NCBI GenBank assembly: GCA_947446925.1
Contig: CANFHU010000022.1
Location: 1 to 46,157 of the forward strand
Source of the DNA: Flavobacteriia bacterium
Lineage (GTDB): Bacteria > Bacteroidota > Bacteroidia > Flavobacteriales_D > Crocinitomicaceae
Reading direction: 5' to 3'
Length of the DNA stretch: 46,157 nt
The notes beneath the pieces are model-generated. The model had not been told where the DNA came from, searched no databases, and was given only the letters and a program-made list of their open reading frames with translations. The translations under genes and the position numbers were made by a program. Of this stretch, positions 1 to 46,157 are shown one piece after another (the first letter of the stretch is position 1; every line of letters begins with the position of its first letter).

Positions 1-108
1 AACAGACAACTCCATTCGTTCTATTTCTTGAACTACGGACAGTTTAAAACTCATTGAGTAATCCTTTTGACTACGTTTTTCGTAAACGACTTTTTCTACT
101 TTTTCCAT
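1..108 (-). mobile_element. IS3-family-like transposase OrfA, N-terminal 36 codons (partial)
   Basis: Read on the minus strand, an ATG at 108-106 opens a frame that runs off the window start. The visible 36 residues begin MEKVEKVVYEKRSQKDYSMS and continue FKLSVVQEIERMELSV. This resembles the start of the helix-turn-helix OrfA protein of IS3-family transposases in Bacteroidota, which bind the element's ends. The element end probably lies a few tens of bases upstream of the ATG, near 137-146, where the minus strand reads TGTCTAGTCC, but no second inverted repeat is visible to prove this. Family assignment rests on recalled similarity. Confidence 0.6.
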
Positions 109-121
109 AACGATTAAAATT

Positions 122-403
122 TTGTATCGCTATTTCAGGACTAGACAATTACAAGAAATTAAGAATGGTCTAAAAAGCATACAGTCCGCTTTTATTTTAT
201 TAGAAGCAGACTCTGAAAAAATCAAGACTTTAATTAAGGACCAGAGATATGATTTACTTACTGCGCATACTGTAAAAACAAAAGAATTATATGACCAATT
301 AAAGCAGATTGAAATCAAGTACAATGCTATTAAACGTCTTCTAAATGAGGATTTTGAAGAAGATAAAATAGAGATTGAAATACTAATTAACTGGTTTAGA
401 TGA
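122..403 (+). pseudogene. Small coiled-coil ORF, probably the 3' remnant of a gene cut by the IS element
   Basis: This 93-codon frame has no ATG start; it begins at a TTG at 122 inside what is probably the left end of the neighbouring IS3-like element. From about residue 9 the protein is charged and helix-prone (KNGLKSIQSAFILLEADSEK, then KTKELYDQLKQIEIKYNAIK), suggesting a short coiled coil. No family was recognised. The simplest reading is that the IS inserted into a gene and only its 3' part remains, fused in frame to IS sequence. It could still be a complete small gene using TTG, as the stop and the following spacer look normal. Confidence 0.45.
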
Positions 404-433
404 TTTTCATTTTTTATATCGGAATATAATATT

Positions 434-441
434 TAGGTTTG
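434..441 (+). promoter_or_regulatory. Bacteroidota-type -7 element (TAGGTTTG)
   Basis: TAGGTTTG is a full match to the Bacteroidota -7 consensus TAnnTTTG and lies 26 nt before the ATG of the HExxH protein gene. No clear TTG -33 element sits at the usual distance. Confidence 0.4.
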
Positions 442-467
442 AAATATAAAAATTAAAAATTTTAAAT

Positions 468-2984
468 ATGTTAAACGATTTAACAAGAATATTCGAAAAT
501 TTAACAATTGAAAAAGGGAAAATATCCGATAAAAAAAAGGAATCCGCTAAAAAATTAGCTATCTGGTTTAAAGAAAAATGCGAAGAATATTATTCGGATA
601 TCACCGATGAAGAAATTATTGAAAAAGCAAGATTTGCAATAATCAACATAGAAGTAATCAAAAATTACATCCCTAAAAAAAAGGATAAAAAAAATAAAAC
701 GGATGAAAAAGTTGAAATCGTTGAAAAGGATAAAACGGATTCAAATTTTGTGTCAGAAAAAATTAAATACAAAAGAAATACTTTAAAAAATATACAAAAA
801 CAATTAAATCATCTTTTTTATAATTCTAATGAAATTAGAAGTTATTCAACATTATCCGACGAATTTTTAGAAAAAACATTTCCTTATTGGACAAAAAAAG
901 AACGAAATACAGTAATTAGAATATATGAAAATTATTTTAGATTATTAATAAATCAAGATGAAAATGCAGCCTATGATCGATTAGTGGAGGGATATAGTAG
1001 AATTCCGAAACAATCCATAATTGACATAAGTCCAGGATATTTTATTCAAATGAAAAAAAGTCTTTGGTCAATTAATGTCTTGGAAGATGAATTTAAAGAA
1101 GATGCAAATATTAAAAAGGCACAAAAAAAATGGAATTCACTTCTAGATGGTATAGCAGATGTAGCTTATAGCAGTCCCAATAAATCTCCATTCACGAATA
1201 TAGAAAACTTGAATGGTCATCCTGAATTATCGGATGAAATGCATGAAGACTTTGACACGAAAGACCACGTAGAAAAAATTAGAGATTTTGCACGAAAAGT
1301 ATATTCTTTAAACATCTTAACAAAATCAGAAAAAAAATATTTTGAATTATTAATTAATTGTACCTATTTCGAAGATGAATCCAATGAACCTATCGAACAC
1401 AAAATTTCATTTTTAGCACTTGTTCAAAAACGATGGGATGAACTTGGTAACAAAAAAGTTAATGGTCGAAAATTATTATCTCGATTACGGAAAAAACTTC
1501 TAAGTGTACCTGGTTTAAAAGAAGGACTTCATTTTATTACCCTAGATACAGACAATACAGAAGGTATTGAAGCTTTAGATTTTCTTTTAGCAAATATGTA
1601 TCCAAACACTATCTCAAATAAATCAGTAGCATATCAGTTTTCACCTGAAGAGTTAGAGAAAATGCTTGAATTAAAAAAGATACTTCAAAATGAAGATATA
1701 AATGATGACAAAAAATTAAATTTCAAGTTTGAAATCGATCGTTTCCCAGAAGTTTATTTTGAGAACAAATTGGAAAAGTTAAATGAATCATTAATTAACG
1801 AATTACATACGAAAAATTCTGATGATGAAAATTCTGATGATGAAGAAAGTATATTCCGATATAAAAATTATATAAAAAAAGACCTTCCAAAAAATATTAA
1901 AGATAAAATAGCAAATCACGAAACTTTAACAGAAGATGAGAAAAAAGATCTGTTTGATTTGGATGAATATGTGAAGCATCCAAATTTTAATATAGATTCT
2001 TTAGGAATATACGAATTATCTGGGGGGGCTAAATCTGAAGGTAAAATCGTATTATATAAAGATGTTATTGAAGCTTATGTTAAAAACCGAAATAAAAAAC
2101 ATTATAACATCGATGAAAAAGATGTTCGATTAAATGTATTGATGCACGAATTAGGGCATTGGGTTTCTCATTGGCCTATTGCTAATAATTCCAATTGGAG
2201 AATCGGTTACAATACGGGTCATAAAAAAACACAAGAAGCAATTGCTCAATTTATTGCATATTGGATGACAAAAGGCGATGAAGATTTGGGGAAAGCATTT
2301 AAATTAATGAAACCTACAAAGAAAGATAGTCCCTATCTATTATATGAAAATTTAATATCACAAGATATTTCTGAAATCTTAAATAAGATTGTAGATTTAA
2401 GAAAACATCATTATTTAAATGATTCAGCTCAATATCGTTATTTAGCGGATTCCTCTTTAAATTACATAGATAATCCTATGCTAATGCACTTAAAAACTTG
2501 TCTTATTTTTAATGACTCGCTTGAGGCTATATCTGATTGCACACTAGATCCAGAGGCTATTCTACTGATACAAGATGAAATAAAAAAAGAGGTAAAAGAA
2601 GGAGTAAAAATGGAAGATTTAGATTCGCTAAAAGAATTTTTAAATGATTTAAATATTAGCGAAAAAGAAGAACTAATATTTACAGGGGAATATGATAATA
2701 TTGCTTTTGAAAAATTTGAAGATAAAACTTTATATAAAATCATAGTACCAAATCCAAATCAAGTAGAAGGCGAAGACAGGAATTATGTAGTATGGAAATA
2801 TGAGGGAGATAAAGTTTTGAAATTTAACAAAGAGACAGATGAACTATTTTCAGATTGGGAAGCTAATGAAAATTTTAAAGCTAAATCAAAGTTTAGAGCT
2901 CAAGCAAAGTTAATATATAAATATATTTATGGTGACAGCCGTAGTTCAAAATTATCTGCTGATATGGGGGATTTAGGTTTTTAA
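468..2984 (+). CDS. Large lysine-rich protein with HExxH (zincin-like) motif
   Basis: An 838-residue protein with no signal peptide or membrane segment, so probably cytoplasmic. It is very rich in Lys, Glu, Asp and Asn, with low-complexity stretches near residues 66-90 and 440-460. The one recognisable feature is H560-E-L-G-H564 in VLMHELGHWVSHW, followed by E590 in TQEAIAQFIAYW. This HExxH plus a downstream Glu 26 residues after the first Glu... H pair is the layout of gluzincin-type zinc peptidases. The roughly 550-residue N-terminal part matches no family I know. Family knowledge suggests zinc binding and proteolysis, but this is inferred from the motif alone. The gene is preceded by a TAnnTTTG element and has over 100 nt of spacer after it, so it is probably a single transcription unit. 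Confidence 0.7.
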   Translation: MLNDLTRIFENLTIEKGKISDKKKESAKKLAIWFKEKCEEYYSDITDEEIIEKARFAIINIEVIKNYIPKKKDKKNKTDEKVEIVEKDKTDSNFVSEKIKYKRNTLKNIQKQLNHLFYNSNEIRSYSTLSDEFLEKTFPYWTKKERNTVIRIYENYFRLLINQDENAAYDRLVEGYSRIPKQSIIDISPGYFIQMKKSLWSINVLEDEFKEDANIKKAQKKWNSLLDGIADVAYSSPNKSPFTNIENLNGHPELSDEMHEDFDTKDHVEKIRDFARKVYSLNILTKSEKKYFELLINCTYFEDESNEPIEHKISFLALVQKRWDELGNKKVNGRKLLSRLRKKLLSVPGLKEGLHFITLDTDNTEGIEALDFLLANMYPNTISNKSVAYQFSPEELEKMLELKKILQNEDINDDKKLNFKFEIDRFPEVYFENKLEKLNESLINELHTKNSDDENSDDEESIFRYKNYIKKDLPKNIKDKIANHETLTEDEKKDLFDLDEYVKHPNFNIDSLGIYELSGGAKSEGKIVLYKDVIEAYVKNRNKKHYNIDEKDVRLNVLMHELGHWVSHWPIANNSNWRIGYNTGHKKTQEAIAQFIAYWMTKGDEDLGKAFKLMKPTKKDSPYLLYENLISQDISEILNKIVDLRKHHYLNDSAQYRYLADSSLNYIDNPMLMHLKTCLIFNDSLEAISDCTLDPEAILLIQDEIKKEVKEGVKMEDLDSLKEFLNDLNISEKEELIFTGEYDNIAFEKFEDKTLYKIIVPNPNQVEGEDRNYVVWKYEGDKVLKFNKETDELFSDWEANENFKAKSKFRAQAKLIYKYIYGDSRSSKLSADMGDLGF

Positions 2985-3024
2985 TTAATAATTATCATTA
3001 TAAACTTATTTAGTTACTAGAATT

Positions 3025-3052
3025 TGTCACAAATCAACATCCTAGCCGCTTC
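3025..3052 (+). promoter_or_regulatory. TGTCACA-N17-CTTC element (copy 1)
   Basis: TGTCACA at 3025-3031, 17 nt, then CTTC at 3049-3052, 38 nt before the ATG at 3091. The same element with identical internal spacing precedes the genes at 4235, 6300 and 7955. It is probably a promoter or an activator site. Confidence 0.5.
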
Positions 3053-3090
3053 TATAAATATAAATAATTATTTACTTAAATTTTTAGACT

Positions 3091-3831
3091 ATGTTAACAT
3101 TAATTGAGTACACAAATTTCAGAAATGGGTTAGCACACCTTTACCCAAATTTACAAATGCATCCTTCTTATGAAGATTATGTTGAATATGAAAATTTATG
3201 GGAGAAATATATACTAAATGCTGCCACATTACTCAAAACACAACTTCCTATAAAAAGGATTGGTTTAATTGGGATGGAAAGTGCTCCTGGAGGAACTGAA
3301 CACCCGCACCCTAATTATATTTTTTATAATACACATCAGATAATTAGACAAACAGGAGATGATTATCTTAAAAATATTTTTAATGGATCTCATATAATAC
3401 CAGGCTATTATCATAACGGTTTAACTAAGCAAGAATGTCTAGATGGATTAATGAATCAAACTGACTTTGCTAGAAATAAGCGACCAATAATTTTATTTGA
3501 TTTATTACCAACACATGGAATTAGCCTGAGCACACCTGTTAGAACGTTTCTTGGATCAGGTGTAATCCCGGAAATTAATTTAGAAATTCAGAACAAAATG
3601 AATTTTATTTTAATAAATCTTTTAACCCCATTATCATTGACTTGGTCTGATGTTCATATTAGATTTGCTTGTCCTCCTTCTACTGTAATTTTACCAAGTA
3701 TTATACCAACAATTATCGATAACAATACACAAGATGCTACTATTCATCTTGTAACAATAAACACAATGGGCGGAGGAATAGCACCAAATCAAAATGCTCT
3801 AAGAGATAATATTATTTATCATGGTTTTTAA
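3091..3831 (+). CDS. Unknown protein, possible UDG-like fold
   Basis: A 246-residue protein without signal peptide. Two segments recall the uracil-DNA glycosylase superfamily fold: IKRIGLIGMESAPGG near residues 74-88 (strand, then a Gly/Pro-rich loop, as in motif 1) and RPIILFDLLPTHGISLSTP near 131-150. The key catalytic residues of known UDG families are not evident, so this is a weak fold-level suggestion only. It could equally be another alpha/beta enzyme. The C-terminal third has no motif I recognise. The gene has its own TGTCACA-N17-CTTC element upstream and a strong terminator downstream, so it forms a single-gene unit. Confidence 0.55.
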   Translation: MLTLIEYTNFRNGLAHLYPNLQMHPSYEDYVEYENLWEKYILNAATLLKTQLPIKRIGLIGMESAPGGTEHPHPNYIFYNTHQIIRQTGDDYLKNIFNGSHIIPGYYHNGLTKQECLDGLMNQTDFARNKRPIILFDLLPTHGISLSTPVRTFLGSGVIPEINLEIQNKMNFILINLLTPLSLTWSDVHIRFACPPSTVILPSIIPTIIDNNTQDATIHLVTINTMGGGIAPNQNALRDNIIYHGF

Positions 3832-3887
3832 TATTCTATGATTAAATATAATTATAAAAATTAATCAAAACTAACAACAACTACAAA

Positions 3888-3918
3888 CGTTCTTACATGA
3901 TGTAAGAGCGTTTTTTTT
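3888..3918 (+). terminator. Rho-independent terminator after the 246-residue gene
   Basis: A 10-bp stem (CGTTCTTACA / TGTAAGAGCG, one G-T pair) with a TGA loop, followed directly by eight T. The rest of the 3832-4234 gap is AT-rich and holds only the next promoter element. Confidence 0.85.
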
Positions 3919-4166
3919 ATTTGTGTAAAATATTAAAATCCAACCATTTAAACTTTATAAATTCATTGTTTTTGGGGAAATCTCCACTTATAAAAGATTT
4001 ATTTTTACATGGTTATATTTCGATTGAAATCAAACAAACACCATAATCAAACATTAGATATTGATGTTTTTAAAATATTCTTATCAAATAGTTAATTAGT
4101 TAATCAATTAATAAACTGATAGTTAATAATTTTTTTTCAAAATATAAATTAATTTACACTTTTTTT

Positions 4167-4194
4167 TGACACAATTTTAATGAAACTACACTTA
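4167..4194 (+). promoter_or_regulatory. TGACACA-N17-CTTA element (copy 2)
   Basis: TGACACA at 4167-4173, exactly 17 nt, then CTTA at 4191-4194 followed by TAAATAAT; 40 nt before the ATG at 4235. Same layout as the copies before 3091, 6300 and 7955. Confidence 0.5.
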
Positions 4195-4234
4195 TAAATA
4201 ATGATAAGGAAATATAAACTCTTAAACATTATTT

Positions 4235-4717
4235 ATGAAAAATTTAACATTAAAAATTGTATCAGGCGGTCAAACTGGTGTAGATCTAGGTGCTCTAAAA
4301 GCAGCAAAAAAAGCTGGAATCGCTACGGGTGGTTGTTTACCTAAAGGGTGTAAAACGGAAGACGGAATAGATCTTAGTCTTAAAGTTAGATATAGTATGT
4401 ATGAGTCTACTAAATCTGATTATAAAGATAGAACGGAACAAAATGTACGTAAAACGGATGCTACTGTTATACTAACTGGTGTAAAATCTAGAGGTTCTGA
4501 TTTAACTAAAAAAATCTGTGAAAAATTCGAGAAAGAGTATGTATTAGTAGATATTAACGATCTAGATGCTTCCGAAAAAATAGTGAATTTTGTGCAAGAA
4601 ATTTTTAACAAAAAATCTAGAAAAATAATTTTAAATGTGGCTGGAAATAGAGAGTCTAAATATCCTGGTATTGAAAACAAAACGATGGAAATTTTAGAAA
4701 AATGTTTTTCTATATGA
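4235..4717 (+). CDS. cpYpsA/SLOG-family protein (putative molybdenum carrier family)
   Basis: A 160-residue protein that begins with the hallmark LKIVSGGQTGVDLGALKAA (residues 6-24) and ends with LNVAGNRESKYPGIENKTM. These are the motifs of the family annotated as putative molybdenum carrier, regrouped in the literature as circularly permuted YpsA within the SLOG superfamily (Rossmann-like, nucleotide or nucleotide-derivative binding). SLOG proteins are often found in prokaryotic conflict and nucleotide-signalling contexts, so the true ligand here is unknown and the carrier name should not be taken literally. The length fits the family. No signal peptide. It sits alone behind a TGACACA-N17-CTTA element. 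Confidence 0.85.
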   Translation: MKNLTLKIVSGGQTGVDLGALKAAKKAGIATGGCLPKGCKTEDGIDLSLKVRYSMYESTKSDYKDRTEQNVRKTDATVILTGVKSRGSDLTKKICEKFEKEYVLVDINDLDASEKIVNFVQEIFNKKSRKIILNVAGNRESKYPGIENKTMEILEKCFSI

Positions 4718-4813
4718 AATTTTGTTTTCTTCAAAATATACTAATGAAATTTTTACGAAATATTGGTCAAATGAGAATTAATAAAATCATTAATCATTTA
4801 AAATCAAATTATT

Positions 4814-5365
4814 ATGAAAAAATTATTTTATATGATTTGTATCCTTTTTCTATTTATAGAAAAGTCTAATGCTCAGTCTGCTATAGAAACCGAATTTGTA
4901 AAACAACTTAATAGTTACCGTAAAAAACATGGTTTAGGTCCTGTAATCTATGATGCAGAAATATCAAAAGTAGCTTTATACCATGCTAACTATTTGGCAA
5001 AATGTACTAAGGTTAATCATTCAGCTCATAATGATAAATTACCACATGATGAACAATTTGATGTTAATGATCATAAAGAAATGAATTTTGAACAAAGAAT
5101 TTCAATGTTGCCCAATAAAAATATATGGGGAGAAATACAAATACAAGGTAATCTAACTAGTAAAAATACTTCAATTTCAGAGATTGTTAAAATTGCAATT
5201 AAAGCATTTGATTCGTCTCCAAAACACAAAGCGATTATGTTATGTGAGGATCTTAATGAAGCTTCAAATAGTATAGGCGTATCTATAGTAAAAAAAGAAA
5301 TAGCATACGAAGAATATGTGGATTATGCTATAAACATAGACTTTGGAGTGCAAATAAACAAGTAA
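4814..5365 (+). CDS. Secreted CAP/SCP-domain protein
   Basis: A 183-residue protein with a clear N-terminal signal peptide (hydrophobic residues 5-14, cleavage likely after SNAQ at about 21). The mature part starts FVKQLNSYRKKHGLGPVIYD, the classic first helix of CAP (SCP/PR-1-like) domains, and has SPKHKAIML...SIGVSIV near residues 135-160, matching the family's second conserved block. CAP proteins are extracytoplasmic; bacterial members have varied and mostly unknown roles. There is no T9SS sorting domain, so it is probably periplasmic. A degenerate TGGTCAA-N17-CATT lies upstream (4764-4791), possibly a weak form of the element shared by its neighbours. Confidence 0.8.
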   Translation: MKKLFYMICILFLFIEKSNAQSAIETEFVKQLNSYRKKHGLGPVIYDAEISKVALYHANYLAKCTKVNHSAHNDKLPHDEQFDVNDHKEMNFEQRISMLPNKNIWGEIQIQGNLTSKNTSISEIVKIAIKAFDSSPKHKAIMLCEDLNEASNSIGVSIVKKEIAYEEYVDYAINIDFGVQINK

Positions 5366-5466
5366 ATCTAATTGTTTAATAATAGTATAATCAATGAATT
5401 GAATGAAATAGTGATCTAGTTCCTTAGTAGTGGTTTCTTAATGTTTAATAATTAAAATTTATAACT

Positions 5467-6111
5467 ATGAATTACAAAAATTTAGCCGATGTACCTGGTA
5501 TCAAAAAAATCATCCCTCAGATGTTTGTTTGGCATGTAACATTACGGGAGAATAGAGATACAATTTTTAAATTTGGTTTACGACCCGATAAAAGTGAACA
5601 TAATTGCGTCTTCGCAAATAATCACGGAAAAAAAATCACATTATTCTACCCGTTTTGTCTCGAGATTTACAACGATACCTATCGGAATGAGAATCTAATT
5701 AAATATGATTATTGGCGCATAGACACCACCTTGTTCGACGCAGACTGGTATATTGATCCAAATATGAAAAATGGACCAAAAGAGTATATGGAAGATGACC
5801 AAGATTATATTGCAACTGAAAGTCGTATACCCAAATACGCTATGGATTTATTTGAAGTATTAGATGTGTTTTACATTAAAAAGATGTATGTAGTTGTGTC
5901 TGGAAAAGATAAAATAAAGGGTAGAAATCACTCTATTGCCTTAGGAGGCAAAGAAAATAAAGAGATAAAAAAACAAATAGCTGAATATCGAAAAGAACTA
6001 AACATCACAAAAATTTATACAAGAAGGTATCTCTATTTTAATGAAGAAAAAGAAGATTTTCCATTAGGAGCTCGAAGCGAGTTTATTTACCGTCGAGAAA
6101 TGTTTTATTGA
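5467..6111 (+). CDS. Unknown protein resembling ADP-ribosyltransferase (ART)-fold enzymes
   Basis: A 214-residue cytoplasmic-looking protein. The segment FVWHVTLRENRDTIFKFGLR (about residues 19-38) followed by NCVFANNHGKK has the pattern seen in ART-fold proteins such as Tpt1 and DarT relatives: an H in the first strand, a helix ending in GL+P, then a strand with a hydrophobic-Phe-Ala pattern. DYWRIDTTLFDADWYIDPNM near residues 81-100 fits the next strands. The first motif His (H22) is present; I cannot confidently place the remaining catalytic residues, so activity is not shown. If correct, it would transfer ADP-ribose from NAD or act on RNA ends. It could also be an unrelated fold. Confidence 0.55.
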   Translation: MNYKNLADVPGIKKIIPQMFVWHVTLRENRDTIFKFGLRPDKSEHNCVFANNHGKKITLFYPFCLEIYNDTYRNENLIKYDYWRIDTTLFDADWYIDPNMKNGPKEYMEDDQDYIATESRIPKYAMDLFEVLDVFYIKKMYVVVSGKDKIKGRNHSIALGGKENKEIKKQIAEYRKELNITKIYTRRYLYFNEEKEDFPLGARSEFIYRREMFY

Positions 6112-6236
6112 TACGTACTACTTCTACTTGCATTGAGAATTGAGTTCATTTAAATTTCATTTGAGATAAAATTTAAAAAATAAAATACTGTATTTGAGGT
6201 TATTATAAATTATTATTAAAATTCATTAAAATTTAT

Positions 6237-6264
6237 TGTCACATAATCATAGTCACACAGCTTA
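6237..6264 (+). promoter_or_regulatory. TGTCACA-N17-CTTA element (copy 3)
   Basis: TGTCACA at 6237-6243, 17 nt, CTTA at 6261-6264 then AATAAATA, 35 nt before the ATG at 6300. A second partial AGTCACACA lies within the spacer. Confidence 0.5.
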
Positions 6265-6299
6265 AATAAATATACAACTAATATTTACTTAAAACTTTT

Positions 6300-6662
6300 A
6301 TGATTATGAAAACTATTCAAATTAATTCCGCAAACAATTTAACTTTTTCAATTACCAAAAATCGCATTAAAACAAATCCAAATCCTCAAAAAAAGTCTGG
6401 TTTTGATTATGCATTCATTGAAAATGAAAATCACATAAGAGAGTCTTTTAATCAATTATTAAAAAAGATACCTAAATCTTCTGGCACACTAATTATTTCA
6501 ACACTTCCCTCTCATCTTCAAAAACCTACAACAATTTCATTAATCCGATCCGATGAAAATTTAAGGGAAACGCTTCGTCTTAAAGGGATCAACTACTTAA
6601 AAGATATACTTTCTACTTACCTCATATCTAAACTTCAGATTCAATTGGCTTATGCCGATTGA
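6300..6662 (+). CDS. Unknown small protein, first gene of a three-gene unit
   Basis: A 120-residue protein with no signal peptide and no family I recognise. It is basic in the first half (SITKNRIKTNPNPQKKSGFD) and has a strand-like segment SSGTLIISTLPSHLQKP near the middle. Two in-frame ATGs are possible (6300 and 6306); the spacing to the promoter element does not decide. It is followed after 36 nt by the 139-residue gene and then, after 22 nt, by a secreted-protein gene, all in the same direction and without a terminator, so the three are probably co-transcribed from the TGTCACA-N17-CTTA element. Confidence 0.55.
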   Translation: MIMKTIQINSANNLTFSITKNRIKTNPNPQKKSGFDYAFIENENHIRESFNQLLKKIPKSSGTLIISTLPSHLQKPTTISLIRSDENLRETLRLKGINYLKDILSTYLISKLQIQLAYAD

Positions 6663-6698
6663 ATCACCATTTTTCACTAATTATTAAAAAAAATAACC

Positions 6699-7118
6699 AT
6701 GGAAAATTGGAAAAGAAACATTTTGGAATTCCTTCATAAAGAAGAGTTAATCCTTTACATCGGATGGAATAAAATTCTAGAAGAATGGGTCGAAGAATGG
6801 GGGGAGTTTATGGGACAAATTAAGCTTGGTAATATTCAAGTAAAAAATAATGGAAAGGATATTGAAATCTCACTTTCAAATGATATCGAACAAACAATTA
6901 ATTTATACTATTTTTTAAAGTTTGATGAACAAACGGCTCTTTATGATCAAATTTTATGGATAGAATATACACTACATTACGATCATCAAACTGAAACATA
7001 TACAAATACCATTGAAGAAATATCCAGAAAAACAGACCCAATACATGAAAAAGAATTTGTGCTATCCTACCTAAACATTTTATTTATAAACTATTATACA
7101 AAATACAATCATTTATAA
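6699..7118 (+). CDS. Unknown small protein, paralog of the 150-residue protein at 7955
   Basis: A 139-residue soluble protein of unknown function. It starts MENWKRNILEFLHKEELILY and ends with EKEFVLSYLNILFINYYTKY. The protein at 7955-8407 starts MESWKKNVEKLHAENGFFLV and ends with ECDFVLNYLTILLRNYLKEL, and both have a W-rich segment near residues 22-35 (NKILEEWVEEWGEFM versus NHQLFLWISSWRKEI). The two are therefore diverged paralogs of one family that I do not recognise. Both are acidic overall with many aromatic residues. It is the middle gene of the 6300-7857 unit. Confidence 0.6.
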   Translation: MENWKRNILEFLHKEELILYIGWNKILEEWVEEWGEFMGQIKLGNIQVKNNGKDIEISLSNDIEQTINLYYFLKFDEQTALYDQILWIEYTLHYDHQTETYTNTIEEISRKTDPIHEKEFVLSYLNILFINYYTKYNHL

Positions 7119-7140
7119 TTCACCTTTAAAACTAAATACT

Positions 7141-7857
7141 ATGAAACTTTTAACGATGACATTTTTACTTTTTACAAGTTTTTGTTTACTTGGACAAACC
7201 GATAAGTTAGAATCAGTTAGTATTCGAGACACAAAAAAAATAAAGGCTATCCTCCAAATTTTCAAAGAAAAAAGGATGCAAGACTCTATCGCAAAAGCAG
7301 AAAAAGAAAGAGCGTTAGAACTGGAACAAAACCCATATCATTTTTACTATTACGATGAAACTGCATATGATGAAAATGGTAATTTAAAATACACTTCCGA
7401 AGATCACATTGATTATAAGATCAATCCAACCAAAGTTGACTTCGATTTTTTTAAATCTTGGGGAGTTAATGTTTCCGCCATAGATACACTAGGAACTTTT
7501 ATCCCAATGAATTTTGCGTTACTCGATACGTTGTATTTAATAAACAATGTAAAGTTCAATAATCATTTAAAATTGGATACTTTGTGGCAAGATGAATTTC
7601 TTGAAGACTTCGCTAAGGCATATGTCTACTATTCCAAAAAAAGTTTGATGATGCGACACTTAAACTATATATGTGATGATCTGATTTTAAAAAACATAGT
7701 TGTTGGTATTTCTGAAAACAAAAAACTAAAAAAAGATCTAGGAAGTAAGCGTTTGAGAAATCTTCAAATTTGTGTCTTTACCCATAAAAATAGTCAAAGT
7801 ATTAATGTTGTTATTTTGGTAAAAAAGAGATTCCGACACAATTATTACTATCTATAA
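7141..7857 (+). CDS. Unknown exported protein
   Basis: A 238-residue protein with an N-terminal signal peptide (MKLLTMTFLLFTSFCLLGQ, cleavage near residue 19). The mature part begins with a charged helical stretch, KIKAILQIFKEKRMQDSIAK followed by an E/K-rich run to about residue 62, then a Tyr-rich segment NPYHFYYYDETAYD, and a C-terminal domain of about 150 residues with no recognised motif. No lipobox and no T9SS sorting domain, so it is probably periplasmic or attached to the outer membrane by other means. Third gene of the unit starting at 6300. Confidence 0.55.
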   Translation: MKLLTMTFLLFTSFCLLGQTDKLESVSIRDTKKIKAILQIFKEKRMQDSIAKAEKERALELEQNPYHFYYYDETAYDENGNLKYTSEDHIDYKINPTKVDFDFFKSWGVNVSAIDTLGTFIPMNFALLDTLYLINNVKFNNHLKLDTLWQDEFLEDFAKAYVYYSKKSLMMRHLNYICDDLILKNIVVGISENKKLKKDLGSKRLRNLQICVFTHKNSQSINVVILVKKRFRHNYYYL

Positions 7858-7897
7858 TACTGTTTTAATTTTAATTAAAATTTATTTTGAGTGATAA

Positions 7898-7925
7898 TGT
7901 CACATTTGAAATAAATCATTCCTTA
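7898..7925 (+). promoter_or_regulatory. TGTCACA-N17-CTTA element (copy 4)
   Basis: TGTCACA at 7898-7904, 17 nt, CTTA at 7922-7925, 29 nt before the ATG at 7955. Same internal spacing as the copies at 3025, 4167 and 6237. Confidence 0.5.
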
Positions 7926-7954
7926 TTTATATGTAACACTTAATCTAAAAGAAT

Positions 7955-8407
7955 ATGGAAAGTTGGAAAAAAAATGTAGAAAAATTACATGCTGAAAATG
8001 GATTTTTTTTAGTCTCTGAATGGAATCATCAATTGTTTTTATGGATCTCCTCCTGGAGAAAAGAAATTGAAAAAGATCAATTACATGTAAAATTTGACAG
8101 AAAGGTCGATTGCTATGTTTTTAAAATCTCAAAATCAATTCATAAACCATTCATTATTAATTTATATTTTGAAGTAGTCGATAATCAACTTGCTTTGAAA
8201 CTAAATTACACACGACGATTCCTACTTGAAAAACACATTTACAACATCTTTAATCCTTCCTCTAATTTAACAGAATTAGATGACTACGAAATAGTAGATG
8301 AAGTACTATTCAATTACCAAGAACCAATCCTTGAATGTGATTTTGTATTAAATTATCTCACGATTTTACTAAGGAATTATTTAAAAGAGTTAGGTACTTT
8401 TGAATAA
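7955..8407 (+). CDS. Unknown small protein, paralog of the 139-residue protein at 6699
   Basis: A 150-residue soluble protein. Both ends and a tryptophan-containing segment near residues 22-35 match the protein at 6699-7118, showing duplication followed by strong divergence in the middle. No signal peptide and no recognised domain. It has its own TGTCACA-N17-CTTA element, whereas its paralog is an internal operon gene, so the two may be expressed at different levels under the same control. Confidence 0.6.
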   Translation: MESWKKNVEKLHAENGFFLVSEWNHQLFLWISSWRKEIEKDQLHVKFDRKVDCYVFKISKSIHKPFIINLYFEVVDNQLALKLNYTRRFLLEKHIYNIFNPSSNLTELDDYEIVDEVLFNYQEPILECDFVLNYLTILLRNYLKELGTFE

Positions 8408-8466
8408 TATTTAACTCGTTTATTATCAAATATTTTTTCATTAATTAATTTAAAATCTATACTATT

Positions 8467-9051
8467 ATGTCAATACACACAAAATTTTTAGCAGGTAAAA
8501 ACGGTATTGTTTTTATAGGATTAAATGCAACTGAAGAAGCGGTAAATATCGGTTCCGTTTTTTGTACGCGCGTTCATTTTTGGAAAATACTTAAGGATGC
8601 TGGGTTAATAAGTGAATGTACGCGTACAGAAAACACCTATCCATTCGAACACATGGCCAGTGAAGTTTTTATTTCCGGAAACTTATCTGCACACCCGGAT
8701 GGTTTGGGATTTACAGACATGATTGATGATAATACAATAACAAGTAAAAATTCGAATTCTGTGAAGGTAGAATCATCGCATTTGGAAAGTTTGAAAAACC
8801 GCTTAAAAAAGGCTGACCCAGATAAGATTGTGTTAATGGGAAAACGTGTTACCGATGAATTTTTAAAAATGGACGAAACCTTAAAGGAAATATGGAAGTC
8901 TAGAAAAAATGAAGGGGATGATAAAGCATACGACTATTTAGGTGAAACAAATTTCTTAGGAAGAACAATGAAAGTGTATGTCGTTCCTTTTCCTGAGACT
9001 TCTCCGGTATCTAATAAGCACTTGTATTATGAGATTATTTTAATGAAATAA
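8467..9051 (+). CDS. UDG-superfamily-like protein (Mug/TDG-like)
   Basis: A 194-residue cytoplasmic protein. GIVFIGLNATEEAVNIGSVF (about residues 13-32) followed by FWKILKDAGLISE looks like motif 1 and the following helix of mismatch-specific uracil-DNA glycosylases (VFVGxNPG...FWxxLxxAGL). GLGFTDMID near residues 78-86 and KIVLMGKRVTDEFL near 120-133 match the next strand and helix pattern. The last motif, normally NPSG in Mug, is replaced here by FPETSPVSN near residues 179-187, and motif 1 has NAT instead of NPG. It may therefore be a divergent glycosylase with another substrate or a non-catalytic relative. A terminator follows at 9093-9152. Confidence 0.6.
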   Translation: MSIHTKFLAGKNGIVFIGLNATEEAVNIGSVFCTRVHFWKILKDAGLISECTRTENTYPFEHMASEVFISGNLSAHPDGLGFTDMIDDNTITSKNSNSVKVESSHLESLKNRLKKADPDKIVLMGKRVTDEFLKMDETLKEIWKSRKNEGDDKAYDYLGETNFLGRTMKVYVVPFPETSPVSNKHLYYEIILMK

Positions 9052-9092
9052 TAATAGTAGATACAGCACAAAATTTTTCAAAAATCATTAAT

Positions 9093-9152
9093 AAAACGAG
9101 TTTTACAAAAAGAGTATCCCAAAAGAGAAATTTTTATAAAACTCGTTTTTTT
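9093..9152 (+). terminator. Terminator after the UDG-like gene
   Basis: A 13-bp stem (AAAACGAGTTTTA at 9093-9105 with TAAAACTCGTTTT at 9137-9149) encloses a 31-nt loop and is followed by a T run. Confidence 0.65.
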
Positions 9153-9175
9153 ATGCTTATTAATTTTCAAACCAC

Positions 9176-9206
9176 AAAAAAAGGCTAATCAAACGATTAA
9201 CCTTTT
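9176..9206 (-). terminator. Rho-independent terminator of pdhB
   Basis: On the minus strand AAAGGTTAATC, loop GTTT, GATTAGCCTTT forms an 11-bp stem with one G-T pair, followed by a T run. It lies downstream of the pdhB stop codon, beyond the REP-like doublet. Confidence 0.75.
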
Positions 9207-9224
9207 CATTTTTTTATAATCTTC

Positions 9225-9281
9225 GGTTCCTGAACTTGTCGAAGGACCGTCACTTAGTTTACACTGAGCTTGTCGAAGTGT
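9225..9281. repeat. REP-like doublet with CTGARCTTGTCGAAG core
   Basis: Two direct copies of the core CTGARCTTGTCGAAG, at 9225-9248 (hairpin ends GGTTCC/GGACC) and 9261-9281 (ends ACACT/AGTGT). The reverse complement, CTTCGACAAGCTCAG, is a very common intergenic palindromic repeat in Bacteroidota as I remember it. A RAYT transposase that might mobilise such repeats lies at 16252. Confidence 0.65.
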
Positions 9282-9288
9282 CACTCTT

Positions 9289-10269
9289 TTAGTTTCTATA
9301 TAACGTCGCTTTTACTGCGTTGATCAATCTTGCTGCATTTGGCAATGCCTCCTCAATCAATGTTGGTGAGAATGCAAATGGTGTATCCGTTTGTGTTACA
9401 CGCATTACAGGTGCATCTAAGTAATCGAATGCATAACGTTGTAAGTGGTAAGCGATTTCAGAAGAAATAGAAGCCAATGGCCAAGACTCTTCTAATACTA
9501 CACAACGATTCGTTCTTTTTACTGATTCCACGATGCAATGGTAATCGATCGGACGAACGGTACGTAAATCGATAATTTCACAAGAAATACCTTCTTTCGC
9601 TAAAATTTCTGCCGCTTCGTGCGCCACTTTCATGATTTTACCAAAAGATACGATAGTAACATCGGTACCTTTACGTTTGATATCTGCAACACCAATTGGA
9701 ATGATGTATTCTCCTTCTGGAATTTCACCTTTATCTCCATACATTTTCTCAGATTCTAAGAAAACCACTGGGTCATTATCGCGAATTGCCGCTTTTAATA
9801 AACCTTTTGCATCGTAAGGCGTAGAAGGTGTAATCACTTTCAATCCTGGTACGTGTGCATAAAATGCTTCAAAACTTTGAGAGTGTGTTGCTCCTAATTG
9901 TCCTGCAGGACCATTACCACCTCTAAAAACAATTGGACAGTGGTATTGACCACCAGACATTTGCAACATTTTCGCAGCACTGTTAATGATTTGATCCGCC
10001 GCTAAAATAGCGAAGTTCCAAGTCATAAACTCCACGATTGGACGTAAACCCATCATGGAAGCTCCAACAGCAATCCCTGTAAAACCTAATTCAGCAATTG
10101 GTGTATCGATCACACGTTTTGGACCAAATTCATCCAACATCCCTTGTGATACTTTATACGCACCATTATATTCCGCTACTTCTTCTCCAAGTAAAAATAC
10201 ATTTTCATCATTACGCATTTCCTCGTTCATCGCCTCACGAAGTGCTTCTCTAAATTGTACCGTTTTCAT
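9289..10269 (-). CDS. pdhB: Pyruvate dehydrogenase E1 component, beta subunit
   Basis: A 326-residue protein that matches the E1-beta subunit of 2-oxo acid dehydrogenase complexes along its whole length: MKTVQFREALREAMNEEM at the start, GLRPIVEFMTWNFAILAADQ, RGGNGPAGQLGATHSQSFEA around residues 116-135, and the C-terminal transketolase domain with DLRTVRPID and EESWPLAS. With the alpha subunit it binds thiamine diphosphate and decarboxylates pyruvate, passing the acetyl group to E2 in the cytoplasm. The alpha subunit and E2 are not in this window; the gene stands alone here, as is common in Bacteroidota. A -7 element TAATTTTG lies 28 nt upstream of the ATG. Confidence 0.96.
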   Translation of the reverse strand: MKTVQFREALREAMNEEMRNDENVFLLGEEVAEYNGAYKVSQGMLDEFGPKRVIDTPIAELGFTGIAVGASMMGLRPIVEFMTWNFAILAADQIINSAAKMLQMSGGQYHCPIVFRGGNGPAGQLGATHSQSFEAFYAHVPGLKVITPSTPYDAKGLLKAAIRDNDPVVFLESEKMYGDKGEIPEGEYIIPIGVADIKRKGTDVTIVSFGKIMKVAHEAAEILAKEGISCEIIDLRTVRPIDYHCIVESVKRTNRCVVLEESWPLASISSEIAYHLQRYAFDYLDAPVMRVTQTDTPFAFSPTLIEEALPNAARLINAVKATLYRN

Positions 10270-10297
10270 ACTTTACAGTTCTTTGTGTTTGTGGGCG

Positions 10298-10305
10298 CAA
10301 AATTA
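10298..10305 (-). promoter_or_regulatory. -7 element TAATTTTG of pdhB
   Basis: On the minus strand TAATTTTG matches TAnnTTTG fully and lies 28 nt before the pdhB start. The remainder of the 10270-10576 gap holds fragments such as CACTGAGAAACACAAAGG, which look like degraded intergenic repeats, and the rlmH leader, where another TAATTTTG (10564-10571) is only 5 nt from the ATG. Confidence 0.4.
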
Positions 10306-10576
10306 AGAATATTTCTTAGGATATGTATTTCATTATGTGATTATTTAACACAAAGCGCACAATGACACTGAGAAACACAAAGGTTTTGTTGGATTTAGCT
10401 TAGATTGGGATGGAATTTAAAACAAAACACACATTAATATTTAGAATCAAAAAGGTTTTTTTGTTTCTTTATGTTTATCTACTCCCTCTTGGTGAACTTT
10501 GTGAACCCCTGAGAATTTATGTTAAAATCAGCACTCTAAAATATTTTCTTGTGAACTTTATATTAATTTTGAAACC

Positions 10577-11050
10577 ATGAAAATCAAGTTGATTTGTATC
10601 GGGAAAACTGGAAAAGACTTTCTAGTCGCGGGTGAGAAAGAATACCTTGACCGACTCAAACATTACGTGCAAGTGGAGCGCATCGAAATTCCAGACATCA
10701 AAAACGCAAAGAAGTTAACTTTCCAACAAGTAAAAGATGCTGAGGGAAAAGAAATTCTAGCCAAATCTGGAACGACTGACCGTATCTTTTTATTAGACGA
10801 ACGTGGTAAAACCTATTCCTCCGTTTCCTTTTCACAGTTTATACAAACGCAATTCAATCAAGGGGGAAAATCCATCGTTTTTGTTATTGGAGGTGCATAC
10901 GGATTTTCAGAAGAAGTGTATGCAAGGGCAAGTGGTAAAATTTCGCTTTCCACGATGACCTTCTCTCACCAAATGATACGCATGATTTTCTTCGAGCAAG
11001 TATACCGTTCGATGACCATTCTTAATAACGAACCTTATCACCATGAATAA
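10577..11050 (+). CDS. rlmH: 23S rRNA (pseudouridine1915-N3)-methyltransferase RlmH
   Basis: A 157-residue SPOUT-class methyltransferase of the usual family length. It starts MKIKLICIGKTGKDFLVAGE and has the conserved knot region FVIGGAYGFSEEVYARA followed by SLSTMTFSHQMIRMIFFEQV and the terminal YRSMTILNNEPYHHE. RlmH uses S-adenosylmethionine to methylate pseudouridine 1915 in helix 69 of 23S rRNA in assembled ribosomes. The downstream cupin gene overlaps its end by 8 nt, so the two are translated together. Confidence 0.97.
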   Translation: MKIKLICIGKTGKDFLVAGEKEYLDRLKHYVQVERIEIPDIKNAKKLTFQQVKDAEGKEILAKSGTTDRIFLLDERGKTYSSVSFSQFIQTQFNQGGKSIVFVIGGAYGFSEEVYARASGKISLSTMTFSHQMIRMIFFEQVYRSMTILNNEPYHHE

Positions 11051-11426
11051 CGAACTAGTTGTAGTAACACCATTTCAATTTTTAGGGCAAGATGAACGAG
11101 GAACAACCGCTGAAATTTCACTCGAACGAACTGTTAAAGCACTTTCAATTTTTCGGAAAAAAGACACCGTTTTTGGTAACCATTACCATACTGGTTCACA
11201 AGCAAACAAAAATCCTGAAATTTTCTGGTTATTACATGGCGAATTAAAATTTGAATACCGCCACATCGAAAGCAAAGTATGGATTGTTGTAGATGTCAAA
11301 GCTCCTGTCAAAATGGATATTTATCCGAATGTACTTCATCGTGTTACTGCTCTTACGGATGCGTATATGTTGGAGTTGAATAGTTTGCAAGAGCATGTGG
11401 ATGACACCAAAAGAAGTGACGAGTGA
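11043..11426 (+). CDS. Cupin-fold protein (WxcM/FdtA-like)
   Basis: A 127-residue single-domain cupin. The first cupin motif is visible as FGNHYHTGSQANKNPEIFWLLHGE (positions about 41-64; H45 and H47 are likely metal or sugar ligands), followed by YPNVLHRVTALTDAYMLEL for the second motif. The pattern recalls the dTDP-sugar 3,4-ketoisomerase/WxcM-like branch, but the substrate cannot be told. It overlaps rlmH by 8 nt. The last codons (AGT GAC GAG TGA) are supplied by a GTGACGAGTGACG repeat, so the original C-terminus has probably been altered by the repeat. Confidence 0.7.
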   Translation: MNNELVVVTPFQFLGQDERGTTAEISLERTVKALSIFRKKDTVFGNHYHTGSQANKNPEIFWLLHGELKFEYRHIESKVWIVVDVKAPVKMDIYPNVLHRVTALTDAYMLELNSLQEHVDDTKRSDE

Positions 11427-11560
11427 CGGAAGTGACGAGTGACGAAACGATAATTATCAGGAGTCGGTACTTTCTTTCGAGAGGCTCAAGGTGAACTAGG
11501 CTCAGGAACCCGGAGTGAAGCCCCGATAGCTATTGGGAGACGATGTGATGAGTGACGAGT
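11415..11560. repeat. GTGACGAGTGACG repeat cluster with a CCCGATAGCTATTGGG palindrome
   Basis: AGTGACGAGTGACG occurs at 11415-11428 (overlapping the cupin stop codon) and 11431-11444, and AGTGACGAGT again at 11551-11560. Between them is the near-perfect palindrome CCCGATAGCTATTGGG at 11522-11537. The repeat also occurs at 15314-15326 between two ssb genes. No gene was seen in 11427-11605. Confidence 0.6.
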
Positions 11561-11605
11561 AAAGAAATGACGGGTGATGTTCCTTCGTCAAGATCTGGAA
11601 TAGAA

Positions 11606-12016
11606 TCAGCTTACCTGAACAAAATCTTCGGCAGTCATTACACTAATTGTCGCATGTTTATAATCGCGTAAGTTACGCGTCAAAAGTGTTTGAATATTAT
11701 TTTCAATGGCTGTATAATATTGTAAAGCATCTTCAAAATCTTTGAATTCAGAAGACAATGCTAATTCAACCGTTTTTTCAGTAACTGGTAATACAGTAAC
11801 TAATGTTTTAAAATTCAATAGTTTTCTTCGCGCTTGATCAACATTAAACTGTCTTGATAACAAATAATTTAAGTTAGAAAAAGAAAGAGAGGAAACGAAA
11901 ATTTTAATTTTTTTTCGATCGGCTTTAGAAAAAAGAATAGATGCACTTTGCGCAAACGGTTCTCGACCACTCAGTAAATCAAGTAAAATATCAGTATCTA
12001 CAAATACCTTTTTCAC
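11606..12016 (-). CDS. PIN-domain toxin (VapC-like)
   Basis: A 136-residue PIN-domain protein that begins MKKVFVDTDILLDLLSGREP, with D7 and D9 as the first acidic residues of a PIN nuclease, and contains FKDFEDALQYYTAIENN and LLTRNLRDYKHA near residues 90-120, matching the conserved acidic and C-terminal blocks. PIN toxins are Mg-dependent ribonucleases that cut tRNA or other RNA and stop growth. The start is a GTG at 12016, which overlaps the upstream antitoxin stop by 1 nt (TAGTG), a typical toxin-antitoxin arrangement that decides this start. Confidence 0.85.
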   Translation of the reverse strand: MKKVFVDTDILLDLLSGREPFAQSASILFSKADRKKIKIFVSSLSFSNLNYLLSRQFNVDQARRKLLNFKTLVTVLPVTEKTVELALSSEFKDFEDALQYYTAIENNIQTLLTRNLRDYKHATISVMTAEDFVQVS

Positions 12017-12261
12017 TATTTGTATTTTTCAGATAAGTAACTCGAATACTCCTTTTTAACATCGTAATCTTCTGGTAATTGAATTATACTCGTCAAACTT
12101 TTTACTAAAGGAGTTATTTCTTCTTTTTCAGTAGTGTTTTCTGTGATTGATGATAAATAATTTTCAATCATTTTAGACAAACTAGTATGTTGCTTCTTTG
12201 CATACTCTTTTGCTTTCTCAATAATTAGGTCGTCGAGCTTTAATGTTAACTTAGTATCCAT
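12016..12261 (-). CDS. Antitoxin of the PIN toxin, ribbon-helix-helix type (DUF6364-like)
   Basis: An 81-residue protein beginning MDTKLTLKLDDLIIEKAKEY, followed by AKKQHTSLSKMIENYLSSI. This is the strand then two-helix pattern of small ribbon-helix-helix antitoxins (DUF6364-like) that bind the operator as dimers. The acidic, flexible C-terminal half (residues 40-81) would wrap the toxin active site. I chose the ATG at 12261; an in-frame upstream TTG/ATG extension adds 13 residues that do not look like the family. It directly precedes the toxin with a 1-nt overlap, so the pair probably autoregulates. Confidence 0.8.
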   Translation of the reverse strand: MDTKLTLKLDDLIIEKAKEYAKKQHTSLSKMIENYLSSITENTTEKEEITPLVKSLTSIIQLPEDYDVKKEYSSYLSEKYK

Positions 12262-12304
12262 AACTTTATACGTGCAAATATTAAATAAATATACGTACAA
12301 TTTT

Positions 12305-13003
12305 TCACTTCTTCAAATTCTTCAGTATATCATTCATCATATCAATCTGAACCTTTTGGATTTCAATCAAATCTTGTTGTTGGTGCAACATCAAATGGTC
12401 GATTTTTTCATGAAGAATTCGAATCTCTAATTCCGACTTTAAATTGATCATGTAATCCTTTTTGGCACGTTCACGGTCTTTTTCTTCTTGACGATTTTGA
12501 CTCATCATAATCACTGGTGCTTGCAAGGACGCAATACACGATAAGATCAAATTCAATAAGATAAATGGATACGGATCAAAACTTTTGTTTGCTAGAAAAA
12601 CGATATTGATGATAATCCAAATTAAAATAAATACACCAAAATAGATAATGAACGTCCAACTACCACCAAAACTGGCTACTTTATCTGCTAAGCGTTGACC
12701 ATACGTTAAATCTACTTGCACCAAGGATTCTTCCGCTTTATCCGTTAAACTCGTTTTCTCATTCAGAGAATCCAGTACTTTTTTCTCTAAAGAATTAAGT
12801 TCACCCATCTCTTTATGCAAAAATTCTACCATGTATTTCTCTCGAAAAATAGCCAATTCTTGCATTGAAATAAAATCCGTTTCTTCAAAATCCGAAAATT
12901 CTTTGCGAATCAAATTTAAAATACTTGGACTTATTAATAAGCCCGCTATTCTTTCCGATATAGGATAGGTGATCCCAGATGTTTTACTTACAAATGTTTC
13001 CAT
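12305..13003 (-). CDS. DUF1003 family membrane protein
   Basis: A 232-residue protein. The central part matches the DUF1003 signature: YGQRLADKVASFGGSWTFII (about residues 120-139), a first membrane helix, SFDPYPFILLNLILSCIASL as a second helix, then QAPVIMMSQNRQEEKDRERA. The C-terminus is a long coiled-coil-like helix (HEKIDHLMLHQQQDLIEIQK). The family has no firmly known function. The N-terminal 100 residues are soluble and charged. It lies 9 nt downstream of the 549-residue membrane protein gene, so the two form an operon. Confidence 0.85.
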   Translation of the reverse strand: METFVSKTSGITYPISERIAGLLISPSILNLIRKEFSDFEETDFISMQELAIFREKYMVEFLHKEMGELNSLEKKVLDSLNEKTSLTDKAEESLVQVDLTYGQRLADKVASFGGSWTFIIYFGVFILIWIIINIVFLANKSFDPYPFILLNLILSCIASLQAPVIMMSQNRQEEKDRERAKKDYMINLKSELEIRILHEKIDHLMLHQQQDLIEIQKVQIDMMNDILKNLKK

Positions 13004-13012
13004 ATTTTTATT

Positions 13013-14662
13013 TTATTGGATGGAAAGATTCGAGAAACTAGATACCCCAATCAATTTTTCATCGTCATTTTCGTACATTATTTCAATGCTATCCTTAGCA
13101 TAAGTCAACGGAAAATCATTGGAAATTTGGGTGGTTCCTACAAAGATTTTATCCTCCCCTTCTATCGTAAAATAATAGTAACTATTTCCATTTTTCACAT
13201 CGGAATTCATACGTGCTACCACTCCTTTTTTAGAGATTTTTTTAGATAAACTTTGGGTATTTAATCGATTTCCGTTGGTATTAAATGCATTTCTATACGC
13301 CATCAATGTTTCCATCAACGTATTCCCTACCCCTACTATCGTGTAATCTTCTATCGCAACCATCGCATACATTTTCACCAAACCAGCATTATCTTTCAAC
13401 GTCATCACATACGTAGGTATGTTGTTGATATTATAGGGTGTTGGAATCGTCGCGGTATACCCTTTTTCTTGGACTTTACCCATCGCCGAATTTTGCGCTG
13501 CACTTTCGGTAGCACCACTTTGTTTATACCAAATCGCTTTTTTCGTTCGGGTATCCACTAAAACAAATCCTACAGTCGATTCGTCTGCACCAACGGAGGT
13601 TAATCCAGTATACCAATACGACTTATTATCTTCTCCATATACAAGGGTTAAACCCTCGGTAATTTTCAATTTATTTTCATTCGAGAAATTCCAATAACCA
13701 TGTACAAATTCACCCCAATCATTTAATTGTTCTTCTATGAATTTTTCTGGTTGAATACGGTCAATCCAAGTCGGCACGTTATGCATAGCATATTCTACGA
13801 TTTTACCATCTGCAGCGTTAACCACCAAAACACTCACTGCATCGGATCCATAAAACCCTACTTTTTTCTTGAATTTTGTCACCACCCAATATGGCATTCC
13901 TTTATCGTCAATCTCAAACGTAAAATCAGTCAATCCCACCGTACAGTGACCATGCATATAGATGTGTCTGTATAAATTATCTCCAAAAAATGCAGCCGAT
14001 TGATACTTGATTCGAATGGACTTCCCTCCTACTTGTTGCACCAATTTTACATCTCGCTCGTTCGTTGCGTTCACCATTACATATCCGGGAGTACCAGCAC
14101 TATTTTTATTCCATTTGAAAAATCCAGAATGTAACAATGGAGCAACCCAATACAATTGATCATTCACTTTTTGAATGGTAAATTCACCTAAAGTCACTTG
14201 AGATCCTAATCCAGATTGCGCTCCTAATACTTTATCCCCAAGATTATATGCCAATTCTTGATCTACAACACGAATTTTATTCAACGAAATTGGGGTCATA
14301 TGGTTTTTAAAATCTGTTCCTATTTCCACATTCCCAATCAAATTACGATACGCTTGATTGCGAAATAATGACCAGGAAGTGATTGCAGGAATTATGGTCG
14401 CATATACCACACATAGTGCAATACCAAGTATCAAGAATTTATTTGGCTTAAAATGTATGTTATTCCAAGTTGGTTCTCCCTTTTTGGAAATCTGCACCAG
14501 TGGTGTTGAAGATGTCAGTATTGGTTTTAATAGAAATACCACTAATACCAGAATTAAATAAAAAGGTAATCCCCAAAATCCATAGTTGAAAACTGGCATG
14601 GTCCAGTATAGGGAAACAATTATAAGTAGAACGCTTAGGATAACAAAACGATTTTTAGACAT
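13013..14662 (-). CDS. Large unknown membrane-anchored protein
   Basis: A 549-residue protein with two N-terminal hydrophobic segments (about residues 6-24 and 28-48) and a third near residues 75-95, followed by about 450 residues that should lie outside the cytoplasm. That part is rich in beta-strand patterns and Tyr/Trp (for example YRHIYMHGHCTVGLTDFTFE and TIPTPYNINNIPTYVMTLKD). I know no named domain for it. It precedes the DUF1003 gene by 9 nt, so the two probably act in the same envelope process. The 14663-14950 gap upstream is very AT-rich and shared with the divergent ssb promoter. Confidence 0.6.
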   Translation of the reverse strand: MSKNRFVILSVLLIIVSLYWTMPVFNYGFWGLPFYLILVLVVFLLKPILTSSTPLVQISKKGEPTWNNIHFKPNKFLILGIALCVVYATIIPAITSWSLFRNQAYRNLIGNVEIGTDFKNHMTPISLNKIRVVDQELAYNLGDKVLGAQSGLGSQVTLGEFTIQKVNDQLYWVAPLLHSGFFKWNKNSAGTPGYVMVNATNERDVKLVQQVGGKSIRIKYQSAAFFGDNLYRHIYMHGHCTVGLTDFTFEIDDKGMPYWVVTKFKKKVGFYGSDAVSVLVVNAADGKIVEYAMHNVPTWIDRIQPEKFIEEQLNDWGEFVHGYWNFSNENKLKITEGLTLVYGEDNKSYWYTGLTSVGADESTVGFVLVDTRTKKAIWYKQSGATESAAQNSAMGKVQEKGYTATIPTPYNINNIPTYVMTLKDNAGLVKMYAMVAIEDYTIVGVGNTLMETLMAYRNAFNTNGNRLNTQSLSKKISKKGVVARMNSDVKNGNSYYYFTIEGEDKIFVGTTQISNDFPLTYAKDSIEIMYENDDEKLIGVSSFSNLSIQ

Positions 14663-14797
14663 GGTTTATTTTTTAATTAATGCATATAAAAATACGATTT
14701 TTCAGCGAATCTTATTCGATTAAAACGAAACAATAGAATAAAAAAATATAAGGAAATTAGAAAAAATAAAAACAAATAAATATTTGATATACAATTA

Positions 14798-14860
14798 TAT
14801 AAACGAATTTAATCAATTATAAACGAATAACAAACGAAAGCAAATAATTAATTAACGAAT
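14798..14860. repeat. TATAAACGAAT direct repeats upstream of ssb1
   Basis: TATAAACGAAT occurs at 14798-14808 and 14818-14828, exactly 20 bp apart, with further AACGAA and AACGAAT cores at about 14832 and 14854-14860. Such helically phased repeats could be binding sites for a regulator in the divergent ssb/membrane-protein promoter region. Confidence 0.35.
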
Positions 14861-14950
14861 AAAATTTTGGACTACCCACAACTTTGCAGAGTCGAAACAA
14901 ACAAATAGACAAAAAACAATTTTAGTATTCATTAAAAAAAACAAAAACAC

Positions 14951-15295
14951 ATGAGTAATTTAAGAAACAAAGTAAGTTTAATCGGACGAGTAGGAATTAA
15001 ACCAGAGAAAAAAGAAGTAGGTAACGGATACGTGGTAACACGATTTTCAATTGCGATCAATGAGTCGTACAAGGACAAATCTGGCGAATGGAAAAACAAC
15101 ACGAATTGGCACTATGTTCAAGCATGGGGAAGTTTAGCAGAACGTATTTGCAGATCCATAGACAAAGGTATGGAGGTAGCCATCGAAGGAAAATTGGTGA
15201 ATAAATCCTACGAAACGAAAAGTGGTGAAAAACGAAATACTACTGAAATCGAGTTAAACGACCTAGTAAAAGTTGGAGAAAAAAAAGCAAGCTAA
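14951..15295 (+). CDS. ssb: Single-stranded DNA-binding protein, short form (copy 1)
   Basis: A 114-residue OB-fold SSB. NKVSLIGRVGIKPEKKEVGN starts the first strands, FSIAINESYKDKSGEWKNNT and WHYVQAWGSLAERI form the ssDNA-binding face with its aromatic residues, and EVAIEGKLVNKSYETKSGEK closes the barrel. Normal bacterial SSBs have about 60 more residues ending in an acidic DDDIPF-like tip that recruits repair and replication proteins; here the protein ends KVGEKKAS, so that partner-binding tail is missing. It is the first of three tandem ssb paralogs and is probably an accessory form, not the housekeeping SSB. Confidence 0.92.
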   Translation: MSNLRNKVSLIGRVGIKPEKKEVGNGYVVTRFSIAINESYKDKSGEWKNNTNWHYVQAWGSLAERICRSIDKGMEVAIEGKLVNKSYETKSGEKRNTTEIELNDLVKVGEKKAS

Positions 15296-15313
15296 TTAAG
15301 CTAAGAGAAACGT

Positions 15314-15326
15314 GTGACGAGTGACG
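15314..15326 (+). repeat. GTGACGAGTGACG repeat copy
   Basis: An exact copy of the repeat clustered at 11415-11560, placed between ssb1 and ssb2. CTCGTC about 25 nt further downstream could pair with its GACGAG. It is followed by ATAACTCATAATTTATAACTCATAATTC, a simple near-tandem sequence that is echoed at about 17240-17290. Confidence 0.55.
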
Positions 15327-15385
15327 TACGAAGGGAAGTTGCTCGTCATTCATAACTCATAATTTATAACTCATAATTCAGAAAC

Positions 15386-15700
15386 ATGAATCACGTAAAT
15401 TTAATAGGGAAAATTAGTTCGCAACCAATAGTTACAGAACTTACCAACGGAAAGAAAATCGCACAATTTTCATTAGCAACACAAGAAACGTTTTTAGACG
15501 CAGCAGGAAATACCAAAACAAGAAAACAATGGCATCGAATCAGTGCTTGGGGAAGATGGATTAAGGTTCTGGAAGAGTTTGGCGAAAAAGGATTAGGACT
15601 AGCGATCGAAGGCAGGTTGAATTCCAGATTTTACAAAGCAGCAACAGGAGAACGTAAATTGGTTATGGAAGTAGAAGTAAATGATTTAGTGATTTTGTAG
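15386..15700 (+). CDS. ssb: Single-stranded DNA-binding protein, short form (copy 2)
   Basis: A 104-residue OB-fold SSB with NHVNLIGKISSQPIVTELTN, KIAQFSLATQETFLDAAGNT, WHRISAWGRWIKVLEEFGEK and LAIEGRLNSRFYKAATGERK in order. Like its neighbours it lacks the acidic C-terminal tip and ends EVEVNDLVIL. Sequence identity to copy 1 is limited to the OB-fold core, so this is an old duplication, not a recent one. It is 90 nt downstream of copy 1, separated by an intergenic repeat. Confidence 0.92.
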   Translation: MNHVNLIGKISSQPIVTELTNGKKIAQFSLATQETFLDAAGNTKTRKQWHRISAWGRWIKVLEEFGEKGLGLAIEGRLNSRFYKAATGERKLVMEVEVNDLVIL

Positions 15701-15730
15701 GGTGTAGGTAGGTTGTGATACGAAGGAAGG

Positions 15731-15779
15731 GGTTTGTGGGGGGGGGGCGTGGGGTGAGGGGATATGAGGGGGTGAGGGG
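15731..15779 (+). repeat. G-rich tract with a G10 homopolymer
   Basis: Seven or so G runs within 50 nt, including ten consecutive G at 15738-15747 and then GGGG, GGGG, GGGGG and GGGG separated by 3-6 nt. This could form a G-quadruplex and the G10 run could slip in length. It is very unusual in DNA this AT-rich. Confidence 0.7.
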
Positions 15780-15830
15780 TTAGTCACGACTAACCCGAAC
15801 TAACCCGAACTAACCCGAACTAACCTGAAC
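15777..15830. repeat. Palindrome plus GAACTAACCC decamers (copy 1)
   Basis: GGGTTAGTC-AC-GACTAACCC (15777-15796) followed by three GAACTAACCC/T units and a partial fourth. On the other strand it reads as GGGTTAGTTC repeats. A second copy is at 16171-16214. Confidence 0.75.
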
Positions 15831-15861
15831 AAATTTGATATTTATAAATAAAACAAAAAAA

Positions 15862-16149
15862 ATGAACAAAGTAGTTTTAATAGGTAATATGGGCGATTTT
15901 GCCAAAGTAACAGAATTTAGTAACGGTGCGAAAGTAGCACGTTTTCAGTTGGCAACACATTTGGGCGTAGAAACAAAATGGTACCGCATGTTTGCCTGGG
16001 GAAATATTGCGCAATTTATAGAGCGATTCGGAAGCAAAGGCAAACAAATTGTTGTGACTGGAAGAATGGTGGAACGGACGTATGTAACGAAAGAAGGGGT
16101 GACAAAAAAAGTGGAAGAAGTGGAAGTGAGGCATGTGGTGGGGATGTGA
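15862..16149 (+). CDS. ssb: Single-stranded DNA-binding protein, short form (copy 3)
   Basis: A 95-residue, very short OB-fold SSB: MNKVVLIGNMGDFAKVTEFS, KVARFQLATHLGVETKWYRM, FAWGNIAQFIERFGSKGKQI and VTGRMVERTYVTKEGVTKKV in order. The loop after the third strand that is long in copies 1 and 2 is reduced here. It ends with VRHVVGM and has no acidic tail. I chose the ATG at 15862 because the upstream in-frame extension (from 15835) reads into the AT-rich leader. The G-rich tract and repeat array lie directly upstream. Confidence 0.88.
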   Translation: MNKVVLIGNMGDFAKVTEFSNGAKVARFQLATHLGVETKWYRMFAWGNIAQFIERFGSKGKQIVVTGRMVERTYVTKEGVTKKVEEVEVRHVVGM

Positions 16150-16170
16150 GAGAGGTTACAGGGGTTTCAG

Positions 16171-16214
16171 GGGTTAGTCGCGACTAACCCGAACTAGCCC
16201 GAACTAACCCGAAC
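16171..16214. repeat. Palindrome plus GAACTAACCC decamers (copy 2)
   Basis: A perfect 20-bp palindrome GGGTTAGTCGCGACTAACCC (16171-16190) followed by GAACTAGCCC, GAACTAACCC and GAAC, ending 37 nt before the transposase start. Same build as 15777-15830. Confidence 0.8.
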
Positions 16215-16251
16215 AAGGATAACCAATTAAAAAAAACCAATAAGCGATAAA

Positions 16252-16788
16252 ATGAAATATGACCCAAAAACATATAGACGAAGAAATAGTTATCGAAAAC
16301 CAGACCACGATTATGGTGGAAACGCAAGTTATTTTATAACGATGTGCGTGATTAATAAGGAAAAATGTTTATCCGAAATTGTATTAGATAATAAAACGAA
16401 TAAACCAATTGTGATTTTGACGAAATATGGTGCGATTATAGAACAACAAATAAAATGGTTATGCGAACAATACGAATATATCCGAATACCAAATTATGTA
16501 ATTATGCCCAATCACATACATTTTTTGATTGATATGTTTAGTGAGCTAAAGAATGAAAACACCAAAAAAGTGAAATCCATGGCTGAATTAATGGGTGCAT
16601 TTAAATCCACATGCTCCAAACACATCCATTTGGCTGGCAAGTCTGAATTTACTTGGCAAAGAAATTATTTTGACAATATTATTCGTTCAGAATGGATGTA
16701 TACTAACATCATTAAATACGTGGAGAAAAATCCATATTACTGGATATTTGGAAAAAGTAACAAATTTAATTTGCAGCAAGAGAAGTAA
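16252..16788 (+). CDS. REP-associated tyrosine transposase (RAYT, Y1/HUH family)
   Basis: A 178-residue protein of the IS200/IS605-like Y1 transposase family, RAYT branch. It has ASYFITMCVINKEKCLSEIV near the N-terminus, the HUH metal-binding motif in YVIMPNHIHFLIDM (about residues 82-95), and the C-terminal block FTWQRNYFDNIIRSEWMYTN with a likely catalytic Tyr in NYFDN, followed by YVEKNPYYW. These enzymes nick and join single-stranded DNA at REP hairpins and are usually single-copy, non-mobile genes. The palindrome and decamer array lies just upstream. Its last 23 nt overlap the convergent bcp gene. Confidence 0.88.
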   Translation: MKYDPKTYRRRNSYRKPDHDYGGNASYFITMCVINKEKCLSEIVLDNKTNKPIVILTKYGAIIEQQIKWLCEQYEYIRIPNYVIMPNHIHFLIDMFSELKNENTKKVKSMAELMGAFKSTCSKHIHLAGKSEFTWQRNYFDNIIRSEWMYTNIIKYVEKNPYYWIFGKSNKFNLQQEK

Positions 16789-17230
16789 TTGTCTTTATCG
16801 TCTCCTCAATATGTTTGTCAGGATTCATTTGGTTGTTAATAATATGAACGATTTTACCTTCCTTATTCACAATATAAGTAACGCGTCCAGGTATTAAACC
16901 AAATAAATTGGCAGGAACTTTAAAGGATTTGCGAACGGTATTGCCTTCATCCGATAATAAATTAAACGTTAATCGAAATTGGTCTGCAAACTTTTTGTGG
17001 GACGCAACACTGTCTGCGCTAATCCCAAAAACAGCACAATCCAACGTATTTAATTCCTGCATCGCATCGCGAAAAGAACATGCTTCTTTTGTACAACCAG
17101 GTGTATTATCTTTTGGATAGAAATAGATTATAACATGCTTAGATCCTATATAATCTTTTATGTTAATCATTTCTCCGTTTTGATTTTTTAACGAGAAATC
17201 TGGACAAGTATCACCGATGGAAATAGACAT
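16766..17230 (-). CDS. bcp: Thioredoxin-dependent thiol peroxidase (Bcp/PrxQ)
   Basis: A 154-residue peroxiredoxin Q. GDTCPDFSLKNQNGEMINIK opens the thioredoxin fold; DNTPGCTKEACSFRD contains the peroxidatic C46 and the resolving C51 five residues later, the atypical 2-Cys layout of Bcp. It reduces hydrogen peroxide and organic hydroperoxides using thioredoxin in the cytoplasm. It lies 59 nt after the photolyase gene in the same direction, so it may belong to the end of the two-component/idi/photolyase operon. Confidence 0.95.
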   Translation of the reverse strand: MSISIGDTCPDFSLKNQNGEMINIKDYIGSKHVIIYFYPKDNTPGCTKEACSFRDAMQELNTLDCAVFGISADSVASHKKFADQFRLTFNLLSDEGNTVRKSFKVPANLFGLIPGRVTYIVNKEGKIVHIINNQMNPDKHIEETIKTITSLAAN

Positions 17231-17289
17231 ATAGATAGAGTTATGAATTATAGTTTATGAGTTACGGATTATTATTTATGTGTTGTGGA

Positions 17290-18594
17290 TTACGAATTTA
17301 GGGTTTCTTTATAGATAGCTATCGTTCGTTTGGTGGTCGTTGCATGCTCTACGATTGGTTTTGGATAGGAAGAAGTTCCAAATTCTGGCACCCATCTTTT
17401 AACATACACCATTTGTTTATCAAACTTATCCAACTGTAATGCTGGGTTAAATATTCTAAAATAAGGTGCAGCATCACAGCCGCTACCAGATGCCCATTGC
17501 CAACCTCCTGCGTTGCTCGCTAATTCAAAATCCAATAATTTTTCTGCAAAATAGGATGCTCCCCAACGCCAATCAATCAATAAATGTTTTGTTAGAAAAC
17601 TTGCAACCACCATACGCACACGGTTATGCATATGTCCCGTCGCATTTAATTCGCGCATTCCTGCATCTACTAACGGATATCCTGTCTTTCCTTCACACCA
17701 GGCTTTGAAATGGAGTTCATTATTATCCCAAGGTATACGATCATACATAGGTTTAAAAGCATGTTCTGCACTCAAAGGAAAATGAAAAATTATCATCTGA
17801 TAAAAATCACGCCAGATCAATTCATTCAAGAAAGTTTCATTTAGGTCCTTTGCCTGACGCGCAAGCGCACGAACACTAATTGTACCAAAACGCAAGTGAA
17901 CCCCTAGCCTACTTGTTCCAGTAATTGCAGGGAAATCTCGTTGTTCGGAATACTTAGTAACTAAGGTTTCATTTACTGATTTTGCTGGAAAATCAACTGT
18001 TTTAACACCTGTAAAACCTAACTCATGTAGGGAAATTAAAGGCTGCTTTTCGTTAAATATTTTAAGATTATTCAGGTGTTTTTCGCTTGGATATGCTACT
18101 AAATCTGCATCTGTTAATCGTGCTTTCCACTTTCTGGAATACGGTGTAAAAACCGTATACGGCTTTCCATCGTCTTTAACAACTTCTTGCTTTTCAAATA
18201 CAACGTGATCTTTTGCTCCAACAAAATCAATATTTCTATCTTTTAACAATTCAAAAATTGCTGTATCTCGTTGTAAAGCATATGGTTCGTAATCTCGATT
18301 TACAACCACTTTTTGTATGTTGAACTCTAAACAAATCTGGGGAATTAAATCGATTGGATTACCAAAATACACACGTAAATCGGAACCAGCATTTTGATAC
18401 TCTTTTTTTAAACGATCGAGTTCATGATGGATAAATATAATTCTTTGATCATTTGGTTTTAAGCGTGTTAAAATCGTTGAATCAAAAATAAATATTGGGA
18501 TAACTTTCCAGTCCGAATTTAACGCCTTATACAAACCGTGGTTATCTTCCAAACGAAAATCCCTACGGTGCCAAAAAAGAATATTATTTACCAT
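17290..18594 (-). CDS. phrB: Deoxyribodipyrimidine photolyase (cryptochrome/photolyase family)
   Basis: A 434-residue photolyase of normal length. The N-terminal antenna domain starts ILFWHRRDFRLEDNHGL; the FAD-binding domain is clear from TSRLGVHLRFGTIS, LIWRDFYQMIIFHFP, GYPLVDAGMRELNATGHMHN, RMVVASFLTKHLLIDWRWGA and NAGGWQWASGSGCDAAPYFR. It repairs UV-induced cyclobutane pyrimidine dimers using blue light and reduced FAD. I chose the ATG at 18594 because the family begins right there; an upstream ATG at 18606 adds four residues. It overlaps the PTPS gene by 11 nt. Confidence 0.95.
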   Translation of the reverse strand: MVNNILFWHRRDFRLEDNHGLYKALNSDWKVIPIFIFDSTILTRLKPNDQRIIFIHHELDRLKKEYQNAGSDLRVYFGNPIDLIPQICLEFNIQKVVVNRDYEPYALQRDTAIFELLKDRNIDFVGAKDHVVFEKQEVVKDDGKPYTVFTPYSRKWKARLTDADLVAYPSEKHLNNLKIFNEKQPLISLHELGFTGVKTVDFPAKSVNETLVTKYSEQRDFPAITGTSRLGVHLRFGTISVRALARQAKDLNETFLNELIWRDFYQMIIFHFPLSAEHAFKPMYDRIPWDNNELHFKAWCEGKTGYPLVDAGMRELNATGHMHNRVRMVVASFLTKHLLIDWRWGASYFAEKLLDFELASNAGGWQWASGSGCDAAPYFRIFNPALQLDKFDKQMVYVKRWVPEFGTSSYPKPIVEHATTTKRTIAIYKETLNS

Positions 18595-18988
18595 TGTAAT
18601 ACACACTATTTCTTTCTGTTTCCCAAAGGGTTAATTCAATAGTATATTTTTCGTCTAAACGTTGGCGAAGTTTATTCCAAATTACCAAAGTAATATTTTC
18701 GGCTGTTGGAATCAAATCAGCAAATTCTGGACAATCTAAATTTAAATTTCGATGATCAAAAGGTTCTTTAACCTCCTCTTCGATAATATCGGAAAGTATT
18801 TTTAAATCAATAACATACCCAGTTTCTGGATCAATTTCTCCATCCAAACAAACTAACAACGTATAATTGTGTCCGTGAAAGTTTGGGTTATTACATTTTC
18901 CAAAGATGGCTTCGTTTTTTTCATCCGAAAAAGTTGGATTATACAAACGGTGTGCTGCATTAAATGTTTCTCTTCTACAAACTTTCAT
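18584..18988 (-). CDS. 6-pyruvoyl-tetrahydropterin synthase (PTPS/QueD family)
   Basis: A 134-residue member of the PTPS/QueD family. The zinc ligands and catalytic Cys are in GKCNNPNFHGHNY, followed by DGEIDPETGYVIDL, FDHRNLN, PTAENITLVIW and WETERNSVYY. The Cys lies six residues before the first His of HGH, as in animal PTPS, whereas QueD has a shorter CxxxHGH motif. It probably converts 7,8-dihydroneopterin triphosphate into 6-pyruvoyl-tetrahydropterin or a related pterin, not the queuosine intermediate. The gene overlaps idi by 14 nt and the photolyase by 11 nt, so the three are translationally coupled. Confidence 0.88.
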   Translation of the reverse strand: MKVCRRETFNAAHRLYNPTFSDEKNEAIFGKCNNPNFHGHNYTLLVCLDGEIDPETGYVIDLKILSDIIEEEVKEPFDHRNLNLDCPEFADLIPTAENITLVIWNKLRQRLDEKYTIELTLWETERNSVYYNGK

Positions 18989-19508
18989 AAAAATCTGGGG
19001 TTATTTTATCTGTAAAATGTTCGATAATATATTTAAACCAAAATGTAAATTGATTCGGATTTGTATGAATTTCAGACCTTACATCTTCCAAACTTACCCA
19101 CCTAAAATCTTGTGCTTCCTCTGGATTTACATTTGGTATTCCATCAAATTTACCTAGAAAAACATGATCTAACTCGTGTTCCGACAAATTATTCTCTAAT
19201 TCTGTTTGGTAAATAAAATAAAAGGCATGTTTTAATGGCACTGCGATCCCCATTTCTTCTTGGAGTCTTCGGTGCGCTGCATCTAACGTAAGTTCATCTG
19301 GTCTAGGATGCGAACAACACGTATTCGTCCACAAACCAGCAGAATGGTACTTTCCATCTGCACGTTGGTGAATCAACATTTCATGCTTTGCATTCCACAA
19401 TATAATCGAAAAAGCACGATGTAAACAGTTCTTTTGGTGTGCTTCTAATTTATCCATCTCCCCGATTGGCAAATCATTTTCATTTACCAAAATTACTTTT
19501 TCACCCAT
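18975..19508 (-). CDS. idi: Isopentenyl-diphosphate delta-isomerase, type I
   Basis: A 177-residue Nudix-fold isomerase. KVILVNENDLPIGEMDKLEA starts it; HRAFSIILWN, GLWTNTCCSHPRPDE (with the catalytic Cys), RRLQEEMGI (the Nudix-like helix) and SEHELDHVFLG (with the catalytic Glu) follow in order. It interconverts isopentenyl and dimethylallyl diphosphate for isoprenoid and, in many flavobacteria, carotenoid synthesis. It lies 6 nt after the histidine kinase gene and overlaps the PTPS gene by 14 nt. Confidence 0.95.
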   Translation of the reverse strand: MGEKVILVNENDLPIGEMDKLEAHQKNCLHRAFSIILWNAKHEMLIHQRADGKYHSAGLWTNTCCSHPRPDELTLDAAHRRLQEEMGIAVPLKHAFYFIYQTELENNLSEHELDHVFLGKFDGIPNVNPEEAQDFRWVSLEDVRSEIHTNPNQFTFWFKYIIEHFTDKITPDFYESL

Positions 19509-19514
19509 AGTTTA

Positions 19515-20600
19515 TTAATGAATTGAGACTCCTTTACTTGTTTTCAGCGTGTCCGACTTTGGCTTATTTCTGCTTAAACTAAACGAAAAAGTACACCCTA
19601 ATCCAACAGTGCTTCGTACGTTGATAGTTTGGCTGTGGGACTCAATAATATGCTTAACAATAGCTAATCCAAGTCCAGAACCACCTTCGTTACGTGTTCT
19701 ACTCTTCTCTACACGATAAAAACGTTCAAACAAACGTGGGATATCTTTTTTGTCGATACCAGGACCATTATCCGATACTTCTACCAATAACAATTCATTC
19801 ATTTCATGAAAACGAATTTTTGTTTCTCCAGCTTCATTTCCGTAATTAATGGAATTCGTAATTAAATTTAATAGTACCTGTGCAATTTTTACGCGATCTG
19901 CATATACCTGATAATTAGGATAATCTTTCGCGAAAGTAATTGATATTCTTTTTTCGTTTGCTTTTAATTCTAAAGAATCAATGATTTCTTTTGTTAATTT
20001 TTTTATGTCGAAAAGTTGAAAATCCATCTGTAAAGCATTGACTTCCAGTTTCGTAATCTGATCTAAATCTTCAATTAAATTGACCATACGATCCACAGAA
20101 TTCGAAGCGCGTTCTAAAAACATACGATTGACTTTTTGATCTTCCAAACCACCTTCAAGTAACGTTAAAATATAACCCTGAATCGAGAAGAGAGGTGTTT
20201 TTAATTCGTGTGCTAAGTTTCCTAAAAACTCTTTTCGAAACGTTTCACGCTCTTTCAGGTTGGAGATTTCTTCGTTACGCTCTTCCGTCCATTTTTTGGT
20301 TGCACGTTCTGCTTCCTCAAATACTGCTTCAGTAAGTTTAAAAGTTGGTTGGATATTCGCTTGCGATTTTTCTTTTTGGATGGATCGATATAATACCTTT
20401 AAACGTTTATTTACAAAAAGGTCGATAAAATAATAGAAGATATAGAATGAAAATGTTCCTAGTACAATTGGCGTTAATACCAAAAACCAAATAGGAATGT
20501 TAACATCTACAAAATATAAGATGGCAAAAAGTAGAAGTGTAAATGCAAATACAAGAATACTTGCATAAACGATAAAATAAATTGGTTTGCTATTTTTCAC
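19515..20600 (-). CDS. Two-component sensor histidine kinase (PhoR-like)
   Basis: A 361-residue kinase with two N-terminal membrane helices (about residues 8-30 and 36-60) joined by a very short loop, no large periplasmic sensor domain, a linker helix, the DHp phosphoacceptor FLGNLAHELKTPLFSIQGYI (His131), and an ATPase domain with N (NLITNSINYGNEAG), G1 (DNGPGID), F (RLFERFYRV) and G2 (GGSGLGLAIVKHII) boxes. It should phosphorylate the response regulator encoded by the overlapping upstream gene. The layout recalls PhoR, but no PAS domain is evident, so the signal is unknown. Confidence 0.93.
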   Translation of the reverse strand: MKNSKPIYFIVYASILVFAFTLLLFAILYFVDVNIPIWFLVLTPIVLGTFSFYIFYYFIDLFVNKRLKVLYRSIQKEKSQANIQPTFKLTEAVFEEAERATKKWTEERNEEISNLKERETFRKEFLGNLAHELKTPLFSIQGYILTLLEGGLEDQKVNRMFLERASNSVDRMVNLIEDLDQITKLEVNALQMDFQLFDIKKLTKEIIDSLELKANEKRISITFAKDYPNYQVYADRVKIAQVLLNLITNSINYGNEAGETKIRFHEMNELLLVEVSDNGPGIDKKDIPRLFERFYRVEKSRTRNEGGSGLGLAIVKHIIESHSQTINVRSTVGLGCTFSFSLSRNKPKSDTLKTSKGVSIH

Positions 20601-21297
20601 TATTCACAAATGTATATCCAACACCTTTAATAGTGCGAATATAATCATCTCCTAGCTTTTCTCTTAATTTTCGAATGTGAACATCAATTGTTCTTTCACC
20701 AACAATGGTTTCTGTACCCCAAACTTTACCTAAAATTTCTTCTCTCGTAAATACTTTTTGTGGCTTACTGATCAGTAATTCAAGCAATTCAAATTCTTTT
20801 TTTGGTAATTGAATTACTCCATCTTTCGTTTCTACTAAATATTTTTCGCGATCAATTTTAATTTGACCAACTTCAATGATTGTGTTCAATGCTTGTGGTT
20901 TGATTCTTCGCAACAAAGACTCCACTTTACTAATTAATAAACGTGGACGAATCGGTTTTGAAATATAATCGTCGGCCCCAGCTTCAAATCCTGCAACTTG
21001 AGAATAATCTTCTGCACGGGATGTTAAAAAAGCGATAATTGGTTGCGGAAAAGTTGTCATTTTACGAATCGCGTAACAAGCTTCAATCCCGTCCATTACA
21101 GGCATCATCACATCCATAATAACAAGAACTGGCTTATTTTTTTGAAAAACATCCAATGCCATTTGTCCATTACTTGCAGTAGAAATTGTGTATCCCTCTT
21201 TTTCTAGATTGTACTTTAAGAACTCCAAAATATCTAAATCATCATCCACTAGTAGTATATGAATTGATTTTTTTTGAGTAGGATCAAATGTAAACAT
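20590..21297 (-). CDS. Response regulator, OmpR/PhoB family
   Basis: A 235-residue regulator. The receiver domain has the acidic pair in LLVDDDLD, phosphoacceptor D62 in VIMDVMMPVMDG, and K in DDYISKPIRPR. The C-terminal winged helix is of PhoB/OmpR type (LPKKEFELLELLISKPQKVF and ERTIDVHIRKLREKLGDDYI, then RTIKGVGYTF). It overlaps the kinase gene by 11 nt. Its own promoter, the divergent receptor promoter and the promoter at 24426-24481 carry triple 11-bp repeats at identical spacing, the pattern expected for such a regulator, so autoregulation and control of the neighbours are likely. Confidence 0.94.
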   Translation of the reverse strand: MFTFDPTQKKSIHILLVDDDLDILEFLKYNLEKEGYTISTASNGQMALDVFQKNKPVLVIMDVMMPVMDGIEACYAIRKMTTFPQPIIAFLTSRAEDYSQVAGFEAGADDYISKPIRPRLLISKVESLLRRIKPQALNTIIEVGQIKIDREKYLVETKDGVIQLPKKEFELLELLISKPQKVFTREEILGKVWGTETIVGERTIDVHIRKLREKLGDDYIRTIKGVGYTFVNSEK

Positions 21298-21322
21298 ACA
21301 AGAAGATTATTAATTTTTTTAG

Positions 21323-21378
21323 CAAATGTATCCCCAAAACATAAGTGTCTGCTTAAGTTAAGTTTACTATTACATTAA
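21323..21378 (-). promoter_or_regulatory. Regulator promoter: three 11-bp repeats plus -7 TACATTTG
   Basis: Read on the minus strand: TTAATGTAATA (21378-21368), GTAAACTTAAC (21367-21357), TTAAGCAGACA (21356-21346), 15 nt, then TACATTTG (21330-21323), a full match to TAnnTTTG. The response regulator ATG follows after 25 nt. Confidence 0.6.
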
Positions 21379-21394
21379 TGATTAATAATTCAAA

Positions 21395-21450
21395 TTAACG
21401 GACAGTTAACATTTGCTTAACAAACGGAATAGTTTATTAAAGGAACTTTG
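21395..21450 (+). promoter_or_regulatory. Receptor promoter: three 11-bp repeats plus -7 GAACTTTG
   Basis: TTAACGGACAG (21395-21405), TTAACATTTGC (21406-21416), TTAACAAACGG (21417-21427), 15 nt, then GAACTTTG (21443-21450), 19 nt before the receptor ATG. The repeats share TTAAC exactly and have the 11-bp period of a PhoB-type box. Confidence 0.7.
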
Positions 21451-21469
21451 TTGAAAATTTAAAATACGT

Positions 21470-24325
21470 ATGAAGAATCTATTTTTAATCGCTGTTTTTT
21501 CTCTTTTTACTTTAGTAATTAACGCGCAAAATGCAACTATTCAAGGTATCATAATAGATGAAATGAATGGTCAAACTATCCCAGGAGCAAAAGTTATTCT
21601 TGATAGTATGACAAGATTTACTTCTTCAGATTTTGACGGTAAATTCGTATTTGAGAATTTAAGTGTTGGAGAACATTATGTAACGATTAAATATCCTACC
21701 TACACTACAAAAAAAGTTCCTTTCTCTGTTAAAGAAAATGAAGTAAGTGAAATAAAAATCACAATTATTTCTACCGAAAAAGAATTAACAGTTGCTCGCG
21801 TAAGAACAAAACCAAAAACAGAAACAACCTCCGCCTTATTAATGGCACAAAAAAATGCAACATCGGTAACAAGTGGTATTACTGCTGAAGAAATTAAAAA
21901 AACACCAGATACTAGAACGAGTGATGTGTTAAAACGTGTTAGTGGTGCTAGTATACAGGATAACAAATTTGTAGTTATTCGTGGGTTGAATGACCGATAT
22001 AATTTTGCAATGTTAAACGATGCTCCACTACCAAGTTCTGAGTCAGATCGTAAAGCATTTTCATTTGACATTTTCCCATCGAATATGTTAGACAATTTAG
22101 TAATCACAAAAACAGCTACACCAGATTTACCAGGAGAATTTGCAGGAGGAGTAATTAACATAAAGACAATCTCTCCAAGACCAAAAGACTTTCAAACCAT
22201 TCAAATTGGAACATCTATAAATACGATAACCACATTTAAAGACTTTAAAACTTCAGGAGGATCCTCTACAGATTTTTTAGGTTTAGGAGGAAATACTCGT
22301 AAATTACCTAGCGAAATTCCTGGAACGAAAGAATTTGAATCGTATACAAACGAACAAAAAGCAGAAGCGGCAAAATTAATGACACCATCATGGAAACCGA
22401 TAAGCGGAACTTCATTACCTAACTTTAATTTACAATACAGTTTGGGTAAAACATTCGCATTAAAAAATGGACATAAATTTGGATTAGTTTTTGCCTATAA
22501 CTATAATGTTACTAGTCAATCAAACGAAACTGTTCGTCGTGAATTTGAAGAGCAATCGAAAGGTGTGGTAACAAAAATGGAATTAAAAGATTCTGTATTT
22601 GCAAAATCTATCTTAAATACAGGAATGTTAAACTTTTCATATGAATTCAATGATAGTAATAGAATTAATTTTTATAATATCTATTCCATTTCAAGTGATG
22701 ATCGTATAAATGTTAGAAAAGGGGTACGTGAATTAGATTCTGATCCACGTCAATGGGAAAAATCTACGAACTTTTGGTATACACAAAACTTATTAAACAC
22801 AAGTCAACTTTCAGGAACACATAAAGTGGCAAATTTTTTAAAAGTGAATTGGGCAGCAGGATTGAGTAATATTGCCAGAGATATACCTAATCAGCGTCGT
22901 GTAGTTTATCAAAAATCTACTTACCTAGAAAATGACACCAATGCAAATTATGCAGCGATAATTCAAAAAAACGGTACTATACCAACTGCTGCAGGAAATA
23001 TGTTTTGGGCAAAAACTAAAGAAACCATTTATTCAGGTAAAGTAGATTTAATTTTCCCATTTGAAATTAAGAATACAAAACAAGAAATTAAAGTTGGAGT
23101 ATCTACTCAGTATAGAACACGTGATTTTTCTGCGCGTAACCTTGGATTCTCTCAATACAAACCTACAGGTAAAAAATTCAACGATAGTTTAGTAAATCTT
23201 GCTCCAGATGAAATTTTCGCAGCATCTAACCTTGGACAACTTGCAAGTGGAAAGGGAGGATTTAAATTAGATGAAGCAACTAAAGTCAGTGATAGTTACC
23301 GTGCAAATTCACTATTAAATGCAGGATACGTTATGATGGATTCAAAAATCACACAAAAATTAAGAGCTGTTGGAGGTGTTCGTTTAGAATCTTACAATCA
23401 GCATTTTAATTATACTGAGTTTGGTAGTAATCTTGAAAAAAACATTGACACTACTGTTGTTGATTTATTACCTTCGATTAACTTGATTTATGGATTGACT
23501 AAGAAAATGAATTTACGTGCGAGTTATTACAAAACAGTTTCACGTCCTGAGTTTAGAGAGTTAGCTCCGTTTGCCTTTTATAATTTCGTAATGGATAATA
23601 TTCTTTCTGGTAATCCAAACTTAAAAAGAGCAACCATTGATAATTACGATGTACGTTACGAAGTGTACCCATCCTCTTCGCAAATGTTTAGTGTTTCCGG
23701 ATTCTTCAAAGAATTTGCGAACCCAATCGAGTTAATTAATCGTACAGGAACATCAGGTGCTCCTGAATTATATTATACTAATATCAAAAAAGTACAGAAT
23801 TTAGGAATGGAGATTGAGTACCGAATCAAATTAGATATCTTCTCTAAAAAATCAAGCGATTCGTTGAAGAAAAATGTATTCTTAAGTAATTCAACGTTAT
23901 ACTCAAACGTTTCTTTTATCAGTTCTACTGTTTTCTTAGATAGCATTGTTGGTTCTGGTGGAAATCGTCCAATGCAAGGTCAATCACCATACATTGTTAA
24001 TGCTGGATATCAATTTGAACACCCTAGTAAGAATTGGAGTATGGCAATTAATTACAACATTGTTGGGCAACGAATTTTCATCGTTGGAAACACTCAAGAA
24101 CCATCAGTTTGGGAAAATGGTAGACACGTAATTGACTTACAATTTGCCAAAAAAATTGAAGACAAATGGGAATTCAAATTCAATGTTAAGGATTTATTAG
24201 CACAGAAACTTTTGTATTTCCAAGATCTTAATAATGACAAGAAATATACGAAAGGAATTGACAATCGTTGGCAAGAAATTTCTTATGGTCAAACAATTTC
24301 ATTAAGTGCAACTTATAAGTTTTAA
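21470..24325 (+). CDS. TonB-dependent receptor with N-terminal CarboxypepD_reg-like domain
   Basis: A 951-residue outer-membrane receptor. Signal peptide 1-20 (ends VINAQ), a carboxypeptidase-regulatory-like domain about 22-105 (IQGIIIDEMNGQTIPGAKVI), a plug domain about 130-255 with VLKRVSGASIQDNKFVVIRG and PDLPGEFAGGVINIKT, and a 22-strand-type barrel ending in an aromatic residue (SLSATYKF). Such receptors import large substrates through the outer membrane using TonB energy. The substrate is not evident; there is no SusD-like partner next to it. The promoter has three 11-bp regulator repeats, so it is probably induced by the adjacent two-component system. Confidence 0.93.
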   Translation: MKNLFLIAVFSLFTLVINAQNATIQGIIIDEMNGQTIPGAKVILDSMTRFTSSDFDGKFVFENLSVGEHYVTIKYPTYTTKKVPFSVKENEVSEIKITIISTEKELTVARVRTKPKTETTSALLMAQKNATSVTSGITAEEIKKTPDTRTSDVLKRVSGASIQDNKFVVIRGLNDRYNFAMLNDAPLPSSESDRKAFSFDIFPSNMLDNLVITKTATPDLPGEFAGGVINIKTISPRPKDFQTIQIGTSINTITTFKDFKTSGGSSTDFLGLGGNTRKLPSEIPGTKEFESYTNEQKAEAAKLMTPSWKPISGTSLPNFNLQYSLGKTFALKNGHKFGLVFAYNYNVTSQSNETVRREFEEQSKGVVTKMELKDSVFAKSILNTGMLNFSYEFNDSNRINFYNIYSISSDDRINVRKGVRELDSDPRQWEKSTNFWYTQNLLNTSQLSGTHKVANFLKVNWAAGLSNIARDIPNQRRVVYQKSTYLENDTNANYAAIIQKNGTIPTAAGNMFWAKTKETIYSGKVDLIFPFEIKNTKQEIKVGVSTQYRTRDFSARNLGFSQYKPTGKKFNDSLVNLAPDEIFAASNLGQLASGKGGFKLDEATKVSDSYRANSLLNAGYVMMDSKITQKLRAVGGVRLESYNQHFNYTEFGSNLEKNIDTTVVDLLPSINLIYGLTKKMNLRASYYKTVSRPEFRELAPFAFYNFVMDNILSGNPNLKRATIDNYDVRYEVYPSSSQMFSVSGFFKEFANPIELINRTGTSGAPELYYTNIKKVQNLGMEIEYRIKLDIFSKKSSDSLKKNVFLSNSTLYSNVSFISSTVFLDSIVGSGGNRPMQGQSPYIVNAGYQFEHPSKNWSMAINYNIVGQRIFIVGNTQEPSVWENGRHVIDLQFAKKIEDKWEFKFNVKDLLAQKLLYFQDLNNDKKYTKGIDNRWQEISYGQTISLSATYKF

Positions 24326-24361
24326 TCAGCAAACAAATTGGTAATCAAACGGTAAAAAATT

Positions 24362-24389
24362 AAAGGGAAGGTATTAATCTTCCCTTTTT
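24362..24389 (+). terminator. Terminator after the first TonB-dependent receptor
   Basis: AAAGGGAAG (24362-24370), 8-nt loop, CTTCCCTTT (24379-24387), then T. It separates the receptor from the next gene, which has its own promoter. Confidence 0.85.
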
Positions 24390-24425
24390 GTTTTGATAAC
24401 AATACTAACAATTCGTTATTTAAGA

Positions 24426-24481
24426 TTAAACATTTATTAATCTTTGGGTAACATTCTTACAAAATTTGCACTGTTACTTTG
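24426..24481 (+). promoter_or_regulatory. Promoter of the secreted repeat protein: three 11-bp repeats plus -7 TTACTTTG
   Basis: TTAAACATTTA (24426-24436), TTAATCTTTGG (24437-24447), GTAACATTCTT (24448-24458), 15 nt, then TTACTTTG (24474-24481), 25 nt before the ATG at 24507. Same layout as at 21395-21450. Confidence 0.6.
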
Positions 24482-24506
24482 CATCATAAAAATTAAACGA
24501 AAAATT

Positions 24507-26138
24507 ATGAAGAAAATTTACTTAAGCGCTTTTGCCTTGTTATTAGGATCTGCATTAAATGCACAAGATGCATTTTGGACTGAAACTAAATACCGAGGTG
24601 CATTTGACATTACTGACAACACTGCAAAAACCGATTGGACAAGTGGTTGGTCTAATTTCGACCCAGAGAATGAAGTTTATGGAGCAACTACGAAAACCGT
24701 AGATGCTGATATAACTTCTAATACAACTTGGAGTGGAATTATCTTGTTAAAAAATAAAGTGTATGTTAAAAACGGAGCTACATTAACGATTGAACCAGGA
24801 ACTATTATTCGTGGCGATAAGACTACTCAAGGTTCTTTAATTATTACAAGAGGTTCTAAGATTATGGCAGATGGGACTATCAATAACCCGATTGTATTTA
24901 CGTCTAATGAAAATGTTGGTGCTAGAACAGAAGGCGATTGGGGAGGATTAGTATTATTAGGAAATGCTCGTAATAACCAACCTGGAGGTGTAGCAAACAT
25001 CGAAGGAATCAACCCAATCGAAGAAACAAAGTTTGGAGGTAATGACGATGCTGACAATTCAGGTATTTTACGTTATGTTCGTGTAGAGTTTGCTGGTATT
25101 GCCTTACAACCAGGTAAAGAAATTAATGGTGTTACTTTTGGTTCTGTAGGTGCTAAAACGATTGTTGACAATGTTCAAGTATCTTTTTCAGGCGATGATT
25201 CATTTGAGTGGTTTGGTGGTGCAGTTGATTGTAAACACTTAATCGCATACAGAGGTATTGATGATGATTTTGATACTGATTTTGGTTTCAGAGGTCGTGT
25301 TCAATTTGGTTTGATAATCAGAGACCCTGAGATGTCTGATGCTGCTGGGGCTTCCAATGGTTTTGAATCAGATAACGATGCTGCAGGATCTAATGCTAAA
25401 CCTTTAACTGCTGGTGTTTTCTCAAATATCACAATGGTAGGAGCAAAAGGAAATGGAACAGTTGTATTACCAAATGGTGAAAAATTCGAAAAAGCATTTT
25501 GTATTCGTAGAAATTCTAGCATCTCAGTATTCAATACTGTTTCAACTGGCTGGGAAAAAGGACTATCTATCGAAGGTGTTGCTGTTGAAGATAACGTAAC
25601 AGGAGATTCTTTAGGTTTTGTAAACAATTCATTCGTAAACTACACAACAAACACTAAAGTGGTTACTGCAACACAAGGATTTTACCAACCATGGTTTGGA
25701 CCAAAAAACAATGATACAACTGCATTAATAGCTGATGTAAAATGGGCAGATTTGTTCAAAGGATTAGGAACAAAAGTTGACGCACGTTTAACAGCTGGAT
25801 CAGTTATTGCAACAACTGCTGATTTTACACATAATAAATTCAAAGAGAAAAGCGCTTCTATTGCTGAAGTAACAGTTTTAGTTTCTGAAGCTAACATTTT
25901 CCCTAATCCAATGAATGTTAATGGAGTTATTTCATTTAATTTACCTACTTCATCTGAATTAACAATTAATTTATTTGATGTTACAGGAAAAAAGATTTCT
26001 ACGCTTGCTAATGGAACTTTTGATGCTGGTAAAAACAATGTAGCTATCAATGCTTCAAGTTTAGAAAATGGATTTTACTTAGTAGCAATTTCAAATGGAA
26101 CTTCTACACAAACTGTTCGCTTGGCAGTAGAAAAATAA
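24507..26138 (+). CDS. Secreted repeat (beta-helix-like) protein with T9SS type A sorting domain
   Basis: A 543-residue secreted protein. Signal peptide 1-20 (SALNAQ), then a body with parallel beta-helix-like repeats: LTIEPGTIIRG, EGDWGGLVLLGNARNN, DNSGILRYVRVEFAG, FSGDDSFEWFGGAVDCKHLI and DDDFDTDFGFRGRVQF. The C-terminal about 80 residues (FPNPMNVN...ISTLANGTFDAGKNNVAINA...GFYLVAISNGT) are a T9SS type A sorting domain, so it is exported and anchored or released at the surface. It is a clear paralog of 40087-41796. I chose ATG 24507, as the upstream frame would bury the signal peptide and overlap the promoter. Function unknown; it probably works with the adjacent receptor. Confidence 0.85.
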   Translation: MKKIYLSAFALLLGSALNAQDAFWTETKYRGAFDITDNTAKTDWTSGWSNFDPENEVYGATTKTVDADITSNTTWSGIILLKNKVYVKNGATLTIEPGTIIRGDKTTQGSLIITRGSKIMADGTINNPIVFTSNENVGARTEGDWGGLVLLGNARNNQPGGVANIEGINPIEETKFGGNDDADNSGILRYVRVEFAGIALQPGKEINGVTFGSVGAKTIVDNVQVSFSGDDSFEWFGGAVDCKHLIAYRGIDDDFDTDFGFRGRVQFGLIIRDPEMSDAAGASNGFESDNDAAGSNAKPLTAGVFSNITMVGAKGNGTVVLPNGEKFEKAFCIRRNSSISVFNTVSTGWEKGLSIEGVAVEDNVTGDSLGFVNNSFVNYTTNTKVVTATQGFYQPWFGPKNNDTTALIADVKWADLFKGLGTKVDARLTAGSVIATTADFTHNKFKEKSASIAEVTVLVSEANIFPNPMNVNGVISFNLPTSSELTINLFDVTGKKISTLANGTFDAGKNNVAINASSLENGFYLVAISNGTSTQTVRLAVEK

Positions 26139-26187
26139 TAAACTACATTCAAAATTAGTCATAGGCTAATTTTAAATTAATACCTAG

Positions 26188-26223
26188 AAATGGCTGTTCA
26201 GAAATGAGCAGCCATTTTTTTTT
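26188..26223 (+). terminator. Terminator after the secreted repeat protein gene
   Basis: A 12-bp stem (26188-26199 with 26206-26217, one G-T pair), AGAAAT loop, followed by a T run to 26223. Confidence 0.9.
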
Positions 26224-26309
26224 GCACCTACTTTACTTAACATTCAATTAATAAACCAAGGCGTAAAACAGCGTAAGTTTAATCTAATATTACGAATACG
26301 ATTTTGGAA

Positions 26310-26365
26310 TTAATAAAGCGTTAATTGTGAATTTATCTCTTTGCTGTTTTTATGAAAGATATTTG
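26310..26365 (+). promoter_or_regulatory. Possible weak copy of the 11-bp repeat promoter, before the surface operon
   Basis: TTAATAAAGCG (26310-26320), TTAATTGTGAA (26321-26331), TTTATCTCTTT (26332-26342), 15 nt, then GATATTTG (26358-26365). The spacing equals the three stronger sites, but the third repeat is poor and the region is AT-rich. Confidence 0.3.
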
Positions 26366-26414
26366 CTCTACTAAATAGTTTCATTCAAACAAAAACACAA
26401 CCAGTTAATTAACA

Positions 26415-27227
26415 ATGACTAAGCCCTTATTATTTAGCCTACTAAGTATGCTATTTTCGACATTATCTTCCTACGCACAGCAAGGATTGGAAAAAATAAT
26501 GGTTGAAAAATATTATATCACCAATAGTTACGATACTACTGCCAATGAGTATGCTGGTAAACTGCCTCTAGGGTCCGTGACTTACCGAATCTATGCAGAT
26601 CTTTTACCTGGTTATAAATTTTTAGCGGCTTACGGAAGTCCTGAGCATACCTTGAAAATCGCAACAACTACTACCTTTTTTAATAATATAGATCACGGTG
26701 CTACCATTCCCAATGTAATTCCTTACCGAACACTTCGAAAAAACACCGTAATGCTTGACTCTTGGTTATCGGTTGGGGCAGCTGGAGAAGATTGTTATGG
26801 TATTTTAAAAACCGATGATGACACCTTAGAAACCATCCAACACGAAAAAAAGTTTTTGGCAAACACTAAAAAATCCATGGGTATACCATTAACACAAAAG
26901 GATGGGATTGTTCGTCACGACAACGTACCTCGACCATTTTTCTTTCACATCGATAGTGCAGCCAAAATTTTTGATGGAAATCATCCAGGTGGTTTATTTG
27001 AAGTTAAAAATGGTGCATGGGCATGTTTAGGAGGTTCTAAAGGAGCAGATTCATTAACCAATAATCGTGTGTTAATTGCACAAATAACGACAGATGGAGA
27101 ACTTTCGTTTGAATTAAACATACAAGTTGCAACGCCTATAAAAGGAGTAAGTCAACGCTTTGTAGCAAAAGATCCGATTGAGGATGAAATATGTATTCCA
27201 AGTTTAATATACACAAGTGGGAAATAA
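26415..27227 (+). CDS. Secreted EKYY-family protein A (domain alone)
   Basis: A 270-residue protein with signal peptide 1-21 (SSYAQ) followed only by the approximately 240-residue domain shared by five proteins here. It has GLEKIMVEKYYITNSYDTTA, LPLGSVTYRIYADLLPGYKF, TTTFFNNIDHGATI, NTVMLDSWLSVGAAGED, NRVLIAQITTDGELSFELNI and VSQRFVAKDP in the same order as its paralogs. It is the most diverged full copy and lacks Ig repeats and a T9SS sorting domain, so it may stay periplasmic or be carried by a partner. I know no named family for the domain. First gene of a seven-gene operon ending at 37163. Confidence 0.75.
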   Translation: MTKPLLFSLLSMLFSTLSSYAQQGLEKIMVEKYYITNSYDTTANEYAGKLPLGSVTYRIYADLLPGYKFLAAYGSPEHTLKIATTTTFFNNIDHGATIPNVIPYRTLRKNTVMLDSWLSVGAAGEDCYGILKTDDDTLETIQHEKKFLANTKKSMGIPLTQKDGIVRHDNVPRPFFFHIDSAAKIFDGNHPGGLFEVKNGAWACLGGSKGADSLTNNRVLIAQITTDGELSFELNIQVATPIKGVSQRFVAKDPIEDEICIPSLIYTSGK

Positions 27228-27279
27228 CCCTTCAATCGTTTTAAGGGAAAATTATAGAATAAGAATTAAAAAAAAACAC

Positions 27280-29442
27280 ATGAATAAATTAGTACTAGCG
27301 CTAGGATTTGTAACCTTTCAATTTTTGGGATTTGCTCAAAATGGTTTAGAAAAAATTATTGTAGAAAAATACTACATAGCAACAGCAGCAGATTCCCTTG
27401 GATCTGTAGGAACATTACCAGTAGGATCCACAACCTACCGTGTGTATGCAGACATGTTGCCAGGATACCGTTTTCAAGCCTTATATGGTAATGCAGATCA
27501 TGCACTAAAAATAAACACATCTTCTTCTTTTTTCAACAATGAAGATAGAGGAGCTACTACAGCAAACGCTATAGCATTTGCTAAATTAAAAACAAATACG
27601 GTTGCTCTTGACTCCTGGTTTTCAGTTGGTGCTTCTGCAACTGGACAATTTGGTGTGTTAAAATCAGAAGATAATGGTGCTGCAAATTTATTAACCTTAA
27701 GTACCTTATTAAAAAATAATGCAGCAGCAATGGGAATTCCACTTACTACACAAGATGGTAATCAAGCAGGGTCTCCTGAGGCGGTTACTTTTGTTGGTAT
27801 TGACCCAAGTGGAGGTATCTTTGATGCTACCAGTTTACAAGGCAATTCCTTCCAAACAAATGACGGTGCTATTTCTGCATTGAATGGAGCAACTGGTCCT
27901 ACAGTTGAAAACCGTGTTTTAATTGGACAGTTTACTACCAATGGTGTTTTCACTTTTGAATTAAACATTCAAATCGGAACACCAACGCCTGGTGTTTCTG
28001 AAAAATATGTCGCTTCCAATCCAGTGAATGGAGAGTTTTCTATCCCTTCCTTAATACTTTCTGGGAATAATCCTCCTGTTGTAGAAGTTACATCTCCAAG
28101 CAATAATGCAAAATTAAAAACAGGAGTTGCAACTACCATCACTGCAAATGCTACCGATTCAGATGGTACAATTACGAATGTAGAATTTTTTGAAGATGGA
28201 AAATCCATCGGAGTAGATAACACAGCACCTTATTCTATTGCGTATACACCAACAGATGGAAATCATACCATCACTGCTTTAGCAACTGATAATAAAAGTG
28301 CACAGACAACCTCATCAGGTGTAAACATTCTTGCTAGTAACAATATCCCTCCTGTCATCACTATTACTGCTCCAAAAATTGCACATTTGGAAACCGTTAC
28401 AATTAACGCTACTGCTTCGGATGCCGATGGTACTGTAAAAGAAGTTGCATTCTATATAGATAGTGTATTAGTTGGCACAGATGTTACCGCTCCTTTTAGT
28501 TATGCTTGGACATCCGTACTTGGAAAACACAGTGTATTTGCAATCGCAACAGATGATAAAGGCGAAAAAACAAAATCTAACAAAGAAATAATAGAAGTTG
28601 TAACGAATGTATTACCAGAAGTAGCAATTATATCTCCTACGAATAACGATAATACTATCACTACAGGTACAAACCTATTAATTCTTGCAAATGCTTCGGA
28701 TGCAGATGGTAAAGTGAACAAAGTAGAGTTTTTCGTTGATGGAAAATCCGTAGGTATTGATACAGAAACTCCTTATTCTGTTAATTATGTTGCAGTATCT
28801 GGCAAACATTATATTACTGCAGTTGCTACCGATGACCAATTAGCTACTACTACATCTACAACCATAAATATTGAAGTAAAAGACAATCAGTTACCATTAG
28901 TAAGTATCACTAATTACTTTGAAACAGTTTACAAACTAGATGTAGTAAAAATCACAGCAAATGCGTATGATTTAGATGGTACCATTTCAGAAGTAGAATT
29001 TTTCATAGATTCTGTCTCAGTTGGTATAGATCAAATTGCTCCGTATAGCACAGAATGGATTGCTACACCAGGTATTCACCACATCAAAGCTGTTGCAAAA
29101 GACAATAATGGCGCAAAAACAGCTTCTTCGATTAAAACAATCGACGTAAAAAGTTTTACTGCAGGTATAGAAGATCAAGAAATAGCTGGTGTTAAAGTGC
29201 AAGTATATCCAAACCCAACATCTTCCCACGTCACTTTTAATGTAACCACTTCAAATAATGAAGCATTTACATCCTTCCAAGTGATAGATAATATTGGAAG
29301 AATAGTTCTTGAAAAAGAGATGAAAAACACACAAAAAACAGTAATAGAAACCATCGATGTACAACAGGTAGAGAAAGGTGTATATCATTTCCATTTTACC
29401 ATTAATGGTAAACAAATGGTTGAAAAATTTATTGTTGAATAA
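27280..29442 (+). CDS. Secreted EKYY-family protein B with four Ig-like repeats and T9SS domain
   Basis: A 720-residue protein. Signal peptide 1-20 (LGFAQ), EKYY domain about 21-262 (GLEKIIVEKYYIATAADSLG, VGSTTYRVYADMLPGYRFQA), four Ig-like (Big_7-type) repeats about 263-630, each with DxDGTxxxVEFFxDxxxxGxD...PY and TAxATD motifs, and a T9SS type A sorting domain from about 640 (VYPNPTSSHVTFNV). I chose the ATG at 27280 because the upstream frame is leader. The Ig repeats probably hold the EKYY domain away from the surface. It lies 17 nt before the TonB-dependent receptor, so the two are co-expressed. Confidence 0.85.
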   Translation: MNKLVLALGFVTFQFLGFAQNGLEKIIVEKYYIATAADSLGSVGTLPVGSTTYRVYADMLPGYRFQALYGNADHALKINTSSSFFNNEDRGATTANAIAFAKLKTNTVALDSWFSVGASATGQFGVLKSEDNGAANLLTLSTLLKNNAAAMGIPLTTQDGNQAGSPEAVTFVGIDPSGGIFDATSLQGNSFQTNDGAISALNGATGPTVENRVLIGQFTTNGVFTFELNIQIGTPTPGVSEKYVASNPVNGEFSIPSLILSGNNPPVVEVTSPSNNAKLKTGVATTITANATDSDGTITNVEFFEDGKSIGVDNTAPYSIAYTPTDGNHTITALATDNKSAQTTSSGVNILASNNIPPVITITAPKIAHLETVTINATASDADGTVKEVAFYIDSVLVGTDVTAPFSYAWTSVLGKHSVFAIATDDKGEKTKSNKEIIEVVTNVLPEVAIISPTNNDNTITTGTNLLILANASDADGKVNKVEFFVDGKSVGIDTETPYSVNYVAVSGKHYITAVATDDQLATTTSTTINIEVKDNQLPLVSITNYFETVYKLDVVKITANAYDLDGTISEVEFFIDSVSVGIDQIAPYSTEWIATPGIHHIKAVAKDNNGAKTASSIKTIDVKSFTAGIEDQEIAGVKVQVYPNPTSSHVTFNVTTSNNEAFTSFQVIDNIGRIVLEKEMKNTQKTVIETIDVQQVEKGVYHFHFTINGKQMVEKFIVE

Positions 29443-29459
29443 TCCATTTTAACTACCCT

Positions 29460-32400
29460 ATGAAAAATCTAACACAAACGTTACTCTTATTCCTTTTATT
29501 GATATCCACTATCGGATTTTCACAAGGTACAGTTAGGGGTAAAATTACCGATGAAAAAGGAAACGCTTTGTACAACGCAAAAGTGTATTTTAAAAGCGAC
29601 CGTACAAAAATTGGACTATCTGATTTTGATGGTAATTTCACCATAGAAAGTAAATTACCAAGCGATGTAATGGTAATCAATATGGCGAATTTTCAACTCT
29701 TAGAAGATACCATCAAATTTGGCAAAACTACATTATACTTACAAGATTATTCCTTAGAACCAAAAGTTACAACTATTGGAACGGCTATTGTCAAAAAGAA
29801 AAAGCCAAAAGCGAATGATTTGTACATGGAGAACATCAAAAAAAATTCTGCTACAACCATCGACTATGTATCGGCAGAAACCATGAAAAAAACAGGAGAT
29901 CCAAACGTTACGGCAGCAGTTTCTCGTGTATCCGGTGTATCTACGAATGGTGGTCTAATTACAGTGCGTGGTATTGGAGATAGATATGTGAAAACTACCT
30001 TAAATGGTTCACGAATTCCAACGTTAGATCCTTTAACTAACAATATCAAATTAGATATATTTCCTGCAAGTTTGGTAGATAATATTATTATCACAAAAAC
30101 TGCTAGTCCAGATCTTCCTGGAGATTTTTCAGGAGCCTATTTGTCGGTAGAAACAAAAGATTACCCGGAAAAATTAGATGTAAACGTAGAAACACAATTT
30201 GGGTACAATGAACAAACAACCTTTAAGGATGTGGTTTCTTCCCAACGTAGTAAAACGGATTGGTTAGGTTTTGATAATAGTCTTAGAAGTAATAAAAATG
30301 AAACAATAAAAAATCCCAATTTATCCCCAACAACTTACCAAGAAATGAATGCTTTAGGACTTGGTAATTACTACAAATCACTTGGAGTAAGCGATTGGAA
30401 AGATGGTTCGCCAGAAGGAGATACGTATTTCAAAATGGGATTAATAGAATTAGGATTATTATCCAAAAGTTCTGTCAATGATCCAAATGCAATTAAAACA
30501 GCAACGAATGCTTACAATGCAGCGTATAAAACAATTGCATTTGATAAAATAAATCCAAACGGTACAGACTACAATAATGGATTTTCACACAATTGGAATT
30601 CCATCAACCGTAAAGCTCCAATGAATTTTAGCCAAAGTTTCAGTATTGGAAATCAGGTGAAATTATTTGGAAAACCACTTGGTTATATTGTAGGGTTTAG
30701 ATATGGTACCAATGTACGTTTTGATCCAAATGGCGTTTCACAACGTTTATCTGGTGACACTTCGCAACTTGGATTTGACGCTAAGGATAATGCAATTATT
30801 AGTAGAGAAACAAATGGCTGGAGTACCCTACTAAATCTTGCATATAAGTTTAATGACAAAAACAGTATCTCTGTAATGTTCATGCCAAATATCTCAGGAA
30901 CAAACGATGTTGCGAATTTCGTTGCAAAAAGAGACAACAGTCCAGATCAAGAAGCTAGAACGCTTGTAAATCAATTTTACGAACAGCGTCAACAATTTAT
31001 CTATCAGTTAAAAACAGAACATTATTTACCGAAATCTAAAACGAAAATCGACTTCAATACTTCCTATACAAAAGGGAACAGTATTGCGCCAGATTTTAAA
31101 GTGTTACAATATGGGTACATGGTAAATAATATTTTGGATAGTACTTTTAACTATATGTTCTCACCAACAGCGGGAGATGGTATTAGACGTTATTACCGTT
31201 ACTTAAACGAGAACATTATCGATTCTAGGGTTTCTGCAGAAATTCCATTTAAAAGTTCTAGTACAGATTTAGCACGAAAAATCAAATTTGGGGGTGCATT
31301 TCAACGTAATGATCGAACTTCGAATTTAGAAGAATACTACTTAAACAATGGAAATAAAATCGGAGGAGACAATTTATCCTCTAGCGATCTAGACGGTTTT
31401 TTAAATGCAGACAAATTCACGTTGACAAATCGCACGATAGATTATTATTATACATCTAGAGATTTTGCAAGAAACCACACATTTGGTTTTAGTACTGTTA
31501 AAGCAGGGTTTGTAGCGCTCGATTACACATTGAAATCTGGATTACGTTTAGCTGGAGGTTTACGTGTAGAACAATCGCAAATATTCTCGGATGTGAATGA
31601 ATATTATGCGAAAGGATATGCAAAGAATGATATACGTCGTGAAAACCTAGGAGGTTTCTCGGTTGTAAATGCAGCAGATTTAAAAGAAACGAATTTTTTA
31701 CCAAGTGCAAATATCGTTTACAAAATCAAACAAATTGAAAAAGCACAAGTTAACCTGCGTTTAAATTTTAGTCAAACTGTAGCACGTCCAAGTATTCGTG
31801 AATTAAACGATGCGGCAGTGTATGATAATGAGTTCCGAACTTTGATTTATGGAAATTCAGACTTAAAAAATGTACATATCAAAAACTACGATTTTAGAGG
31901 GGAATCGTACTTCAAAAATGGCGATAACATTTCTGTAAGTTTATTTTACAAAGACTTCCGTAACCACATTGAAATGGGATTTGGATCTGCTGGTATTACT
32001 TGGCAAAACATCGATCAATCGACTGTGAAAGGGTTTGAATTTGAAGGAAAGAAAGGACTTGGAAAACAATTTGAATTACGTGCAAACATTACATTAGTTC
32101 AATCTAATTCCGCATTCGTCCGCAAAGACATGACTATCGTAGATGGGGTTAAACATTTTACAGTAATTGATACCATCAATCGTCCTATGTTTGGTCAAGC
32201 ACCATATATAATTAATGCAATCTCTACCTTCAAATCGGATAGTTTAGGTATTACTGCATCTTTAAGTTATAATGTGCAAGGTCCAAGACTAGTAATTACA
32301 GGAGTAGTTAAAGGATTCCCAGATGTATATGAAATGCCACGAAATACGATTGATTTTAAAATCACCAAAAAATTGGGGAAACACTTTAATACAAGTTTGA

Positions 32401-32522
32401 TGGTGAGAGACATATTAAATGCAAAAGTACGAAGAGCGTACCGCATGAATAATGGCTATATCGACTATGACAACTTTAGATATGGAACCAATTTCATACT
32501 TTCTATTGCTTACAAATTATAA
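29460..32522 (+). CDS. TonB-dependent receptor of the EKYY operon
   Basis: A 1020-residue outer-membrane receptor. Signal peptide 1-22 (TIGFSQ), CarboxypepD_reg-like domain about 23-105 (GTVRGKITDEKGNALYNAKV), a Lys-rich linker (IVKKKKPKAND), plug domain with VSRVSGVSTNGGLITVRGIG and SPDLPGDFSGAYLSVETKDY, and a barrel ending FILSIAYKL. It is related to the receptor at 21470 in plug and barrel motifs. Substrate unknown. It sits between EKYY proteins B and C (17 and 18 nt gaps), in the position a SusD-like lipoprotein would hold in polysaccharide loci, but no SusD is present. This suggests EKYY proteins as its partners. Confidence 0.92.
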   Translation: MKNLTQTLLLFLLLISTIGFSQGTVRGKITDEKGNALYNAKVYFKSDRTKIGLSDFDGNFTIESKLPSDVMVINMANFQLLEDTIKFGKTTLYLQDYSLEPKVTTIGTAIVKKKKPKANDLYMENIKKNSATTIDYVSAETMKKTGDPNVTAAVSRVSGVSTNGGLITVRGIGDRYVKTTLNGSRIPTLDPLTNNIKLDIFPASLVDNIIITKTASPDLPGDFSGAYLSVETKDYPEKLDVNVETQFGYNEQTTFKDVVSSQRSKTDWLGFDNSLRSNKNETIKNPNLSPTTYQEMNALGLGNYYKSLGVSDWKDGSPEGDTYFKMGLIELGLLSKSSVNDPNAIKTATNAYNAAYKTIAFDKINPNGTDYNNGFSHNWNSINRKAPMNFSQSFSIGNQVKLFGKPLGYIVGFRYGTNVRFDPNGVSQRLSGDTSQLGFDAKDNAIISRETNGWSTLLNLAYKFNDKNSISVMFMPNISGTNDVANFVAKRDNSPDQEARTLVNQFYEQRQQFIYQLKTEHYLPKSKTKIDFNTSYTKGNSIAPDFKVLQYGYMVNNILDSTFNYMFSPTAGDGIRRYYRYLNENIIDSRVSAEIPFKSSSTDLARKIKFGGAFQRNDRTSNLEEYYLNNGNKIGGDNLSSSDLDGFLNADKFTLTNRTIDYYYTSRDFARNHTFGFSTVKAGFVALDYTLKSGLRLAGGLRVEQSQIFSDVNEYYAKGYAKNDIRRENLGGFSVVNAADLKETNFLPSANIVYKIKQIEKAQVNLRLNFSQTVARPSIRELNDAAVYDNEFRTLIYGNSDLKNVHIKNYDFRGESYFKNGDNISVSLFYKDFRNHIEMGFGSAGITWQNIDQSTVKGFEFEGKKGLGKQFELRANITLVQSNSAFVRKDMTIVDGVKHFTVIDTINRPMFGQAPYIINAISTFKSDSLGITASLSYNVQGPRLVITGVVKGFPDVYEMPRNTIDFKITKKLGKHFNTSLMVRDILNAKVRRAYRMNNGYIDYDNFRYGTNFILSIAYKL

Positions 32523-32540
32523 TTTTTAAAAATTAACATC

Positions 32541-33881
32541 ATGAAATTAAAACAGTTAATTTTATTTATTGGATTTATATTTACTTCCATCTGGATGCAC
32601 GCACAGATAGAAAATGTGCTAGTAGAAAAATACTATATCTCCGATGATTTTGACGGATTGGATACAAATGGTGGACATTTACTTCCCGGTTCTGTTACTT
32701 ATCGTATCTATATTGATTTAGCCCAAGGAAGTAAATTATTACGTATTTATGGGGATAAAAATCATCCGTTTATTCTAAAAAGTACCGAAACAATTTTTAA
32801 CCACAAAAATGATGGACAAAGTTTTGGGAAAGATTTCTCTAAATCTCGTTTTAACAACAACACAGTAGCGCTTGACAGCTGGTTAACCATCGGTCAGATA
32901 AGTAAATCCATCAATAATCAAACCTATTATGGAATTCCAAAAGACCAAGATACAGACGGTTCATTTGTTGGGGGAATAAACAATGATGGAGGAAGTAGTT
33001 CCATACCATTTGGATTGTTAAATAATACAGATCCAAACGTTGGTTCTCCCCTATTCCTTAAAGATGGTATCCAATTAACAAATAACACTCTAACTAATTG
33101 GGGGGATTATGGAATCATTAGCAATGCGAACGATTCAACTGTATTTGGTTCACTTGTTGCAGGTAAGGCATTTGAAAGTTCTAACTTTTATTTAAGAAAT
33201 GCTGGAACTACTGGACCGGATAGTGTAAAAAATCAAATACTGATTGCACAGATCACCACTGCTGGAGAACTTTCTTTTGCAATTAATGTAGAAGTATTAG
33301 AAATGATCAATGGCGTACCGACAAAAGTACAATATGTATCCAATGACTCTATTTTAATTCAAAATAGCGTTTGGAATGAAAAGTTCAGTAAGTTTTTGAA
33401 ATATCCATTCGCTTGTGGATGTATAGATAAAAATTACATTGAGTTCAATCCAAAAGCGGTATGTAGTGAGGTTACTGCTTGTAAAACAAAAATTGTTATT
33501 GGATGTACCGATCCTAAAGCATGTAATTATGACCCAACTGCGAATGTGATGGTACACAACCTTTGTTGTTACCCTGGATCTTGCAACAATAGAGATATTG
33601 CGGAAGTTTGTCCTTCCTTATTAGAAGAATCATTAACCTTTGAGATTCATCCAAACCCTAGCCACAATTATCTTTATATCAATGCAAAAACTGGTAAAAC
33701 AGAATTAATGCACTATACTATCTACGATGTTTTTGGGAATAATGTACTTACAAAAACGCTAGGAAATAAATCCGTTCTAATTGATGAAGAAGTAAATATC
33801 GAAAATTTACCAAACGGAATTTATCATTTACGCTTAAGCGTTGGAAATTCAGTTGAAAGTAAAACATTCATAAAAAATTAA
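32541..33881 (+). CDS. Secreted EKYY-family protein C with Cys-rich motif and T9SS domain
   Basis: A 446-residue protein. Signal peptide 1-21 (WMHAQ), EKYY domain about 23-270 (IENVLVEKYYISDDFDGLDT, LLPGSVTYRIYIDLAQGSKL, NNTVALDSWLTIGQI, NQILIAQITTAGELSFAINV), a Cys-rich segment about 290-355 containing GCTDPKACNYDPTANVMVHN and CCYPGSC, then a T9SS type A sorting domain from about 368 (IHPNPSHNYLYI). The CTDPxAxNYDPxA motif is a short extracellular repeat seen in marine and aquatic Bacteroidota, probably held by disulfides. It carries a longer insertion (about 115-165) than its paralogs. Confidence 0.82.
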   Translation: MKLKQLILFIGFIFTSIWMHAQIENVLVEKYYISDDFDGLDTNGGHLLPGSVTYRIYIDLAQGSKLLRIYGDKNHPFILKSTETIFNHKNDGQSFGKDFSKSRFNNNTVALDSWLTIGQISKSINNQTYYGIPKDQDTDGSFVGGINNDGGSSSIPFGLLNNTDPNVGSPLFLKDGIQLTNNTLTNWGDYGIISNANDSTVFGSLVAGKAFESSNFYLRNAGTTGPDSVKNQILIAQITTAGELSFAINVEVLEMINGVPTKVQYVSNDSILIQNSVWNEKFSKFLKYPFACGCIDKNYIEFNPKAVCSEVTACKTKIVIGCTDPKACNYDPTANVMVHNLCCYPGSCNNRDIAEVCPSLLEESLTFEIHPNPSHNYLYINAKTGKTELMHYTIYDVFGNNVLTKTLGNKSVLIDEEVNIENLPNGIYHLRLSVGNSVESKTFIKN

Positions 33882-33888
33882 GAATCTG

Positions 33889-34608
33889 ATGAAAAGAACA
33901 ATCTATATCATAGCAACAAGTTTCCTATTCTTTGCAGGAATGATTAGTTGCACGAAAGAAGATGTCGCAACAAATACTCCAGAATATGGAAGCATGACAG
34001 ACATTCAAGGTAACACCTATAAAACAGTGAAAATAGGGAACCAATGGTGGATGGCTGAAAATTTAAAGGTGACCGTTTTTAATGATAAAACACCTATCAA
34101 TGCCATTTCAGAAAATGCAGCAGATTCCATTTGGGAAAATACTACAAAAGCAGCTTATTGTATGTACGACACCACATTGGGAGCGCTTTATAATTGGAAA
34201 GTAATTGATAATATAAAAATGATCGCACCGAAAGGATGGCATATACCTAGTGATGACGAATGGAAAATGCTAGAAAAAACGTTGGGTCTTTCAACTTCTG
34301 AAATCGAAAAAACCGCTTGGAGAGGAACAGTAGAAGCAGATAAATTACTTGCAAAATCAACTTCAATTCCAGAAAGTAATTCCTATGCATTTGGCACCAA
34401 TGAAAGTGGATTTACTGGATTATTTGCAGGATGTCGTTTGTTTAGCGGTAGCATCAACAAAGAAAAAAACACTGCATTTTGGTGGACGTCCTCCCCTTCC
34501 ACAGGAAACGAGGCTTGGTATCGTTATATCGACGCTAGACAAAAGAAAATATTTCGTCAACATACATTTACAAACTATGGATTCAGTATCCGTTGTATCA
34601 AAGATTAA
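33889..34608 (+). CDS. FISUMP-domain lipoprotein
   Basis: A 239-residue lipoprotein. The signal peptide ends FFAGMISC, with the lipidated Cys at 21. The mature part is a FISUMP (Fibrobacter succinogenes major paralogous) domain: GNTYKTVKIGNQWWMAENLK, YNWKVIDNIKMIAPKGWHIP, SDDEWKMLEKTLG, ESGFTGLFAGCRLFSG, AFWWTSSP and YGFSIRCIKD. Such domains are surface lipoproteins of unknown function. It starts 7 nt after EKYY protein C and lies in the same operon. Confidence 0.9.
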   Translation: MKRTIYIIATSFLFFAGMISCTKEDVATNTPEYGSMTDIQGNTYKTVKIGNQWWMAENLKVTVFNDKTPINAISENAADSIWENTTKAAYCMYDTTLGALYNWKVIDNIKMIAPKGWHIPSDDEWKMLEKTLGLSTSEIEKTAWRGTVEADKLLAKSTSIPESNSYAFGTNESGFTGLFAGCRLFSGSINKEKNTAFWWTSSPSTGNEAWYRYIDARQKKIFRQHTFTNYGFSIRCIKD

Positions 34609-34625
34609 TTAAAATCCAGCTAGTT

Positions 34626-35312
34626 ATGAAATTAATATATAGTATCCTTATTTGTTTATCCAGTTTTGTACTACATGCGCAAGATTCGATTCAAGCAGCT
34701 ACTTCCAAATGGAAGAAACACCAAATAGGTATCACCTATTCTCCGGATTACAATTTTCGCTATTTACAAGCAGAATCTAATGCTACTTGGCTTAAGAACA
34801 TTGCTGATTCGATGGAAACACCAAAATTTGGATTCTCGACTGGTATAAATTATTCCATTAAAATTGGTGAAAAATCTACGCTTAGTACCGGTGTACTTTT
34901 TACAGATAATGGAGAAAAAACAAAAAGTAATGTAAATCTTCAAACCGTAAATTATACGAATCATTATTATTTTGCAAGCGTACCATTACGTTTAGACTAT
35001 ACCTTACATGCTAAAAAAGTAGCAATCTATACTACTCTTGGTGTAGCTGGAAATTTCTTTATTAACCATAAAACCGTCATGTATGAAGATGGTAAAAAAG
35101 AAGCGATTCAGTTTAATAACCATACGGATTTAGCAGCATGGAACATTGGAGGAATCGCAGGTTTAGGTATGAATGCTAAATTAGCAGACAATTGGTTTTT
35201 TAAATTAGAGGTACTTTACAAACAATCCATCACACCCGTAAACAATGATCCTGTAAAAAAATGGTTATATGCTGTTGGTCCAAATTTCGGATTGTTTTAC
35301 AGCTTCAACTAA
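34626..35312 (+). CDS. Outer-membrane beta-barrel protein (PorT-like/OMP_b-brl family)
   Basis: A 228-residue protein with signal peptide 1-19 (SSFVLHAQ) and alternating strand patterns typical of small Bacteroidota outer-membrane barrels: HQIGITYSPDYNFRYLQAES, TPKFGFSTGINYSIKIGEKS, LSTGVLFTDNGEK, YYFASVPLRLDYTLHAKKVA, WNIGGIAGLGMNAKL and a C-terminal FGLFYSFN ending on an aromatic-Asn. PVPLRLDY-like motifs are common in the PorT family. I chose the ATG at 34626; the in-frame start at 34593 overlaps the lipoprotein stop and spoils the signal peptide. Confidence 0.82.
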   Translation: MKLIYSILICLSSFVLHAQDSIQAATSKWKKHQIGITYSPDYNFRYLQAESNATWLKNIADSMETPKFGFSTGINYSIKIGEKSTLSTGVLFTDNGEKTKSNVNLQTVNYTNHYYFASVPLRLDYTLHAKKVAIYTTLGVAGNFFINHKTVMYEDGKKEAIQFNNHTDLAAWNIGGIAGLGMNAKLADNWFFKLEVLYKQSITPVNNDPVKKWLYAVGPNFGLFYSFN

Positions 35313-35327
35313 TAAATTAAAGTATAA

Positions 35328-37163
35328 ATGAATCTGAATAATCGGAATACAGTACATTTAATACTTTTTATTTTTACGCTTTTACTTTATGGCAATACAA
35401 TTCAACATGGATTTGTATTAGATGATTATTCTGTAATTACAGAAAATAGTGTGACACAAAAAGGAATAACAGCAATTCCTGAAATATTTACACATTTTTA
35501 CAGATATGGACATGCGGAAATGGGTGATGGATTATACCGACCATTGTCCGTCATTATGTTTGCTATTGAATGGAATATTTCTCCCAACAATCCTGTTATT
35601 CATCATTTTGTAACTATTTTATTTTACCTATTAACCATACAGATACTCTACCTTTTTTTACGCAGAATTTTACGTAACTATTCACCGATCCTACCGTTAA
35701 GTATTGCCCTACTTTTTGCTGCACATCCAACACATACGGAGGTAGTAGCAAATATTAAAAGTAGAGATGAACTCATGGCATTCTTTTTCTCCATACTTGC
35801 TTTATATTATAGCCTTATTTACCTAGATGCTAAAAAAATTAAATCCTTATGGATAAGTTGCTTATGCTTTTCACTTGCCTTATTATCTAAAGAAACAGCC
35901 ATTTTACTAGTCGTAATATTACCTGCTACGTTCTATTTTTTTTCAGAAGAATCTTGGAAAACTTATTTCAAACCAGCAATATGTTTTGGTACCATTGCCC
36001 TACTTTTTCTGATACTTCGTTATTATGTACTCGCAAACAATGGATCGAGTTACGAAATTGCCGTACTAGAAAACCCACTAATTCATTTGTCGTTCACGGA
36101 ACGGTTTCCAACGACAATAAGTTTGCTAGGTCATTACCTGTTTTTATTATTTATTCCAGATAAACTACTCTATGACTATTCATTTAACCAAATACCAATC
36201 GTTTCTTATACCAACACCAACTTTATATTATCACTATTAATCATTTTATTTTTAATAATTTATAGTCTTTATACTTTTAAAAAAAAGAATGTAATCACAT
36301 ATGGAATTATATTTTTTATTTTGACAATAGCACTTTTTAGTAATATTCCATTAAAAATAGGTTCTATATTTTCTGTACGATTTTTATATTTTCCATCGCT
36401 TGGATTTTGCATAGCACTTCCTTTGCTTTTAAATGGTTTAATTGCTAGAAAATACCCATTATCTAAAAACACGATAAAAAATAGTTTTGCTAGACCTCAA
36501 AAAACACTTGTAATAATATTAATAGCAATAACTAGTTTATTTACTATTAAAACAATACATCGAAATAGCGCTTGGAAAGATAATTTCACCTTATTTACTT
36601 CAGATAGTAAAGCATTAAAAAACAATGCAAAAGCACATTTATTTCTGGGTGTTGAATACATTAAACGAGGAGAAAAAGAAAGAATAGATTCAATGGAAAA
36701 AATAAGACTCATTGAACGTGGAATACATGAATTAACTTGGTCAAATACTATTTACCACACTTCCTTGGAAACATTGGAAAATCTAGGGAATGCACATCAA
36801 ATGATACAGCAAAATGATTCTGCTATCTATTATTTTAATAGTGCTCAAAAAATAGATATAACGAGTTCCAATGGAAATCTTGGAGATCTTTATTTTGATA
36901 ACAAAGCATTTAAAAAAGCCATTCTATTTTATAAAAAAGAAATCTTTTTCCATCCAAATTCAATTAGAGGATACAATAACCTTGGTATGACCTACGCAAC
37001 CATAGGTGAATTTGATACCGCATTAATTTATCTCCTGAAAGCAATAAAAATAGAACCCTCTAACCAAGATGTTCAAATGCTCCTTGCAAATGTGTACAAG
37101 GCAAAAGGAGACGAAGAAAATTTTATCAAGTATTACACCTTAGCGAATCAGATTACCCACTAA
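35328..37163 (+). CDS. TMTC-like GT-C glycosyltransferase with C-terminal TPR repeats
   Basis: A 611-residue membrane protein. The N-terminal about 400 residues form many helices with the GT-C signature: NTIQHGFVLDDYSVI (acidic pair at about 33-34), LYRPLSV, HPTHTEVVANIKSRDELMAF (close to the HPVHTEAVANVxGRAD block of eukaryotic TMTC proteins) and LLSKETAILL. The C-terminal 180 residues carry TPR-like repeats (IRGYNNLGMTYATIGEFDTA). TMTC relatives transfer mannose from a lipid carrier to Ser/Thr of secreted proteins. Placement at the end of the surface operon suggests it glycosylates the Thr/Ser-rich EKYY and Ig proteins. Confidence 0.82.
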   Translation: MNLNNRNTVHLILFIFTLLLYGNTIQHGFVLDDYSVITENSVTQKGITAIPEIFTHFYRYGHAEMGDGLYRPLSVIMFAIEWNISPNNPVIHHFVTILFYLLTIQILYLFLRRILRNYSPILPLSIALLFAAHPTHTEVVANIKSRDELMAFFFSILALYYSLIYLDAKKIKSLWISCLCFSLALLSKETAILLVVILPATFYFFSEESWKTYFKPAICFGTIALLFLILRYYVLANNGSSYEIAVLENPLIHLSFTERFPTTISLLGHYLFLLFIPDKLLYDYSFNQIPIVSYTNTNFILSLLIILFLIIYSLYTFKKKNVITYGIIFFILTIALFSNIPLKIGSIFSVRFLYFPSLGFCIALPLLLNGLIARKYPLSKNTIKNSFARPQKTLVIILIAITSLFTIKTIHRNSAWKDNFTLFTSDSKALKNNAKAHLFLGVEYIKRGEKERIDSMEKIRLIERGIHELTWSNTIYHTSLETLENLGNAHQMIQQNDSAIYYFNSAQKIDITSSNGNLGDLYFDNKAFKKAILFYKKEIFFHPNSIRGYNNLGMTYATIGEFDTALIYLLKAIKIEPSNQDVQMLLANVYKAKGDEENFIKYYTLANQITH

Positions 37164-37334
37164 TCATCCTACGCTATTAAAAATTAGGTGAAATAAACTA
37201 ACTATTAAATTAAAATGAACAAAAACATCGTCAATACATAAATTGATATTCTTTAGATAATAAATCCGTCACACCCTTGTTGTATTTACTTCGCAAATTT
37301 GAATTATACTAAAAAATTAATTCACGTTTCGAAT

Positions 37335-39737
37335 ATGAAAAAAACTACTAAAAAAATATTTCTTGGACTTGGACTGGCGCTTGTAGGTACCGTTGGACAT
37401 GCGCAAGATGGATTAGAAAAAATTATTGTAGAGAAATATTACATTTCTACAGCCGCTGACTCCATCGGATCACTAGGAACTTTACCTGTTGGATCCGTAA
37501 CTTACCGTGTGTATGCAGATATGTTACCTGGTTATAAATTCCAAGCTTTATATGGTAATTCGGATCATCCTTTAAAAATAAATACCAGTACCACTTTTTT
37601 TAATAACGAAGATAGAGGTGCTACTACAGCAAATGCTATTGCAAGCGCGCAACTAAAAAACAACACCGTTGCTTTGGATTCTTGGTTGAGTGTAGGAGCT
37701 TCCGCAGCAGGTCAATTTGGAGTGTTAAAATCCGAAGATAATGGTACAGCAAATTTACTGACATTAAATTCTTTACTAAAAAACAACATTTCCAAATTAG
37801 GTATTCCGGTAACAACGCAAGATGGAAATCAAGCGGGTTCTCCAGAAGCAGTTACTTTGGTTGGATTAACCACGGAATTGGATGTTTTTGACGCTACAAG
37901 CCAATTTGGAAATTCATTTAGCACAACCAATGGCGCTATCTCTGCATTAAATGGAGCAGCTGGACCAACTGCCGAAAACCGTGTTTTATTAGGTCAATTT
38001 ACCACAGATGGTGTTTTTAGTTTTGAATTTAACATTCAAATAGGTACCCCTACTCCTGGTGTTTCACAAAAATATGTAGTTTCTAGTCCAATCAACGGAG
38101 AAAAAACAATTCCATCTTTAAAATTTGAAACCAATGAACTACCAAGTGTAAGCATTACATCTCCTGCCAACAACGCTACATTCCTAACTGGTGCAACCGC
38201 AACTATCACTGCTTCTGCCGGGGATGTAGATGGAACCATTGCACAGGTAGAATTTTTTGTAGACGGAAATTCAGTAGGTATCGATACGAATGCTCCCTAT
38301 GAAAACACCTATACGACAACAACTGGTGCACATGTATTAACAGCGGTAGCAAAAGACAATAAAGGAGATAGTACGCTTTCGGAAGCAGTAAATATAACAG
38401 TTAGTGATAACATTGCTCCTACAGTTAGCGTTGAAGTAATTCCTACTGCAATGACTGGTGAAATGATTGCCATTAAAGCAACAGCAAACGATAGCGACGG
38501 AAATGTTGCTTCCGTTGAATTCTTCGTGGATAATATTTCTATCGGAAAAGATAATTCGACACCATTTTCAATCAATTGGAATGCTACCCTTGGAAGTCAT
38601 AAAATTAAAGCAGTAGCAACCGATAATAAGGGATTGACAGGAACTTCTAAAGACTCCACGATTACTGTGAAAAATAACGAAGCACCAACGGTAACCATTA
38701 GTAATCCAGCAAATGCAATTACTGGAGACGAGGTAACCATTAATGCAACAGCAGTAGATACAGACGGATCTATTAGCAGTGTAGAATTTTTCGTAGATAA
38801 TATCTCTGTAGGTTCGGATGTTACTAGTCCATATAGTATACTTTACAAAACAACCGAAGGGAAACATAAAATAAAAGCAGTTGCAACGGATAATTTAGGA
38901 TTAAAAGGGACATCGAAAGAAGATTCTATTTTAGTTGTTAATAATCAAATTCCAATCGTTACGATTACTACTCCTAAAAATGCAATTTCGGGAGATGTAG
39001 TAACATTTACTTCCACTGCCGAAGATAAAGATGGCTCTGTTACGCAAGTAGAATTTTTTGTAGATAATATTTCTATAGGATTTGATGCATCCGCACCCTA
39101 TACGATCCAATGGACAACAACTACTGGGGAACATCAAGTAAAAGCAATCGCAACTGATAATCGAGGTTTCAAAGGTTCATCCGCAGACTCAACTTTGAAA
39201 GTGATAGCTAACATAGCACCAACCGTGGATTTAATCCTTGATTCAACAGCAAAGGTAGATGCTAATGTACTAATAACAGCTATTGCAAGTGATTCAGATG
39301 GAACGGTGAAAAAAGTAGCATTCTATGTAGACAATGTATTGATTGCTACAGATTCAATTGCACCTTTCGCTACGACTTGGAAAGCAATTACCGGTAATCA
39401 TACTGTAAAAGTAATTGCGAATGATAACCGAGGTTTAACATCCACTAAAACAAAAGATATTATGGTAAAAGAAAATAATGCAGCTATTGAAACCGTTGCA
39501 ACAAACATTCAAACAATCGTGTATCCTAATCCTGCAACTAAAGAACTTTCGATAATTGCAAGTGAAAATGCACAGGTTTCATTAACAGACATTTCTGGTA
39601 AAACTATTATTGAACCTACCGAAATATATGCAAACACTACGCATACTATGTACATTCAAAACATATCCTCTGGTGTTTATTTAGTGAAAATTTCTACTCC
39701 TACTTCCAACAAAACGGAGCGTGTGATCATTCAATAA
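37335..39737 (+). CDS. Secreted EKYY-family protein D with five Ig-like repeats and T9SS domain
   Basis: An 800-residue protein. Signal peptide 1-24 (TVGHAQ), EKYY domain about 25-267 (GLEKIIVEKYYISTAADSIG, VGSVTYRVYADMLPGYKFQA, NTVALDSWLSVGASAAGQFG), five Ig-like (Big_7-type) repeats about 268-715 and a T9SS type A sorting domain from about 725 (IVYPNPATKELSII). The EKYY domain is very close to those of B and E. I chose the ATG at 37335 because the upstream extension breaks the signal peptide. It is the first gene after the operon and probably has its own promoter in the 171-nt gap; a strong hairpin terminator follows. Confidence 0.87.
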   Translation: MKKTTKKIFLGLGLALVGTVGHAQDGLEKIIVEKYYISTAADSIGSLGTLPVGSVTYRVYADMLPGYKFQALYGNSDHPLKINTSTTFFNNEDRGATTANAIASAQLKNNTVALDSWLSVGASAAGQFGVLKSEDNGTANLLTLNSLLKNNISKLGIPVTTQDGNQAGSPEAVTLVGLTTELDVFDATSQFGNSFSTTNGAISALNGAAGPTAENRVLLGQFTTDGVFSFEFNIQIGTPTPGVSQKYVVSSPINGEKTIPSLKFETNELPSVSITSPANNATFLTGATATITASAGDVDGTIAQVEFFVDGNSVGIDTNAPYENTYTTTTGAHVLTAVAKDNKGDSTLSEAVNITVSDNIAPTVSVEVIPTAMTGEMIAIKATANDSDGNVASVEFFVDNISIGKDNSTPFSINWNATLGSHKIKAVATDNKGLTGTSKDSTITVKNNEAPTVTISNPANAITGDEVTINATAVDTDGSISSVEFFVDNISVGSDVTSPYSILYKTTEGKHKIKAVATDNLGLKGTSKEDSILVVNNQIPIVTITTPKNAISGDVVTFTSTAEDKDGSVTQVEFFVDNISIGFDASAPYTIQWTTTTGEHQVKAIATDNRGFKGSSADSTLKVIANIAPTVDLILDSTAKVDANVLITAIASDSDGTVKKVAFYVDNVLIATDSIAPFATTWKAITGNHTVKVIANDNRGLTSTKTKDIMVKENNAAIETVATNIQTIVYPNPATKELSIIASENAQVSLTDISGKTIIEPTEIYANTTHTMYIQNISSGVYLVKISTPTSNKTERVIIQ

Positions 39738-39746
39738 AAAACAATT

Positions 39747-39792
39747 AAAAACTAAAAAAGCCACAACGAATGTTGTGGCTTTTTTAGTTTTT
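39747..39792. terminator. Strong bidirectional-looking terminator hairpin
   Basis: A perfect 21-bp stem (39747-39767 with 39772-39792), GAAT loop, with A tracts on the left and T tracts on the right. The rest of the 39738-40086 gap is an AT-rich leader with the inverted repeat listed next. Confidence 0.92.
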
Positions 39793-39981
39793 AGACCTTT
39801 ATTAACATCTAACTATTCATAATTGCTACACACAACATTAACAAACAAAGCACTATAAATCAACACATTAAAACATAAGATGAATTTTGTATTAAAAACA
39901 TGTTAATCTAATATTGGAGAATCCAGCAAAACATTTATCTACCGCGCTTTTTTTTAACATTCAGCCTTAAAATACTTATTT

Positions 39982-40007
39982 TATTGATAACAGTTTTTTT
40001 ATCAATA
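39982..40007. promoter_or_regulatory. 8-bp inverted repeat upstream of the second repeat-protein gene
   Basis: TATTGATA (39982-39989), 10 nt, TATCAATA (40000-40007). It could be an operator or a weak hairpin. It lies 79 nt before the ATG at 40087. The promoter itself was not clearly seen; GAAATTTG near 40024-40031 is a possible -7. Confidence 0.35.
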
Positions 40008-40086
40008 CGCAGGCAAAAGCAACCGAAATTTGACATGAAAATTGAATGCATGTTGTGTTCAGTAAAATTTTTAAAAAAATTAAAAA

Positions 40087-41796
40087 ATGAAAAAGAAATT
40101 ACCAATTTCAAAAATGATCGCATCTGCGGCATTAGCTGTAGCAGCAATCACGCCATCTTTTGGCCAAGCTAATTTAGGTGCTGCTTGTGGATGTCCAACA
40201 GTAGCTTCTAGAACAACGGTATTGCTTTCTTCCTTACCAGGATTTACAGCAATCAATGGAACGTATGGTGGTGAATTAACTGCTGGTGCTGTTCTAACAT
40301 GTGATAAAACATACATTATTGACCAAAAAATTTACATTCCATCTGGACAAACTTTGAACATTGCTCCTGGAACTGTATTAAAAGGAAGAGTAGCACCAGA
40401 CGGAGCAACTGCAGGTGTTCCAGATCCAGCAAAAGCTTCTGCTTTAATCATCGAAAGAGGTGGTAAAATTTTAGCAGATGGAACTGCTGACTGTCAAATC
40501 GTTTTCACTGCTGAAGCAGATGCAGTTGACGGAACTTATGCAATCGCTAACAACGGTAAATGGGGTGGATTAGTTATCTTAGGAAAAGCTTCAAACAACT
40601 TGACATTAGCGGCAAATGGACCATTCGTACCTGGAGGTGCTGGTAAATTAGCAGTTGCAAATGGTTTAGGTACCATGGAAGGTTTTGCTACATCTAACAC
40701 ACAAGATCAATATGGTGCTAACTTAACAGCTGGTGAATCTTTTGATGATAACGATAACTCAGGTATCTTAAGATATGTTTCTGTACGTCACGCAGGTGCT
40801 ATCCTTGCAGTTGGTGCAGAGTTAAATGCAATCTCTTTAGCATCTGTTGGTCGTGGTACAACTATCGAACACGTAGAAACAATTTCTTCTGCAGATGATA
40901 ACATCGAACTTTTTGGTGGTACTGTTAACTTAAAATATATCTCTACATTATTCGGTAATGATGATATGTTTGACTACGATTTAGGTTGGTCAGGTAAAGC
41001 GCAATTCTTATTCGGTATGAAAACAGATGTTAATGCTTCTGTAGATTCTGATAACGGTTTTGAAGCGGATTCAGATGATAACAAATCCAACAACAACCCA
41101 AAATCAATTCCAGTTGTTTACAATGCTACAATCATTGGTAACTCTAAATCAGCAACAACTTCTGATAACTCTTCTATCGCAGCTATCAATGCAAAAGAAT
41201 TAACAGGAGGTGAATTCTATAACTCTGTATTCGCAAACTTCAAAAACGGTTTCAACATGGTTAAATCTGTTGGTACTGTAAGAACAGGAACTTCTGAAGC
41301 TTACCATAACTGGTCAACTGCAAACGGAAATGGTTCTGGTATTTTGAAAGTAAAATGTAATACATTCGTTGGTGTTACTAACCCATTAACTGTTGGTTCT
41401 TCTGCTGCTAACGTAGTTACTGCAGATAACGATCAATTTGCTGCTGACGGTAACGTAATCGTTGTTGGTAACACATTACCAGGATTTGATTATTCTTTTA
41501 CAGTAAACAACACAACAAATGCTTTCTCTGGAAAAAATGATGTAACTCCTAATCCATCTTTATCTGTTTCTGGATGTCCAACTGCTCCAGTAGATGGTTT
41601 TTACAGAGCTGCTAACTACCGTGGTGCTTTCTCTTCTAATGCTAACGAAAACTGGTTATCTAACTGGTCTTATTCTCAAGTGTTAGGTGCTACTAAAGGT
41701 CTTGCTGCATGTCCTACAGACATCAACGCAGATGGTGTTACTAACGTAAATGACTTCTTACAATTGTCCGCTTCATTCGGTACAAGCTGTAACTAA
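40087..41796 (+). CDS. Secreted repeat (beta-helix-like) protein ending in a dockerin-like motif
   Basis: A 569-residue secreted protein, paralog of 24507-26138. Signal peptide about 1-27 (TPSFGQ), then a body with LNIAPGTVLKG, NGKWGGLVILGKASNN, DDNDNSGILRYVSVRHAGAI, ISSADDNIELFGGTVNLKYI and DDMFDYDLGWSGKAQFLFGM in the same order. The 28 C-terminal residues, CPTDINADGVTNVNDFLQLS then ASFGTSCN, have the DxNxDGxxNxxD calcium-binding pattern of a dockerin half-repeat, and there is no T9SS sorting domain. Codon use is biased to GCT, GTT, GGT and AAC, which suggests very high expression. A hairpin lies in the 57-nt gap before the next gene. Confidence 0.85.
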   Translation: MKKKLPISKMIASAALAVAAITPSFGQANLGAACGCPTVASRTTVLLSSLPGFTAINGTYGGELTAGAVLTCDKTYIIDQKIYIPSGQTLNIAPGTVLKGRVAPDGATAGVPDPAKASALIIERGGKILADGTADCQIVFTAEADAVDGTYAIANNGKWGGLVILGKASNNLTLAANGPFVPGGAGKLAVANGLGTMEGFATSNTQDQYGANLTAGESFDDNDNSGILRYVSVRHAGAILAVGAELNAISLASVGRGTTIEHVETISSADDNIELFGGTVNLKYISTLFGNDDMFDYDLGWSGKAQFLFGMKTDVNASVDSDNGFEADSDDNKSNNNPKSIPVVYNATIIGNSKSATTSDNSSIAAINAKELTGGEFYNSVFANFKNGFNMVKSVGTVRTGTSEAYHNWSTANGNGSGILKVKCNTFVGVTNPLTVGSSAANVVTADNDQFAADGNVIVVGNTLPGFDYSFTVNNTTNAFSGKNDVTPNPSLSVSGCPTAPVDGFYRAANYRGAFSSNANENWLSNWSYSQVLGATKGLAACPTDINADGVTNVNDFLQLSASFGTSCN

Positions 41797-41809
41797 AAAA
41801 ATTAATGCC

Positions 41810-41830
41810 GAGTCCTAAAATTTAGGACTC
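41810..41830 (+). terminator. Intergenic hairpin, possible partial terminator or mRNA-processing site
   Basis: GAGTCCTAAA and TTTAGGACTC (10-bp arms) separated by one A; not followed by a strong T run. It could reduce read-through into the next gene or protect the upstream mRNA. Confidence 0.5.
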
Positions 41831-41853
41831 TGCTCATTTTAAAAAATAAAAAA

Positions 41854-44800
41854 ATGAAAACAAAAAGACAAAAAAGAAGAATTGCCAAAAAAATCTTATT
41901 GAGCTTAAGCTTAGCTTTATTAGGTGGTGGATTTGCTCAAGCGCAAAATGGTTTAGAGGGAATCATCGTTGAAAAATACTACATCGCTAATGCTGCGGAT
42001 GCTGCTGCTTCAGTAGGTACACTTCCTGTAGGATCTGTAACTTACCGTGTATACGCTGACATGTTACCAGGATTTAAATTCCAAGCATTATATGGTAACG
42101 TTGCTCACCCATTAAAAATTTCTACTTCTACTTCTTTCTTCAACAATGAGGATCGTGGAGCTACAACTGCAAATGCTATCGCAAGTGCACAATTAAAAAA
42201 CAATACCGTTGCACTTGACTCTTGGTTCTCTGTAGGTGCTTCTGCAACAGGTCAATTAGGTGTTTTGAAAACAGAAGATAATGGTGCTGCCAATTTATTG
42301 ACTTTGTCTACTATCCTTAACAACACTGCTGCTGCAATGGGAACAGGATTGAAAACACAAGATGGTAACATCGCTGGTTCTCCAGAGGCTGTTACTTTCG
42401 TAGGTATCGATCCAACTGGTGGTTTATTTGATGCAACAAGTCAATCTGGTAACTCTTTAATCGTTACGGATGGTGCTATCTCTGCATTAAATGGTGCTAC
42501 TGGACCAACTGCTGAAAACAGAGTATTATTAGGTCAGTTTACAACAGACGGTGTTTTCCGTTTTGAATTTAACATCCAAATTGGTACACCAACTGCTGGG
42601 GTTTCTCAAAAATATGTAGCTTCTAACGCTGCTGCTGGTGAAACAGTTTTAGAGTCATTAACATTAGCTCCAAACAATCCTCCAACAGTAAGTGTAACTT
42701 CTCCAGCAAACAATGCTGCAATTATTACAGGTACAAATACTACATTAACAGCTTCTGCTGCGGACGTAGACGGTACAGTTACACAAGTTCAATTCTTCGT
42801 AGATGGTACATCTGTTGGTACAGATAATACGGCTCCATATACGGCTAGTTATACTGCAGTTGCTGGTAACCATAACATCACAGCTGTTGCTACAGATAAC
42901 AAAGGAGATAACACTACTTCTTCTGTTGTTGCTATCACGGTTGCGGATAACCAAGCTCCAACTGCTACAATCGCTGGATCTAACGGTATCGTTGGGGATG
43001 TAATCACTTTAACTTCTACTGCAGCTGACGTGGATGGTTCTGTTGCACAAGTAGAGTTCTTTGTAGATAACGTTTCTGTAGGTGTAGATAATGCTGCTCC
43101 TTATGCTACTACTTGGACTTCTACTTTAGGTGTTCACGCTATCAAAGCAGTTGCTACAGATAACTTAGGTTTAACTGGAACTTCTACAATACCAAACATT
43201 ACAATCGCTGCTAACAATCCTCCAACAGCAACTATCGCTTCGACTTCTCCTTCTATTGCAGGTTCAATCATTGCTCCTACAGTTATCACAATCAACGCTA
43301 ACGCAACGGATTCTGATGGTACTGTAACCGGTGTTGAATTCTTAATCAATGGTACAGTAGTTGGAACAGATAACACTGCGCCATATTCTTACGCTTGGAC
43401 AAGTACTCCTGGAGATAAATCTTTAACCGTTAGAGCTACAGATAACAAAGGTGCAGTAACTACTTCTGCTGCTCAAACGTTCTCTATCGCAGATCCAAAT
43501 GCACTTCCTTACGAAATCCGTACGGTAGATCAAAAATGTAACATACCAACTTTCAACATCGCTGTTGCTGCTGCTGCTACAAACACAGTAGATAACGTGA
43601 TTGGTTATGATATGGTGGTTGCTTATGATAAAACGAAAGTTACTCCAACTGGAAATATTACTGTAAACAGTGACTTGATTAACCCAACTTACGTTCAAAC
43701 TTCTAATGCGATTAATGCTGCTGCAGGAACAATGAACATTTCTGTTTACTTCAACGCAAATGCACCTGCTAACGCAAAATTCGCTGGTATTGGTAAAATC
43801 GTTACTGTAGAATTTAACAAAACTGTAAACTTTGCATCTGTAGATACTGCAGTAATTTCTTCTTCTTTCTTACAAGAGTCTTACATCGGTGGTGTTTCTG
43901 CTAAATCTGTTTCTGCTGGTAAAGCAATTACGCACAAAGATTTCAGTTTCCCAATGGCATTAAGATTCTGGGGAGATAACACTCCAATCAAATTTGACGC
44001 TGGACATCCAAATGATTACTTAGCTACTTCTGTGTTTGGTACAGATGTAACTACTGGTATCAAAAATGGTAACAATGTGGAAGTAAAAGCGGATATCGAT
44101 GGAAATATGACGTATGACTTAAACAATGGTTTAGGTGTTAGTATCGTAAGAGATATCGCTAATACAACGGATGTATTTGACGTAGTAAACGCAGGTGACG
44201 TTAACATCATTAACTCTATCTTGTTAAATGATGTAGCTGTAACTCCTTCCGTTTATCAAATTATCGCTGCTGACGTTAACATCGATGGTGTTATTTCTGC
44301 AGGAGATATCTCTCAAATCAGACAAAGAGGTGCTTTAAGCATTGGTGAATTCAGACAAGCTTGGAACTATTCTAACGCTGGTGTATCTAATGGACAACCT
44401 TCTAAAGACTGGACATTCGTTGATTCATTAAGAATTAAAAACAATCCTGCTTACAAAATTTCTACTACGTATCCTGCAAACGATATCGCTGGTGGTTTCT
44501 CTAAATCAAGAGTTCCTGTAACTCCTTTCTTCTTACCTGCTACAGTAACTGATTTTGCTATCTGTCCAGATATCAAACCAGAAACGTACAAAGGGGTAAT
44601 GTTAGGTGATGTAGATGGTAGTTATGCTAACTTCACGCACAATGGTTTAGTGAAAAACTTAGAAAACAAAATCGTTTTTGATTTTGCTAACGTAACTGTA
44701 AACGGTTCAACCATTGAAGTACCTGTTTCTATCGAAGGTGAGAAAGCAGTGAAAGGTCTTGACTTCGCAATCAAATTCAACGAAGATGTATTAACTTACA

Positions 44801-45288
44801 AAAACGTTGTTGTGAAATCTAACGAAATCGAAAGCTTCAGCCATTTCAATACAAATGACAGAACTTTACGTTTTACTTCGAATGATTTCTCTTCATTCGA
44901 CAAGAATTCTAATTTAGTTTCTATTCAATTTGACGCTGCAAACGGTAAAATCAACATGCAAGATTTAACTTCTGTAAAAGGTATGTTAGATGGTAAAGCT
45001 GTTAATGTTGAATTAAGAGGTTTAGCTGCTGGTGTTGCTGCATTAGATGCTTCTAACTCTGTGAAAGTGTACCCAAATCCTGCTGCTGGTTCTTTAAACA
45101 TCGTTGCTGGTGTTAACTCTAAAGTAATCATTACAGATATTTCTGGAAAAGAAGTAATCTTTACTGGTGACTTAAATGCGAACATGCAACAAGCAATCAA
45201 TGTTTCAAACTTTGCTAACGGAATGTACTTAGTGAAAGTATATAACGAAAACTTTAACAAAGTAGAAAGAGTTGTGATTAACAACTAA
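41854..45288 (+). CDS. Secreted EKYY-family protein E with Ig, cohesin-like, dockerin-like and T9SS domains
   Basis: An 1144-residue surface protein. Signal peptide about 1-31 (GGGFAQAQ), EKYY domain about 32-272, three Ig-like (Big_7-type) repeats about 274-547, a cohesin-like beta domain about 550-690 (YDMVVAYDKTKV), a dockerin-like segment about 740-840 (DVNIINSILLNDVAVTPS, ADVNIDGVISAGDISQIRQR), a second cohesin-like domain about 935-1055 (LDFAIKFNEDVLTYKNVVVK), and a T9SS type A sorting domain from about 1068 (KVYPNPAAGSLNIV). Codon use is strongly optimised, as in the preceding gene, with which it may be co-transcribed. It is probably an abundant cell-surface structural or binding protein; ligand unknown. 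Confidence 0.85.
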   Translation: MKTKRQKRRIAKKILLSLSLALLGGGFAQAQNGLEGIIVEKYYIANAADAAASVGTLPVGSVTYRVYADMLPGFKFQALYGNVAHPLKISTSTSFFNNEDRGATTANAIASAQLKNNTVALDSWFSVGASATGQLGVLKTEDNGAANLLTLSTILNNTAAAMGTGLKTQDGNIAGSPEAVTFVGIDPTGGLFDATSQSGNSLIVTDGAISALNGATGPTAENRVLLGQFTTDGVFRFEFNIQIGTPTAGVSQKYVASNAAAGETVLESLTLAPNNPPTVSVTSPANNAAIITGTNTTLTASAADVDGTVTQVQFFVDGTSVGTDNTAPYTASYTAVAGNHNITAVATDNKGDNTTSSVVAITVADNQAPTATIAGSNGIVGDVITLTSTAADVDGSVAQVEFFVDNVSVGVDNAAPYATTWTSTLGVHAIKAVATDNLGLTGTSTIPNITIAANNPPTATIASTSPSIAGSIIAPTVITINANATDSDGTVTGVEFLINGTVVGTDNTAPYSYAWTSTPGDKSLTVRATDNKGAVTTSAAQTFSIADPNALPYEIRTVDQKCNIPTFNIAVAAAATNTVDNVIGYDMVVAYDKTKVTPTGNITVNSDLINPTYVQTSNAINAAAGTMNISVYFNANAPANAKFAGIGKIVTVEFNKTVNFASVDTAVISSSFLQESYIGGVSAKSVSAGKAITHKDFSFPMALRFWGDNTPIKFDAGHPNDYLATSVFGTDVTTGIKNGNNVEVKADIDGNMTYDLNNGLGVSIVRDIANTTDVFDVVNAGDVNIINSILLNDVAVTPSVYQIIAADVNIDGVISAGDISQIRQRGALSIGEFRQAWNYSNAGVSNGQPSKDWTFVDSLRIKNNPAYKISTTYPANDIAGGFSKSRVPVTPFFLPATVTDFAICPDIKPETYKGVMLGDVDGSYANFTHNGLVKNLENKIVFDFANVTVNGSTIEVPVSIEGEKAVKGLDFAIKFNEDVLTYKNVVVKSNEIESFSHFNTNDRTLRFTSNDFSSFDKNSNLVSIQFDAANGKINMQDLTSVKGMLDGKAVNVELRGLAAGVAALDASNSVKVYPNPAAGSLNIVAGVNSKVIITDISGKEVIFTGDLNANMQQAINVSNFANGMYLVKVYNENFNKVERVVINN

Positions 45289-45310
45289 TTATACGTTTGA
45301 TTTTCAGAAG

Positions 45311-45340
45311 AGGTCGTGGTGTAAGCCACGACCTTTTTTT
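45311..45340 (+). terminator. Terminator after EKYY protein E
   Basis: AGGTCGTGG, loop TGTAAG, CCACGACCT, then seven T in total; perfect 9-bp stem. Confidence 0.93.
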
Positions 45341-45431
45341 ATGGACAAAAAATCAAGTAAATTAACATTAAATAAACAACGATTTAAACATATGATAGCA
45401 TATTGTTTCATGTGATTTAGTGATTCGAAAG

Positions 45432-45439
45432 TAAATTTG
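45432..45439 (+). promoter_or_regulatory. -7 element TAAATTTG of the last gene
   Basis: TAAATTTG fully matches TAnnTTTG, 35 nt before the ATG at 45475; no clear -33 element. Confidence 0.4.
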
Positions 45440-45474
45440 TTTAGTTACTAATAGTAAAAATAAAACCCATAAAC

Positions 45475-46157
45475 ATGCATAAAATAGTTTGGATACTGAT
45501 ACTGTTATTCACAATACAACTTCAAGCAAAAGAAACGACTCCTAACTGTAATAATAATTCATTACTTCCTACTCCACCTCCAGATGTAGCAAATGACACA
45601 CTTTTTTTAGATTTACAAAATGCCGTATATTCATTTACAAACGCGGGTACATTTTTAGATATTCCAATTTTTGTAAGATCCAAAGGGCCTGTAAGTTCTT
45701 TTGACTTTAGATTAAAATTCAATCAAACGAAACTTACTTATATAAGTACAACAATTGTTGAAAAGCAACTACAACCCTTTACTTCCTTAAACCCAAATGA
45801 TAATTTTTTAAGAAACAATACGGCTGGTCCTAGTGTATCCTATGTAATACCAAATAATACCACGCTTGTATCTGTTCGTTTTCAAGTCAATATACCATGT
45901 TCTAGTATCACGGAAAGTGATTTCTTTTCGATAACAACATTATTGGTTGGTTATCCGTGTAAAAACCAGGTGACTCCTGTTACACCGATAACTACCAATA
46001 CACTATTAACAACAAGTCTACTTGGTATCGGAGCATTAATTGAATTTAAAGCTCCGTTAAAATCATCCGGAATTCCTATTACTTCCTACAATTGGGAGCT
46101 TGGAAACGGAATAACTTCCACCAATCAACATGTAAACACAACCTATCTGGATCCAGG
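45475..46157 (+). CDS. Secreted cohesin-like and PKD-domain protein (partial, runs off the window)
   Basis: An ATG at 45475 opens a frame that stays open to the window end (227 codons seen). It begins MHKIVWILILLFTIQLQAKE, a signal peptide. Residues about 45-155 form a cohesin-like beta domain (FLDIPIFVRSKGPVSSFDFR, LKFNQTKLTYIST), as in EKYY protein E. From about 180 a PKD-type domain begins (IEFKAPLKSSGIPITSYNWE, then LGNGITSTNQH). A C-terminal T9SS domain is likely but outside the window. It has its own promoter behind a strong terminator. Confidence 0.8.
   Translation, partial: MHKIVWILILLFTIQLQAKETTPNCNNNSLLPTPPPDVANDTLFLDLQNAVYSFTNAGTFLDIPIFVRSKGPVSSFDFRLKFNQTKLTYISTTIVEKQLQPFTSLNPNDNFLRNNTAGPSVSYVIPNNTTLVSVRFQVNIPCSSITESDFFSITTLLVGYPCKNQVTPVTPITTNTLLTTSLLGIGALIEFKAPLKSSGIPITSYNWELGNGITSTNQHVNTTYLDP

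Follow-up and report, generated by a model that had tools for sequence, protein, structure and literature searches.

A head domain recurring around a SusD-less TonB receptor in Crocinitomicaceae and its possible role in phosphorus scavenging

Closest Described Systems

In Caulobacter crescentus, ElpS (CC0170) and CC0171 make up a pair of TonB receptor and extracellular protein that is produced under phosphate starvation; the ElpS family is said to reach Bacteroides, and the pair co-occurs across genomes (PMC2996285). In the PUSIII and PUSIV loci of Flavobacterium johnsoniae, phoBR adjoins a receptor (TBDT) and a lipoprotein, FI or FII, annotated with a pectin-lyase fold, and the receptor and lipoprotein of PUSIV rise under Pi depletion (PMC8115612). 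Dedicated surface partners of TonB receptors are also found in SusCD and PusCD, and Bacteroides BtuB is capped by BtuG lipoproteins (PMC10404256).

The window, that is, the whole stretch of 46,157 nucleotides analyzed here, holds two TonB receptors, one (TBDR_B, at 29460) within a group of genes coding for proteins with a common head domain (H1 to H5) and the other (TBDR_A, at 21470) upstream of it. As judged from gene order and fold, the locus resembles ElpS/CC0171 in pairing a TonB receptor with an extracellular protein, and positions 19515–26138 repeat the order of PUSIV, with phoBR-like genes, a receptor, and a helix protein. The differences are also clear. ElpS is a lipoprotein released with T2SS, and head-domain proteins find no mention in the part of PMC2996285 at hand. 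The head operon adds to the PUSIV plan five head proteins (four of them with a T9SS tail), a lipoprotein with a FISUMP domain, and a helix protein with a dockerin-like end. Unlike their counterparts in the Caulobacter and Flavobacterium pairs, the helix proteins BH_A and BH_B do not look like lipoproteins. From SusCD/PusCD the system departs by lacking a SusD-type partner and by having T9SS-tailed partners instead. It shares with BtuB–BtuG a receptor served by a non-SusD surface partner; BtuG, however, is a lipoprotein lid, whereas the heads are T9SS cargo and putative binders. Because a TonB receptor with an extracellular pectin-lyase-fold protein has been reported in Caulobacter and Flavobacterium (PMC2996285, PMC8115612), the system is not wholly undescribed, as a preliminary description had supposed.

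The Head Domain and Its Proteins

The head domain spans about 240 residues. In an alignment of the five heads the copies are 34–46% identical to the first, and a search of the same genome returns exactly five (E from 2.4e-184 to 1.2e-31). All are encoded on the plus strand. H1 (26415..27227) is a head only, with an apparent signal peptide and no T9SS tail. The other four end in such a tail, which is preceded by four Big_7 domains in H2 (27217..29442), by a Cys-rich CTDP region with GCTDPKACNYDP in H3 (32541..33881), by five Big_7 domains in H4 (37299..39737), and by three Big_7 domains and a cohesin/dockerin-like region in H5 (41854..45288). The starts of H2 and H4 are those of the ORF lists (27217 and 37299); they are probably 27280 and 37335, which fit the signal peptides as read by eye. 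Hence, the N-terminal domain of about 240 residues described earlier as shared by the proteins at 26415, 27280, 32541, 37335, and 41854 is borne out, the ORFs being in place and the heads alignable, and so is the T9SS domain in four of five, since the Pfam Por_Secre_tail scores above cut-off in H2–H5 and not in H1. The tails proposed for the first four proteins (none, four Ig, Cys-rich CTDP, five Ig) also hold. For H5, the cohesin/dockerin assignment reduces to a subthreshold Dockerin_1 match (18.5 bits, below the cut-off of 22.9). The only gene of the window with Cohesin above cut-off (25.3 bits, cut-off 24.1) is the one after H5 (45475..46157, plus strand, cut by the window end), and Dockerin_1 is not listed for BH_B.

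The T9SS tail was also scored in homologues. Por_Secre_tail is present in 84 of the 85 H2/H3 homologues scanned (106 complete ones existed), in only 2 of 46 H1-class proteins, and in 14/26 H4/H5-class homologues, many of which end at the stretch end. Median lengths are 281.5 aa for H1 and 368 aa for H2.

When 129 heads were compared with curated families, no family emerged from Pfam (one single match, E = 0.05) or from NCBIfam (eight single matches, E = 0.02–0.05), so that the profile search leaves the long head without a name in either. Its AlphaFold model is confident (pLDDT 97) and shows an Ig/cohesin-like sandwich with a large insert; the matches to known folds are weak. Residues E9, R34, D91, D111, D139, Q197, and N209 of the head are invariant (numbering of 37407–38132). 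Foldseek gives a best E of 0.052, hence no PDB match at E ≤ 0.001, and the best VIA score, Z = 5.8 over 122 aligned residues, lies in the range below 8 that may reflect a common arrangement only. The weak matches (VIA Z 4–6) are to Als3, SdrC, ClfA, and cohesins; the head has the beta-sandwich of cohesin domains and MSCRAMM/Als adhesin modules but differs from them by its large insert and its lack of sequence match. Among the titles and abstract openings of the literature matches listed, there is no description of the domain. The head tree groups 49/49 H3 heads in one clade; being unrooted, it is silent on whether the short heads form one.

These short heads are a shorter relative of the domain, massively expanded in the giant proteins of one related family (f9) and repeated in ORFs of up to ~4400 aa. 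The receptor is absent from all 16 of their fetched loci, so specificity for this receptor does not extend to every form of the head domain. A plasmid search with a short-head query found nothing. In distant relatives the receptor occurs without a preceding head, and FISUMP is undetected.

The giant short-head proteins, the weak fold resemblance to Als3, SdrC, ClfA, and cohesins, and the Ig stalks (Big_7 in 23/26 H4/H5-class proteins) would suit a role in adhesion or matrix assembly, with heads as adhesive tips on stalks and a receptor that is incidental or serves assembly. We regard this as quite unlikely, given that long heads lacking the receptor are rare and that H1 and H2, which precede it, are short and mostly stalkless (Big_7 in 7/46 H1-class and 10/85 H2/H3 proteins).

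The Receptor Operon and Its Helix Partners

TBDR_B (29460..32522, plus strand) has a Plug domain in Pfam and a TIGR01782 match below cut-off. Genes on the same strand farther down code for a putative lipoprotein with a FISUMP domain (33889..34608; Fib_succ_major, and a lipobox-like GMISC read by eye), a small outer-membrane beta-barrel protein (34593..35312; OMP_b-brl_2), a TMTC-like membrane glycosyltransferase with TPRs (35328..37163; PMT_2, TPR, and a weak TMTC_DUF1736), and the right-handed beta-helix protein BH_B (40087..41796). As the preliminary description held, the receptor lacks a SusD partner: the 12 genes on the plus strand between 24444 and the end of the window have no Pfam match to a SusD-type domain.

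Gene order was compared in 71 loci, the best among 146 relatives found, counting as neighbors the labeled ORFs and those of at least 200 aa. In this sample, a head lies directly upstream of TBDR_B in 55 of 56 readable loci (the exception is apparently L055, where the receptor is split across two frames) and directly downstream of it in 50/50; the FISUMP gene follows H3 in 46/46 and a head follows BH_B in 26/26. The median gap is 21 bp. BH_B is not downstream in 5 of 33 loci (L009, L012, L023, L050, where it is upstream, and L055). The beta-barrel and TMTC-like genes are found in some lineages only (20/72 and 9/72 loci of this sample, many loci being incomplete), and the flanks of the operon hold no conserved genes among the 72 loci. 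A receptor of at least 400 aa is missing in 14/72 loci, mostly at contig or stretch ends; L027 and L030 have receptor fragments. L070 (16 kb) resembles a true orphan head, and L069 is possibly another.

With the two best candidates scored per genome, the receptor is present in 67 of 68 long-head genomes, the one exception being a contig end, vs 10 of 331 genomes in the Fisher comparison. The survey thus ties the long head tightly to one receptor type, and the link to receptors proposed earlier stands for long heads and fails for short ones. Having no Pfam or NCBIfam name and such a tight linkage, the long head is neither a known domain by profile nor one distributed independently of receptors. 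Judging by MAG names, many carriers apparently come from lakes.

The upstream unit comprises, on the minus strand, a PhoR/PnpS-like sensor kinase (19515..20600; HisKA/HATPase, best NCBIfam matches PnpS and PhoR, both below the equivalog cut-off) and a PhoB-like response regulator (20590..21297; best match PhoB, 209 bits vs a cut-off of 296), followed on the plus strand by TBDR_A (21470..24325; Plug, barrel, and CarboxypepD_reg) and BH_A (24444..26138, start probably 24507), a beta-helix-family protein with a T9SS tail (Por_Secre_tail) that is 35% similar to BH_B over 305 aa. A terminator-like stem-loop with a T run, read by eye (26190..26224, plus strand), stands between BH_A and the head operon. 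TBDR_A and BH_A are adjacent, and TBDR_B and BH_B belong to one gene group; the two receptors are only 26.5% identical, so their ligands may differ. In L048, the sole case beyond the genus of the window, a regulator with PhoB as its best match lies directly upstream of the head operon. The beta-helix family, which has no Pfam match, occurs in 101/148 sampled Bacteroidota genomes. Its gene has a TonB receptor next to it in 28 of the 36 loci sampled (19/20 phylum-wide and 9/16 class stretches). The order PhoR-PhoB, receptor, helix protein recurs in 8/16 class stretches, and a receptor of this type is not seen in 7/16.

The model of BH_B (pLDDT 85.4, VIA Z up to 21.5) is like polygalacturonases, pectate lyases, alginate epimerases, and tailspikes; its best Foldseek E is 1.1e-3, with no PDB match at E ≤ 0.001. 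The protein has a plain signal peptide by eye and no T9SS tail, and it ends in a dockerin-like Ca-loop motif that is present in 31/31 BH_B rows of alignment A3. Its fold and the invariant acidic residues on successive stretches of the alignment would fit a SusD-less carbohydrate system in which BH_B cleaves polysaccharides, as a lyase or a hydrolase, and the heads bind glycans at the cell surface, and FI–FIII have been suggested to bind or cut plant glycans (PMC8115612, in part). Such glycan capture is unlikely. There is no CAZyme set, as no gene is conserved beside the core operon, and no glycoside hydrolase or lyase Pfam match falls within the head operon; moreover, the 11-bp repeats described below resemble PhoB-receptor promoters, and the same source reports Pi induction for relatives of the helix proteins.

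Promoter Repeats and Phosphorus Scavenging

A triple TTAAC repeat with an 11-bp period (21395..21421, plus strand) lies between the PhoB-like gene and TBDR_A and holds the only exact TTAACN6TTAAC matches of the window. PHO-box-like repeats also precede the head operon (26237–26252 and 26310–26336, plus strand), with p = 0.06 in the window alone and p = 0.02–0.04 for the near-identical repeats of the congeners L001, L003, and L025. Repeats of this type (TTAAY) occur at exactly 11 bp before 40/54 head operons, vs 1–5/54 at other spacings, and before 24/36 after thinning, with 1–4 at other spacings. The repeat test is positive in 37/54 head operons vs 27/146 operon-lead controls, the controls reaching p < 0.05 in 18% of cases and not in 5%. 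Scoring two repeats discriminates less well: 20/54 head operons and 18/190 controls reach 9 or 10 matching bases out of 10. The 11-bp test was designed after inspection of PhoB-receptor intergenic sequences and of the two-repeat output, with hand-set weights; the spacing scan and thinning guard against this post hoc design. For the same reason, the presence of the repeats in 8/8 PhoB-receptor promoters is not independent of it.

The exact triple pattern has two sites genome-wide, the PhoB/TBDR_A promoter and C5:107297; the latter sits between a peptidase-like gene and a small unrelated gene. Allowing one mismatch, it is no richer genome-wide than its reversed control (13 vs 26), which makes a plain pattern scan useless alone. 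An independent control for the Pho regulon was sought in PstS. The best PBP_like_2 match lies, by eye, among ExbD-like/TonB-like genes and not in a pst operon, and the 16 kb around it contain no strong triple repeat, so that the check lent no support.

Direct repeats of about 11 bp are also used by other OmpR-family regulators. The PHO box consists of 11-nt direct repeats (PMC4415409, in part). The Riemerella PhoP site, TTTAACA, speaks for PhoB control of the repeats; that it is said to resemble the motif of ArcA speaks against it (PMC9603813). Repeats of another such regulator would go with metal, vitamin, or siderophore uptake through a BtuBG-like receptor with surface lids, for which capped BtuB (PMC10404256, in part) is the precedent. 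This is very unlikely in view of the PhoR-PhoB genes that accompany the receptor/helix pair and of the Pi induction in F. johnsoniae (PMC8115612, in part).

We therefore lean toward reading the head operon (H1–H5, TBDR_B, FISUMP, and BH_B) as a PhoB-type phosphate-starvation operon for the SusD-less uptake of a phosphorus-bearing ligand; the substrate, the binding by heads, and phosphate induction are inferred. The promoter repeats and the PhoR/PhoB-like neighbors favor phosphorus acquisition over adhesion; the initial proposal of ligand capture or adhesion is partly supported. PhoB would bind the 11-bp repeats, and T9SS would display H2–H5 on the cell surface, where they would capture the ligand at differing reach. 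BH_B would bind or process a phosphorylated polymer, and its dockerin-like tail may fasten it to cohesin-like domains. TBDR_B, powered by TonB, would import the ligand. The tail-less H1, which shares the fold of the surface heads, would remain periplasmic and receive the ligand there. Several observations weigh against phosphorus scavenging: no phosphatase, phosphodiesterase, or Pst gene was seen within the head operon, no conserved genes flank it, the repeats of the window itself reach only p = 0.06, the kinase and regulator score under the NCBIfam PhoR/PhoB equivalog cut-offs, and the f9 giant proteins with short heads suit adhesion equally well. In a stronger form, which is rather unlikely, the head would be a new ligand-binding family acting at the cell surface and in the periplasm alike, in a PhoB-controlled relay replacing the SusD lid: T9SS copies would capture a phosphorus-bearing polymer fragment, TBDR_B would import it, and H1 would receive it.

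On the phosphorus reading, a large unnamed domain family gains a likely context, and T9SS surface proteins are linked to phosphorus acquisition in Bacteroidota. The proposed PHO-box rule, TTAAY at 11 bp, could be tried on other genomes, and the beta-helix partner family, common as it is and lacking a Pfam match, merits study. If the surface heads and the periplasmic one do bind one ligand, they would represent a new SusD-free way to feed a TonB receptor.

A receptor-linked family of secreted proteins

The genes coding for the five secreted proteins H1 to H5 (26415-45288, + strand) are real, and theirs are the only copies of the head detected in their own genome. Their common N-terminal domain, which the preliminary description could not name, is confirmed: about 240 residues align across H1-H5, four of the five proteins have a T9SS tail at the C-terminal end, and neither the window copies nor 129 heads scanned singly have a convincing match in Pfam or NCBIfam. 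Of two profile searches against PDB sequences, one returned a single chance-level match (E = 0.83) and the other none. The AlphaFold2 model of the H4 head, made with 129 aligned heads (pLDDT 97.1, pTM 0.94), has mostly strands and can be read as a β-sandwich with a long insert. Foldseek finds nothing in the PDB for this model at E ≤ 0.001 (best 0.052). The structure-comparison method VIA gives Z = 5.8 with the Als3 adhesin and Z = 4–5 with many cohesins and MSCRAMM modules, and such likeness (Z 4–6) may be just a common arrangement. The invariant columns of the head alignment are E9, R34, D91, D111, D139, G140, Q197, G202, and N209.

In a scan of genome contigs, 146 relatives came up, the best 80 of which fall in 71 loci (72 with the window). 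Nearly all titles are of Bacteroidota MAGs, several of them lake-named; the few other taxa (Kuenenia, Actinomyces) are probably mislabelled bins. TBDR_B, the TonB receptor of the head operon (29460..32522), is present with at least 400 aa in 58 of the 72 loci. Counting labelled ORFs and ORFs of at least 200 aa as neighbors, a head lies directly upstream of TBDR_B in 55 of 56 readable loci and directly downstream in 50 of 50, and H3 is followed by the putative lipoprotein FISUMP (33889..34608) in 46 of 46. The β-helix gene BH_B (40087-41796) is downstream in 28 of 33 loci, and a head follows it in 26 of 26. The median intergenic gap is 21 bp, and beyond this core operon the 72 loci have no widely conserved genes. 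FISUMP homologs have CKKEE-like residues after the lipobox, which would indicate surface export.

Long heads (best E ≤ 1e-50) occur in 68 of 399 sampled genomes of the order. TBDR_B accompanies them in 67 of the 68 (E ≤ 1e-100); in the remaining one, G501, the contig stops within H2. The association of heads with a TonB receptor, proposed from the window, is strong for the long heads. A TBDR_B-type receptor is also found in 10 of the 331 genomes without long heads. Nine of these matches are weaker (345–523 bits); the tenth, in the 71%-complete G688, scores 1236 bits, and this match begins 347 bases away from the end of a contig. The head locus is accessory: no head is found in 4 of 12 congeners (some incomplete). 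Of 395 genomes drawn from the whole phylum, 3 have the head. The distant relatives G038, G043, G058, and G494 retain the receptor, a head immediately after it, further heads, and BH_B; no head upstream of the receptor and no FISUMP were detected in them.

Subunits and short heads

In the head tree, H3 heads fall into one clade (49 of 49, support 0.995). The tree requires 28 changes of position label, compared with 120 on average for shuffled labels. Hence, the positions H1-H5 are largely distinct, old subunits. Proteins of the H1 class, encoded farther upstream than H2, appear by eye to carry signal peptides; just 2 of 46 have a T9SS tail, and one more has a CHU_C match. H1 is presumably periplasmic. 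A Lys/Arg-rich tail (at least five in the last 15 residues) is present in 11 of 37 short H1 proteins, for example in L006, L009, L011, and L013. The T9SS tail is found in 84 of 85 scanned H2/H3 proteins (106 complete ones existed). Among 26 H4/H5-class proteins, many of them truncated at the stretch end, 23 have Big_7 and 14 the T9SS tail.

Short heads, which lack the insert, are found in one family of the same order (f9). The segment absent from them includes D111 and D139-G140, as seen in gapped matches. Ten chosen f9 genomes have 17–43 head matches each (the 23 of G043 include some long heads), with up to five short heads per ORF and ORFs that reach ~4400 aa and contain CTDP repeats. Examples of this massive expansion, unnamed in Pfam, are G530:C29, G555:C172, G561:C26, and others (L175-L186, L190-L193). 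TBDR_B is absent from 16 of 16 short-head loci, a Pfam scan of five short-head proteins gave no family for the domain, and the short-head profile matched in 3 of the 395 genomes of the phylum draw. Because short heads occur in giant proteins, adhesion is a possible role of the heads. Two genomes have in common a locus (L145 4852-16474, L150 2787-14000) in which short heads are doubled and CTDP repeats are long; its neighbors, by eye, are glucose-6-phosphate-isomerase-like and sugar-transporter-like genes and a protein in which QGWDP modules recur.

The β-helix partner

BH_B has no match in Pfam. Its model (pLDDT 85.4) matches phage proteins, tailspikes, alginate epimerase/lyase, and polygalacturonases with VIA Z up to 21.5, and Foldseek alone finds nothing in the PDB at E ≤ 0.001 (best 1.1e-3). 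By these structural matches, BH_B is predicted to be a right-handed β-helix. Its alignment has invariant acidic residues in several successive stretches. At the C-terminal end, 31 aligned rows have a variable dockerin-like motif, PTDINxDG...DFLxLLGxF, and no T9SS tail. Such a single motif ends other tail-less proteins as well as BH_B (41700-41796) and its orthologs, as in L148 (6619-7587), and may act as a signal for anchoring or sorting.

The β-helix family is found in 101 of 148 phylum genomes. A receptor of the type of TBDR_A (21470..24325, next to the β-helix gene BH_A, 24444-26138) adjoins the β-helix gene in 19 of 20 phylum stretches, hand-picked from the family matches, and in 9 of 16 further stretches from class genomes, so that 28 of the 36 pooled stretches (L224-L259) have the gene adjacent to a TonB receptor. 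In the other 7 class stretches it is an orphan by a receptor test that divergent receptors may escape.

Phosphate and the head operon

In Flavobacterium johnsoniae, PUSIII and PUSIV are described as Pi-induced, with receptors and the lipoproteins FI/FII, likened to polygalacturonases; PUSIV is located with phoBR, FIII is an orphan, and FI-FIII resemble the Caulobacter protein ElpS (PMC8115612). Caulobacter ElpS is described as an outer-membrane lipoprotein with Bacteroides relatives, produced in phosphate starvation and adjoining the receptor CC0171; the authors report increased phosphatase activity on its over-expression but found none in ElpS itself (PMC2996285). The window has the PUSIV order at 19515-26138, a likeness in gene order: a PhoR/PnpS-like kinase (19515..20600, − strand) and a PhoB-like regulator (20590..21297, − strand), both scoring under the NCBIfam equivalog cut-offs, adjoin TBDR_A and BH_A. 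When this order was tested in the 16 class stretches, PhoR-PhoB was divergent from receptor-BH in 8. In L048, a regulator with PhoB as best NCBIfam match (below cut-off) is directly upstream of the head operon. An IS200-type transposase (Y1_Tnp, 16252-16788) lies to the left of the PhoR-PhoB region.

Between the PhoB-like gene and TBDR_A lies a triple repeat (21395-21421), which accounts for every exact TTAACN6TTAAC site in the window. The PHO box has been defined as 11-nt direct repeats (PMC4415409). In Riemerella, where PhoP is raised in phosphate starvation, the PhoP DAP-seq motif is reported to be best conserved at TTTAACA and is also likened to that of ArcA (PMC9603813). A hand-weighted model with three TTAAY units spaced at 11 bp, its significance judged by shuffling (p < 0.05), is significant before 37 of 54 head operons versus 27 of 146 control leads from these loci (Fisher 6e-11). 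When the spacing was varied, 40 of the 54 head operons were significant at 11 bp and 1–5 at 7–10 and 12–15 bp; after thinning to 36 loci the figures are 24 at 11 bp and 1–4 at other spacings. At 11 bp the model is also significant for all eight PhoB-receptor promoters, which had themselves served to shape its weights. The repeat of the window's own head operon is marginal (p = 0.06) and similar to that of its congeners.

Phosphate-dependent, PhoB-type regulation of the head operon is likely, and a phosphorus role of the operon is somewhat favored. Low phosphate would lead a PhoB-type regulator to switch the operon on, and H2-H5 would be set on the cell surface by T9SS. There, BH_B and the heads would bind or process a phosphorus-bearing ligand, a role that for the heads is put forward tentatively. 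TBDR_B would then import the ligand, which H1 would meet in the periplasm.
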